From Nymphaea colorata (Eukaryota > Streptophyta > Magnoliopsida > Nymphaeales > Nymphaeaceae): a stretch of DNA of 64,000 nucleotides. The DNA lies in the NCBI RefSeq assembly GCF_008831285.2, contig NC_045138.2, positions 13,714,571 to 13,778,570 of the forward strand, given 5' to 3'. A program made the position numbers and the translations under genes. The notes under the pieces were generated by a model. It worked only from the letters and a program-made list of their open reading frames with translations, did no database searches and was not told where the DNA came from. Numbering within the stretch: position 1 is the stretch's first letter; each line of letters begins with the position of its first letter. Shown one piece after another: positions 1 to 64,000 of the stretch.

Positions 1-2
1 TT

Positions 3-827
3 GCAGAGTCAGATAAGTATGAAACGAAGGATAATCAGTCACATGATATTAGGAAAGATCCATCAGAAGATTCCTTGTGCAAGGCAGAAACTGCAGCACC
101 TTCATCCGTGCAGTTTCCCCTTCTAGTTTACAATGGAACACCATTTGCTCAGTTTGCATGGCCATCAGTACAGCCACAACCTGTTCGTTTTGAGACAAGC
201 CTGTCTGCAACTTGCACCACGAATCCGCCTCATGGAAGAGTTACTTTTGGAGGACAGAATGGATCCAGGCCCCAACTATTTCTAGTTCCTTGCCCATTAA
301 TATATTCTGTGAATGATCAAGTCTCCTGCCCAATGCCTGCCATTTTCAGAGAAGGCGATGGTGGTTCAAACAATACCCAACGTGAGACAGACCTCTCCCT
401 GAAGTTGACGGGAGACATTGGACCAAATGCTCTTCATGGCAAAACGAGCGCCTCCAATTCAATGATAAGCATCATTAAGAAAGAAGACAGGAATGGTGAA
501 CTAATGGAGAGGGCAAGTGCAAGCTTGGCAGAAGGAGGAAACCACGTATCTGGTTTTCACTCTAAAGCTCTTGCCCTCATACCCATCGTTGGAACCAATG
601 ATCCCTCAAACCATGAGAATTTCGTCTTGGCAGATCTAGATTCGAAGGAACATGTTTCTCCCCTGCCTCAATGTTCAATTCTTCGTTCGTCAACACAGTT
701 TCAAGATAAAAATAAATATAATAAGAGATTGACAGATGCGGCTGCTGCAACTGAAGCCAGAAAGAGAAGGAAAGAGCTCACAAAACTTAAAAGCCTACAC
801 AGCAGGCAACTCAAGCTTCAGTGTTGA
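3..827 (+). CDS. 3'-terminal exon of an unidentified plant gene (partial)
   Basis: The frame is open from the left window edge (first complete codon at position 3) to a TGA at 825-827, about 274 codons. It is therefore the C-terminal part of a longer protein; no start codon or upstream splice site is visible. The product is hydrophilic and rich in Ser, Asn and Gln, with no membrane segment. It ends in a basic stretch (residues ARKRRKELTKLKSLH) close to the C-terminus, followed by LKLQC-stop. Such a Lys/Arg cluster would suit a nuclear or nucleic-acid-binding protein, but that is inference. I do not recognise the family and assign no function. Coding status rests on the long open frame in DNA that is otherwise AT-rich and stop-dense, and on the abrupt loss of coding character after the stop. 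The frame could also belong to an alternative terminal exon. Confidence 0.6.
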   Translation, partial: AESDKYETKDNQSHDIRKDPSEDSLCKAETAAPSSVQFPLLVYNGTPFAQFAWPSVQPQPVRFETSLSATCTTNPPHGRVTFGGQNGSRPQLFLVPCPLIYSVNDQVSCPMPAIFREGDGGSNNTQRETDLSLKLTGDIGPNALHGKTSASNSMISIIKKEDRNGELMERASASLAEGGNHVSGFHSKALALIPIVGTNDPSNHENFVLADLDSKEHVSPLPQCSILRSSTQFQDKNKYNKRLTDAAAATEARKRRKELTKLKSLHSRQLKLQC

Positions 828-1722
828 GCTGCAGAGAAAAATTTTAGCAGCATAACCTATTCAAATTTTTTGGACTAATCCTGAGCATTGGAACTGCTGT
901 TTTTTTTGTCTGGTGCCTCATGTCAAAAGACCTAAGCATCGGATTGTGTAAGACGTAATCTATGTAACAAGAAATCAACTTTATAGACAATGATGAGCCT
1001 CTCGGGAGATCAGTGCCTTGGGCGATACTTCAAAATTTTCTTATAGTAATAGGATTTAGCTTTTCTTTGATATGCCAAAGGGATGAAAATCGATTGAAGT
1101 GTACAAGTTGCAAGAACAGTTGAGCAAGAACTGCATGTATTAATGAGGTCCGGCACGCGATGTGGTCTGTGCCATTGTTTACTGTTTTCCTGTATGATTA
1201 TCCAATGTTTCTTTCCATTACTTTAACATGGTTGTAATCAGCGTTTTCTGTATTTTTCTAGCAAGGAATGTTTCTGTACTTGTAGATTCTACTTTTGATT
1301 GTCCTGTTTTTATTTTCTTCTGAAGTACTTGATCGGCAGACACGAAATTTAAGGCGCACGACGAGCTCATCGGGCCATGCCAACCGTTTGTAAGAGAGAA
1401 AATAAGAAATACAAAATCAACAAGATTTTGTCTGAGCAGCATGATCTCGAGGTCGTTTCTAATTTCCAACGCCCAACTGAACAAACAGCTTGGAATTTGA
1501 ATACCTGATTTGCTTCTAAGCAAACAACGGGGTTCGCCTTTCAGATGCTCCATTTCCATGTATTGCCAAGATATAAAGGAAGAAGACGATCAGAAGCAAA
1601 ATTGAAAAGAAAGTACCTTAGCCTTGATTATGAGTTTATTAAGTGCTCCGCCTGTCGGTGACAGCTTTATTAGTTGGTGCGTCCAACCCAAGCGAACGAC
1701 GTTGAGCGTACGCAGCCACTGG
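828..1722. other. 3' flank of the left-edge gene, no further gene seen
   Basis: The stretch after the TGA at 827 probably begins with the 3' UTR of the left-edge gene. Short open frames on the minus strand (for example 1218-1559) show no recognisable motif and no codon bias, and I regard them as chance. No repeat or RNA gene is evident up to the MITE at about 1723. Confidence 0.5.
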
Positions 1723-1933
1723 CAACTGAGCATTGGCCGGGTCAGCCCGGCCCATTTAAAATTAAAAAATAAATTTTTAGTTATAAAATAAATTTTTTTA
1801 ATATAAAATATATTTATTAATAATAAATATATATTATTAAAAAAATTAAAAAAATATTTTTTTAATCTAAACGGGCCGGGCCGAACTGACCCGGACCCGG
1901 TTTTTTCTGGCCCAAGCCCGATGCCCAGCCTTA
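1723..1933 (+). mobile_element. GC-armed, AT-cored hAT-type MITE, copy 1 (left end eroded)
   Basis: GC-rich arms (GGCCGGGTCAGCCCGGCCC on the left, GGGCCGGGCCGAACTGACCCG on the right half) flank a core made only of A and T, centred on TTATTAATAATAAATATA. The right end reads ATGCCCAGCCTTA, the inverse of the family's start TAAGGGTGGGCAT. The left end is short and degenerate and no target-site duplication is visible. The core and arm order match the copies at 23418 and 24208 in the same orientation. There is no coding capacity. Confidence 0.75.
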
Positions 1934-2680
1934 ATTCCCAATCGCAAAGAACCAGCAGTTGTTCAACCGCAGCATCTCATTGAGCAACACACATCAATAT
2001 CATCATCCCAGTTGTGTGAGTTTCATGCTTTCACAAGCTTTATGAACCCCGATTGGTTATTTGCAGTTGTTTGATGTTGATATTGGTGACGCTCGTTGCT
2101 AACATCAAATTTTAGGTTTAAACAGCCTGATCAGCTTGACCCACGTTAATAATGGGCACGGTCGCAAATGTGCACTTGACATGAGATGGCAACTGATATT
2201 TTGATAATCTAGTACATGTAGTAGCCATTATATGCACATCTCAATTCAGATGCATTTGGGGAGAAATCTTGCACTACTAATGAGACAACAAAGAGGAAGG
2301 TGTAACAGACCCGGTTGATGCATCTTTGGCCGTAAGGATTATCCTTCCGCACCAACACGACGTTTAAGTGCTCCCAACCAACATCGGCATGTAGAATAGC
2401 CTGAGGAGCTTGCTCCCTACCAACCCGACGTCCACACCACTCTAAAACTATTAACAAAGAAACAGATTCAGGATATTGCAAAAAAATGTCCTACCTACTA
2501 TATTGTTGATCGCTGAAGTTCTGTGTCCACCTGTAGCAGCTGGCATCTCCAGTAACCAGATCATTTGCTTTTATGTGGGCCGTGTAACATATACACACAG
2601 ACACACGAAGTAATTATCAAATATTTGTAAACTTTTGAATAAAAAAAAATATGTTTTTGTTATGGCTAATATTTTATGTT
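1934..2680. other. Intergenic, no supported gene
   Basis: The stretch lies between two small inverted-repeat elements. Short frames on the minus strand (2209-2481) carry no recognisable domain. A segment at 2340-2430 shares short words with 3045-3380 (for example TTTAAGTGC and a CATGCCGATG-like word), hinting at an old dispersed repeat that I cannot delimit. Confidence 0.4.
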
Positions 2681-2686
2681 AAAAGG

Positions 2687-2840
2687 GTGTTTGACACAAG
2701 TAACAAATTGTTACTATCCAATGAAACTACACAAAAAATTGGGCAGATTCATTGAACTCTGTAACTGAGGGTTTTATGAATCTGCCTAAATTTTGAAACT
2801 GAATCATTGGATAGTAACAATCTCTTATGAGTGCCAAAAG
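2687..2840. mobile_element. Small fold-back element (MITE-like)
   Basis: A 17-bp perfect inverted pair, TTGTTACTATCCAATGA at 2708-2724 and its complement at 2804-2820, encloses a second nested pair (GGGCAGATTCAT at 2741-2752 against ATGAATCTGCCT at 2776-2787). The outer ends GTGTTTGACAC and GTGCCAAA are also roughly complementary. The whole block folds into one long stem, as in non-autonomous DNA transposons. I could not define the exact ends or a target-site duplication. Confidence 0.65.
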
Positions 2841-4140
2841 GCAGCTAAGGATCCAAAAGTTAACAGTTCCAAACGTTTTCAACTTATAAAATCCTATCTT
2901 TAGGTAGGCCGAAAACCGTCAACTCTTCTTTTAATATTCAATAATAATTTCGAAACATGGAGATCACAACTGTATCTGCCCACATGCTCTCGATCCGCAT
3001 TACCCAAATCATTCAATTCAAAACGTGATAGAGAGGCTATTCTACATGCCGATGTCGCCGCTGTACCAACATGCATGACTACCAAAACGTGACAAGAGCC
3101 TCCACACATAAAGGATGTGCAAGATTGTAGTGGCGTGGATTACCTTCTCCCGACACTCTTTTTTGAAGAAAACTGCACTTAAGTCAAGAGATCATTATCT
3201 GGCTGATAGTTGTAAAACTCCGTGGCTAGTATCCTTGCCATCAAAGCACATATATACATGATTCGACCTGGACTCGTGCAGAGAGTTAATGTCCATAAGT
3301 GCCGCTGTCCGTCTAACACCCGTGGCCTGACTCTACTTTGCCATCCCCTTCGGGGCACATTTAAGTGCCTCACGACATTCATGGTCGCACCAAATTGAAG
3401 AACATTTATGCATGAGATTAGAGGATAAGGGCTCTAAACCAGTCGCATATTTTAGCTGTGAAAGTTTACTATTGTATAAAGAATCAGTTATTCATGTCAA
3501 GAATCAGTTTTCCTTGCCAATATATTCTAAGAAAAGTTGTCTATATCGAAGGGATTGACTTTTCCTAGTTGAAACACCAGCTGATTATGTAGATCTGTAA
3601 ATAGCTAGGATTGACAAACATCCAAGTTCTCAAGCCTTAGGGGTCATTGACACTTGTCACTATGTGCAAGACATAATTCACATTGAAAATGGGTTTCTAA
3701 TTAGTTTCCTACTATGCTTACCAGCTAGACTTTTTCAGAAAGGCTTTAGAAAAGCATTTTATTTTCAGATCAGAATTAGATTAATCTTTTTGCAAGTTCA
3801 AAGAAACCGGGCCATCGCTCGTTCATCTAACGTCAAGTAGAAGAAGAAGAAGGGTCAACTGCGTTGAAAGTTGCCCATTCAAGATTGCTAATACTTCAAG
3901 AAGCACCTCCAATCTCATCAAAGGTGCTGCATCAGAAACCAACAAAGTAGCAACCCCGTCGGATCAGGTGCCTGTCATTTACACAACTTGGTTCAAGGAT
4001 CATAACAAGGAAAGCAATAACTTCACTAAGGAAAGAAATGCACACTAGAGTTAGAGAATTCGGTTAAAAAAATGTCACCTACGTTCTCTTCTATCTCTCA
4101 GTCTCAATAATGAATGTCGAGGGGAGAAATTCCCTTAAAC
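2841..4140. other. Intergenic, no supported gene
   Basis: Only short, overlapping frames without recognisable motifs are present (2900-3109, 3179-3382 on the minus strand). The right part, 3840-4140, adjoins a retrotransposon remnant and may include more of it, but I could not read conserved motifs there. Confidence 0.4.
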
Positions 4141-4149
4141 ATTGATTGT

Positions 4150-4495
4150 CACGTTACAATGCCAGTAGGTTTCTGATCATTTGGGCAGCGTACACAATCC
4201 ACGTCGGAACATGCATTAAGAGATAGGTAATTGGATGCTCGAATGAGTAAGCCAGATTGAATGGTACCTTTGATGTACCATGAGATACGTTTTACAGCAG
4301 TCCAATGCTCCAATTGTGCTTTCACAAGCAGATACGATAATTCTGGTCTTGTGAAGGTGAGCTACTGGAGAGCTCTAACCATGCTGCGATATTGAAAGGA
4401 ATCGTGATAAGATGTTATTTCTCCTTGACTTACGATTTTGGAAGGTGTCGTCCCTTTTCGAGTACCAGTTTCTAAAGAATAATGATGCATATAGC
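4150..4495 (-). pseudogene. Ty1-copia retrotransposon fragment (RT C-terminus to RNase H)
   Basis: Reading the minus strand gives, with stops and shifts, the conserved run between reverse transcriptase and RNase H of Ty1-copia elements: a YRSMVRALQ segment (family form YRSxVGALQ), then TRPELSY, then EHWTAVKRI, then YIKGTIQSGLLI, then SDVDCVRCPNDQKPTG (family form SDADWAGxxDDRKSTGG). The order and spacing match the family. In-frame stops and substitutions in the DADWAG motif show it is dead. No LTRs or other domains were found nearby, so this is an isolated remnant. Confidence 0.8.
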
Positions 4496-5083
4496 AAAGT
4501 ATGCTTCGTGCTGGACACTACAAAATAGACTTTACATTACATATATATGCTGTCAAGGTTACATCTACGGGGTTAATATTGTGAAAAAAACTTATTTATA
4601 TTTCCCGAATTAAATAGTCGTTGAAGACTCCTGCTGGACAGCTAGTTTCTGGTTTTCCTCCATAGAGGTCACGTCTACGCAGTTCGTTTCGAGAAAGTCA
4701 CTTCTGCGCAACTTTTATTTTTGTCTTCTAAAATCACAGTCCTCAAAATCATCCCCAAATCTAAGGCCAAACTGTCCTTTTAGCTAAATTAACAGTTCTT
4801 AACTGTAAAGATGGATTTTTCCAAGTTTTAGAAATGAAGGAGGAATATGAGGCACGGCCTGAGAAAAGAAGGAGAACCTTGAAAAGATTCATAAAAAGGT
4901 CGGATCACTATCGAGAACCATCATGCACAAACCAAGAGTGCATGTCACTGAATAGACAATATTCCCCTGCGTGGCCCCCTTACACGAAAATACCATTAAG
5001 GACCACACATGAATCATAATGGGTGCAGATTTATTTACAAACAGAAAGCCAATGCGGGGCTTTTAGTAGGGACAAAAGGGGTA
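4496..5083. other. Intergenic, no supported gene
   Basis: A 61-codon frame at 4834-5019 (+) is rich in basic residues but has no family resemblance and no visible promoter, so I do not call it a gene. The segment ends at the target-site duplication of the next MITE. Confidence 0.4.
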
Positions 5084-5091
5084 GTTTGTTT

Positions 5092-5371
5092 TAATGGTGG
5101 CCGGCTCGGCCGGGCCTGATTGGGCTAGGAAAAACCAGGCCCAGGCCCGATAGGCCGGCTCGGGTCAGCTCAGCCCAACCTGGTCCAGTCCGTTAAGAAT
5201 AAAAAAATAATTTTTTTTTAATTTTTTTAATAATATATATTTATTATTAATAAATATATTTTATATTAAAAAATTATTTTATAGTTTTAAATGGGTCAGG
5301 CCGAGCTAGGGCCGAGACCGAGCTACCGGGCAGGGCTCACCGGCCCGGCCCAATGCCAATGCCCACCCTTA
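5092..5371 (-). mobile_element. hAT-type MITE, copy 2, with perfect 8-bp target-site duplication
   Basis: The element begins TAATGGTGG and ends ATGCCCACCCTTA. It is flanked on both sides by the identical octamer GTTTGTTT (5084-5091 and 5372-5379). An 8-bp duplication with short inverted ends is the mark of hAT-superfamily insertion. GC-rich arms surround an A/T-only core that runs in the opposite orientation to copies 1, 3 and 4. It is 280 bp long and non-coding. It lies about 290 bp upstream of the TATA box of Root_cap copy A. Confidence 0.88.
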
Positions 5372-5661
5372 GTTTGTTTTTAATGAAATTTTTGATTGGA
5401 ATAAAAATATGGACGATATTCAAGAGGGTCCTGCTGGCTTGCAAAAAAGGCCATAAAAGTTCTAAAAGAAGATAGAAACTCGAAGGCTGATGTCTAGTCA
5501 GAAATTTAATGATCATACGGGCAGAAATTCTCTGGTCAACGGAATAACAAGCAATAACTTTGCATGGCAATGATTTCCAAGTGGGTAGCACGTCAATGTG
5601 GTAAGGCGCACGTTCCTGAATCTGAGTGAGGGCAATCCAGCGGTGCTGCTACTCCAACCAC

Positions 5662-5669
5662 TATAAATA
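5662..5669 (+). promoter_or_regulatory. TATA box of Root_cap copy A
   Basis: TATAAATA lies about 105 bases upstream of the ATG at 5774. The equivalent element occurs before copies B (13280) and C (19967), and in mutated form at D (27952), so the position is supported by comparison of duplicates. Confidence 0.75.
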
Positions 5670-5773
5670 GATGAATGGCCCTTAACAGTAGGACACATCC
5701 AATTGGAAGCCATTGCCCCCCACTAGCCAATTGAGAGAGTTCGATCTTCCATCCTTTTTTGTTGCAAAAGAAT

Positions 5774-7002
5774 ATGGCTTCCGCAAACGTCCCGGTTGCT
5801 CGAGGCCTCCTCCTCCTCCTCCTGCTCGCCTTTGTTTTTGTCGAGATCGCATCTGCAACTCCACCATCTTCTACGCGCAAGAGAGTGAGGTGCAGGCGCC
5901 ACGAACCTCAATTTGGGAAATGCTACATGGTCGAGCAGATCTGCCCTGACGCTTGCCCCACCACCTGCAAAATGAACTGCCACACCAGTCTGCCGTAAGT
6001 CGGTCATTATTAGTTCAGTATCAAAGGAAGCTATTCACATACGTTGTGTTGGTCTCTCTCTGTGCAGGTTGCGACGAGCCTGGCGCTGTGTGCGATGATC
6101 CCCGCTTCATCGGAGGGGATGGCATCACCTTCTACTTCCACGGCAAGAAAGACAAGGACTTCTGCTTGGTGTCCGACACCAACCTCCACATCAACGGCCA
6201 CTTCATCGGCAAGAGGGGGGACGGCATGAACCGAGACTTCACATGGGTCCAGTCCATCGGAATCCTCTTTGACGAACACAGGCTCTTCATTGGTGCCAAG
6301 AAGGTGAACCCCCATTGAGCAACTCTTATCTAGCTAGCTCTACGTTCAAAATGAACGGATAGCCCGCCATGCACATAACTACATAAGCTGCATGGCGCTG
6401 CGGAAAAGCAGAAAATTAACTTGCTTATATTGGACGATTATATTGACGCAGGTCGCTGAATGGGATGATGCGGTTGATCAGCTGGCCATTGCCTTCGACG
6501 GCGAGCCCGTCTTCCTCCCCGCCGCGGAGAACGCTCAGTGGTCGAGTAGTGCCGCTGCATCTGCTCTCACCATCTCTCTCGCTTAGACGCACCGGCGAAT
6601 GAGGTCGTGGTCGAGGCACCCAACAAGTTCAGGATCATGGTCAAGGTGGTTCCTATCGGCAAGGAGGAATCTAGGGTCCACGGCTACGGCATCACCAACG
6701 ACGACTGCTTGGCTCACGACTTAGGCTTCAGGTTCTACTCCCTTACCGGCAGAGTCAATGGCGTGCTGGGCCAAACCTATGCGGACAACTACAAGAGCAG
6801 AGCTAAGATTGGTCTGAAGATGCCGGTGCTGGGAGGTGACCGCGAGTTCCTCTCTTCGGGACTCTTCGCCACCGACTGTGCCGCCGCAAGGTTCACGGGC
6901 ACGGCGTCCGGCTTGACCGTCGAGGGAGCCGTTCGTCCGGGCGAAGACGACTTGGTGTGCAAAACCGGGTTCAATGGCCGTGGCATGATCTGCAAGAAGT
7001 GA
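5774..7002 (+). pseudogene. Root_cap / LEA-related secreted protein, copy A (frameshifted)
   Basis: Three exons match copies B and C: exon 1 from 5774 (signal peptide with a poly-Leu core, then a Cys-rich segment CPDACPTTCKMNC), exon 2 at 6068-6303 (236 nt, the same length as in B and C) and exon 3 at 6452-7002. Exon 3 carries the Root_cap domain (Pfam PF06830 type). It is broken: relative to B and C a dinucleotide gain in the run ATCTCTCTCGC (about 6572-6580) shifts the frame and gives a TAG at 6584-6586, while the rest of the domain stays open in another frame (6607-7002). Exon 1 is also about 8 nt shorter before its best donor (GTAAGT at 5995), which would join exon 2 out of frame; only a weak donor at 5988 would restore phase. 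Downstream coding sequence is still well conserved, so the loss looks recent, or the break is an assembly error. Confidence 0.85.
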
Positions 7003-10000
7003 GCTCAAGAATGTCTTTCAAAACCTGCACCCCTTAGCTTATTTTTCTTTATCTTCACATTGAATAAAAAAAAAGGCAGGTGAAAGCAGAATTCTTGGGC
7101 TGTTGTGGGTCTGAATTATTCCAGTCACCTTTTCCCGTCATATGTTTAATCAATAAATTGACTTCTTTTCTTTCTTTCCTTTTTTCACCCAAAATTGTTA
7201 TGGACTTGCGAGGTTTTTTGTTCTTTTTTTTTCCAACTCATCGCATCCAAGCCCCGAATCTCTTTCCGTCGGCTAACTCAATCATAGTTAACCTAATTAA
7301 TATTATTAAATAAATGACAATTTAATATATATGTATATAATATATATACATATATTATATAAGTGATTGAACAGCTTTCACCCAATGTCTTGAATTATTA
7401 GAACGATTTAACAATTTGTATAATTTGTCCCACGGTCTATTTCAGAGGCATCACAATTAATAGTTCACATTGAATCATGAATTAACGGCACAAAGAACAT
7501 ACTTTTATTTTCAGAAAGCATGGTCTCGAACACTATTCTAATTAACAGAAAAACGATGTTAATTTATACATATTTAGCAAACTAGTTGTTTTTATGCCTA
7601 AGGTACACAATGTAGACGAGAACTTGAGGAACATGTTATTTAGTTGACATACTCTTAAAAGAAAAAATAATAGATTGTGACATCCCATCATCTGAGACAA
7701 TCAACAATCTCTTTCCATCTCTGTTTATTGAATGTTCAACTATAAGCATTTAAGAAGCTATCGTAAATATGAATCATACGGGCCCAATTATTGCTTATTA
7801 ATGCTGCCCAAATAAAATGTTAAGGGGACCCAAATTAAGTTGGTTTCGTAGGGGGCCGATATTGTTTAAACAGCTAACTTTCGGCCGATACGGCCCATAT
7901 CGACCAATATACCGATAATATATTGTGGTTAATTTTTTATGCCTGAACAAAAAAACACTTAAAATTTTGCCAATAAGTCGATGGTGTATGTTCTAATTTA
8001 AGTAATTAGCCTACTCTCATTGGTTGGGTTTATGACCAACTTTTGAGAGATTGAAATGCAGAAAAGACTTCTTGATTGATCCAATTTTGCTGAGTGAAGG
8101 AGATGATTACGATCCATAGCTTGGAAAAGGGCCCAAGCCCCCTTGAATAATTGTTCTAATTTCTCATCTAGAGAAAATATGTGTCCGCCGAAGGATTTAA
8201 TTAATTGTTTTTATGTTGTTTTCGAATCCGTTACAAAACGAGTCGCATGGATGTACGTGCGAGCCAATAAATCAAGCTTTTATTCAAAGATTTATAAATG
8301 CAAGATTTCAAGTTTGAGCAATATCTTTCTCCGCCTAAGGTTAAGACGGAAAGACAAAATTAATGTCGGCCCACACAAAATCTCAAGGTTCTTTGCATCT
8401 TCTCTTGGCACAAATTTATGTTTTGACGAAATTGATTCAGATGATATGGTTGTCTGTAGAGATCATGGTTAACAAACTTATGACTTGGACTTCGATCGAC
8501 TGAAGATTAGGAGACCGGGTTAAAAAGTTGACTCGGTTGGATTAGGCCTGAATTTTATAGTGTTTTTCTTTTTTTTTAAAAAAAATGAAGCATATACATA
8601 TATATAAGTCTGTCATGACTTTATATTTGATTTTTGATCAGCTAGTTAAACTGAATAACATGTAATATAAGTATTTTTATATTTAATAAATTTTATGATA
8701 TTTCACAATTCGAAAAATAACAAACTTTTAGATTCGGGAATGTGCGACAAAAAACAAAAACTTGTAATTAGTTGACGTTCAGGAGCATGGGAGGATGTAA
8801 CAGAGTAATCTCCAAATTGTAGCATAAACAGCATACTGTAAATCTTAACATAATTGATAACGTACACATTCTCCACAAATTGTTAAGAATTAAGAAACGG
8901 ATCCTATAGAAGTGCTGTGAATCACCGGTATAGACTAGGTTTCGGATAGTACATCAAAACCTTTTGCACAGGTCGTAAAGCTCTTTTTTCTTAAATTGTT
9001 TAGTTAATGCAGATGAATTTCGGCGAATGGATGTATGTAACTATGTAGGTTGTTATGCATTTCATAAATGTTGGTAGGGAAGAACTCGAGAAGCCAATGC
9101 TTATGGCACGCCTTCATTATTGATCGGCGTTAGTCTAAACATATGATTAATTATTGACTGCTTTCCTTTTTTGGATTTACTGATATATATATATATATAT
9201 GTTTCTTTAATCTTTTAATTATTAAAATAAAGTTGTATGAGAACTTGTGGATTAATTTGGATTAGAGATTATGCATGGCTTAGTCAATGATGTCAATTTC
9301 ATTTCATGCATTTCAGAAGCATCCTTGCTTTCGCTGTTACATTCTAGAACATCTTCTGCACTGGATCGCCCTCAAGCAGCTATCAAATGTCAGGCAATGA
9401 ACTTCTGAGAAAGGTTCTTGTTGAACTGCTTGTTTTGAAAGTCCAGTTGTTATTTATTATCTGTCAAATGTTATGCGTTTTTTAATTGTTTTTCCTAATT
9501 TATTTTCTTTGGATGATGAGGCCACGAATTTTTTTGGAGGATTACACTGTGCAAAAGTAAAACTCAAAGAAACAAACAGAAGTGCGTGCAAGAAGCGGGC
9601 TTCAACTCTTGTTGAGGCCCTTGAAAAATCAATGGCCGAGGGGTGCTAATGCTTAAATAAGAAAATGAAGCTAGGGGACGATGAATGTAAATAAGCAATT
9701 TGTGCAGGCAGTTATCCACATACTCATGCATTTGCCTCCCTCACTAGTCACTGGTTCATATAATATCTCTTATTGATGATCCATTTGATTTTGTGACTAA
9801 AGAAAAAGACTATCGTCTAAGCGTGACCATTTTCTCATAATTTCAGAATGAACCTTGTATGTTTTATCGGTGCAGAGCTCACTTTTGCTGAACATTATAG
9901 GTTTCACATCCTTCTTCATAACATTGCTGGATGGTTTTTACCAAATTAATTATTTCAAAAAAAAGTTAATAAAATGTAAAAAAAAAACATCTTGTAAATA

Positions 10001-11090
10001 ACCACTCTTCTCTTAGCTGATGAAATAAGATATTTTTGCTAGTTTAGATAAAAAAAATGATAATAATGATTTCTATCAGAGGGCAACACTCCCAGAAAAT
10101 GTCCCAGCTTAAAAGCTAAGTACCTACTTGTTGGCTTGTATAATTTGTCAAGTGATGATTCGTCATTTGCCTAAACACTAAGCTGTTTCTTTGTAATTTT
10201 TCAATTATTTTAAGATGAAGAGTGGCGATTCCGAGACATGTTGATGAGGGAGGTGCATGTGTGGCCGTCATTATGATCAAGCAACATGTAACTCCTACAA
10301 ACGCAAAGCCAAGCCGCATCTATCGAGAGCATCTTTTGCTTCTCATTCCTTCCTTGGCACCAGCTTCTCTTGTCTAAATGCTCAATCATGACCACGAACA
10401 TCAATCGAGTCTCACACCAGACTCGCTCTTGTTAAAATAGAAAAGAAAATACACGCAAAGAGAGGAAGCCAAGATGATACGGATCTCATCAACCCCCCTT
10501 CTTTTTGCGGCAAAGATCTTACCATTTCCCAAGGACCCAGATTCAAATCTATTTGGTTAAAATAGGTTCAGAATGAAATGTGAATCTAATGAATTTCCTA
10601 TATATGCGATGCGATCGGACCCTGATGACATGCAGAAATCTAGATTCAGTTTTCCATTCTACGCACCGAAAATTCACATCAAAACCTAGTAGCCTAAGCA
10701 ATGCCATATTAGATCAGATGGATACAGCAATGGTTTCATAGGATTCGAACTGCTTACATCCCTTGGGAACACAAACTAAAATACAGCTCCTTAAATGACC
10801 ACATCCAATATAATCTGTATTGGTATGTAATCATGTGTTGACATTCTGAGCATACTGACCAGAGATCAAAGAGTTGTGTGCGAGAAGGGACACATATTGG
10901 AGTGTGAAGAAAGAAGAGAATAATGTTTGAAGAAGGATGAGTTGGGAAAAACTTTACGTGTAGATAATAAAGCATTCGGAAAAGGCATAAGAAGAAAGCA
11001 AACTGCAGCACAAATTAATCTTTTTTGCTTTTTTTGTTTTGGCACTTATAATAAGAGTGGAAGACGAATAATAGGCACTTAGAAGTGGAA
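7003..11090. other. Long AT-rich intergenic region, no supported gene
   Basis: It begins with the 3' flank of copy A. The rest is AT-rich with many stops. A 109-codon frame at 8143-8472 (+) shows no recognisable domain and has no promoter evidence. There is a (TA)n run at 9181-9200. I see no RNA gene and no delimitable transposon. Confidence 0.45.
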
Positions 11091-12473
11091 TGTTCTTCTC
11101 AAACCATGTAACCTAATGCAAGTTCGCTTTAGCACTTGTACAAGTAACCTTTCCTTAAAGCTCAGACAACATGAAAATACAGTCGTTTTCCACTCAGTTC
11201 TTCGAAGCTTTAAAAAAAATACAATTCCATGAGGTACATGGTTTCAAGTTTAAGTATGCTGACCACGTATGATTTGCTTCCATTAATGAGAGAAGGGAAC
11301 GGTGGACTTTAATTTCACGCTATTTATTTTCGGTCTCATGAAAGAAGTGGGCTCATGTTCAACAGTACGTTAATCCACATATATCCAAGTCGTGAATATT
11401 CTTGCACAATCTAAGCCGTTGAAGTATTCATTTTAAGGAAAATAAAAGTTGAATAAATTTGGATTTTATTATTTTTGGATCTGTCTTTTACCTGTCATTC
11501 AAAAAGGACCACTACTTTCTATCATTCTCTTAAATGTCAAATTAAAAAAAAAAAACATTAGATAATAAGACTATCAGAATGCATGTGATTTCGTCATAGA
11601 CAGTAATACTAAGGAAAATACTGATAACGTTTTATGTTTCTCCAATTAATGGAACTTCATATCAGAACTTTGTTTGGCAGTTTTTCTGAAACATATATAG
11701 CTCTTAATAAAGAACTAATCACAAACTAAAGTGTGTCTTTGTCAAATTAGAGGGAAATGCATTAGTATTCTTTTAGTCAAAACCGCGTGAAAACAAGTAA
11801 GGTTGCATGTTACGACACTTGCAAGTTAAGACAGAAAAAAACTAAGATTCCAATCCGTTCAAACCTATTTAAAACGGTGAAAGTCTGTTTGGGCGTGAAA
11901 CAGAGACGGCTGGTGTAAGCAGCTAGATTCGCTCTTATCTCTGTCAGGCAGTGAGAGACTAATATGAAAATTGAAAAGAAAATTGTATTCATTAGCGTAC
12001 GTTAAGCTATTGTGCAGTCTCACCCTGGTTGGATTTAGGGTTTATAGAAAACTAAGTAGGCTCGTTTAAGATCTGACCTGTTTATACATTATCTACCAGA
12101 TTTATATCATAGCCGAAACCCGAATGAACTTATGTAAGGTAACAAATTTTTAGAACCTAGTCCGAAAAGTACAGGTTCTAATAAAGGTCGGTCAGGAACT
12201 TGCTCGGTCACAACACTGATAAAACTAAATCAGGTTTTAGTAGCTTCTCTAATCATGTATGATTTTTCTACAGATTTTTTATTAAAGGTTCAAATTTGGC
12301 AGCCTGTAAACTTTCTAAGTCTTTTCTTAAGGTGCGTTTTCATTTTCCTACATTTTTGACTTTAGGATAGATTCCCATGGTCAATTTGTCGATAGACAAG
12401 TGGGTCTTGATTAATTAGCTTGAAAGAAAAGAAGTGCCAGCAATCTGATTAGCTTTTCCTTTATTAATTATAG

Positions 12474-12614
12474 AGGGTTGGCAAACGAGTCGAGTACGAG
12501 CTTTGCTGGGACAGCTCGTCTCGGGCATGTGCCAAGCAATATATATGAGTTGAGTCGAGTCTAGTCAAGCTGACTGAGCTAGAGCTCAACTCGGCTCATC
12601 ATGTGCAGCCCTAT
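12474..12614. mobile_element. Candidate small MITE inside the copy-B upstream segment
   Basis: GAGGGTTGGCAAACGAGTCGAG at the left and CTCGGCTCATCATGTGCAGCCC at the right are imperfect inverted ends around a segment rich in GAGCTC/GAGTCGAG words. I did not find the segment at the matching point of the D copy. No target-site duplication could be read, so the boundaries are tentative. Confidence 0.45.
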
Positions 12615-13279
12615 TTGCAATGTCTCTCATAAAATAAATTAGTTATAGTTAATCTGGGATCAGAGGTTCGTTCTGCATAAACAGCAGCATCCTAAAATGT
12701 AAAACAACTCACAAGAAGAAATACAAATGTTCCTCAGGCTTTACAGTTAAGTTATTCCATTAAGCATCCCGCTAGGGCTAGCTAGCTAGATTCTGTGTTT
12801 GTCCTAGATAGTAGGAAAATTAGTTTTTCCACTATTTGAGCAGTGCAGAACGGTGAAGTGACAGTGAGTCCCTTTGAACCCCCCACTTGAGCAAGAGGAG
12901 GAAGGCTAGCCCAGTCCTACTCGATCACGCTTCGTCGAACCTTCACTTGGGCAAACAGAAACAAACCAGAAGGAGATTTTGAACACACGACCAGCAGCCT
13001 ACTAGCCAGGCCAGCTCCATCCTTATCTGTGCTTACCTCTTACGGTTATGATGTTATATTTTTATATTACGCCACTCACAAAGTCAAAACTGTTAGAAAA
13101 TAGTAACAATAATGATAATAATAATAGTAATAGTCGTAATGGTTATGATCCTCCACGGCTTTGACCACCTGACACAACGCAAAATCTATGGAAAGTCAGA
13201 TAGCCCAGCCAGACATGCCGTGTTTTAATGATGTGCAATCCCATGTGAGCAGGGTGCTTCAATTCTACACTTGGAGTAC

Positions 13280-13286
13280 TATAAAG
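13280..13286 (+). promoter_or_regulatory. TATA box of Root_cap copy B
   Basis: TATAAAG lies about 118 bases before the ATG at 13404, just after the conserved upstream block GTGCTTCAATTCTACAC shared with copies C and D. Confidence 0.75.
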
Positions 13287-13403
13287 TAAACAGACCCACA
13301 AGCTTCAACCATGCAACACACCGCATCCCCAACCCATTCGCTTGAAAGGGACCAAAGCATCTAACCACAGATATCCTCTCTTCCTGTTCGATTTTCAAGA
13401 AAC

Positions 13404-14222
13404 ATGGCTTCCACTAAGCCGTGGTCTGCTCCTTTGATCTTCCTTCTCCCGCTCCTCTGCTTAGAGTTGGCCGCTGCAACTGTAGTCATAAAGCCAGACA
13501 AGAACGTCACTTTGCCCAAAATTGTGAAGTGCACGGTTAAGCAGTACAAACTTTGCTACTCCATCCCTTTAAGCTGCCCCATTGCCTGCCCCAAAACTTG
13601 CAAAGTGGATTGCACAATCTGCAAGGCTGTTTGCGGTAACTATCCTTACTGCCCTAATTTTCTTCATAAAAAAATCCATTACTTTGGCTGGCGCCCCAAG
13701 TGAGACCAGACCCATCATCGTTCACAAAATCTGGTCTCATGCTCTTTATTTTTCCCCATATGGTCGTCTGCACTTCTATACAGTTCCTGAGTAGCCGACG
13801 CTCTGTTTTACACCTTACCCATGCACCTGACGACTTGACCCTTACTTTTGTGGTTTTCAATGGGTTGAAAAAGATTAGATAAGCCCAACCTAAACGAGGA
13901 ACGTCTGACATGCACTTTACTCGACCATTAGTTGATGTGTTCCTAATATTAATTCCCTTTATCTGATCTGCAGATTGCGATAGGCCTGGTGCAGTGTGCG
14001 AGGATCCGCGTTTCGTGGGTGGGGATGGAATCACCTTCTACTTCCACGGCAAGAAGGACAAGGACTTCTGCTTGGTCACTGACACCAACCTCCACATCAA
14101 TGGCCACTTCATTGGCAGGAGAGGCGATGGCATGAAACGCGACTTCACTTGGGTTCAATCGATTGGAGTCCTCTTCGGCACTCACAAACTCTTCGTTGGT
14201 GCCAAGAAGGTATACACCATTC

Positions 14223-14253
<31 letters not shown>

Positions 14254-14904
14254 CTTCAAGTGATCATGGAGGTTCATGAGTTCAATGGATAGTACTTGAA
14301 GGCATTTCCGAACTTGATGAAGCCATGTTATGTCATCCTGATAAGTTAGTGACAACTATAGGTCGCTCGATGGGACGACGCGGTTGATCAACTGGTCATT
14401 GGTTTCGACGGCGAGCCCCTCTCACTTCCTACCACAGAGAACGCCGAGTGGACGGCCGCCGACTCTTCCCTCACCATCACTCGCTCCGGCTCAACCACCA
14501 ATGAAGTAGTGCTGGAGGCACCCAACAACTTCAGGATCGCGGCCAAGGTGGTTTACATCACCAAGCAGGACTCTAAGGTCCATCGCTACGGCATCCCCGA
14601 CGACAATTGCTTCGCTCACCTGGACTTGGCCTTCAGGTTCTACTCTCTCACTGGCAGCGTCAACGGCGTGCTGGGCCAGACCTATGCGGATAACTACAAG
14701 AGCCGAGCCAAGATTGGCCTGAAGATGCCCGTCTTGGGCGGCGATCGCGAGTTTTCCTCGTCCGGACTTTTCACCACCGACTGCGCTGTGGCAAGGTTCA
14801 AGGGAGTCGAGCCCAGCAGTGTGGAGGGTGCGATACTGGAGAATGATGGGGATTTGAAGTGCAAGACTGGCTTCGATGGCCGCGGCATGATCTGCAAGAA
14901 GTGA
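13404..14904 (+). CDS. Root_cap / LEA-related secreted protein, copy B
   Basis: Exons are 13404-13635, 13974-14209 and 14362-14904, all GT-AG, in phase, giving 336 residues. The start MASTKPWSAP opens a signal peptide (hydrophobic core LIFLLPLLCLELAAA, cleavage near residue 25). Exon 1 continues with a Cys-rich segment (CPIACPKTCKVDC, then CKAVC). Exon 2 begins CDRPGAVCEDPRF and holds GGDGITFYFHGKKDKDFC. Exon 3 holds the Root_cap domain (PF06830 type), with FAHLDLAFRFYSLTG and VNGVLGQTY, and ends GRGMICKK. Family members are known from root caps and as LEA-related Arabidopsis proteins; their biochemical role is unknown, and secretion to the wall or mucilage is inferred from the signal peptide. 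The TATA box is at 13280. Intron 2 contains a CT microsatellite. The gene faces its paralogue C, and homology continues past both stop codons. Confidence 0.92.
14226..14253 (+). repeat. (CT)n microsatellite in intron 2 of copy B
   Basis: An uninterrupted CT run sits within the 152-nt intron 2. The matching 100-nt intron of copy C has only a short interrupted run, which explains much of the length difference between the two introns. Confidence 0.9.
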
Positions 14905-15239
14905 AAAGATTATCACCTTCAAATAGCTGGTTGTTGAGCAGTCCTTTCAATAATGTGTTTCTCGATCGTGTTTTGGTTTACCCATGTCATGTGGAAATAA
15001 ACAGGAAAGGGATAATAAGGCGCCGAGGGAACACCTCTGCCGTTTCTTTCCTGCTTGAATGTGTGTTGGATTTCTTTGTTTTTCCTTCGACTGTTTTTTC
15101 GTTGTCAAAAGATTTGGCTGCTGCTTCTGTGCTTAGTGATTGATCTACACTTGGGTTTTCAATGAAACAAAGGACTGTTCGACTTATATGCTGACTTTCA
15201 ACCTATAGAGTTTGATGACTGTAGCAATTGTACGCCAAA

Positions 15240-18130
15240 CTAGATCTTAAGGCACGTGAATGGGAATGGAAATTTCCATTTACTCTTTCAAACAATATTC
15301 AATCCATGGTATCCTTTGTGGAGGTACAATGCTATATGAATAACGACAATAAGAAGTATTCTTACAAAAATAGGTTAACATTTCCCTGTTTTTTGTTGTC
15401 TGCCGACCAAATTATACTGGTGGAAGCCGGAAGGTTTTCTTCATATATGTTGTAGAGAAGGGAGTTTCTAAGAAATGATTTCTGTCTCGATGTTTCTCTT
15501 TCCATGTACTGAAGTTCCCTCACCTTTTTCTTCCAGATTTTCCAATGCTTCTCCCTCATATGCAACTCTTAAATAAGACTATCTAAAACTCTGTCATGCA
15601 ACAATAACTGACCTAGACCTGTCCAAAAACTTATTGAAAGGCAACACCAGATGCTTCTAGCTGGAATTTAATTTAGGTACATGAATCAATTCACCAACAA
15701 AGAAACCTCAAACTGAAAGTGACAACTAGAGAACTTTGAATGACATAGTTACCTAAATTGCTTTTTAAGACATTGATATATGGAAAGAGCTGTGTTGATT
15801 GATCTAGTTTTCTCATGTGCACAAGATAAATGTCAATCACCAAACATTGTGCTCCTTAATAACAACTCCTTAACTTAAGGCGATACGATTAATTGATTTG
15901 ATAGTTGAAAAAAGAAAAAGAAAAACTAGTTTCGAGTCTGCTACAACAATGAATCGCAAGAAAACAACTGATTTAGCGTCTGCCAAATTAATCTGACAGA
16001 CTTAAAAAGGCTATGTTTTAGTGCTCTCATCTTCTGAACTGCTTGACCGGCTCAGAGTCTTTGTAATTGACCCAATGCTACCGGCTGCTCTGATCATGCC
16101 TCTACCATGTGACAAATTAGGTCAACGGAACACTTAACTCGCTTCTTGTGTTACAGATTTTATTTGGTCTCGAGACTGCATTCATAAATAAAAGAAAAAA
16201 GAGGTTGAAACTATTGTGTGTCAAATCTGAAAGGGTTATGTGTCTCTGTTTTTGCCAATTAGCAAGAAGTTAACAGAAATAGAAGGCCCGAGCCAATCAT
16301 GGAAAAGGTATATATTTGTCCAAAAAGAGAAAGGAAAAAAAAAACGGCAAATTATGGAATAAACAAGCTTACAGGAAATCGATGCTTTAAAATCTGGTGT
16401 TTGAAATTCGTGCAAGAGATCACGCCAAATACGTCCTCGCAAACTCGTCCGCTCAACCAGTAACCAGTGATACCAATCACTGATTCACTGACCTTGCGTG
16501 AACGTCACTAAATTCAAACGCTCACTGTTGATATTTAATATCTCCCACAGGTATTCCACTTTGTCGTTACGTTTTGCATCCCAAGGAGCAAGGGAGGACA
16601 TACATGAAGGGAAGAGACCTGGTCCTTAGAGCGTGCCGAAACTAGTTGTGGGTTTGTGGTGGGCAGTTGCCCACACAGACCCATATAACTTATTTTATTT
16701 CCACACTAGTGCTTAAACATAATTTACTTTATTACACGTTGGTGCCCCTAAATTTAATTACACTTTCTTATATTAGTGCACCTTGGTCACAATTTTTTTT
16801 TTTTGTCCCTGTCTTTAGAGCTTGCCCCTACCATCTCTTTCTTTCAGAAAGGAACTGAAGACAAGGACCTAAAGGTGCAGCTCTCCGAGTAAAGCTGGTA
16901 GAAAGTATGTAACAAGTTCCAAAAAGTTTCCTCACAAAACCTTGACATGGTGATGTTACAGAAAAAGAATTGCTTACTTAGTTTACAAACCAACAGAAAT
17001 TATATTTTGACCAAAATTTTACCATGCTTGTGGTTCTTTGATCAATTAATTGGTATGATATGTATCCAAAGAAATTAACTTAATTTATTCCGGTGACGGA
17101 ATCCACAACCCAGTAGGCAATTATATTTCGTAACACAATCCATGCACGTGCCTCTTTGGGAATTCCAACTTGAGACTGAACTTTCTTTTGCTCAATCCAT
17201 TGAACTTTGAATTGTTTATTTCTTGACAATTTTTTTTCCTTTAATGCCTATTATTCAAAGTTCAAGTTGTCATTCGGTTAATTGATTTGAGATTGTTGCG
17301 TTGAAGAGCTATTGTTAATTGCTAGGAGCTACATCTCAGGGTGTTGTCGCTTTTGGTGAGGTGTAGGAGAGTTAATTGTTCTATAACAACAATTTTAGGA
17401 AGTCGTACTTAAAGTTACATGAAAAGGGTAAAATCTATTATAAATTTATATACAGTGGATATAGGTTTACTAAATCTGGAAGAAAAAAAAATTATATTAA
17501 TGGGAAAATATGATACTTGGAGAGAGAGAGAGAAACAGAGAGGCAGAATCCCCCTTACTTGCGTTAGATCCACCTGAGAATTAATGAGAAACACAGCGTT
17601 TGGGGAGAAATAGACAGAGAGAGAATTCGTCTTTTGAAAACTCAAATATGGTTTGGATATACAAAAAAAAAAAAAAGGAACCTCCTTGTGTCTGCCAGGG
17701 TGCCATTTGAACGATGAAACAATGTATGGAGGATGCAATGCAAGAGACGGACAACACTAAAAGGGGTAATCATTCCCATTCATTAAAAACCTATCTTTTC
17801 AGTACTGGTTATTTTTTATTTATTGCAATGCATTCGCCAGACAGTAACACTGTTTCGAATCCAAGAATGCCACATTTTCGAATCCAAGAAGAGTAATAGA
17901 TGTGACGATTCACAAAGTATGTACTGGTAATATGGCAAATGAAGATTCACAAAGTATGTACTAGTAATATGGCAAATTTGACATTAATCCCTTCGGGGAA
18001 TCATGAGTTATGGAATATTGATTTATTGGCTCGCGCCTTACCTGCCTTCCTTGGTCGTCTATCCCGGTTTGGACAAACCATGCATGCACTTAATCCATGA
18101 AGACGGCGCCAGCTATCTGCTCTCAGATTT
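15240..18130. other. Spacer between convergent copies B and C, no supported gene
   Basis: Homology between the 3' flanks of B and C extends to roughly 15230 and 18135. The stretch between is AT-rich without a recognisable gene. It contains a two-unit 37-bp repeat at 17907 and a short A/G-rich low-complexity tract at 17520-17600. Confidence 0.5.
17907..17978 (+). repeat. Two-unit 37-bp direct repeat
   Basis: GATTCACAAAGTATGTACT followed by GGTAATATGGCAAAT begins at 17907 and recurs at 17944 with one obvious substitution (ACTGG to ACTAG). Confidence 0.85.
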
Positions 18131-18449
18131 CATACGTAATTGTTTTATATAATCTTCAAATTCATTAGATTGGAAGACAAGCTATAAGTCGAACAGCCCT
18201 CTGTTCCTGTGAAACCCAAAGTGGGGAGAGTCCACAGAAGCTGCACTCTGATCTTTTTGACAACAAACCAACGGTTGGAAAAGAAAAATTAAAGAAGACG
18301 AAGGAAACACACAGACAATCAGGAAAGGCGCCATAGGAGTTTCCCCGGCGGCATTCTCCCCCCTTCCTGTTTATTTCGACATGCAAGAACCAAAGCAAAC
18401 ACGTTATCCAAAGGACTGCTTTACTTTAGCTATCGGATGGTGATTTTCT

Positions 18450-19893
18450 TCACTTCTTGCAGATCATGCCACGGCCATTGAAGCCAGTCTTGCACTTCAA
18501 ATCCCCATCATCGCTCACTACCGCACCCTCCACGCTGCTCGGCACGACTCCCCTGAACCTCGCCACGGCGCAGTCGGTGGTGAAGAGTCCCGACGACGCG
18601 AACTCGCGATCGCCGCCCAAGACAGGCATCTTCAGGCCAATCTTGGCTCGGCTCTCGTAGTTATCCGCGTAGGTCTGGCCCAGCACGCCGCTCACGCTGC
18701 CAGTGAGAGCGTAGAACCTGAAGCCCAAATCGAGGTGAGCGAAGCAGTCGTCGTCTCTGATGCCGTAGCGATGGACCATGGAGTCCTGCTTGGTGATGGG
18801 AACCACCTTGGCCGCGATCTTGAAGTTGTTGGGTGCCTGCAACACCACTTCATTGGTGGTTGAGCCGGAGCGAGTGATGGTGAGGGAAGAGTCGGCGGCC
18901 GTCCATTCGGCGTTCTCTGTGATGGCAAGAGAGACGGGCTCGCCGTCGAATGCAATGGCCAGTTGATCAACCGCATCGTCCCATTGAGCGACCTGTAATT
19001 ATCAGTATCAGATACAAACCTGAACCTCCTTGATCACTTGAAGTGGGGAGAGAGATCAGAGAGAGGTAGAAAGGAAGGAGAATGGTGTATACCTTCTTGG
19101 CGCCAAGGAAGAGTTTGTGAGTGCCGAAGAGGACGCCAATGGATTGAACCCAAGTGAAGTCGCGCTTCATGCCATCGCCTCTCCTGCCGATGAAGTGGCC
19201 GTTGATGTGGAGGTTGGTATCGGTGACCAAGCAGAAGTCCTTGTCCTTCTTGCCGTGGAAGTAGAAGGTGATGCCATCACCACCCACGAATTGGGGATCA
19301 TTGCAGATGGCTCCAGGCTTATTACAATCTGCAGATCAGGTGAAGCGAATCATTGGGCCAATGTTTCTGAAATAATAATACATGTTCCTGTTCTGTTGTT
19401 CGACAACGGGCTAATAATATTCTGATCTCTTGCATCCCATCGAAAAGTGAAAACCTCAAACGCCGGAAAAACAAATCCTCTCGTTTTAACTTTTAGAACT
19501 GCGTAGAGCTGATGAGTGTAAGAGGAAAATAAAAATCATGTGACCATTGTTTCCTGAAATTTGCTGTCGAAGTGTGGCATCGGAGTAGTTAATTAATTTT
19601 CCAAAAAAAAAAAGGAAGGAAACGGGAACGGACAGTTACTTACGGCAAACAGGCTTGCATATTTCACAATCTACTTTGCAAGATCTGGGGCAGGCAGTGG
19701 GGCAGGTGAAAGGGATCCAGTAGCAAGTCGGGAACTTCTTATTCCTGCACCTCACAGTCTTGGGCACCTTCCCTTCTGGGTCTTCAACTTTCGGCTCCAC
19801 ATCATCTGCGTTTGCAGCTGCGAACTCTAAGCTGACAGAGCAAAGGAGCAGGAGAAGGATGAGTGGCGCAGCCCAGGTCTTAGTCGAGGCCAT
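18450..19893 (-). CDS. Root_cap / LEA-related secreted protein, copy C
   Basis: Exons on the minus strand are 19893-19644, 19328-19093 and 18992-18450, GT-AG, in phase, giving 342 residues. I chose the ATG at 19891-19893 (MASTKTWAAP) over an upstream in-frame ATG because it matches the start of copy B and begins a standard signal peptide (LILLLLLCSVSLEFAAA). The mature N-terminus has an acidic stretch (DDVEPKVEDPEGK) absent from B, then the Cys-rich segment CPTACPRSCKVDC and CKPVC. Exon 2 (236 nt) and exon 3 (543 nt) have exactly the lengths seen in B. Exon 3 carries the Root_cap domain with FAHLDLGFRFYALTG and ends GRGMICKK. The biochemical role of the family is unknown; secretion is inferred. 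The copy is inverted relative to A and B and shares upstream and downstream flanks with B. Confidence 0.92.
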
Positions 19894-19959
19894 GTTTCCT
19901 GAAATAAGCAATGAGTTGGTTGGGGATGCGGTGTGATGAAGTCCCAAAGCTTGTGGGTC

Positions 19960-19967
19960 TATTTATA
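19960..19967 (-). promoter_or_regulatory. TATA box of Root_cap copy C
   Basis: On the minus strand the sequence reads TCACTATAAATAGACCC, about 70 bases before the ATG at 19893. The same surrounding words (AATCACTAyAAATAGAC) recur at the orphan promoter near 27947. Confidence 0.8.
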
Positions 19968-22335
19968 GTGATTGAGGTGTAGAATCGAAGCACCCAACCC
20001 ATGGGTTTGCACCTCAATGAAACGACATACCTGTCTCCGGGAGATACTAAAAAAATAGAGAGAAAAAAAAAACAAGTGCCTAGATTCTGTTGTTGATCAA
20101 TGAAGTTTTATTAGTCCAGAACATGCCAAAACCGTGGGCGATCTATAACTATTCTTCTTATCATTATCATTGCATGTTTTTTTTAAAGCATGCAATCTGA
20201 GGAGACACTCAGAAAAAAAGAAAATCTACCATTACTGAGGAGGGAAAACGTCAGCAAAAAAGTTAAAACCGTCAATTATACATATACTGACTTCCTTCTG
20301 TTGTTATATCTAACCGTGCACCTTCTCTTCACAGGTCTTGTTTCAAAGATGAGTGTTAAAAGTCACTCACTCAGTCTTCGGATGGAAGGAAGCAACCATG
20401 ATTGTGTCTTTGACGGTACGCGGTTCGACTCCCTTGAGCGTTGGCCTTTGCTTAATGCTAAGGCGACTATAAGACCTTGAAATGGGGTCCTAGTCTTGGG
20501 GTTTTACACCGCCAGCTATTCCAGTGCTGTTTTCTGAAGTTGCTAAACTTAAATATCCGATTTTGTCGCAAAAAGATTTTGAAACAATGAAATGTTAGAA
20601 GCCGCCCCATTCAATATATATTGAATCAGTTTTAAAACCGGCAGGAGTGATCCAACTAAGACTATTACGTGTAGAGTTTGACCATTTAGGTCACATCAAT
20701 ATGTTCGTGATATTTTATTTTCTAAAAAATTAAAAAATAATTTTTAGTTCATCATCACTCCATATCATAATTTGGTTCGTAGTTGAAAGTGACTTTAAAA
20801 ACCAGATTCATGTTGAATTTGGATTGAGAATTTAAGAGTTAGATTCGGACATGGTATAGAGTCTATAGACTTCCCTTGGTTTCCATTTGAATATGAAACC
20901 GAATATGAATATATGAACATCTGATCATCATGATCAAATCAAATATGATAAAAGGCATAGTTGATGAATCCAATCCATTGACATCTCAATGTAGAGCTAA
21001 GTAAGGACCATTCAAAAGGCATAGTTGATGAATCCAATCCATTGATATCTCAATGTAGAGCTAAGTAAGGACCATTCAAAAGGCATAGTTGATGAATCCA
21101 ATCCATTGATACCTCAATGTAGAGCTAAGTAAGGACCATTCACGAGTTTTCTAGATTTTAGGTCGCGGCTGTGCTCCAATTCTCTCCCACATTAATTGTC
21201 GTAGTTTTTTGCGAGACGAAGAAAACGTACATTATTTCATCAAAATGACTTCAATTAAATTTAGCACATTCGTTAATTGCTTTACGACGCAACCAGCAAC
21301 ACAAATCAGATAATTCTTTTAAATGATCAATCTATCTCGGCGTTACTGTGACCAGTTCAACACAATTTTCATTAGCTTTGAAGACATAAGGTTCCAGTGA
21401 TCTTCCTCGGGAAGTGGGAGTGGTGATGACAGGACTTTTCAGTTAAGTCAACTACATATAATAAAACACCGACGGTATGCCAAGTAAAGCTAATCAGATC
21501 AGATTGCTGGCACTTCATTTTTCTTTTTGTTTTCCGCTAGATCGAGAATATTATCAGCATGGAAATCCGTCACAAAGTTAACAAGTAGGAAAATGAACAC
21601 GCGCCTTGAGAAAAATTCACCACAACTTTAGACTGCCATTTTTTAATCTGTTACAATGTGACCCATTCCTGCAATCTTCCCTTTTCTTCCTCTGTTTTCA
21701 ATGGTGTTCTGCTTCTATAGAGATGTGAACTTTTGTTGCTTTGAGGAATAGAAAACATTATCAGCAGTTTCTTTTTTAAAGATATTACCTTCTGTCACTT
21801 TCACCGTCATAGACTCTTCTTTCAGTGTTTTTATGTTTCTCTTTACTTCAGATTGTTATTTGACATTTTTCATGAAAGGTACGGTCTTCTTTTTTTAACC
21901 AAATAAAAAAAATGAAAAGAAGAAGTCATTTTTTCTTTTTCGAAACATGGCCCATAGACCCCAAAAAAAAATCAGGAAAGAAATAGCATGCAATCTTTGT
22001 TTTTCCTTAAGGAGGATATTTCAACGGCTTAGATTGTCCATGAATCGTATCTTGGATACCGATTACTATGTTAAACATAAGACGCGTGGACTTCTTTCAC
22101 GAGACGGCCAATAAATAGAGTGAATCTCTAGTAAATATTCGAACAAGGGGACGGAATTGTGACCAGCATACTTAAAACTTCAAACTATATACGTACCTTC
22201 CGAAATTGTATTTTTCTTTAAGCTTCAATGAACTTAATTAATGGAAGATGATATTTTCGGGTTCTCTAAGCTTTAAGGAAAGGTTACCTGTACCAAAGTT
22301 AAAGCGAACTTGCACTAAATAACATGATTTCAGAA
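19968..22335 (-). repeat. Segmental duplication unit upstream of copy C (inverted)
   Basis: This is the reverse-complement counterpart of 11095-13300. Matching blocks include the complement of AAGTTCGCTTTA-CCTTTCCTTAAAG at 22265-22325, the complement of GCCAGCAATCTGATC near 21495 and the promoter block near 19985. The three-unit 64-bp tandem repeat at 20951-21142 lies inside it and was not seen at the equivalent place of the B or D copies. Confidence 0.75.
20951..21142 (+). repeat. Three tandem 64-bp units
   Basis: Units start at 20951, 21015 and 21079 with AAAGGCATAGTTGATGAATC and end AAGGACCATTC. The period is exactly 64 and only a few substitutions separate units (CATTGACATCTC, CATTGATATCTC, CATTGATACCTC), so the amplification is recent. 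It has no coding capacity. Confidence 0.95.
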
Positions 22336-23417
22336 GTTCTTATTTAAATACACTTATTAGGCATCTTTAACTAAAAGCTCTAAGCAAACCCCCCACCCCC
22401 TCCACCCAACCAAATTTTTATTTTTATTTTTATTTTTTTTGAAAGAAACAATCTGTGCTGCTTTTGCTTTCTACTTGTGCTTCTTCTAAGTGCTTTATTA
22501 TTTACAAGTAAAGTTTCTTCCACCCCCTTCTCCTTCATCTTCTGCTTTCTTCACACCTCATGCGTCCCTTCGCCCACACGGCTCTCTCTGATTAATATGT
22601 TTGACTCCAACACGTGATTGGATACCAATATAAGATAAGGGATACATATTGGATCGTTTAAGGGATCATGTTTTGTTTTCTGTAAGGGATCCAAGTGCAT
22701 GCGATTGATATTGCCTACCCGGACGTTATTTGGTTTTCCAATTTGGATATATGACGGTACGCACAAGTTTGTGTCTCCAAGAGTTAGATGTCTTCGACAT
22801 CCACCTGAAAAGCTTTTAGAAATGTAGCATCTGCATTTCAGAATTTCGTCAACCATTCTGTATATACTCGTTCTAACCATTTATTAAATTATGACGCCTT
22901 GACAAAAAAAAAATCCCTCTAATTTTGATGTATTTACAAAAAAAAAACATACTTAATTTGGAACATTATAAGTAAGATTTAACGACGCAAAATCGCACTG
23001 CTTACAGTTTTTGACTAATAGCAACGGCCAGCCTTTTGGCAAGAGAATCGGAACTTTCACTATCTCAACTGCTATGCTAGTGGAGAGGATGAGTTATTAT
23101 TGACTTTTTAAGTAACGCAGGGACTGCTTGATAAAAGTCTTTTCTTGTACTCAGAATGAAAAACTTGAAATTAATCTATCTCTTACGTGTTCTATGGTGG
23201 CTTGAATTTCTCCATCGAGAGGAAGCAGTTGCAATATTTCTCCTACGTCGGAATGAATCATCTCGCGGCCGGACTTGTCTTTTCAGTCAAACTACACTTT
23301 TCAGTCAAAACTACACAATCCGGTGCTTAACTTCCATGTTAATTTGCTTTTTAAACCGGCTTCCATTTCCACGTTTAGATCATCCTATAATACCCAACCT
23401 AACTTACAGGAACAATT
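22336..23417. other. Intergenic, no supported gene
   Basis: T-rich and AT-rich spacer. Frames at 22551-22880 (-) and 23156-23467 (+) show no recognisable motif, and the latter runs into the MITE. Confidence 0.4.
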
Positions 23418-23708
23418 TAAGGGTGGGCATCGGCCCGGCCCTGCCCGATAGTCCGAGTCTCGGCTAGGCTCGGCCCATTTAAAATTAAAAAATAATTTTT
23501 TAATTATAAAATAAATTTTTAAATATAAAATATATTTATTAATAATAAATATATATTATTAAAACAACAAAAATTTAAAGAAAAATATTTTTTTAATTTA
23601 AACGGGCTGGACCGAGCTGACCCGGGCCGGCTTATCGGGCCCGGGCTTGATTTTTCCCAGTCCAAGCCTGGGCCCAATCGCTGGTCCAGCAGGACGCCCA
23701 GCCTTTTA
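23418..23708 (+). mobile_element. hAT-type MITE, copy 3
   Basis: The left end TAAGGGTGGGCATCGGCCCGG is the best-preserved terminus of the family here. The A/T-only core and the right arm (ACGGGCTGGACCGAGCTGACC) follow in the same order as copy 4. The right end GCCCAGCCTTTTA is degenerate. The flanking octamers do not match, so the target-site duplication is lost. Confidence 0.8.
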
Positions 23709-24199
23709 AGTTATCTAGCTTTTCAATTAATTTCTAATTTCATATGCCTCTTCCTTTCAATAAATTTATTACTTACCATCGACTTGTTTTAATAAAAAGA
23801 GGATAAGTCATTGTCTTCTCATGGGCATCATTTTCATGTTGAAATTATTTGTTCCTTTTTTGCTAACTAGGCAAAACTTCTCTTTTAGCAAAAGTCAGGA
23901 CGAAAGTATTGTTGGCAAAAAGTTTCCGAAACATGTTGCCAGCGTTGAGGCTGTCGAGTGCTTTTTGCAAACGCTATATGAAGACCAAGCTGTTGCTGGT
24001 GTGATCATATAAAATTAAATTAAATTACGATTGGGTTTAAATTCTATAGGCTTCGAACTATTTTATCTTTCTTTGCCGTAGCATGTATCATCCTAACTGA
24101 AGTTAAACCACGCTTCGTTTGTGATTTCAGGAACCCAATAAAGTTAAACCACTCTTTGGTACAATGGTTGGAGTAGGGGCTGGTAAGCGGTCAAATTCT
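23709..24199. other. Spacer between two MITE copies, no supported gene
   Basis: A 63-codon frame at 23821-24012 (+) has no recognisable motif. The stretch is notable only for separating two same-family, same-orientation elements by about 500 bp. Confidence 0.4.
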
Positions 24200-24207
24200 G
24201 TTTTGAT

Positions 24208-24529
24208 TAAGGATGGGCATCAGACCGGGCTGGCCCGAGCCGGCATGGTAAGGACTGGCCTAAGCCGGCATGGTAAGGGCCGGGAGCCCGACACGATAGT
24301 AGGGTCTCGGCTTGGACCGACCCATTTAAAATTAAAAAATAATTTTTTAATTATAAAATAATTTTTTAATATAAAATATATTTATTAATAATAAATATAT
24401 ATTATTAAAATAAAAAAATTAAAAAAATATTTTTTTATTCTTAACGAGCTAAATGGGCCGGGCTGACCCGGGCCGGCCTATCAGGGCCGGGCCAGGTTTT
24501 TTCCAAACCCGGCTCGATGCTCACCCTTA
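24208..24529 (+). mobile_element. hAT-type MITE, copy 4, with perfect 8-bp target-site duplication
   Basis: The element begins TAAGGATGGGCAT and ends ATGCTCACCCTTA (13-bp inverted ends with two mismatches). It is flanked by identical octamers GTTTTGAT at 24200-24207 and 24530-24537. It is 322 bp long. The left arm has a small internal duplication of CCGGCATGGTAAGG. It is non-coding. Confidence 0.92.
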
Positions 24530-24680
24530 GTTTTGATCTAAAAAAAAAAAAGCAATGCAATGGTGCATAGCAAGACACCTACCTCGTGGTACCAAAGCAA
24601 CCGAGAACCTTAAAAAAGGGCTTCGGTCTTCACTCGGACGATAGGATTAGCCTTTCGCTCATCCAAAGGGAAGTATTAGA

Positions 24681-24683
<3 letters not shown>

Positions 24684-24731
<48 letters not shown>
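24684..24731 (+). repeat. (TA)n microsatellite
   Basis: A pure TA dinucleotide run of about 24 units. Confidence 0.97.
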
Positions 24732-24734
<3 letters not shown>

Positions 24735-25974
24735 AACTCGAGATGGTCTATACTAGATACCACTAAATCTTTGTATTTATTGCACCAAATCTTCCGTGTT
24801 CAAGCAATCAAAACTGACTTAGCCAACTGTGGTTGATGGTTGGGGATATTTGCTTTGCTTTACATATTGTCAATACTGCGAAGCGCTTTGGGCTCACGAT
24901 AAACTTTCGTGCCAAAACTGTTTAAATTTTGGTAGTTTGACAGATTCATTATTGGCGACACAACGGGTTTCGTCGAAACTGAAGCAGCGATCCCACTGTC
25001 TGTCGCCACCACTGCTTCGTGTCGGGGCTAGTGATACAGTGAGTTCTCTTGCAAAGATAGCATCGGTGTTAATAGAAATATGTTGCAATGTGTCTTGTAG
25101 TGAGTAATACACGAATTATTTAAACAATCCAACTTATGGCTAATTAAAATTTTTAGGGTAAAAATAAAGAAAATCACAAAGTACACTCAAATTAAAAAAA
25201 AAATGCTGCATATGCAAAAATATGTTCCAAAAAAGGACAGCGCTTTATCTTCCTGTTATTTAACAAGTCAATCATAAAACCCAAAAGCAGTTTTCATGCT
25301 ACAGGCAGGGGCCATCGACCTCCTCAGATTCTCAAAAAATGAAAAATTTACATATAAATTTTGAAATTTTAGTTTAATCTATATAAAAATTAAAAAAAAA
25401 TTATCTTTCGGTTTCTATTAAAATTTTGAAACACCTCACCCTACTAATAATTCCAAGATAACTCTAGCTTTTTACCAAGTAGATCGAGGGCTTCCACCCA
25501 ACTTGATTATCCTTATAAGATTGAGGGTGGTAGGACACTCTTGAGACTTGTGATCCATTCCTCAGTCGCCCTTACAGGTGTGCATGTGAAACTATCTAAT
25601 TCTTGGCAGTACACACAACGACTCTTGAGCTTACGTCGCTTAAAACACAAAACACTCTTTATGTCGACCTTAGCCCAATCCATATATATTCCTTAAATCT
25701 ACACAGCCACCTCATGTATAATTGTGGGGTTGACATTCTACGAGAATGACCAGAGAGCGGAAATTTGGCAGCCAAGGAAGAGGACGAAGCGTGAAATTAA
25801 GAGCTAACTAATTAATGGAAATAAAATTAATGTTCCCTTCGTGTTCAATGATTAATTACGGCACGAAACATTTGATTGCCTTTAATTTCCGGAGCATCTT
25901 ATAGCTTTTACCTAAGACGTCTAATGTACATGTGCCTATATATGTTTAAAAAACATATAAAAAAACTCCTTCTC
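24732..25974. other. Intergenic, no supported gene
   Basis: Overlapping 92- and 72-codon frames on opposite strands at 24829-25112 show no family resemblance. The rest is AT-rich. Confidence 0.4.
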
Positions 25975-27922
25975 GGATCATGTTGCTTGCTTCCATATTG
26001 GTACAAGTGACCTTTCCTTAAACCTCAGAGAACGCGTGTTTCTAATCAGTGCTTCTGAAGCCTTAAAAGATAATGTCATTTGAGAATGGTATGTAGTTTC
26101 AAGTTAAAGTATTCTTTGATCTTGATTTGGTTCTATTGTTTGACTATCGCTAGTGAAAGAAAGCAGGGGTGGAGCCAGAATTTTCCGCAAGGACGGGTCA
26201 AATGGAGACTGGGTTTTGTGGATTGGATTTGGGTAGGGCCAAACTGAACTTATATTCAAAACATACATTGAGACAAAAAAATAAATAAATTTACTCATTT
26301 TTTAGCGGTCACATGAAGCCATGTTTGTTGGGCAATCAAAGCCGTTGAAAGATCCACCCCAGGCCTGAAGGAGAAACAAACTTCTTGTACCATTGGTTTT
26401 CAATCTAATAAATTGAAAAAAAGAAAAAAAAAATCTGCATGTGACATACTCCCAACTTAATATAGCTGAAAATCACGATTAAAATCCGCACTAACCCATT
26501 TATAATGGTGGAGAACTGTTGCTGCATGCATGATACTCATCAGTTGGTAGGTAGATTCGTTCGACTAGTCTGGTCAGCTCAACCAGGCCGTGACAGATGG
26601 CTAAAATAGAACATTGTTATAAGAAATCTATTGGGGTAGCGTTAAAATAGTGTAGTTTCAATCGGAGGGAACTGAGGTTGCATTAGATTTTTTTAAAAAA
26701 AAAACGGGAGCCTAGGATCCGACCTAATTATGCTTGCCCTGATTTATGTCTGAATCAAGCTCGAGTCAAATCGTGTAAGGTATGCTTTGAATTTTTAGAA
26801 GCTAAACGAGAAATTAAATGGTCTAATAAAACTAAACCTAGAACTAACACAATTGTCATACTGATAAAATCATTCAGGTTTTTTGTGTTGAAAGATTGTA
26901 GAGTAATTATATTTTTTATTGCAGATTTGGAAATGGGATGGCCTAACGTTGGGGTAAATTTTCCCGCCAGACTTTTCTTAAGGCGCTCGCTTTCGTACAT
27001 TCCGACTTTGTGAGAGATTCCCCTGGTATTGATTTCCAATCTGCTAGTCGGTCTAAAACCTGAAAAAATGAAGTGCCAGCAGTCTGATCACCTTTGCTTG
27101 AGTGCAGGATGATCGATCATCACTCTTTAATTAATTTAACTAAACAAACTTGTGATTAGCTTAATTTCCCAAGTTCCCAGACAGATCATTGAGGGCTAAT
27201 GCCTCCAAACTGAAAAAAAAAAAAACAAGTTGAATTGGTGAAAGGAACACAGTACTTAGACCCATTTCAAAACATCTGATCATTCTCAAGGGACGCGTGG
27301 CCTATGCTCGGTTAAAAAACAATTAGTGAGTGTCAAAAGTATAACTGAAGTAATCTTAAGATTTGCGATATTTTCTCTCATAAAAATTATCTTCACTTTG
27401 GGGGAAGATTGGTGCACAGCTGCGATCTAAAATCTGCAACGGTTCACGAGAAGCTATTCATCCAGGAAGCCAACACAGTTGACTATCCATCTCTTTACTG
27501 TTATATAAATGTTTCAAGACTATTTTCAGAGAGCTACCCAAGTGCCGCTCTTTCTGAATATATGCACAGAGACACCTTCTGTTTTTGTATTTAGCCATGC
27601 ATCTGCTTTTGCAGGTTCTGATTTAAAGGACCGATCGAGTCCTAAAATCAATCAATCAATCGTTTGAAGGTCCTCTTTTTTTCTGGAGTTTGAATTGGGT
27701 GTTCAATGTTTAACCTTCTTTCCTGAAGAAACTGCCTCACGGCTTGATCTTCATGTTATACATAGCATTTAGGATCAAATATAAAAGCTAGAGTTTGGGT
27801 AAATGTAATTACTGTAAAGTGAAGGACGCATGCGTCAAAAAACTTCCTTGGTCAACCAAATAAATTTAACACTATCTTTTTCCTCTATTATCTAGTACCT
27901 TTATTACAAATTACCCATGAGA
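25975..27922 (+). repeat. Segmental duplication unit upstream of the lost copy D
   Basis: Same-orientation counterpart of 11095-13300. It begins with GTACAAGTGACCTTTCCTTAAA near 26000 (B: GTACAAGTAACCTTTCCTTAAA at 11138). It continues through GACTTTTCTTAAGGCGC near 26970 (B: GTCTTTTCTTAAGGTGC near 12320) and GAAGTGCCAGCAGTCTGAT at 27068. It ends at the promoter relic. It is more diverged from B than C is. Confidence 0.75.
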
Positions 27923-28020
27923 AGAGTGCTTCAATTCTACACGCAAATCACTACAAATAGACACACAATCATTGGTACTACAGCCCTACAGATTCTCAAG
28001 TCACTGCTTATTTCCTGGAA
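27923..28020 (+). promoter_or_regulatory. Orphan Root_cap promoter and 5' UTR (copy D, coding region missing)
   Basis: GAGTGCTTCAATTCTACACGCAAATCACTACAAATAGACACACAA matches, base for base over most of its length, the promoter of copy C read on its own strand. The TATA box is mutated from TATAAATA to TACAAATA (27952-27959). The match resumes at CACTGCTTATTTCCTGGAA (C: CATTGCTTATTTCAGGAAA, directly before its ATG), then stops where the start codon should be. No signal peptide, Cys-rich segment or Root_cap sequence follows. The site therefore records a fourth gene whose body has been deleted or replaced. Confidence 0.8.
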
Positions 28021-28150
28021 GGGCTAAGGCGTTTTGGATGAAGATACTCCGTCGCATCACGCTCGCCAGTTTGAGCAGGTCCTGCGGACGTGATGCAGTA
28101 ATCTCTTACTCAGTATCTATCCGGACTTCAGATTATAATTATCAGCTCCC

Positions 28151-28276
28151 TTGAGTTATCCTGAAACCCTTTGCAATGGCCAAACTTTAAGATATATAGT
28201 TAATAGCCTTTTTCCCTAAGAAGAAGACGGAAGGCGGAGTGTCTTCTTCCTTGAGTTATCCTGAAACCCTTTGCAA
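28151..28276 (+). repeat. 26-bp exact direct repeat, 100 bp apart
   Basis: TTGAGTTATCCTGAAACCCT plus TTGCAA occurs at 28151-28176 and again, unchanged, at 28251-28276. The second copy overlaps the end of the left hairpin arm by two bases and runs into its loop. Confidence 0.95.
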
Positions 28277-28353
28277 CCTACTCTCTGTTTATCCGTAGCT
28301 CGAGTGCAAGGAAGAAGACACTCCGCCTTCCGTCTTCTTCTTAGCGAAAAAGG
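28207..28353. repeat. Near-perfect hairpin, 46-bp arms, 55-nt loop
   Basis: The left arm is 28207-28252 and the right arm 28308-28353. The central 36 bp pair perfectly (28217-28252 with 28308-28343), and the outer 10 pair with one mismatch. Such perfect arms imply a recent inverted duplication. A transcript would fold into a long stem, like a young plant small-RNA hairpin locus, but no transcription evidence is visible. Confidence 0.93.
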
Positions 28354-29241
28354 ACAAAAGGGCAAAAAGAAGGAAAATACTGCGCTTTCTCCTGTTGCCA
28401 GGTCGAACAAGTGAAAAGGAAGAACACTGGGATTCTCCCTTCGCAGTATGCAGCCCGTCTTTTACTACTTTGTCCCAATCTAAATATCAAAATTCCTATG
28501 TTCTCTTTTTCAATTCTTATTTCATAATACTTGGTATTCATATGGTTAAACTTGAAACACTGAGAAAGCATAAACGCAACAATTGAGAAGGCATAATCTG
28601 AAAATCGTGTGTACTACGCATTTTCATACGTAGTGTTTACTATATATTCTTCCATTCATCAAACTCAATTTTTATTCACTTTTATTTTCAAATCTATATT
28701 AGTCCATAAGCTCACTAATAAAATCTATCGTCAAGATTAGATTGCCTTTATATACTATGGTAATTGTTAAATCGCACTGGCAACCTCGGGACAAAAATGA
28801 GTTCACGTGCAACTTATTTAAATTGAACAGCTCATAAGAGAAGCTCACAAGCTAGAAGTTTACCAGATAACTGGGCTCCCCTCACAGTAAACGCGAATCG
28901 AGTTTAAGCTACTTTAACAAACCAATGAAATGATTTTCAACTTACATTGTTCAGCTCGTTCGGTTCGTTTCCTCCACCCTAGCTTCAGGATTCAAAAAAC
29001 AGGAAAAATAGATGGCAATGAAAAAAAAAATAAAAAAGATCGACATCTAGCCAGAAAGTGTACCAAGTTTTCTCTATCAAATAATTTATTCTTACCATTT
29101 ATCAAAGTACGCAAACGAGGACACTTATCAACGAAGTAAATGACATTTTTCTAAATGATTGGTTCTCAGATTGTCACCATGGCCTGCTTCTCACAATCTT
29201 CTATTGTACATAACTTCCAAGTCATAAGTGGAGAACAAAAA
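28354..29241. other. Spacer before the WD40 gene, no supported gene
   Basis: AT-rich DNA. The part adjoining 29242 on the minus-strand side will include the 3' UTR of the WD40 gene. No separate gene is visible. Confidence 0.5.
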
Positions 29242-32200
29242 CTAACGCTCCAGAATAGGCATAGATATCTCCTGGCAACGAATTATTCCAGCCGCTCCCC
29301 CATAGCAAAGCCATTTCTCGCTTCCTCTGTTCGGGTTCCACCTCACTCTGTTCATAGAAACAATCTTTGGTGGGAAAACTTCTGCGGCAATCGGTGATTC
29401 CTTCAATCCAGTGACCACCATTTGCAAGTTCTGTCCATCGTCATCATCTACAGTATCCATCTCAGCTGTTCCCTTGCGTTTATTCTGACTGCTTCTCGAC
29501 ACCCTTGACTTTGCATTCTTCTGAGCAACTAAGGGAAGCTCATCTACAGAATCGATTACTGCATCTTCAACCAGGTATCGAGCTGCAGTAAAGAAATTGG
29601 ATTCAGTGACAGTAAGACGCAAGCACACCAACACCAAAAACAGTGAGAAATAGCACGTAAAAATGCTTCACGGTAACATCTAGAAGTGAATTGTTTGCAA
29701 GTCCATAAATACCAGAATTTCACCTGAAGATAATGGATTTGCAGTAATTGCATGAGTTAAGTCCGACAAAGACACGCGAAGGGGTCTGGGAATCTTGCCC
29801 GATTCATCCAACACTCTCTTCATTGGAGAAGCGGTGCCCATTTTCGGGATAGACAATGTAAGAGCATCAGTATCTTTAGTCAGCGACCCAGAAAGGTAGT
29901 GGGGAGTACGATGCCTTCTTTTATCCTTCTCCACGCCCCTACTCGTCAACTATTTATGAAGAGAAGAATTAGCACAGGCTTTTGGTTTTTTAAACAAAAA
30001 ATGTGAAACATGGCATCTGTGCACGGGGAAGACGAGACAAAAACAGATACAATGCCAATTTTATCAATTCATCAAGCAAGTATTTTTACTTGCCTCCAAC
30101 ATGAATAAATCTTATTAGCAAAAGACCAGAATGCTGCAGATGTAAGATCAAAAGAAATACCTGATTTCACGTTCATCGATATAACTTTTGCAAAAGACAA
30201 GAAACAGGCAGATAAATACCTGAAAATGGAGGACAGAACCATCGGCGCTACAGTAGGCAACCATACCTGACAATAACGTTCAAAAAAATGAGGTCCTAGT
30301 CCTACCATCAATAGCGTTCAAAAATTGGAGTGCAACTCTTGCGTAAATTAGAACTTTGATGAGGAGAAAACCAAAATTTGAAAGTAACCCAGTTTAAACA
30401 CAGCACCGTGAAGAAAAGTGTGGAAGAAGCACATCCCAGAATGACACTTTACTCCTCACTCTGCCTATACCGTTAAGCTCCCCCAACTGAGAGGTCCTAC
30501 ACGAAGGGTGAGGCGAATGGAACTTCTGATCTCAGACACCAAGGATGCACTATACAGAGATAGGAAAACTGAATGTCCAGTGATTATGAAGTGTCTGAGA
30601 TCCAATATTATGAAACCCTTCATTTGCTAGAAGCATGACTACAATGGGTCTTGGATGTAGAAGTTGGGTTGAAGAGAATTCTAACATCAGGTCAAAGAGT
30701 CCCAACAAGCGAAGGCACAAAGCTAAACAGAATGAGAAACAGTTCTGAAATTCAGCAATAAACAAATGAGCAGGATAGGAAACAGAAATTTCGAATCACT
30801 AAAAACCTGTTACTTGAGAAACCTGAACACTCCACACTGCATGAGATGAACAATAATATGTCTGCAACCCCTGACATGGTTTTCCGCTGAATGGTCTCCC
30901 AGTCACAGGAACATCAGATGCAGCTTTCAACAGACTAAGGATTCGAAGAGTGCCATCATCCATTGAGAATATAACAGAGCTAAAATTAAAAAGAAAAAAG
31001 AAAAAAAAAAAAGTGGGCTCAAGAATAAAGTTTGAATAAGTCATAAACTAAGAACTAGAATCCTCCATTACAACTCTAGATAAACATGCGGCAAAAAAAA
31101 TTGTGTGAAGTTTCCAGTAGGTAATTTTCTATTATCTGCAATTAATGATCTGCATAGAAGCCTAAAAACATAATGAAATATATACAAATAACACATTTAT
31201 GATCACCTTGGATTATGTACCCAATCCATGCTCAATATGAAACCCCGTGATAGATGAATATCCCACAAAGGCCGAAAAGGATCGCTGCAATTGCAGTTGG
31301 AACGTATCATGTAAACATGTTTAGTGAAGAACAAAGAACACTAGACAAGTGGAGAGAACATTGATCCAAGACATGGAACTTGTTTACCGTATGTCCCAAA
31401 ACCGTATATTTCCACTATGTCCAGCTGTTGCCACTAAATTTTCACAATTTGCATCCCTGCAATTTGTGTTGGAAAAACCTACGGAGTTAATGAAAATATA
31501 AAGATTGTACATTTGCCATTCAAGCCACTAAAAGGGAATGGGGTTAGACAAAATTTCACTAATCATGTCTCATGAGTGAGAAGTGATAACAGTATCACTA
31601 CGAAGCTTTAACAGCTATCACCATCTGGACTATTCATGGAAAGGAATTGGATTGAACCAAGTCTTTAGCAGAAAGACATATATTAACAATATATACATCA
31701 TGAATAAGAACATAAGAAACTTCTGCAGCAATTCAATGTAAAAGGTCCCCAATGAATCCTAGTGAGGAAAGAGGGATGACGGAGGAGAAATGCATCAGCA
31801 GAAACATCCTCCTCTTCCTTGAGTCAGAGGACTTCTTACGCACATGTGCATGCATGCAGACCCAGCTGCACACACATACACACACTCATGGTGCAACACA
31901 AGCACACCATACCCACAGCAGGCAGGTGGCACTCGATAGTCTTGTCAGAATTCACAATAGCTTCATGCATGAAAGTTTGTGTGTTTGTTTGTGTGTAACC
32001 GATTGCATGACAAATATATGAGCCACCGCAGTTTGAACAATAACAATGTTAACAATTAGAGTGATCCAATATCCAAAAATGGAAACAGTCTTCGCATGTT
32101 TGAAGCCTTCAAAGCCATGTGCCTAAGAATGCTTGCCTCCGAGCAAGAAAATCTGTGTTGTTCAGAACAACCATTAGTTTGTACGTTTCATGAGAAAAGC

Positions 32201-35200
32201 TTATGACTTAGTTTGTACAGTTCATGCAAAAAGCTTATGACTTATTATTTCCACTGTCATAAGAAGTTATAAACTTAAGCAATCAATATATGACACTCAA
32301 AAAGTTAAGATGCAGATAGAGAAGTGTCAAAATTGAAATACAATAGACAAATTGGACTTTATACATAAAGATAATTCCATGAAGCACCACATAACTTTCA
32401 TTCGGTGCCCAAGATATGGCTCTGATAGGAAGTGTGTCTGCTGCGAAACAAAGCAAAGGTCTTGTATCTGTAAAAAGAGACAAAGAACAAATTTACAAAT
32501 CTTAACACAAGAAAGTTATCACAGAGGAACAAACTAAATGTTTTGAATTGCACCCATCAATGAGATTGTGGTATGACCAACACAAAGCATCTAATACAAG
32601 TGAAATTCAGATGGCACATATGTTACCCTGGTGAGGCACGGTCTTAGCTAATTTACTCTATGATAAAAGGCAAAAGCTTGCAAAGCCCTGAAAGGCCACA
32701 ACCGTACCTAGGTAAGACTAGTTAGTCCTAGTAAGCAGAAGGAAAAGAAAAGAAGAAACAGGAGATGGAAGAGGAGGACAAGTGGATCCTATTTCCATGT
32801 TATACAACAACTCAAAAGAAATAGACCCAGTAATTAAGGCATTTCTCTTCTCAAACAAAAGGGAATAGTCAAATGCCTCCTCAAGTAAAAAAACCTGAAA
32901 TATGCTTCACATAAAACCCGGATTCAAGTCAGTAGAGTTTGTTCAGTACCACAACAAAAACTTTACATGGAACTTGAACAGACGAGGAGGTTGGGGGGGG
33001 TTGTGGTATTGTGGGAGGGAATATGCAGTCCCAGCCACAGTCAGCTAAAAGGGCTAATCTGAAAGCACATGCAAGTCATGACAAATATAAGTTATTATTG
33101 GAAGTGAACTTATTGCAGCATAACCACAGAAATAAGATTATCACTGCATCACCTTCACAAGACTCTTTCGGCAAGAACTTCCACATAGCAACCTGCACAG
33201 AAAGATATTGGAGTGGCTTACGTGTGAACAAAAAGTCCCGATTCCTTAATGTTACTAAATCCTGTATTGACACTTTCAACGTAGCAGAACACTGCAAGAG
33301 ATACCCACAGGTTAAAGCATACAACACCCTCCTATGATCCTCGATCTTTAGTTTTATAACAACAGACATCTTCACCTGTAGAATTGGACATATGTCTTGT
33401 ACATGCTTTGCATTTGTTGGTCATTCATTAGTAACGGTGTCTTCCACAAGTTAAGAGGTAGTTTAAGGACATCCGGTGGAAAGGGACTTGTTCCTTTTAT
33501 TTATTGAAAATTATGCTTGCTTCTATCCTAAGAGAAGTACAGAGTTTTGCATGAAGTTTAGCGACCAAAAGTTGCAGAAAGCAGCAGTTATTATTCTTAC
33601 CATTATTGCAACCATTACTATTATTAAGTAATTAATTCAGACAAGAAGTTCAAATTTGCAACTAAATATGGCAGCTGGCTTGCAAGAACACATGATCAAA
33701 ACCAAAAATCACAGTTCTAATCGCATGTAGGTTTACGGCCCCATTTGCCTTTGAAAAAACAACTATGAAAGAGGAATCTAACTTAAACCACAAGCTCCAT
33801 AGCCGCCGGCACGGACATGTCTGTGCATTGCACTCAATGACATGTCTATACATAGTTTTGTGAGCATAAACATGTGAGCATTCTACTACAACTCTAATGC
33901 AGCAAATATGTTGCTGAAATGTGTATTCTCAGTTTCCAAAACATAAATCACAAATTCAACCCATCTTGTTACCATTACATGAATTTTACAAAATCTTTTG
34001 ATAATTAATACCTTCTAAGATTGGCTTGAAAATTAGCAAAGTAAATGACAGAGAATGCACTGAACAAAGCTAAGATAGACAACCTTGGGCTCGACTAGGC
34101 TGAACTTAGCCATAAGGTTGCTAGACAAGAGAAATAATATCAAGCCTTGAAATAAGTATAGAATTCCTAACAAATTTAAAGGACATATGAGGATTTACCG
34201 TTCCATCATGACAGCCAACCAGTAGTAAATCATTTGGAACTGCACGCGACCACTCCAATGTAAGAGGAATGCTGATAATAAGAACATTTCAGTTACACAA
34301 TGTGCACAGAGAGAAGGTGTTGGGGGGTGGCTGGAGGGAGGAGGGGGGGAGAGAGAGAGAGAGAGACATCATATACATTTTCATCATGGAATTTGGTTCA
34401 TGTTTTCCAGCAGAATGTTCATCAAAACAATCAACTTAACAGAACAATGAAGTGATAGCATTACAGACCATCCACCAACCAACCAGAAATCAAGCAATCT
34501 ATAAGTTGGCATCAATTTAGTGATATTCCAGCTATATAAGAGCACATATACGGAAAGGTCATCAACATATGATGGGAACTTAAGTCATATATGTTCATAC
34601 AAATGTTGATCAAACCAAAAAGTCCATGCACAGGCTTGGCTCATTTGCCCAAAAGCCAGCCCAAGCTTTGGCCCGAGGGTCATGTTTAGCCAAAACAAGC
34701 CTCAGCTAAACAAGCATAGATGAGCCACATACCAACAAGCTGACTCATGTAACAAAAATTGCCTAGATTTTACTTTTTAAAATATGATTTTTAGTGTTAT
34801 AAATTTCAGTTTTATATGTCCAAAGGCAACATAATAACATTAGACAAGTTAAATCATATAAAATATTTGTGAACAAACCTAGCCAAAACCAACACCCTGT
34901 GTTTGTCCTCAGCTCTTTTCTAAGTAAAAAAAGGTCATGTCAGCCTAGTAGTTAAACCATGAAAACTAAGGGGAAGCTCTAAGACTTGCACAAAATAGAA
35001 GATTTTGCATCCTTAGAAGAGTACATATTAGCCACTAATATAATCCACTAGTGTGTAGAGGAAAGCCAGTGAAAGGACGACATAATCAACATAAGTTATA
35101 TATGAGTGTTTCTGGACTCCCCACGTGCATCGTAAACAATTTAACAACATCCATGCAGAGGAATTTTCTAAAATTATGTTCCAGCTAATTTTGTTACAAG

Positions 35201-38200
35201 GTTCAACAAGCAATAGGTTAGAATTTCCTAAGAGTTAATGTTGCTCTAGCTTCTATATTTATATTTTCAAGAATGGAATACAACTTCCAGCTCAGTTCTA
35301 TCTACTACTAAGATTTTCCAATCAACGTACTATACCTATTGGGGCAAAACCTGTCAAACACTTTTTAAAGTTTCAAGTTCCAAATTACACTCCAAATAAA
35401 TCTTTCATCTGCTGTAAACTCAGCAGAATCAAAGAACAATAACAAATCTAGAAGCATTCTATTCTCAAAACGTGACCAGGTATTGAAATTTTATCTACAG
35501 GAAAGAAGTTCAGAATGAAAACTCATTTTTGTCTGTCTAAAGCAACAAAATCTCAACACACTAACAAACCTTTGGCTGTCTCCTCGAAGTAGCTTTGAGC
35601 ATTTAAACACTGGTTTCAGTTTCATAAAACGTGGATCTGTATCCTTAATATGACCAGATACAAATAGCGCCTTGATGATCCTGGGAGTAGGAATTTCCCA
35701 CCTTCATACATGTAAAAGGATAGCTAGAAGTCAAATTTTCAAGGTTCATTAAAATACAGTAAAGTACATTATAGAAAAAAGAAGTCATGAAGTTCCACAT
35801 ATGGCCTGTGAACAAAAGGTTCTAGATAAGGACTTTTTGTAAAAATAAAATTATCTCCTCCAAGAGATGGAAAGGAATATGGGGAGTGCTGCTGATGGTC
35901 ACACACCCATACAGTAAAGTATATTAATACCAAAAGCTTTGAAATTATTGATCAACGGGACTATCATTGTAGCCACAAGTGTCCTGTCCCGGACGCTAAG
36001 ATGGTACACATATTGCAGATGATCAGCATAAAAATGCACATGATGGAAACTTCAACAATAACTTAAAGCGCGAGGACCTTTTTGGGCAATTAGACAAATA
36101 AAAGAGCATAAAGAAATAAGATTGTGCCGGAAAGCAAGTGAATTTCTTGTTGGTCACTGTAACTTTGCCTTTAAGGTTTTTCCCAATTGAAAGTAGTCCC
36201 TGCATGGCCGAAAGAAAATGTCATCCTCCATGCTCTTCAGCAATTGCAGCAACTATACTGCAATATGGCAAGGACATGCCAAAAAGCGGCACTAAAACAC
36301 AAAGCCAAACAATATGGGGAAATATAGTCTAGCTTATTGAACTGGAATACATTTGGGCATTTGCAGGATGACATAATCTGGGATAGTTCCACCCAGTTTA
36401 TCATGGTTCATATCATCCTATGTGCTGAGAAATTTAGCTGTTATCCTTGGGTTCTGCGACATGAGGTATGTCAACAGGTCCAGATTTGGACAAGAAAGTA
36501 GCTCCCCAATTTTGGCCTGATATAAATAAAGAAAGGAATAGATGGTAACCAGTAAGCTGGTTGGGCATGATAAGGATACCCTGATCTCCCTAACGACAGC
36601 CTACTTTGTGTTATTTGCTAAATGGTCTTCTCCAGCAAGCCAACTGAAACCATAATGCAACTAGGAGTGTACTCACTCAGCAACAGTTTGTGGACCCAAA
36701 ATACTAGCTCATCCACGTAACTGACTAGCTATGGTTACACATAACAGGAAATAGATCATATGCATCTAAGCAAAAAATAGTTAACAACCACCTATTGGAA
36801 AATTTGTCCAATCGCAGCCTCATTCGTCCAAAGAAAGGTAGATGACGTCAAGGATTCAAGTGCAGAACTTACAAAATGGAACTGTTTAAGCCACATTAAC
36901 AACATAAAAACAATTAAAGCAGGCAGTGTTCATGTGACATACACTTGTATGGAGCCATCTCCAAGTACCACTGCCAGAAAACCCATGCGGCAGCAGTTTC
37001 CTTGCTTAGAGCAAGGCTTCCATTTAACATCCAAAGCAACTCTCCCATCATGAACCAAGGATAGAACAAATTTGGGCAGAGCCAGCTCCTTCAGAGCATC
37101 AATTGATGGACTACTATCACCATGCAGAAGTGATTTAGAATCACCAAGATGAACTGATGGAGAAAGTGGATCGGCACAGGAAGACCCTGTCCTTGCTTGA
37201 TCTTTCAACTTTCTCTTTTTCTTAGCAGGAATCAAGCCTAACTTCTGTGTGGACAAACTTTCTGTCTCATCAGCAATCATATTTACAGCTAAACCACCAA
37301 CATTTCCTTGAATACCATTTAAATCAGCACCAGCAGCTTTTCCAATAGTGCTAGATATGGATACATTGCCATTTGTATCTTCACGTGCAGACTTCCTCCC
37401 ATCAGGCCGCCTTTTCAATCTGGCTTCGTGAGAAGATGAAAAGGAATCCTGCTTTGAAATGACACTTAAAAGTAACCATATCTGGACAAAACCTGGGCCA
37501 GACAGTGCAGTGCCGATCTTATGAAATGGAGAGTCAGATGGATGGGCAGCAACAGCAAGATACTGAAAGCTAAAATGCAGGAAAATCAGTCACCATGATG
37601 CCAATAGGATGGTAACCAAGTTTCCAGACACAGAAATGAAAAAGGATCTCATACAAATACAGATACCTAGCCTATCAGGTAGAAGAAAAGGTGAAAAAAG
37701 TTGCAGACAAGAAGATTCATAAAAGGTAAGAAAGCCAATTGAGGGTAAAAAAAGATGTACAACTCCCAAATACAACCATTATGTGAACTGATGGTAAGAA
37801 ATCTTCTTTCACGTAGTGTCAGCATTTCACTTTAGTTGAGCTATCTGTATATATGAAGTAGCTGTTTGTTGTTTAGCTAGTGCCGAAAGCAACTAAGGCA
37901 GGCAGAAGGCAGAACAGTAGGGCAATTAAGTGGCTGGAACAAAAAAATATATGCTTTTTTTAAAATTTTAACCCAGATTCTTTTAATTTTTTAATGATTT
38001 GGTTGCACCATTGCAGAGAGAAGAGACTGAGAAGGGAAGGGAGATCAAAAGGTCCACCATAAAATTGTTCTTCTTCTTCTTTCTTTTCCCTCATATGGTT
38101 CTTTTCCTCCTCTTTCTTTAACTATCTTCCAGGAGTTGCCTAGACTCAGTCAGGTCCTTTTAGTGACTGGCTACTCCGTGTATTTACTACATTGTGCACT

Positions 38201-41200
38201 GTGAGAACTTACTATTTTTTTATTATGCATGCACTACTTTTTTAGTAAATGGAGGTGTAAAAGAGTGCTACTTATAAATTGATTGTTTCGCAACAACTGC
38301 AGAGCAGATCAACTTTTGAATACAAATATGATAGACAAAATCAACTCGTCCAAGATAAAATTTGTATCACTATACTTTTGATCTCACAAATATCATTCTT
38401 GGATTTATATCAGCCAAATTTTTCTGCAGTATTAATCAGAAAGTTTATCTCAGAAAATTTTCACGAATTCAAAAATAAATATATAAAAATATTTTCAAAA
38501 TATAAAAATTCAGTTTTCTAGTAATTTTCTTACAAAAACCTTGACAAAAACTCAAAATAGTGAAAAATGTTAAAACCAGCCTCAAAAGATATATTAATTG
38601 TTTTCTAAAAAATTGCAATAAATGCACTTTGACGTGTATCTCAAAATAAATGCAATATAGTATTTTTTTATTTTAAAAAATACTAAAAATTAGAAAAAAA
38701 TAAAATAAGTAAGAAACTAATAACACAAACATCAAAAAATAAGTAAACAAGCAACAACTAAAAATTAAAAATGGAAACAAGTAGTTTGGCGTTAAAAAAA
38801 AATGAAAAAAAACAATTAAAATGAAAAAATAGGAAAAATGAAAAAAAAAAAAACATGTTTCTTCATGTTTTTCCATTTTGGCATTATTTTCAGAAAAACA
38901 GCATTTTAAAGTTTTAAATGGCTGACTTATTTCTCGTGTTTTACACGCGATTTTTGTGGCTAATATATAAACAAATTTTGAAATTTTGGTCATATTTCAA
39001 AATGTCACAATTTTCCTGCATCTTTTTGTTTAACCTTTCTATATCTTTCTTAATAAAAAAACAAAGGAAAATGACATTTTGACAATGATTGGAAGATCCC
39101 AAAAGAGGAGCACCTCAAAAAGCTCGTGCTGGTTCATGAATCATAATTCTTAGGCCAAGGAGGGAACTAGCAGCTATTAAATGATGTGACTAAACGACAA
39201 GACAACTTTGAAATTGACTATTATTAGAAATTTAAGCAACCAATTTCCAAGTACTCACAAGAAAAATGGAAAATCAAAAACTCTTTGAAGAAGCATAAAG
39301 GCATACTTGTACGCATTGCTTTACAGCTAGATGAGGAACACGTGATATCAAGATTACCTCACAACTGATGCCAGATTCATGTGCCAGTTGAGTGCCATAA
39401 CACCAATCCAATGCCCATACTGGCCCACCAACTTGCAAGACAAAGCCATCACTAAGAAAAACAAAAACAGTGATCAACATTCATAAGTTTAATGGCAAAA
39501 AGAAACAAAATTGAGCAAATTACAACAAAAAAAGTGAAATAAAATATCATCATCATTTATTGTGCAAACCACGAGGTTTTCTTGATTTTGGCTTTAACCT
39601 AATTTTATTAATTTAGGCCAATATGATCCCATGGAGAGGTATTTATGCTTATTTGTAAGCAGATGAAATATAAGATATCTGTAGCATTTCTAATTTGCAA
39701 CTCTGAGCTAGTGAAATTTGTAATAACATTTCTATTTAGATGAAAAAGGATGTCAAAAGTTGTCAGCCCATAACTGATTATGATTTGACTCAAGTGAAGG
39801 TTAGTGACATGGGTACATGGGTTTGGCACACATACCGGTGTCGGTATGCCGATACGGTGAATCGGGTACACCGACACACGTTGGGTATGGTTGTATCGGT
39901 TTTGGGTTGGAACCAATCCATACCACATATTTTATTCTTTTTATGTTTTAAACTTCAAAAACTTAAAATTTAACCCTCGACACCCCTTTTTACTGACACT
40001 TCCCTTCTCCCTTTCAAGTCTTTAGACGCCTGTCACCGTAAATTGGTGGCCGGCAGTGAGGAGATCGCCAGCCGACAGCGACCAGCAACTGATGGGGAAA
40101 GTCTTATCATTGCAGGCAAGGAAAGTAAGATTTCTTTTTCCTATTTTTACATCTGATTCTATTTTTGGGGATTTCCTTGCTATTTCCCCTTTTGTTGTTC
40201 AGTAACCGAAATTTCTTCCCTCCATCTCTGTGTTTTTTCTGTTACTACTATTGTTGTTTTTTCATGTAGCATGTTATGGGGTACTCCACCACCATTTTGT
40301 TGTTCAATTATTGCCCTGGCATTCAATCTCTGAGTTCTGCTGTCTTCTTTCACTTAATATTTTTTGTTGCTGCTCAAAATCTGTTGTGCTAGAATGGCCT
40401 TGGTCATATACATATGGTCGAATGGTCCTAATCCTCTTGTTTAGCTTACAGTTTGTAACTTATATGAATATTGTTCTGTTTAAAGCTTTTCCTCTTTAAA
40501 CAGCTACCAGATCTGTTTCCATTGACATACCTGGATTGTTTTAAACACACAACCAGGTGACTTAGTTATAACAATCCACACTGTTAAATTGTTAATTTTG
40601 TTTTTTTTGTATGAATTTTGTTTTAATATTGATTTTTTTGTGGGATTTTGCATATATATATACACACCCATATTTTTCTAAAATCACTGAACCTGTACCT
40701 GCCTCACCGTACACCCATGTGACTTGGATATTCTAGCTTAAACGAACAGCTATTCAAAGCCATATGAGTGAAATAAAATTTTTTTAGATCCCATAGTAGT
40801 TGATTCAAGCTCTTTACGAAACATTTTAAATTTTCATAACTCCCCATGTAAAAGAGACCAAAAAAATAATAATAATATGTGCTCAGCCACACTCTAGATT
40901 TACAGTAATATTCTAGGAACTGCTGATACATCCCTATTCCCTAAGAATTAGATGAACCCTAGGTAATAGAAATATCATCTCATTTATAGATGAACATTAG
41001 CAATACCATGCTTTTGTGGGTTTACTCTTGCTAGGTTCACTCTCTACCTGCACAAGAAGGGGAAGATGTTAATACATGGTCCAAGGAAGAATATTGTAAA
41101 CTCTTAGATATCCATTCTCCAGGGAGAAAACATGCCAATAACCAAAGCAACAACAGAACTACTGAAGGAATGTTCTGGAATCAGAGAGATGGTTCTGCTA

Positions 41201-42805
41201 CTTCCTTACCTTAAGGATACTTGCAGCAGAGAACTGTGATAGTTCAAATGTATATCTTAGGTCTGATCTTCCTGGGGTTCCAACATCATGCGAAAACCTG
41301 ATACCCTGTGGCTTGTAATTGCAAAACTGCTTCCATCCTCTACAAACAAATTTTTACACCCGTGACAATAATATGTATAAAATAGCCGGATTGAGTGTAA
41401 GAAAAATGAAAAATAAAAATACAGACACACAACCTCTATCAAACCAATAATCAAGCTACATTGTTATATCATTAAGAAGATGAAATCATGAAAAATTTGC
41501 CTGAGTGAAGCCCATGAACTCCACTACTTTCCAGGTACCATACAAGGCAACCAGTGGAACCCTTCCTCACCTAAACTCCTGGCTCCCCACTGAAGGTAAC
41601 ACTATCCATGTGGCATGGTTTCCAGAGTCTAGATGTTATGCTTTTTTATTGAGTTTTTCTGTTTATTGTCTTCAAATTGTCTGTTGAGTTTTTAAGGAGG
41701 TAGCAGATCTGCGTTGCATATAACAATTCGGCCAACATGAAAATCATTTTTTAAGGTGACATCTTCAAGGTTCGTATATAATCTTTCACTTTCTCCTTCA
41801 TTCTACTGAAGATCTTTTCATGAGCTACCGATTCTACCATTGTTTTCATAATATTCTAGGGAATTCTTTTTCAACACTCGTAACAATTGAAGTCCTTTTT
41901 TCATTTGTATTATTTCATTTGAAGCTAAATTTACAGGTATTTTGTTTCTCGTTTGGAGTAGGAAAAGATTTTTTTTGTTATATAGTCGGTCAGCACGTAC
42001 TTCCGTCAGATATTTCGCGAGGCCCACCATCAAGGTTTCCCTATTTGTTAATCTGAATCATGCAGTACTGACCCATTAAGCAAAGAAGACCTTAAGCATC
42101 CCACGACACTGCGTAACCCTCACAGAAACGCCATTCCAAATCCTTTTTTATGTAAATCATAGGTATCCAGCATTATTCAGTGTACTAGAACCTCAACATC
42201 CCAACTACCAAAAAAAGAAGATCGATATCTGAAAGAATTTGTTTTGAGATCGGACATGCCACAATGTTTATATGTCATAACCACTCACTATTAGTTCTTA
42301 AAATCCCGTACTCTTAAAGAAAATCTAATAAAAGTAATTAACCTCTTTGATATTAGAAGGTTATTTACGAGTCTATGACTAGAAGCAGGTGCAAAGGGAA
42401 AAGCTACATCGTACATACTCAAGAACTATTGAATCAGCAGTTGAACACACTAGAACGAACTTTAACTCCTGAAAAGATCGCAAGAACATATAGCTAAAAT
42501 CATACAACATAACAGAACTAAATCGCTTACCTTACAAAGGTAACCAAAGACGAGAAGCGCTTGATCTCATCCTCCAGACCGCCTTCCTCATCTTCCCTGC
42601 TGTACAGTGAAGAGATCAAATCCAGCGTCCTCAAATGGCCCTCCCCACAGTAATCAAAAAAGGCAATCGAAGGTCCATCCGAAGCCACGGTTGGTTCTCC
42701 TAAAAGATCCTCCGCCTTCTTCGTTCCGCGTCTCTTTCCGCGACCACCACCTCCGTCCGCCTTCTTCCTCCCTCTTCCTCTCCCTCGCCCACCATCCTCC
42801 CCCAT
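29242..42805 (-). CDS. WD40-repeat nuclear protein, TFIIIC GTF3C2/Sfc6-like (plant transducin family)
   Basis: Fifteen minus-strand exons keep one reading phase: 42805-42531, 41339-41210, 41047-41007, 39451-39358, 37562-36943, 35701-35570, 34271-34199, 33192-33153, 32467-32365, 31456-31388, 31284-31207, 30979-30807, 30266-30220, 29949-29724 and 29582-29242 (about 813 residues). The N-terminus is a basic AT-hook-like run (GRGRGRGRKK). A Lys-rich linker lies in exon 5. WD-type strands follow: VWALDWC (exon 4), GFLAVVLGDGSIQVW (5/6), LLLVGCHDGTVAMWKF (7/8), LVATAGHSGNIRFWDI (10), SVIFSMDDGTLRIL (12), GMVAYCSADGSVLHF (13). The last exon ends with WLCYGGAAGIIRCQEI. By recall it matches Arabidopsis At1g19485-type proteins, relatives of the TFIIIC subunit that binds RNA polymerase III promoters; that role here is inference. 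The exon 9 donor is uncertain: 32365 keeps phase, but adds about 10 residues I do not expect. The 41-nt exon 3 is inferred from phase and good splice sites. Confidence 0.88.
34340..34370 (+). repeat. G/A-rich microsatellite in an intron of the WD40 gene
   Basis: A GGAGGAGGGGGG tract followed by (GA)n lies in the intron between exons 6 and 7. Confidence 0.85.
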
Positions 42806-43240
42806 CCCTCCGTCAGAAACGGGACAGCTAAAACAACACCAAGAACTTGAGCAACGAAATCATCTGACCGAGGGTCTTTTGCAATGTCGATCACGTTCGA
42901 CAGCCGTAACTCCACGGAATCTAAAAATTCCAATAATGAGAAGAAGAACCCCCCAAAACAACAGCGGGGACTTCTTGGGCACTTTCAGTTCCAAGAGGAA
43001 TCAAAACCCTAGAAAGAACCGCAGACTCGGGGGAAGCACTCGTCCGCAAGATCAAACCAGATAAAAGAAGGGAGAGAATACACGGGGATGGAAGAACCCA
43101 AAGCCCAAAACCCTTGGATCGCGTCACACAGATAAAACCATTTTTCGAAACGCACAACAGAACCTCAACAAGGCGCCGCCAACGTGGTTAGAGATGAAAC
43201 AAAAGGAACCGTCAATATAAACGCATCAAGAAGAGTTGGA
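42806..43240 (-). promoter_or_regulatory. Probable 5' UTR and promoter region of the WD40 gene
   Basis: The segment upstream of the ATG at 42805 is less AT-rich than the surrounding DNA. No convincing TATA box was found, as is common for housekeeping genes. Short frames on both strands (42700-43157) show no domain. The transcription start cannot be placed from sequence alone. Confidence 0.4.
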
Positions 43241-44794
43241 TGCTCGGCGCGCATCTCTTCAAGCGCTTCTTTGCGAGTCCTCCAACCCAAATCTTATCTA
43301 AGAAGAGTTGGCGTCGTCTTTTTCTCTTCACAATTTTAGTGGTGTGCTTATTGGCAGCCTGTCCCTGGCCGCCTGGGCTGCAATTCATTGAGTCAAGATG
43401 CCTGGGGCGTTGGCGCTACGGAGCTGCCTTTCACTCAAAGCCTTGGTTCCAGCGGCTAAGAGAGCGACAAGGTGCTTAGTTAGTGGGTAGCTGACTAGTT
43501 ATGTGCCATAGTGCTCTTGACAATCATCTGTCCTCTTGAAAAGAAAAACGTTTGTGTTTTTAGAATACCTTTTCTTATGACACATATTCCAAGCACACGT
43601 ATTCTTGTTTATACAAAAAAAAAAAAAAAAAAGGTGAGATTATGGATGGTTTTTCAATCAAGATAATCACACAATGTTTCCTAAAACATGAACATGATAT
43701 TTTTGAAACATTAAACAATGTTTCTGTAGTCAACCTCTCCTAGTGCACTGCATAGACTATGCAAGTTATGAAGGGTAGGTCCTCCCTAGTTCCCTCTTAG
43801 GACTTGCATAATTGAGGAACAATCAAGGATGACTTCTGTCCTTTGAAGATACTCCTTCTCTTTCCTTTATGTCAAGAGATTGTTGCTAGACTTGCCTTGG
43901 CTTGGCCAAGTATCCAAGCCACCCCAATCAACTATACCTGGCTTACTAAACTCACCTCTTCTGCAAGGCCATTCAACTAGGAAACCAAAGGACAAGAGTG
44001 GAGCCGTTTGTAAATCTTTTCGTCTACTACGAGTAGCAGCTTTTTACTACTTCCTTTTGTAAATTCTTCGTCAGCTTTATTTACTGTTATTGGTCCGACG
44101 CCTGGGGAACCTGTACTGTATGCCGACTGTGATGAAAACGCCAAGTGTGCATGTTCATCTTACCTGCAGTTGGGTTCTGTCTACCACCACGGAAACTGAT
44201 GGATGAGACTGCAGAGACGAAAAAGTTAGGAATGCCTGGGAATCGGGTAGTTAGTTGGTGTAGGATGCATCACGTGGGGCAGATGACCGGATCCCAATGA
44301 TCGGTAGTTGGTGGCTCCTTCCCGGTTGCTTGCAGATGATGACCTCATCTCCACAACGTAGGCAAAATGTAGGGAGGGAGGTGTTCCCACATTGGGATGT
44401 CGTCCGACTCTACCATCCCCTTCACTTCACCTATTCGCTCTCTGTCTCTGCCTCTCCCGTTCTCTCATTTCATGGCATTTCTTGTTCTGATTCCCCTAAG
44501 TGCTTGTTACTCTCTCTTGGTATTGAGAGTATTAGTGATGAGGGGTGCATCCTGTGCAGGGGCTGAGGTTGGGCCCCTCAAGTTTCTGAAATTTATTTTT
44601 TTTTTAAAAATTGTTGTTCAGCCCGTGTAAGATTTTGAAACAAATCGAGGTTGAAGTCTATTAAAATTTTAAGATTGTTTGGCCCAACTGAAGATGAAAT
44701 CCTGGCTCTATAGTTTTCAGAATGAAGTTGGTTGTTCCCCCATCTCCCCCCTTCTTTTTCTCTCTCTATTCTCTTAAAAGATTTACCAATAGAA

Positions 44795-44833
<39 letters not shown>

Positions 44834-45508
44834 CATTTGCTTAGTTTACTAAAACTCTTGCTCTTCCTCTTGGCCCTTTGGATGCTTGAGCACAAGAGTT
44901 TGTCATGCATAGTCTGGCTGGTTTATTCTTGAGGTCACCCTTTGCTTCTATTTATAATCGACTATACGTGCCAATCCTGTTGGAAAAGGAGACGAAAGCT
45001 GAGTTGCACGCCAGGGTAGCGCATGATCTGCTACCTAGAACAACGCAGAAGACATCTATCTGATCAGCTTTCAGCAGGAGATAAACTATTTCCTTTGCTT
45101 TCTATCTATGATAAGTTTACTTTGTGGTTCATTTATTTATTTGGAGAAGTATACAAATTTGAACATGGTGATCACTATAAGAAGCACTATGAGCAGAATT
45201 ACCTAGACTAATGACATGCTCAGATGCTCTGTTCTTAGTGGAGCTTCTCAGAATATCATTTTTTGAGAATCAAAACGTAGAAATCAGAGACGGGAAATGA
45301 TCCATTTCATTCTGTTTAATTTGCTCAAGCAATAAAAGCAAAGTTTAAACGCACCTGCATGGTCCCGTATAACTTCTTGGATGATAATGATATGGAGTTA
45401 TAACCTGCTCTCTTTTTCTCTCATTATGGTAAGAAGTGCTGTCAGTGTGCTTTTACCATGAATTTGTTTCTATCACTAACATTCTTCATCTCCCATATCA
45501 TATATATA
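43241..45508. other. Intergenic, no supported gene
   Basis: Frames at 43240-43479, 44297-44630 and 45023-45211 show no recognisable motif. A (TA)n microsatellite occupies 44796-44831 and inflates the local open frames. Confidence 0.45.
44796..44831 (+). repeat. (TA)n microsatellite
   Basis: Uninterrupted TA/AT run of about 18 units. Confidence 0.95.
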
Positions 45509-45639
45509 GATGGGGATAGGGATGTCAACCGATCAGATTCAAATTGTATATACATTTGATCATATCCGATTTTTCGGATATTCATATATTCAGATTCGGA
45601 TTAGGATTCAAATTCGGATGAAATAAAGTTTATATCTTA

Positions 45640-45905
45640 TCCAAATCCGACTTTAAAATCTACATCCGAATCCGATTTTTTAGTTATACTTGAATCCGAT
45701 CAGAATCCGAATTTTAAGTTATATCCAAATCCGATCCGAATCCAAATTTTAAGTTATATCCAAATCCGATCCGAATCCGAATTTTAAGTTATATCCAAAT
45801 CCAATCCGAATCGATTTTAAAGTTATACCTGAATCCGATCTGAATCCAAATTTTAAGTTATATCCAAATCGGATCCGAATCAAACTTTTAAGTTATATCT
45901 GAATC
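45640..45905 (+). repeat. Subterminal tandem array of about 33-40-bp units
   Basis: Repeated words TTTTAAGTTATATCCAAATCC and GATCCGAATCCGAA alternate about seven times with small indels inside the left arm of the transposon. A degraded counterpart (GGATTCAGATATCAACTC words) occupies 48255-48560 of the right arm. Confidence 0.85.
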
Positions 45906-46357
45906 TGAACCTTGAGAGCTTGACGTCCCCAACGTTTTGAAGGTAGGACGGATGGTTGGGCAAAATGTCTAGCCAAACGCACCAACTTAAAGCTATAACA
46001 CAAGAAAGATTATAAATTATATAGAAATAGATAATCTGATTAAGAGATAATGGCTTTTATAAAGTTGCATATAATAATAGTCAAATAGTTATCATGTACA
46101 CCATTTAACTTAAATTATTTAAAACTATATCACATAAAACTAATTAACTAATAATTCATATTGTATTTAATTAAACGTTTTTGTGTAAACAAGTAAGACA
46201 TCAACTAAATAGGATATCTTAAATAATGTATCTATTTAATTAAAAATAATAAAAAAACTTATATTAAGAAATTTCAATAAAATGAGTATTTTTAAAAATA
46301 TGAAAATTAATCGTAAATAAATGTATTTAATATGAAACGGTTGTTGAACTCATAAAA

Positions 46358-46737
46358 AAGTTTATCATATATAAAAAAAATAAAAAAATTATGTTTTGAC
46401 CTCACTTAAAATTTTAAAACTATGGTTTGGCTCTTGCAACAAAACAAGTCGTAAGTTTATTGTATATAAAAAAAATAAAAAATTATGTTTTGGCTTCACT
46501 TAAAATTTTAAAACTATAGTTTGACTCTTGCAACAAAACAACTGGTAAGTTTATCGTATATAAAAAAAATAAAAAATTTATGTTTTGGCTTCACTTAAAA
46601 TTTTAAAATTATAGTTTCACTCTTACAACAAAACAATTGGTAAGCTTATCATATATAAAAAAAAATTAAGAAATTATGTTTTGGCTATACTTAAAATTTT
46701 AAAATTATAGTTTCACTTTCGCAACAAAAAATTCTTT
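46358..46737 (+). repeat. Four tandem units of 94-95 bp at the inner edge of the left arm
   Basis: Units begin at 46358, 46453, 46547 and 46642 with AAGTTTATC/AAGCTTATC, pass through TATGTTTTGGCTTCACTTAA and end CTCTTGCAACAAAACAA. They lie in the non-paired centre of the transposon. The fourth unit is the most diverged. Confidence 0.9.
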
Positions 46738-47149
46738 AATCAATCTTTACCCCCTATGTATTTAAAGAAATGAGTTTAAGTGTGTCATTTAAACATCAAA
46801 CTAATTATTCAAAACTAATTAAAAACTATTTTTTCACATATTCAGTTCTTTTAAAACATTTTTTTAGGAGGCGTTGTACTCATTATAAATGACATTTTGA
46901 GTTCTGTTTCACCAATTGGGACTTGGAGTTGATTTTGTTAATGTTGATAATTGAGGAAAAGTGATGATAGAAGCATGTCAATTAATAGTAAAAGACTAAA
47001 ATACTTTATTTTATTTTTTTCTTTATTTTTGTGGGCCAAATCAACGGTTAAGATCACTCTTAATAGGTCAAACACCTAAGCACCTACTGTTCATTGATTC
47101 AATTTTCTCTTTTTTCTACTAGTGTATTTGACTTTCATATTTTTTTCAT

Positions 47150-47800
47150 AATAATTGTTAAATCAGGTGACCCATATTCTTTTTCATTAAAAAGATATTA
47201 TTTAATGTTTTTTTAATTTCATTGAGTTAATTAAAATAATTTGTGTTACATCTGTAAAAAAAGAGTGTTCAATGATATATCTGATAATTTATTAGCCATC
47301 TTACCTTTATTACAATAGTTTTTTTTTTACGTAAAATTGTATAAATACTCCAATGATATATAAGATAGTTTACTAAATCAAACAATTTATTGTTTTCCTA
47401 CAAATTAAAGGTATTTGTTTTCAAGTTTGTGAATTATGTATTATATATCACATACGTAAGACTTTTGAGTGAATTATATGATAATACAAAATAATTTACT
47501 TGACTGATTAAATAAGTAAATTGATAATTTGATAAATAATATGGAGCAAACTATTATTTAATGATAAAAACTTGTTGAGAATTATTAAATCAAGTGACCC
47601 ATATTATTTCTCATTTAATAATCAAATCATATAATTTATTAAATAAAATAATTTGATGTTTCCTACTAGTTAAAGGTTTTTTGTTTTTAAATTTGTGAAT
47701 TATGTGTTATATATCAAATACCTAAGACTTTTGGACATATTATACAAGATAATTTATTTGATTGATTAAATAAATAATTGATAATTTGATAAATAAAACT
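47150..47800 (+). repeat. Diverged direct duplication in the transposon centre
   Basis: TTGTTAAATCAGGTGACCCATATT near 47155 recurs as ATTATTAAATCAAGTGACCCA near 47583. The segment with AATTATGTATTATATATCA near 47430 recurs near 47697, followed in both by a GATAATTTGATAAATAA end. The two copies are imperfect and AT-rich. Confidence 0.7.
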
Positions 47801-48670
47801 CTTTTATGAGTTCAACAGTTGTTTCATATTAAATATATTTATTTGTGGTTAATTTTCATATTTTTCAAAATACTCATTTTATTGAATTTTCTTGATACAA
47901 GTTTTTTTATTATTTTTAATTAAATAAATATATTAGTTAAGATATCCTGTTTAGTTGATGTCTTATGTCTTAACTATAATAGTTTGCTTGTTTACACAAA
48001 AATGTTTAATTTAATACAATATGAATTATTAATTAATTAATTTTATGTGATATAGCTTTAAATACTTTAAGTTAAATTGTGTATATAATAACTATTTGAC
48101 TATTATTACATGCAACTTTATAAAAGTCAGTATCTCTTAATCAGATTATACCTTCATATACAATTTATATTATTCTTATATCATAACTTTAAGTTGGTGT
48201 GTTTGGTTAGACCATTTGTCCAACTATTCATAGGTTGCAATTGGGACACCAACTCAAGCTCTAAAGTTCGGATTCGGATATCATCGGATTCAGATGTCAA
48301 CACCTGCGTTTCAAATTCAGATATCAACTCATTCGAAAATCATCGGATTCAGATGCCAGCACCTACGTTTCGGATTCAGATATCAACTCAAGGTTCGGAT
48401 TCAGATATCAAGCTGTAATTTGGATTCGAATATGCTTGTTAAGATGGTTAAGTATCTAAATATGAATCCGTATTCGATCAGAGAAGGTGGTTAAGTATCC
48501 AATCGGATATTTACTTAAAACCAAATCCGAATCCGATCGGATGTTATTTCTTAAATCCGAATCCGATTTGATTTTCTTATTCGGATGTTAAATTGCTTAC
48601 CATATCCAATTTTTTAAAGGCAGTTCGAACGGATATACGAATCGGATCCGTTGACATCCCTAGATGAACA

Positions 48671-49520
48671 TGTCATTTAAGACCTGTTATATAATGTGGG
48701 TCATTTTATGAGGCTTCAACCATAAAGAGATGAAATATAATAAGTGGTGCACTTGTAGTTACTTGTAGATAAGATATACATGCATAATCTGTCGACGATT
48801 TTGTTTGCTAAAAATAAAAAAAATGTGAAAATCTGGTAAAACAGTCATGAACTAAACTAGAAACCAAATTCAACAATCATGTTATTTTGACACTCGCATG
48901 CACTTGGATGGCTCTGCTCCATCTTAAAGTATATCTCTTGAAAGTGGGCAGCATTCCTCGCTGCCCCACCACCAAATTGACCTTTACGTGGTTTCAAAAA
49001 ATTTGCCTTCGTATGAGACATAATTTTACTTTGAGGAAAGATAGAAAGATAGATGCTTCAGACTCTAGCTGTTTCCTGAACCGACCAGACTGGCAGCCAT
49101 TAATGGGGCCACACGATCTGGATCATCTGACCTACATTGTACAGGGGGCGCCACAGACAAATGGATCATGACCAGCTCTTAGCGACAGACAACCCAGTTC
49201 CCAAGTTGCCGAACTTGGCAACTTGAGTGTTTTAAATCAGTTCAAGAAACATGACAACTTGCACGGGCTCAGGCATGAACAGCGATGTGAGCCAATAACA
49301 ATAAGTGAAACCTAGATTGCTGCCCAGAGAAGAAAAAAATATACGGCCACTATGTTTGAAGAGAATGACACTGTAAGGTTTTTCCTTTTTCGAATGCCAA
49401 GTTTGAGGCCGACCACCATCAAGTATTGTGAGTTCGAATTCAGCCTTCGACTTTATACTTTCTTAGAATCATAGAATCGAGGGGAGCTTATGTAATAGTC
49501 GATCCCTGTGTTCTACTCCA
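48671..49520. other. Intergenic, no supported gene
   Basis: A 94-codon frame at 48887-49171 (+) shows no family resemblance. The remainder is non-coding spacer between two mobile-element remnants. Confidence 0.45.
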
Positions 49521-49559
49521 GCATGATATATATGAAGGGTTGGCGATAACGTGAAGGGC

Positions 49560-50645
49560 TTCCAGATTGTCACAAAGTAACTTAGCTCTAGTAATTGGCT
49601 GATGAAGATGTAATCAACCACTAACAACTTATGCTAGATCTCCTTGTAATAAGCATCAACCATAACACTATATTCAACTTTGTGTAAGGATCGTGAGACA
49701 GAGTCCTGCTTTTGTTTTTCCTGAGACTATAACCGATAAAAGATTAATGAGTGTCCCAATTTTAAGCTGCCCAATCAGCTACACATTAGGCTCCGAGAGT
49801 CAAATGGATATTTTCTGGCAAAAGAATATGCTTGAACTATGTTATTTTTCAGATAACAAACAACAAGCATGAAATGGAGTGTGCGGGGAATTGTGTTGTG
49901 AACAAAATGATAAATTGTTCAATTGTATTAGCCCATTGACCTCCCTATGAACAAGCCTGCATGAGGAGGTGAGAATTATTGAGTAGATCACAATCGGAAC
50001 TTGTAAAAGTTTAGCAGCTTGTCCATAGGGAGGTCAATGGGCTTAGCATTCAAATGCCAAAATTTTCAAGAATATTTATGGTATACTTCTGTCAGGATAA
50101 AAAATATACTGTCTTTAAATCGAGTGAGTTCAATGCCAAGTGTTTTAATGGCACCAAATTTGTCATATGGAAGATACTGTAAAGATAATCCTTGAACTTG
50201 CTGATATGTTTCACCCAGGCTCCGGCAGTAATCAAATCATCAATAAACGAACTGCAAAACTTGACGCTGCAGAAATGTGAATAGAGAATAACATAACGCA
50301 AACTGCGCAAATCCATATGTCATAAGAGAATAAGAAGACATGGAGACATAGTTTGAGGATATATAGATACTTTTGTGGCTTGCAAATTAACATCTGTCGT
50401 TCTCTCACTCCTATAAACAAATGGAAGCTTTATGTAAACTTCTTCAAGAATATCACAATGCAAGAATGCACTGCCAACATCCACTTGACGTAGAAGTCGA
50501 CGATTTTTCGCAGCAAGTTATAGTGGCTAATTTTGCAGTTGGGACAAAAGTTTCATGATTAGTGTGTAGATTCAACTTGTACATATCCCTTTGTCGCATA
50601 CTGTGCCTTGTATATATATCCTAATAGACCCATTAAATATAGAAG
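49560..50645 (-). pseudogene. Decayed Ty1-copia pol region (reverse transcriptase and RNase H)
   Basis: Read on the minus strand from 50645 downward, conserved copia blocks appear in the right order through several frames: a KGYVQVE block (50590-50560; family form AKGYTQxE), QVDVGSAFLHCDILEEVYIKLP (50490-50425; family form QLDVNNAFLHGDLxEEVYMxxP), then SFIDDLITAG (about 50257-50228; family YVDDxIxTG) followed by FKDYLYSIFHMTNLVPLKH. Next come a PIDLPMD block near 50040 and an RNase H block near 49710-49640 (KQDSVSRS, VEYSVM; family form KQxTVSRSSxEAEYxAM). Frameshifts and stops are frequent. No LTRs, gag or integrase were found, and the element is inactive. Confidence 0.85.
49931..50044. repeat. 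Inverted repeat, arms of about 26 bp, inside the copia remnant
   Basis: AGCCCATTGACCTCCCTATG at 49929-49948, continuing AACAAGC, is complementary to GCTTGTCCATAGGGAGGTCAATGGGCT at 50018-50044 with one base of difference. The spacer is about 60 bp. The right arm corresponds to the PIDLPMD coding block of the retrotransposon, so the left arm is an inverted copy of it. Confidence 0.9.
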
Positions 50646-50924
50646 TACCTACTTACTCAAGTGGCCCCATTTGCACTGACCTGACTGGTTAAATGATGGG
50701 AGTGGCAAGAGGGTCCCTGTGCATTGTCCACAGCGTTTTGCTGACAAAAATTGTGTTCCGCTGCTTGATTATATAAGGTAGGATGTAACTGTCAAAGCCT
50801 TTCAGGAGGAAATGCTGACAATGAATATCATAAATTATTGAATTATCCGAAGGTCAAGGATTAACGACTTTGTAGAGAATGCTAGCTAATATAATTCTCT
50901 CTCTATGTCTTCCCGAGAAAGATT

Positions 50925-51480
50925 GCGGAAGGGGTATTTATGTTGGGATTAATTTGATTACAAAATACAATCTTTAATCTTTCTCTCCCCTCCCATGTTT
51001 TGTAGATAAAGAGAAAAAGTTATTGAGGAAGGTGTATTTATATTGGCTTTAAATTGTTTACAAAATAAAATCTTTAATCTCTCCTACTCTCTCTCTCTCC
51101 CCTTCCATGTTTTATAGAGAAAGAGAGAAAGAGATTGAGGAAGGTGTATTTATATTAGCATTAATTTGTTTATAAAATACAGTCTTTAATCTCTCTCTCT
51201 CTCTCTCCCCTTCCATGTTTTTTAGGGAAAAAGAGAAAGAGATTGAGGAAGGTGTATTTATATTGGCATTAATTTGTTTAGGAAATACAATCTTTAATCT
51301 CTCTCTATCTCCTTCCATGTATTCTAGAGAAAGAGAGAAAAAATTGAGGAATGTGTATTTATGTTGGCATTAATTTGTTTACAAAATACAATCTTTAATC
51401 TCATGTTCTCTAGAGAAAGAGAGAAAGAGATTGAGGAAGGAAGGAACTTTTATGTTGGCATTATTAATTTGCTTAGTAAA
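50925..51480 (+). repeat. Minisatellite, six units of about 90-110 bp
   Basis: Each unit reads GATTGAGGAAGGTGTATTTA, then TTGGCATTAATTTGTTTACA, then AATACAATCTTTAATCTC, a CT-rich run of variable length, CCTTCCATGTTTT and AGAGAAAGAG. Unit starts fall near 50927, 51030, 51132, 51239, 51342 and 51430. Length variation comes mainly from the CT run and from loss of the CCTTCC block in the fifth unit. Confidence 0.93.
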
Positions 51481-53948
51481 TAGAATCCTTAACATTAAGA
51501 TCCGGATCAAAATAGAATGTAAAACTGATTGCGTTATCCTCCCCTTTATTAGATCTTTGGCTGTAAAAGTTGGACATTAATTTCGTCCCTCAGATCTGTG
51601 AGTAACCAATTGGGCAAGCAAACTGTGCGCCTCTTAGGAATGACCCAACGAAACAAAAAAGGGCAAAGTTCACGTTTTACTTTCATTTTCTCTCCTCAGA
51701 CGTTCAAGCTTGAACGCCTTGTCAAGGTAAAGGGAGTTAACTCGATAAAACTTTTGGGTGCGTTACAGAAGGCAAGGTGTGCTGGAGTGAAGTTGCATTT
51801 ACGTTCTCGGATTAAAAGGAAAGGTAAAAAGAAAGAGAAATTGCAGGAGACTGAGGACGACGTCTCATCTCCATGTGCGCCCGCATTAACTGGTCTCCCC
51901 TTCCACCTTGCTATGCATCTATCACAAACTGCTGCATGCTTTTGGCTGTCGACCGCGATTGAAACGTGCGGGTTGCTCTTCCCATGAACGATGGTTCAGC
52001 TCCAACGTAAATTCTGCATTTTAATATCCCTTTCCTCAACAATCGTGGTCCAGCCCACATGCACGGCGTTTGGTCGGCGGCGAGAGCGAAAGAAGGAGAA
52101 GCCAAGCGCCATAGCCAACTTCCCTTCTTTGGTAGGCCGCCTGGAAGGATTTTGGACAACTTGGTCCCCACCCTTATGCCCACTTATTTTGACATCAATT
52201 CACATCAAGGAAGTTGAAATTTTTGTCTAGGAGTTAAAAAATACATATATGTGTCGGTGTTAAATGGATATCTGCATTCTCAAAGTGGTGACAAAGATTT
52301 AATTGTTTGCATATGCAATATGAGTTTAATATGATATGTTTATATGCATGAGCGAAGGAGATGCAGGAGCTTCTGGCGTATAAGCAGGTAGTTTAGCTTG
52401 TGAAACGTACACATTTGGTATTTAGGGTTTTACAATGAGCTCCCAAAGCGCGATATTTTAATGCCATGATGAGACAGAGAATAGAATGCGGCATCATATC
52501 AACATAATAGCAATTCTCCACCAGCAATAAAGTGGCTTTCTTTCGAAATCAGCCAAAATTCCACAACTGTTGGAGCATGAAGCATGATTTGCATATATTA
52601 TGCTGGGCCGGCCCTTGCCAACCTGCAAAATTAATTCTCAAAAGTTTCCTGCAAGGGCCTAAGTTCGATTTGACAATAAATATTACTATTCAGAGACAGG
52701 CAAGGATTAATCTGTTCAGGATATGCTTAATTTAATCTAAATGGTTTAAGTCGCATTCATTTCCTCACATATATGTATATAGGATCCTTGCATTTCTCGA
52801 TCCAGGATTGGAAAGAAAAATCTTCCATCCTCTCCCAGGCTGATCTTCCATCCTCTCGATGCATTGCATATAAGGTCAATGCAATGCATTAAGTGGCTGT
52901 AATTGGGTGGAGCTTCAGATGGTTAGGAGATTTAGAATATATATATATAAGAAAATTGGTAAAAACCAAACCACTTGAGTAAAAAACAAAATACAAAACC
53001 GATTAAAATTAATTAATTAATTTTTTTTTGTCGTCTAACGTTATGGATATGATCTTAAGAGAAACATATATTAAGTTAGTTGTTTCCTTATGTAAATAAT
53101 GCTTTTTAACAAGAAAAAGATGAACATCTCTTATAACATCAAAATTTTAATAGTACAAAGATAAATTGTTTTAATAAAATGACTTAACTAAAGCATGATT
53201 TCTATTAAATTAGTGTTTATGAACACACTAGATAACACAAAACTAAAACGTCAAATAGTATGTTCCACATCAACATTTGCAAATCCAATCTGTAACATTA
53301 TTCCTTGAAATCCATAGTGGTTGATATGCTGTAAACAACCAAGAAAGAGAGACACACCGAGAGATGGAAGGACGAAAAGCGAGAATGGGCAAAGACAAAG
53401 AGAGGGAAGGACAAATTGGTGGTGTTAGAACACTTAGATTTAGATGGATAAGAAACAATCTCAACCTTTTATCTTTTCCCAATTACTAAATAAAGAAAAT
53501 GACCCCAGTTTTTTTTCTCAACCACGTAAAGATCATTGTTCAAAACCAACAAAAATTGTAGCAAGAATTTTCCGTGAGGAAGGATGCTGTTCCTTGCTGA
53601 AATGGAACAAAGATAATAATGGGGAAAGCACAATCTTATATCTCCCTCGTGGGCAATTTTCTTTTTGAGACAGAAGAAGGGAACCCAATAGCAGTCAATG
53701 AACAATTTTACGTACAAAGAGGCATCTTCACACTTCGCTACCGCCAGATGACATTATTCAGTCATACCCCCACAACAAAGTACGGATGCCCTTCCCATCT
53801 GCAAGTCGTATCTTAAATTTCTTTCCCTTTAACACAATCACAAGAACGCTCTACAGGAAGCATTGATGGAGAATGAATGGAGTAGGATTTCACCATTTTT
53901 ACAAATATTGATTGACGGCTCCTAAGCGAAAGACTGCAGGACTGATGA
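51481..53948. other. Intergenic, no supported gene
   Basis: A 129-codon frame at 51598-51987 (+) is basic but shows no recognisable domain and overlaps a minus-strand frame of similar quality. The rest is AT-rich. The part just above 53800 will include the 3' UTR of the minus-strand P450 gene. Confidence 0.45.
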
Positions 53949-55505
53949 TCAATCCTTCTTGTGCGTCGGCTCACGTCCCCACGTCCGCGGCTTGACGATG
54001 ACGGGCAGGCCGCCGCTGATATTGGCGGTGAGGCCAGGGGAGAACTTCAACTGCCGGCAGCATGGCTTGGTTTCTATGGTGAAGCGCCAGAGAATTGTCA
54101 CGGCGACGCTCTTCATCTGCATGAAGGCGATTTCCTTTCCCAAACAGACCCTAGAGCCCGCCTGGAAGACGGGGTACTTAAAAGGGTTGTCGGGGACGAA
54201 CACGCCGTTCTTGAGCCATTTCTCCGGTTGGAATTTCCGGCAGTCAGGCCCCCATATGGACTCCATCCTCCCCATGGCGTAGGGGTGGTAGGTCACTCGG
54301 GTTCCCTTCTTCACGACGGTTCCGTCCGGCAGCACGTCGTCCTGGGCGGCGTATTTGGAGTCGAATTGCACCGGCGGGTACAGCCTCATGCTCTCGGAAA
54401 TCGCCGCCTGGAGGTAGTGCAGATCCTTCAGCTGCTTGTGCTCCAGAGTGATCTCGCTAGCATCAGCGAGCGTTTCTTTGGTAAATTCTCCCAGCGGAGA
54501 AGCCACTCTGCATATCTCGTCAAGAATGGAATTTTCGACGTGGGGATGGCAGGAAACGAGCCAGAAAAAGGCGGTAAGGGCGGCGGCGACGGTGTCCCGA
54601 CCGGCGAGGAGGAAGCTGACGACGATGTCGCGGAGGAGGCGATCATCTTTAGTGGAGCCCATGAACCTGGAAAGGAGGTCTCGGTGCTTGGAAGAGCCGA
54701 CGGAGGCGCGGCGCCTTCGGATGACCTCCTCGGCGAGGGCGTGCGTCTTACGGACCGCGTCCCTGAGCTCGCGCTCCGAGCCGACGCGCAGCAACCGCTT
54801 GGCCTTCCAGACATAGGGCGTCCAGGTGGTCGCCCGTCGAGCCGACATCTGCGAAGCCGAGTCGAAGGCGTGGGCGAACTCGCTCAAAGGCAGCGAGAGC
54901 TCCAGGCACCGCGGGTCGACGCCGAAGGAGGCCTTGCAGATGCAGTCGAAGGAGAACCGACGAAGCACGTCTTGAAGGTCTAGCCCGGCGCCCGACCTCT
55001 CCGCGGCCTCCATCACCGGCACCAACCGCTGCCGAATCTCGTCCGACACGAGCCCAAAGACGAAGCCCCGAACGTTGGCGCTGCCCAGCTCGAAGCTGGC
55101 CATCTTGCGCTGGGAGCGCCACAGCTCGCCGTCGACGTTGAAGATGCCTCGGCCGAGCAGGTCGTGGAGGATGGCGGAGAAGGCCTTGCCCTTGGGGTAG
55201 TTGTCGAAGCGCGTCACCAGCATGTGCTCCACGTTCTTCGGGTTGGCCGTGATGATGTTGCCCAGCAGGTGGTTGTGAATGGTGTGGGTCGGCGACTTCT
55301 CCAGCAGCGCCGCGTACCAGTCGGCCAGGTTGTGGAACTCGCCGTTCCATTGTCCGGTGAGATAGGCGCTGCACACGGGGCAGTCGCAGCACGGCTTCAG
55401 CGCGCAGTACAGCAGCACCAGGACGAGCAGCAGCGCCATCAGTGGTAGAAGCGCCGACGACAGGCTAAAGAGCGAGACAGCACTGCAGCAGCCGGAGGCT
55501 TCCAT
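53949..55505 (-). CDS. Cytochrome P450, family CYP94 (CYP94C-like)
   Basis: A single 518-codon exon. An N-terminal membrane anchor (about residues 17-35, Leu/Val-rich) places it on the ER. P450 landmarks in order: WRSQRKMAS (C helix, about 129-137), I-helix AGRDT (301-305), ESMR of the K-helix ExxR (371-374) and the haem loop FQAGSRVCLG (447-456) with ligand Cys454. FDNYPKG and DLLGRGIFNVDGELW are typical of CYP94, a clan 86 family of fatty-acid omega-hydroxylases and jasmonoyl-isoleucine oxidases. The segments PPVQFDSK, DDVLPDGT, TRVTYHPYAMGRM and NPFKYPVFQAG are closest, by recall, to CYP94C1, which carboxylates 12-hydroxy-JA-Ile; a fatty-acid substrate cannot be excluded. Length and lack of introns fit the family. 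The exon is very GC-rich in an AT-rich neighbourhood, which creates long antisense frames. Confidence 0.93.
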   Translation of the reverse strand: MEASGCCSAVSLFSLSSALLPLMALLLVLVLLYCALKPCCDCPVCSAYLTGQWNGEFHNLADWYAALLEKSPTHTIHNHLLGNIITANPKNVEHMLVTRFDNYPKGKAFSAILHDLLGRGIFNVDGELWRSQRKMASFELGSANVRGFVFGLVSDEIRQRLVPVMEAAERSGAGLDLQDVLRRFSFDCICKASFGVDPRCLELSLPLSEFAHAFDSASQMSARRATTWTPYVWKAKRLLRVGSERELRDAVRKTHALAEEVIRRRRASVGSSKHRDLLSRFMGSTKDDRLLRDIVVSFLLAGRDTVAAALTAFFWLVSCHPHVENSILDEICRVASPLGEFTKETLADASEITLEHKQLKDLHYLQAAISESMRLYPPVQFDSKYAAQDDVLPDGTVVKKGTRVTYHPYAMGRMESIWGPDCRKFQPEKWLKNGVFVPDNPFKYPVFQAGSRVCLGKEIAFMQMKSVAVTILWRFTIETKPCCRQLKFSPGLTANISGGLPVIVKPRTWGREPTHKKD

Positions 55506-55594
55506 CCCTCTTTCTCTGAACCTGCGTTTCTTGTGGCTCCTCCAATAAACATTTGCTCAAAGGATGTAGGGTGACAAGGGGGGACGGTGGGGCG

Positions 55595-55600
55595 TTTATA
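55595..55600 (-). promoter_or_regulatory. TATA box of the P450 gene
   Basis: On the minus strand TCTTTATAAACGCC lies about 90-95 bases upstream of the ATG at 55505, a normal distance for a plant gene with a short leader. No other TATA-like word lies closer. Confidence 0.65.
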
Positions 55601-55619
55601 AAGAGATTTTTCTTCTATT

Positions 55620-58600
55620 CGGGAATTGAGAGGTTTGGCAGCTTAGGGGATGTGGGGTTGCCTTGGAGTTTTAAAGTCTTCCAATCAAGTTCCCTTTTTC
55701 TTCTCCTTTTAGATTGTCGCCCACAAGATTCAGTGGATGTAACTGGCTCGATTGCACGCAATTGGGCCGTCTACTTGGCGATCCCAGCACGTGCTGTTCG
55801 TGCAGGTCTCTTCTTCGTCCTGCGCCGGCCCCACGATGTCCAGGTCAATGTGAAAACTTAGGCGGGGAGGGGACCCCTTGTCGAGGTGCGTGATCAAATG
55901 TATTGTCCTCGCGATCCCTCTGATGGTAATTGCCTCTACTCGTTCATCCTTGGAATTTTAAATCCATCCGACCTTTCTTCCTCTCAAGATCTTCCTTCTC
56001 TTTTTTTGACCCCTAAGTCTGACATAAAAACTTTAATTTAATGAATCATGATTCTTAATGTCGATCTTTTTGGAAGGTGAAAAAGGAAGGTAACCGACCC
56101 TCAACTCCTGAATGAACCCCTGTTAAAAGCGGGCAGTTAAATATTGGAAAAACCCCCCAAAGGATTGTGGGATCTAACGTATGTATCTCTCCGCCTGGGA
56201 CGGTGCAGAAGAAGGCGGATCCGACGGCGTATCGGCCGGCGGGAGGAAGCTGACGACGATCGTCCGTCGTGCGAGGAGAGAACCCGTTTTGGTACTTTCC
56301 GAACGCCCGCGCCGTTGCTGCGAGTCGCCCTCATCTGTTTGTTTTTTTTATTTGCTTCTTTGTCTGTCTGATCTTTGAGATATTTGAAGAGTCGTCTTCC
56401 CGACGGCAGTTTGTGAGGTTTTATTAGTTAAGAGTGTCCAGAGGTCGCCTCTTGAAACAGAGGCACGATTTTGTAACAAGGGAGGGATCTCCATTCGTTC
56501 GTCGGCTCAAAAACAATCAAAGCACTTGCTTTAGCAAGATCGCTCACTTGGAAACGAGAGCCCCTGATTTAGAATCACATCTTTCTTCCCCTCCCTGGCC
56601 GACTCATAAATAAAAATTTGCTTTGACTCGTTCTCGGACGCAGATTTTCCAACATATTTGCCGCTCTCTTAAATCTTTACAATGTCAATTTAAAAGAGAA
56701 GGGAGATCGAAGGTGGCTTGTTGTCAACCGCATATACTTAAACTATATTTTACATAGCTTTTATTTGACATTACAGGCCCCTTGGGCGGGTCCTACTAGC
56801 TCTCAACTTCTCGGTCATTGCTTTAGCCTAGACTTGTATGCATGACGAGACTTCTCCTTCCCGTTTTCTCCATTCACGTGCTCGAATGACTAAGTCCTGC
56901 TGCCGTATGCTCTGTGGGGAGAAAAGATATATATATATATATAAACTATTATGAAGGGCACAGAAATATATAGTAACGCAGTACAAATAATACATTGGCT
57001 AATAAAAAAAAAAAAAGCAAGTCATGAATACATGTTTAGTGATAATAATTAACTATGTGTCCTTGTGCCCACATGGGCAATAAGTGCTACACTGCAAACA
57101 TATATCTTTTATGACGTTATGATGACAAGTGAAAAGAATAACTGTGATATTTGAATAATTCAAAACGCCATTAGATGTAGAAACCGGTGATATCAGCATC
57201 GCTCCGTCGTAGCATGTCGGGCCGCCTATATCTAACTTTCATATTTTAAAACCAATTTGCTATTTCTTAAGTGAATTTACGTACGTCAATAACCATAACT
57301 AATTGCTAGTGAACGAAGAGGACAGCGGACGTAACGCAGGGGGGAGAGAAAGTTCATGGTTTTCGAAAAATATATTATAGAACAGAAACAAGAGAACTCA
57401 ACAAGGAAGCAGCCAAGCAAGGGAATTAAGTTAAATGGGAAGCCATGTGGCTTCCGGGAAAAGGCAGCCAGCCATTTTGCAGAATCACGCTGATGCAGGG
57501 AAGGGTGTGAGTGAGGCCCCATTTCCTTTCTAGGCGCCGCTCATGGCATGCAGATGCAGCCACCTTGCCTCGTAGAAACTTCTGCCTGGATAGCCTTCAA
57601 TTGCGTCATTTGATCGGAAGCCCGTTGAAGCTTCCATCTGGATGGCCTTGAATGATTACATTATCTGGTTGAACTTTGTGGCGGATGATGCTCAACGAGT
57701 CCCCTCTTCTTCTGGAATTCATCCGAATTGTCTCCAATCACAGGACTCCTCGTTGCAGATATGTGCATACGATAGATGACAAAAGTGCACAGCGACGGCG
57801 AGAATGTCTTAAACTGCAAGCAGAAAAAGTTAAGGAAGAAGACTGGACCGATTAATAAAGGGAGAATTGTGAGCAGAAGCAGGTCCAGAAGTCATTATCA
57901 CAAGAGTGCCGGTCAAGACGGAAGTCAGAGACTTCTTGTTTGGTCAGGAGGAGGATCTAAGATTTTCAATACATTCACATACATATAATGTCGTCAACTT
58001 ATTTTCAGCTTTTACTACCTTTCCAGCCACAAATATATTATGGAACATGTAATTCTTCAGAATTAGTTGACACAGTTAACGTTGCTTTTTTGGGGATAGA
58101 GAATAGTCATGAAAAAGGTGGGAGATGCTAGAATAGCTTTGGTTCAGGATTTAATACTCCCGCAAACAGCCACCATATGGGTTAATTGGTGGCTCCTAAT
58201 AACCCAATGTTTCAGATAATTTTAACAACTCTAGCTATTTCTTTCGTCCATATGCTCCTCATACAAAGATATTTAGATATATATAAATTAACCGTTAACT
58301 TAGGTACCATGCCTCGTGACTATTGAGGTGAAGCCATAATCCATCGAATTAGAAACATGCAACAATATGCCTCTAATCTAATCTGACCAGCTATGCTATT
58401 TCACAGGAAGCTCATACTTCAAACTATTTAGTATATTAATATTGTGATATCGCTAGTGAAAAGCAATCAAGGCCAAGATTGGGTATTTTTAAAATCTTTC
58501 CTTTAATCTCGTTAGTAATACATTAATTTGTAAAAACTCCACCAAAGTCTGGATTCAGGCTAGGTAACCAACTCTTAATTTGTTCCCGGTCACAAACTTG

Positions 58601-60620
58601 GACCAAACGTTTTGTCAATGTCTAGTCTAAGGAAAATTGTACCCGATCTGCCAAATTCGAATCCAACATGTAGAGAACCAATTCAAGAGCACAACGCATG
58701 ATCACGTTTCCTTATAGGTTCTTAACTTATTTTAAATGGTTGCATTTATTTCTTTTGACTTTTATATTGTTAATTACTAAAGAAAGCGTAAAATATTCAA
58801 TGACCAATTTGATTCAAATCTCCTGAACTTTAAAACCGTTTCTATTTGGACGCCAACTTCAAAAGCTTTGATCCCGTGACAGCACATTAATTTAGTCTAA
58901 TATTGAGACTGCATTAACTTACAAATCCAAACGAATTCGGACTCTTGTGGCTGAAGCAGTACTTGACGGTGGCAATTTCATCCTTAGATGCCAAATTTAT
59001 GCATATATTTTGATGGTGGTTTCGCTACCTACGCAGTACGTCGAACTGGATCTGCTTCCAATTCGATCGAACTGATTCTCAATGTATATCTTGCTCTCCT
59101 TCATCTAAGAGACCAAGGGATTGGTGGCGATGAAAGAACAAACATCTTTTACCGTCTTTACTCTGGTCCAGTCTCGCTCTAGCTATCTTACAAAATAAAA
59201 GAGTTCAAATCTTCATCAGAAATCAAAGATTTAAAAGTAACCTCAATACCTGAGGTCCCAAAATACTTTGTAATAGATTGCTTGATTTCGCGCTTCGAAT
59301 TAATTGCGGGGCTGTTTTTCCAGAGCTCGGCAATCGATGCGACGGTTTAGATTGCTTGATTTCGGGACCATATCGATTTCGATGAATGTGGAGGGCTATT
59401 GGATTTGGATTTTAAATGTATTTCAAACGGTGATCAAGAGTTTATGGATTTAGACAGAGAAAAGATCCATTGTTCGGTCGGTCTGGAAAGAAGTGGGTCA
59501 GAGTCCCAGCACCTGGTGAAACCCCAACCTGCACAAGGCTGGGATGGTCATATTCATATACTTGTCTCCTGCAGTGAACGATCACCTAACATCCGGACCC
59601 ATGGATCTTCCGCCGGTAGGTGGTGCGCGCTTGACGAGCAAACATACCACGTGAGTTCGGCGGCCTCGGCATGCACGATGTTTCCCCCGCCTGAGGACAA
59701 GGGCTACTTTTTAACTCTTTCTTATGAACGTTTTCATCATTTCGACAACACAAACATGAGCTTTGAACTGCCACTTTATGTAAAAACCGTTCAACATCTC
59801 AGATATATTATTCACTTGTTTGGTTATTGTAACTTGGCCGCTCACATGATTAACTTCACATCCGTTCATTTCCACTGTGTCAATGGGACACAGATCCTAT
59901 GCCATCAACTTTTGTTACGAGTTTATTTCTCATTGAGGACCTCAGGAGTTGAGTATGGAGAAGGAGTCCTCACCTCTAGATGGGTGTTCCCAATAACGAG
60001 TGGGAACTACAGCATTGTTTAGTTTCTTTCGTTTGTGACAGAAGGAAACAACACCTCGACTTGAATGCCAGACTTAAATGGCAGACCTTATGTGTAAGTC
60101 GCGGGTACATGTTGGCAAATGGAGAGGGATCGAGCTAGCTGGGAAGAGAAGCAGTGGATTATTGAGGGAGAGGTGGACCATGCATTGCTCTATACACACG
60201 TACGCAGGTAAGTCGGCAGGAGGTGACCGACGTCCCTTTCCCGTTCACGGCCGATTCAATGGTGCGGCCGGAAATCCAGCCTGTAGACGTAGATCTTGCC
60301 GTTGGATGATATATACACGAAAATGGAGTACCACGGCACGGCTGGTACATAGCATGAAGGCAACAGCCCATGTCGAGATGGAGTGCGCGTGCCCGTTAGC
60401 CAACATACTCCACAGAAAAAGAAAACCATTTTAATAATTATTTAAAAAACAATATTCTTTTTCAATCTTTTTGTTTTTTCGATTTTTTATTCTCACAAAA
60501 AAATTATTTTGTATTAATCAGGGGTATTTTCGTCATTAGTCATATTAGCCACACCAATGCACATTACCCAGCTTCGTTCCAGCCGTCAGCATTAGAGGGC
60601 TCCACTTCTTTTGTTTTTCA
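55620..60620. other. Long intergenic region, no supported gene
   Basis: Open frames at 55553-55861, 56137-56378, 57286-57522, 57776-57988, 59399-60022 and 60078-60434 were read. None shows a recognisable domain, signal peptide or consistent codon use, and several overlap frames on the other strand. The 207-codon frame at 59399-60022 is the longest and starts from TTG rather than ATG. Confidence 0.4.
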
Positions 60621-60630
60621 ATTTTGATTG

Positions 60631-60722
<92 letters not shown>
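60631..60722 (+). repeat. Compound (TA)n(GA)n microsatellite
   Basis: About 30 TA units pass directly into about 15 AG units. Confidence 0.97.
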
Positions 60723-60726
<4 letters not shown>

Positions 60727-61530
60727 TCTTACTTTAAATCATTAATTTTGACAAACTGGGACTACTGTGTACGTGTTCTTCTTTTTGGCATGCTTAATGC
60801 CGAACATGCGAATAAACTTGGGAAACTTAGGAACAACTTGAATAATGTGAAATTAATCATATTATTGGTTCGTACTTGAGGTACCCAAATGACAACTAAT
60901 CATATTTTTCGAACCATGTCAAACAAACTTCCTTGGTGGTTTTTTTTTTTGGAAAAAATTGTCGGAAATGGTTTATCCATTAATGCACACGTTTAACCTG
61001 GTTTAAATAACATGTACCTCCTGATGCAACAGCATTTAGTGGGTCCTGAACTTTGAGAAAGATGCAGTTTCTTTGGTAATTTATCAGATTTCAGAAGGCA
61101 CGCTCAAGGTAAGGGAAACGTTATCTTGACCTCTTAGAGCGCGTGGCAAAAAACAGTATAAGATTGTTTTTCATGAGATTCCTGGCACTACACTGAAAAT
61201 ATATTGATAATCATGGAAAATATTCTTGCTCCAACATGCCAAAATGTAGTTTCTTTTTTTAAAGATACACATCTTTCAGCTCTTAGAAGCCGCAAAAGGC
61301 GCTCACATGTCAGTATGTCCTCTTTGCTCATGACAAGAGGATGGCTTCTTTGCACCTTCTACAGACAGTTGTTTGCCGCGTCTTTTTCTTAATAGTTGGC
61401 TTCAATGGCAGACCAAGTTTATGGATGGTAGAGCACTTATAAAAGTCTCTTTGTTGCTATTCAAACTTGTAATACTTAGTGCTGCTAATTCCAAGATGCG
61501 GATTATTCATGCAATTAGAATTTATGCTAC

Positions 61531-61566
<36 letters not shown>

Positions 61567-64000
61567 CACTCATTTAGTGGATTTGTGTTGGTTTTGACTG
61601 CTTGAAGGATATGTAATGAGATGGGTACACAATAAACTAGTATGAACTCATGACTATTTCATAAAGTTGGGTGATAGCTACTGATGCAATCTAATGCAAC
61701 AGTTGGCCGAGCGTATGTAAATGTTCACTTCAACTATTTCTAGTTGGGAAAGGTTGCTGTAGGGAAATGAATTCAACCTGGCTTTTTTACCCTTATTTTT
61801 TTTCGTGGCACTTTGTCGCACCTTCAATTTTTTTTTCTCTCTTCTGTCGTCTATTGGTTCTTTTATGCAGCTGCCGTTACTGCTTAGAATTGGTGGATAT
61901 CATGGAGAGGAGAAAACCTGAAAACCAGTTCCAAAATGAGACTGGTATACAAGTGTAATAATTAGTAGAGTAGATGCTCCTTAGAGCGCCATTACCCACT
62001 TGTAGAAAGTTTATGTATTCTTACAAAATGGATATGTTTTCACACTTATAAATATGATTACGCATAATTTTAATAGAAAAAAGTAAATTCTAGCATAAGC
62101 ATTGAACATCTTGAAAATCAGCGGCCCGCAATGTACTTAAGTGATGTGGAGCTTGATCCTGTTGGAGATGAAAATACAGGACGGAAAACGGAGGAGAAGA
62201 AATCATGGGGATAGTACTGATGTCGATGAACTGAAAGCATGTGGAAGACGAAGGAAGCTAGTTATGTGTAAACTGCTGTGCATGGCAAAAAAAAAATTGT
62301 GCACAGGAGCATCAAATGACCAAAATGTTCTTATTAAAATTTTTTAAAGATAAACTTTTTAATAAGGTAAAAAGAGATGGTGCAAAAACAAAAACAAGGT
62401 TCTAAATTATCCACTGCTTTATAAAAATTTTCAAAAAGTAACCCACCGTCGTTTGAAGTGTGCACGCAACTCAATCCAATCCAAATGTAGTATGAATACA
62501 TTAGAGCGGAAGACACCAATTAAAGGTGAAAAAGACAACAGCCATCTTCCTTTTTTACAAGCTCATCAACATTCCTTTTCTTTGCTGATAAGGGAGCACC
62601 GTCGGTGGAGATGCCCCAGAGATCCTCTCCTGGATTCGCTTGAGAAGAAAATCATAGCTTTGTGGAGCCACATTTGCATCATACGCATATATTAATACAA
62701 TCGCCGCTTTTACCTCTTCGCGTGGCCAATCTATTCAGGCTCTATAATGCTTGCTTTCCACAACTACCGCAGAAGAAACGAATGTGTTCGGTCGCTTTTG
62801 TATCACCTTTGCAGAGTTCCATTTTTGTGCACGATTCCTTTTCTGATGGTCATGGGGCAAACAGGCCCAATGCATGAATGCGATGAGTGGTTGCATACAT
62901 GTATGCATGTGACGTAAAAAGAGGGGCTGGCGGCCGGCGGCGGACGCGACCGGAGCGATCGCCATTTTGCGAGTTCGAGTCCTACCCACCTAAAATGACA
63001 AGTTTAATTCCATATCCTTGAAAGAAAAAGCAACGTATAAAGGCAACCAGCAACTTTATAGCAAATTACGTAGCGTAATATCCTGCAAGTTTTTTGGCAT
63101 GAACATTTAAGATATGGGCCGGAGACGGAGACCAAGAACCTTGAGCAGACAGGATCTGTTTGTCGTTTCGATTATTGTCACATAAAATACGTATTATTTG
63201 AAAAAAAATACGTAAATACGTATTATTTGAGAAAAATGCGTATAATATCTGAGAAATAAGTCAGTCGTACAAAATGGCAATTAAACACATCTTTTAAAGA
63301 AAAATGCCAAAAAATAAAAAACATGAAAAAAAACATATTACATACTTTTTTGTTTTTTATTAATTTTTATTTTTTTTAATTTTCAAGATCTATTAAGTGT
63401 TTTAAATTTTTTAAAAATTTACCAAGATTTTCTTTAGATATTCCTGAAATATGCAACTTTACCATATTATACATGAGAAATTCCTTACCATATAATATTC
63501 GTACATAATAATAATATATGTAACAATGGTCTGAACTATGAAGCCGGGGAAGGTTCATCGAGGTCCAAAATCATAATGGTCATTCCAGATGAAAGCAGTT
63601 TGGTTCCTCCATAGCATGTCTGAATGAAGGCGCGGACAGCCAACTTGAGGGGGCTCAGATGAATATCCATACTATTTAAAAAAATGCAGTTAGCAGAAAA
63701 AATTACATTCTGAACACTATTTTAACAGAAGGGGATGCACTTCAGAACAATCTGAATAGGAAAAATATGTAGTTATGGTAGATCTTATAGAAAACATGGG
63801 GCGAATTGGTCTTTTCTTTTCTTGGCTCATATATTTTAGGTGTGGAGTCCATTACAAAAAAGAATCTAGAATTCTAAAAAGGTTTTAGAATATTGGCAAC
63901 AAATTAAGGCGATTCATTCGCTATCTTTGATTAAGTGGTCATTTTGGGGCGTCCCCCCCTTTTTTTTTATCGTGAGATGCAATAAAAATGGCAAAAGTGA
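60723..64000. other. Right-end region, no supported gene
   Basis: AT-rich with scattered short frames (61204-61392, 61767-61958, 62141-62347, 62453-62695). A polypyrimidine tract ending TTTTATGCAG at about 61870 resembles a splice acceptor and is followed by a short open stretch ending in a GTATAC-type donor. I could not link it to other exons, so I make no gene call. A 16-bp direct repeat, AAATACGTATTATTTG, occurs at 63186 and 63213. Confidence 0.4.
61531..61567 (+). repeat. (AG)n microsatellite
   Basis: An AG run interrupted once by AAAG. Confidence 0.93.

What the first reader, a model, noticed from the sequence alone, without database searches (positions are those of the whole stretch)
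5774..28020. Local cluster of four Root_cap loci: one frameshifted, two intact, one reduced to its promoter
Copies A, B, C and the promoter-only site D share exon layout, promoter words and, for B, C and D, about 2 kb of upstream DNA. The window captures successive stages of duplication, inversion and loss in a little-studied plant-only secreted family.
Basis: partly seen in the sequence, partly recalled or inferred. Interest (0 to 1): 0.7.

Follow-up and report, generated by a model that had tools for sequence, protein, structure and literature searches.

The report
Root_cap gene cluster with dying copies
A stretch of a plant chromosome holds two apparently intact copies of a plant secreted-protein gene beside broken, fragmentary and promoter-only copies, an ordinary but unusually legible case of genes being duplicated, overwritten by their relatives and lost.

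Summary
A (+, 5774-7002), B (+, 13404-14904) and C (-, 19893-18450) are three-exon Root_cap (PF06830) genes. B and C are open and A is broken. D (about 25998-28027) is a Root_cap upstream region with no recognisable exon behind it. B, C and D share colinear upstream islands back to about -2.3 kb; A shares none of them.

Corrections and additions. A has two frame breaks, not one. A twin 216 kb away carries both breaks inside a 1.07-kb tract that is 99.7% identical, while the rest of the match differs at 7%: the mark of gene conversion or a patch copy. There is a fifth relic near 1640-2000. Two B-like copies 1.3 Mb away lack the Root_cap domain. D's 5'UTR is fused to a 184-bp piece that also occurs 33 kb to the left. 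On another contig one gene is followed by six truncated repeats.

The explanation is DNA-level duplication, inversion and probably conversion, followed by loss in some copies: birth-and-death evolution of a known family. The open point of most interest is whether the shared upstream islands are a duplicated enhancer. Interest is modest.

The parts
1640..2000 (-). decayed fragment of a Root_cap exon 3 (fifth relic), split by a GC-rich/AT-rich dispersed repeat at about 1737-1920
   Evidence: A exon 3 matches the unsplit counterparts at C1:15.02-15.06 Mb at about 70% (E 6e-11 to 2e-17); in the window itself 33 bp at 1956-1988 match at 79-85% (E 0.002 to 3e-6)
2352..10888 (.). block carrying A that is absent from two segments at C1:15.04 and 15.06 Mb, where window 2351 is followed after a few bases by window 10889
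5774..5994 (+). copy A, exon 1; alignment to B and C shows 8 bases fewer just before the donor, so exon 2 is entered out of frame
6068..6303 (+). copy A, exon 2
   Evidence: 82-86% aa identity to C and B
6452..7002 (+). copy A, exon 3; net +2 shift at a TC run near 6573-6580, stop at 6584; Root_cap domain follows in another frame
   Evidence: place of the shift by eye
5592..6663 (+). tract of A nearly identical to its twin A2 (L014, C1:13.503-13.504 Mb, minus strand), holding both frame breaks
   Evidence: 3 differences in 1072 aligned sites against 69 in 934 outside
10818..11448 (+). distal upstream block of B (-2.6 to -2.0 kb), shared with C and in part with D
   Evidence: the 9 genome matches are at B, C, D and C1:15.03-15.06 Mb
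12318..12456 (+). mid upstream block of B with the word GAAGTGCCAGCA shared by B, C and D
13222..13403 (+). proximal promoter and 5'UTR of B
13404..13635 (+). copy B exon 1
13974..14209 (+). copy B exon 2
14362..14904 (+). copy B exon 3 with the Root_cap domain (protein residues 247-302)
13952..15218 (+). stretch of B that aligns with C as one piece (80%), unlike most of intron 1 and of the upstream DNA; possible conversion tract
18450..18992 (-). copy C exon 3 with the Root_cap domain (protein residues 252-308)
19093..19328 (-). copy C exon 2
19644..19893 (-). copy C exon 1
19894..20023 (-). proximal promoter and 5'UTR of C
21497..21614 (-). mid upstream blocks of C
21995..22630 (-). distal upstream blocks of C
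25998..26380 (+). distal upstream blocks of D (25998-26115 and 26325-26380), separated by a dispersed repeat at 26161-26303
   Evidence: the repeat accounts for 38 of the 40 matches listed (40 of 161 candidates scored)
26969..27095 (+). mid upstream block of D
27399..27435 (+). short block of D shared with C (84%, E 4e-6) but not found in B
27913..28027 (+). proximal promoter and 5'UTR remnant of D; the TATA-box position reads CTACAAATAG
28028..28211 (+). piece joined to D's 5'UTR, 89% identical to C1:13,710,029-13,710,225 left of the window

Best explanation
A birth-and-death cluster of PF06830 (Root_cap) genes. Gene loci, introns and upstream DNA included, were copied as DNA segments (not through mRNA) within about 1.6 Mb of one contig, some in inverted orientation. 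B and C remain open and probably encode two similar secreted proteins. A lost its frame twice. It is a patchwork twin of a copy 216 kb away that has the same two breaks, because one was overwritten by the other (gene conversion) or both derive from a recently copied broken stretch. D lost its coding part through a rearrangement that joined its 5'UTR to a piece of DNA also found 33 kb to the left, leaving the promoter region. Shown: sequence anatomy, copy map, shared lesions in the low-divergence tract, colinear upstream islands. Inferred: direction and timing of the copying, conversion as the mechanism, function of B and C.
For: Gene models, open frames and lesions. Introns are kept in the copies long enough to show them (A, A2, B, C, the two 15-Mb copies, three-exon C11 copies), which speaks against retrocopies. 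B/C/D upstream colinearity with controls. A/A2 mosaic: 3/1072 vs 69/934 differences, both lesions inside. Further copies: 19 PF06830 matches, 8 on C1, 10 on C11, 1 on C2; two exon-3-deleted B-like copies at C1:15.02 and 15.05 Mb; trees that pair A with A2 and put B, C and the 15-Mb copies together. dN/dS of about 0.2 between A and B or C shows that A was long under constraint.
Against: No transcripts, reads or second assembly were available, so expression of B and C is untested and the assembly is taken on trust. The A/A2 tract could be a recent patch duplication rather than conversion. For B and C the conversion signal is only moderate: synonymous differences 22/54 in exon 1 vs 39/181 in exons 2-3, Fisher P 0.0075; but exon 1 also evolves faster on the A branch (B-C differences against A-only differences 55:48 in exon 1 and 74:111 in exons 2-3). 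D's longer branch (96 changes vs 58 and 40) is expected if D is dead, but also if D is simply the outgroup. A's place relative to the C11 copies is unresolved.
Confidence: 0.86

Rival explanations
1. A is not a pseudogene: it makes a shorter or re-framed protein by using other splice sites.
For: An in-phase GT lies seven bases before the strong donor of A exon 1 (by eye on the sequence); A exons 2 and 3 show dN/dS of about 0.2 against B and C.
Against: Even with that donor the exon 3 shift stops translation at 6584, before the Root_cap domain. Between A and A2 the last part of exon 3 has 6 amino-acid-changing and 4 silent substitutions and one 3-base indel, which suggests weak constraint but is a small sample.
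Confidence: 0.08
2. D is a live regulatory or transcribed element (promoter of a non-coding or chimeric transcript), not a relic.
For: Upstream words are kept exactly in B, C and D (ACCTTTCCTTAAA, AAGCCGTTGAA, GAAGTGCCAGCA), and GTGCTTCAATTCTACAC in B and D with one change in C, although much of the DNA between them has diverged.
Against: TATA-box position altered and the longest of three branches (96 changes), a dispersed repeat inserted in it, and the first ATG after the junction opens only 38 codons.
Confidence: 0.1
3. The upstream similarity of B, C and D reflects a transposable element that landed beside each gene.
For: Dispersed repeats do sit in D's upstream region (26161-26303, and one further match of 26766-26906 on C13), and GC/AT repeats are common in the area.
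Against: The B distal block gave only 9 genome matches, at B, C, D and C1:15.03-15.06 Mb (that search skips very common words). At B, C and D the blocks lie in the same order at similar distances.
Confidence: 0.04
4. The arrangement is an assembly artefact.
For: Reads were not available; two 8.7-kb stretches at C1:15.04/15.06 Mb are 99.3% identical, so near-identical duplicated sequence exists nearby.
Against: Window copies differ by 10-30%, with different introns, flanks and insertions.
Confidence: 0.03

Closest known systems
Root_cap family PF06830 / 'DPH domain' proteins (maize root-cap genes, Arabidopsis MDK4-20)
   Same: B and C carry the Pfam domain over its cut-off; the conserved region is much larger than the 57-residue model and begins at DPR (A, B) or DPQ (C), close to the DPH domain of PMC10796529 (section 20 and passages read). 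That ZmRCP-1 and MDK4-20 (PMC4812645, passages) belong to PF06830 is inferred through Matsuyama 1999, cited in both papers
   Different: Copies of this clade have a second intron between the codons AKK and V that 4 of 4 more distant copies in the same genome lack; expression in the root cap is not tested
Birth-and-death multigene clusters with gene conversion (general plant gene-family evolution; recalled)
   Same: Tandem and inverted copies, pseudogenes, conversion-like mosaics, array expansion elsewhere
   Different: Nothing categorical; the promoter-only copy and two lesions shared through a conversion-like patch make the process unusually visible

Membership tests
Root_cap (PF06830) | match to the Pfam model over its gathering score | tested here: met
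   B 91 bits, C 90 bits, cut-off 27; A's domain scores 94.6 bits in the six-frame search (C1:13721294)
Root_cap (PF06830) | larger conserved DPH domain, about 280 residues, beginning DPH or DPR and ending with the Root_cap domain (definition of PMC10796529) | tested here: inconclusive
   exons 2-3 of B and C align over 258 codons at 88% aa identity; the stretch starts at DPR in B but DPQ in C and is about 250 residues long
Root_cap (PF06830) | beta-sandwich fold | tested here: inconclusive
   AlphaFold2 on exon 3 of B and C gave mean pLDDT 29.6; no PDB sequence relative
Root_cap (PF06830) | signal peptide / secretion | not tested
   hydrophobic N-terminus visible; no predictor on hand
Root_cap (PF06830) | restricted to streptophytes | tested here: inconclusive
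   no relative confirmed among 232 pattern hits in prokaryote genomes and 67 in viral contigs; 0 of 14 control genomes; close relatives only
Root_cap (PF06830) | expression in root cap cells | not testable with these tools
   no expression data

The most novel reading that the evidence does not exclude
The islands shared by B, C and D (about -2.3, -2.0, -1.0 and -0.1 kb) are a multi-part root-cap enhancer that is copied with the gene and outlives its coding part, so D is an orphan enhancer-promoter that may still act on C, which lies head-to-head with it about 8 kb away. In addition, gene conversion spread a dead version of A to its twin (or the reverse).
Probability: 0.2. Interest if true: 0.5.

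Novelty: new member of a known kind. Interest (0 to 1): 0.3.

Why it matters
Root_cap proteins are numerous and have had little attention (PMC10796529, section 20). One window shows open, doubly broken, fragmentary and promoter-only copies, with conversion-like patches, so it is a handy worked case of how such clusters turn over. The islands kept across B, C and D in otherwise diverged upstream DNA are concrete candidates for control elements of these genes; promoters named ZmRCP-1 and MDK4-20 are already used for root-tip expression (PMC4812645, passages). Beyond that the cluster is ordinary gene-family evolution.

Tried and rejected
Structure: AlphaFold2 on the exon-3 translations of B and C failed (pLDDT 29.6), so no fold search was made. 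The spliced proteins were not sent, because they are not readable letter for letter from the DNA, which the tool asks for. A guess that the domain resembles von Willebrand D domains was not tested beyond a word search in one paper (0 occurrences).

Relatives: no PDB relative; no confirmed relative among 232 pattern hits in prokaryote genomes or 67 in viral contigs. No plant genome other than the window's own was on hand, so no cross-species dating was possible. Absolute ages are not given: the genome's size (407.8 Mb) is close to the 409 Mb printed for the water lily Nymphaea colorata (PMC7015852, passages read), but counts differ (783 contigs here, 804 scaffolds in print) and identity was not tested.

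Non-coding RNA: no Rfam match at gathering score in the window. Distal block as a hidden exon: the longest open stretch per frame is 27-77 codons in B and C, and 9 of 13 indels are not multiples of three, so it is taken as non-coding.

Conversion between B and C: suggestive only; not used as a main claim.

The DNA joined to D: reading frames left of the window and at the window's left end gave no Pfam match, so the source gene is unnamed.

Literature, seven searches: PF06830 (4 papers), root_cap domain / root cap protein / LEA (3), a five-term duplication query (0), Arabidopsis locus names (4), Nymphaea colorata genome (5), root cap / ZmRCP terms (6), MDK4-20 (6). No listed title concerns turnover of a Root_cap cluster. 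Opened: PMC10796529 (passages and section 20), PMC7015852 (passages), PMC4812645 (passages); all others were seen as listings only.
Full report
WHAT IS THERE. The window is C1:13,714,571-13,778,570 of a 407.8-Mb genome in 783 contigs. Three Root_cap genes share a three-exon layout. A (+): 5774-5994, 6068-6303, 6452-7002. B (+): 13404-13635, 13974-14209, 14362-14904. C (-): 19893-19644, 19328-19093, 18992-18450. B (336 aa) and C (342 aa) are open and match PF06830 at 91 and 90 bits against a cut-off of 27. They are 82% identical.

COPY A IS BROKEN TWICE. At the end of exon 1 the alignment with B and C has 8 bases fewer in A, and the strong donor then leads into exon 2 out of frame. In exon 3 a net +2 at a TC run is followed by a stop at 6584, with the rest of the domain open in another frame. 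Exons 2-3 of A show dN/dS of about 0.2 against B and C with dS about 0.69, so the loss is probably recent compared with the age of the copy.

A HAS A TWIN WITH THE SAME LESIONS. The PF06830 match at C1:13,502,973 (L014, 216 kb left of A, opposite strand) is here called A2. Window 5592-6663 and A2 differ at 3 of 1072 aligned sites with no indel; the rest of the 2-kb match differs at 69 of 934 sites with 10 indels, and the longest run between substitutions (614 bases) was not reached in 10,000 permutations. Further out, identity drops to 70-76%. Both frame breaks lie inside the near-identical tract. In the last part of exon 3, A and A2 differ by 6 amino-acid-changing and 4 silent substitutions and one 3-base indel. 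The simplest reading is that one broken copy overwrote the other by gene conversion; a recent patch duplication gives the same picture.

B, C AND D SHARE UPSTREAM ISLANDS. B vs C: 368 bp at 70% and 199 bp at 72% about 2.0-2.7 kb upstream, shorter mid blocks, and 113 bp at 74% at the promoter; over 12000-13200 the alignment is at 41%. D vs B or C: colinear blocks at about -2.0, -1.7, -1.0, -0.6 (C only) and -0.1 kb of D, with a few weak matches out of order at E 0.09-0.3. Across four three-way aligned blocks 243 columns are the same in all, 58, 40 and 96 are changed only in B, C and D, and 27 differ in all three. Eleven-base words shared by all three: 6, overlapping at three places, against 0 in each of 30 shuffled controls; for nine-base words 17 against a mean of 1.4. 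A shares none of this; its best hit is at the TATA box (E 0.09). The distal block of B gave 9 genome matches, at B, C, D and C1:15.027-15.064 Mb.

WHERE D ENDS. D's similarity to C runs into the 5'UTR. At 28028 D is joined to 184 bp that are 89% identical to C1:13,710,029-13,710,225, 33 kb to the left. No Root_cap exon was recognised after it in the window (tblastn), though a heavily decayed one could be missed. D also carries a dispersed repeat at 26161-26303, which makes up 38 of the 40 genome matches listed (40 of 161 candidates scored).

(a) A decayed exon-3 fragment at about 1640-2000 (-), split by a repeat; its unsplit counterparts at C1:15.02-15.06 Mb match A exon 3 at about 70%. (b) Two B-like copies at C1:15.024-15.026 and 15.051-15.052 Mb keep exons 1-2 but lack about 450 bp of exon 3, the Root_cap domain included, so the Pfam search did not list them. 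(c) In two near-identical segments at 15.04 and 15.06 Mb, window 2351 is followed after a few bases by window 10889: the 8.5-kb block with A is absent there, either because it came into the window's locus later or because it was lost there. (d) The Pfam search of the genome lists 19 matches: 8 on C1, 10 on C11, 1 on C2, three of them with a stop inside. On C11 at 392-401 kb one gene with exons 1-3 is followed by six head-to-tail units of about 1.195 kb that hold only the 3' part of exon 3, 94-98% identical to that gene. A DNA search with the B body (13952-15223) gave 34 matches, on C1, C2, C11, C15 and C743; those on C15 and C743 were not looked at further.

RELATIONSHIPS. A nucleotide tree of the last part of exon 3 (18 copies, some partial; the C2 copy was dropped as too short) pairs A with A2 (100%), sets B and C apart from the rest (89%), and has a C11 group (90%) and distant pairs at C1:0.5 and 24.3 Mb. 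A tree of exon 2 (14 copies; two short hits dropped) puts the two 15-Mb copies with B (86%). The trees disagree on whether A is nearer to B/C or to C11, and node support ranges from 34 to 100%. Copies of the A/B/C/C11 group long enough to show it have an intron between exons 2 and 3; 4 of 4 distant copies read through that position.

B AND C: ONE OR TWO HISTORIES? Synonymous distance is 0.60 in exon 1 and 0.255 in exons 2-3. Intron 1 hardly aligns (score 27 against a shuffled mean of 17.5; 1 of 500 shuffles reached it), while intron 2 (84 vs 15.0) and the 3' flank (115 vs 18.4) align well. That suggests a conversion tract from just before exon 2 to the 3' flank, but exon 1 also evolves faster on the A branch, so this stays a suggestion.

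HOW IT WORKS. B and C are probably expressed, secreted beta-sandwich proteins of the Root_cap/DPH kind. The fold is taken from PMC10796529, since the prediction here failed. Maize ZmRCP-1 and Arabidopsis MDK4-20 promoters give root-tip or root-specific expression (PMC4812645, passages seen); their link to PF06830 is inferred. The cluster evolves by DNA-level duplication, inversion, probably conversion, and loss. Function, expression and absolute ages were not tested.

VERDICT. The biology is birth-and-death evolution of a known family. The one lead beyond routine is the set of upstream islands kept in B, C and D.

Noticed in passing
window 28207-28353: A nearly perfect hairpin (minimum free energy -88 kcal/mol for 28190-28370, z -11.6) just beyond D, beginning about where the similarity to C1:13.710 Mb ends; a 30-base arm occurs exactly twice in the window, in opposite directions. 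It resembles a young inverted duplication, of a kind that can give small RNAs; genome copies could not be searched because the machine was busy.
   Followed up: partly
L012 (C11:392000-401999): Six head-to-tail 1.195-kb units holding only the 3' part of exon 3 with the Root_cap domain, downstream of a three-exon gene; could serve as alternative last exons or be dead.
   Followed up: partly
L021-L025 (C1:15020000-15069999): An 8.7-kb duplication at 99.3% identity containing copies of window 492-2351 and of the B distal block but no intact Root_cap exon: further distal-block-only sites.
   Followed up: partly
L001, L002, L003, L006 against A, A2, B, C and C11 copies: Intron 2 is present in one clade of this genome's Root_cap genes and absent from four distant copies; gain or loss cannot be told without other species.
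   Followed up: no
C15:3295141, C15:6059536, C743:662 (genome contigs): Exon-2-like matches at 74-75% to the B body without a PF06830 match on those contigs in the listing: further fragments or diverged genes.
   Followed up: no
window 1737-1920, 5120-5357, 23438-23665, 24286-24505: Four copies of a dispersed element with GC-rich ends and an AT-rich core, also frequent around C1:15.03-15.06 Mb.
   Followed up: no
window 53949-55553 (-): Cytochrome P450 gene in one uninterrupted frame of 534 codons (PF00067, E 1e-56).
   Followed up: no
window 20950-21142: Three 64-bp tandem units, 97-98% identical to the first, inside C's upstream region.
   Followed up: no
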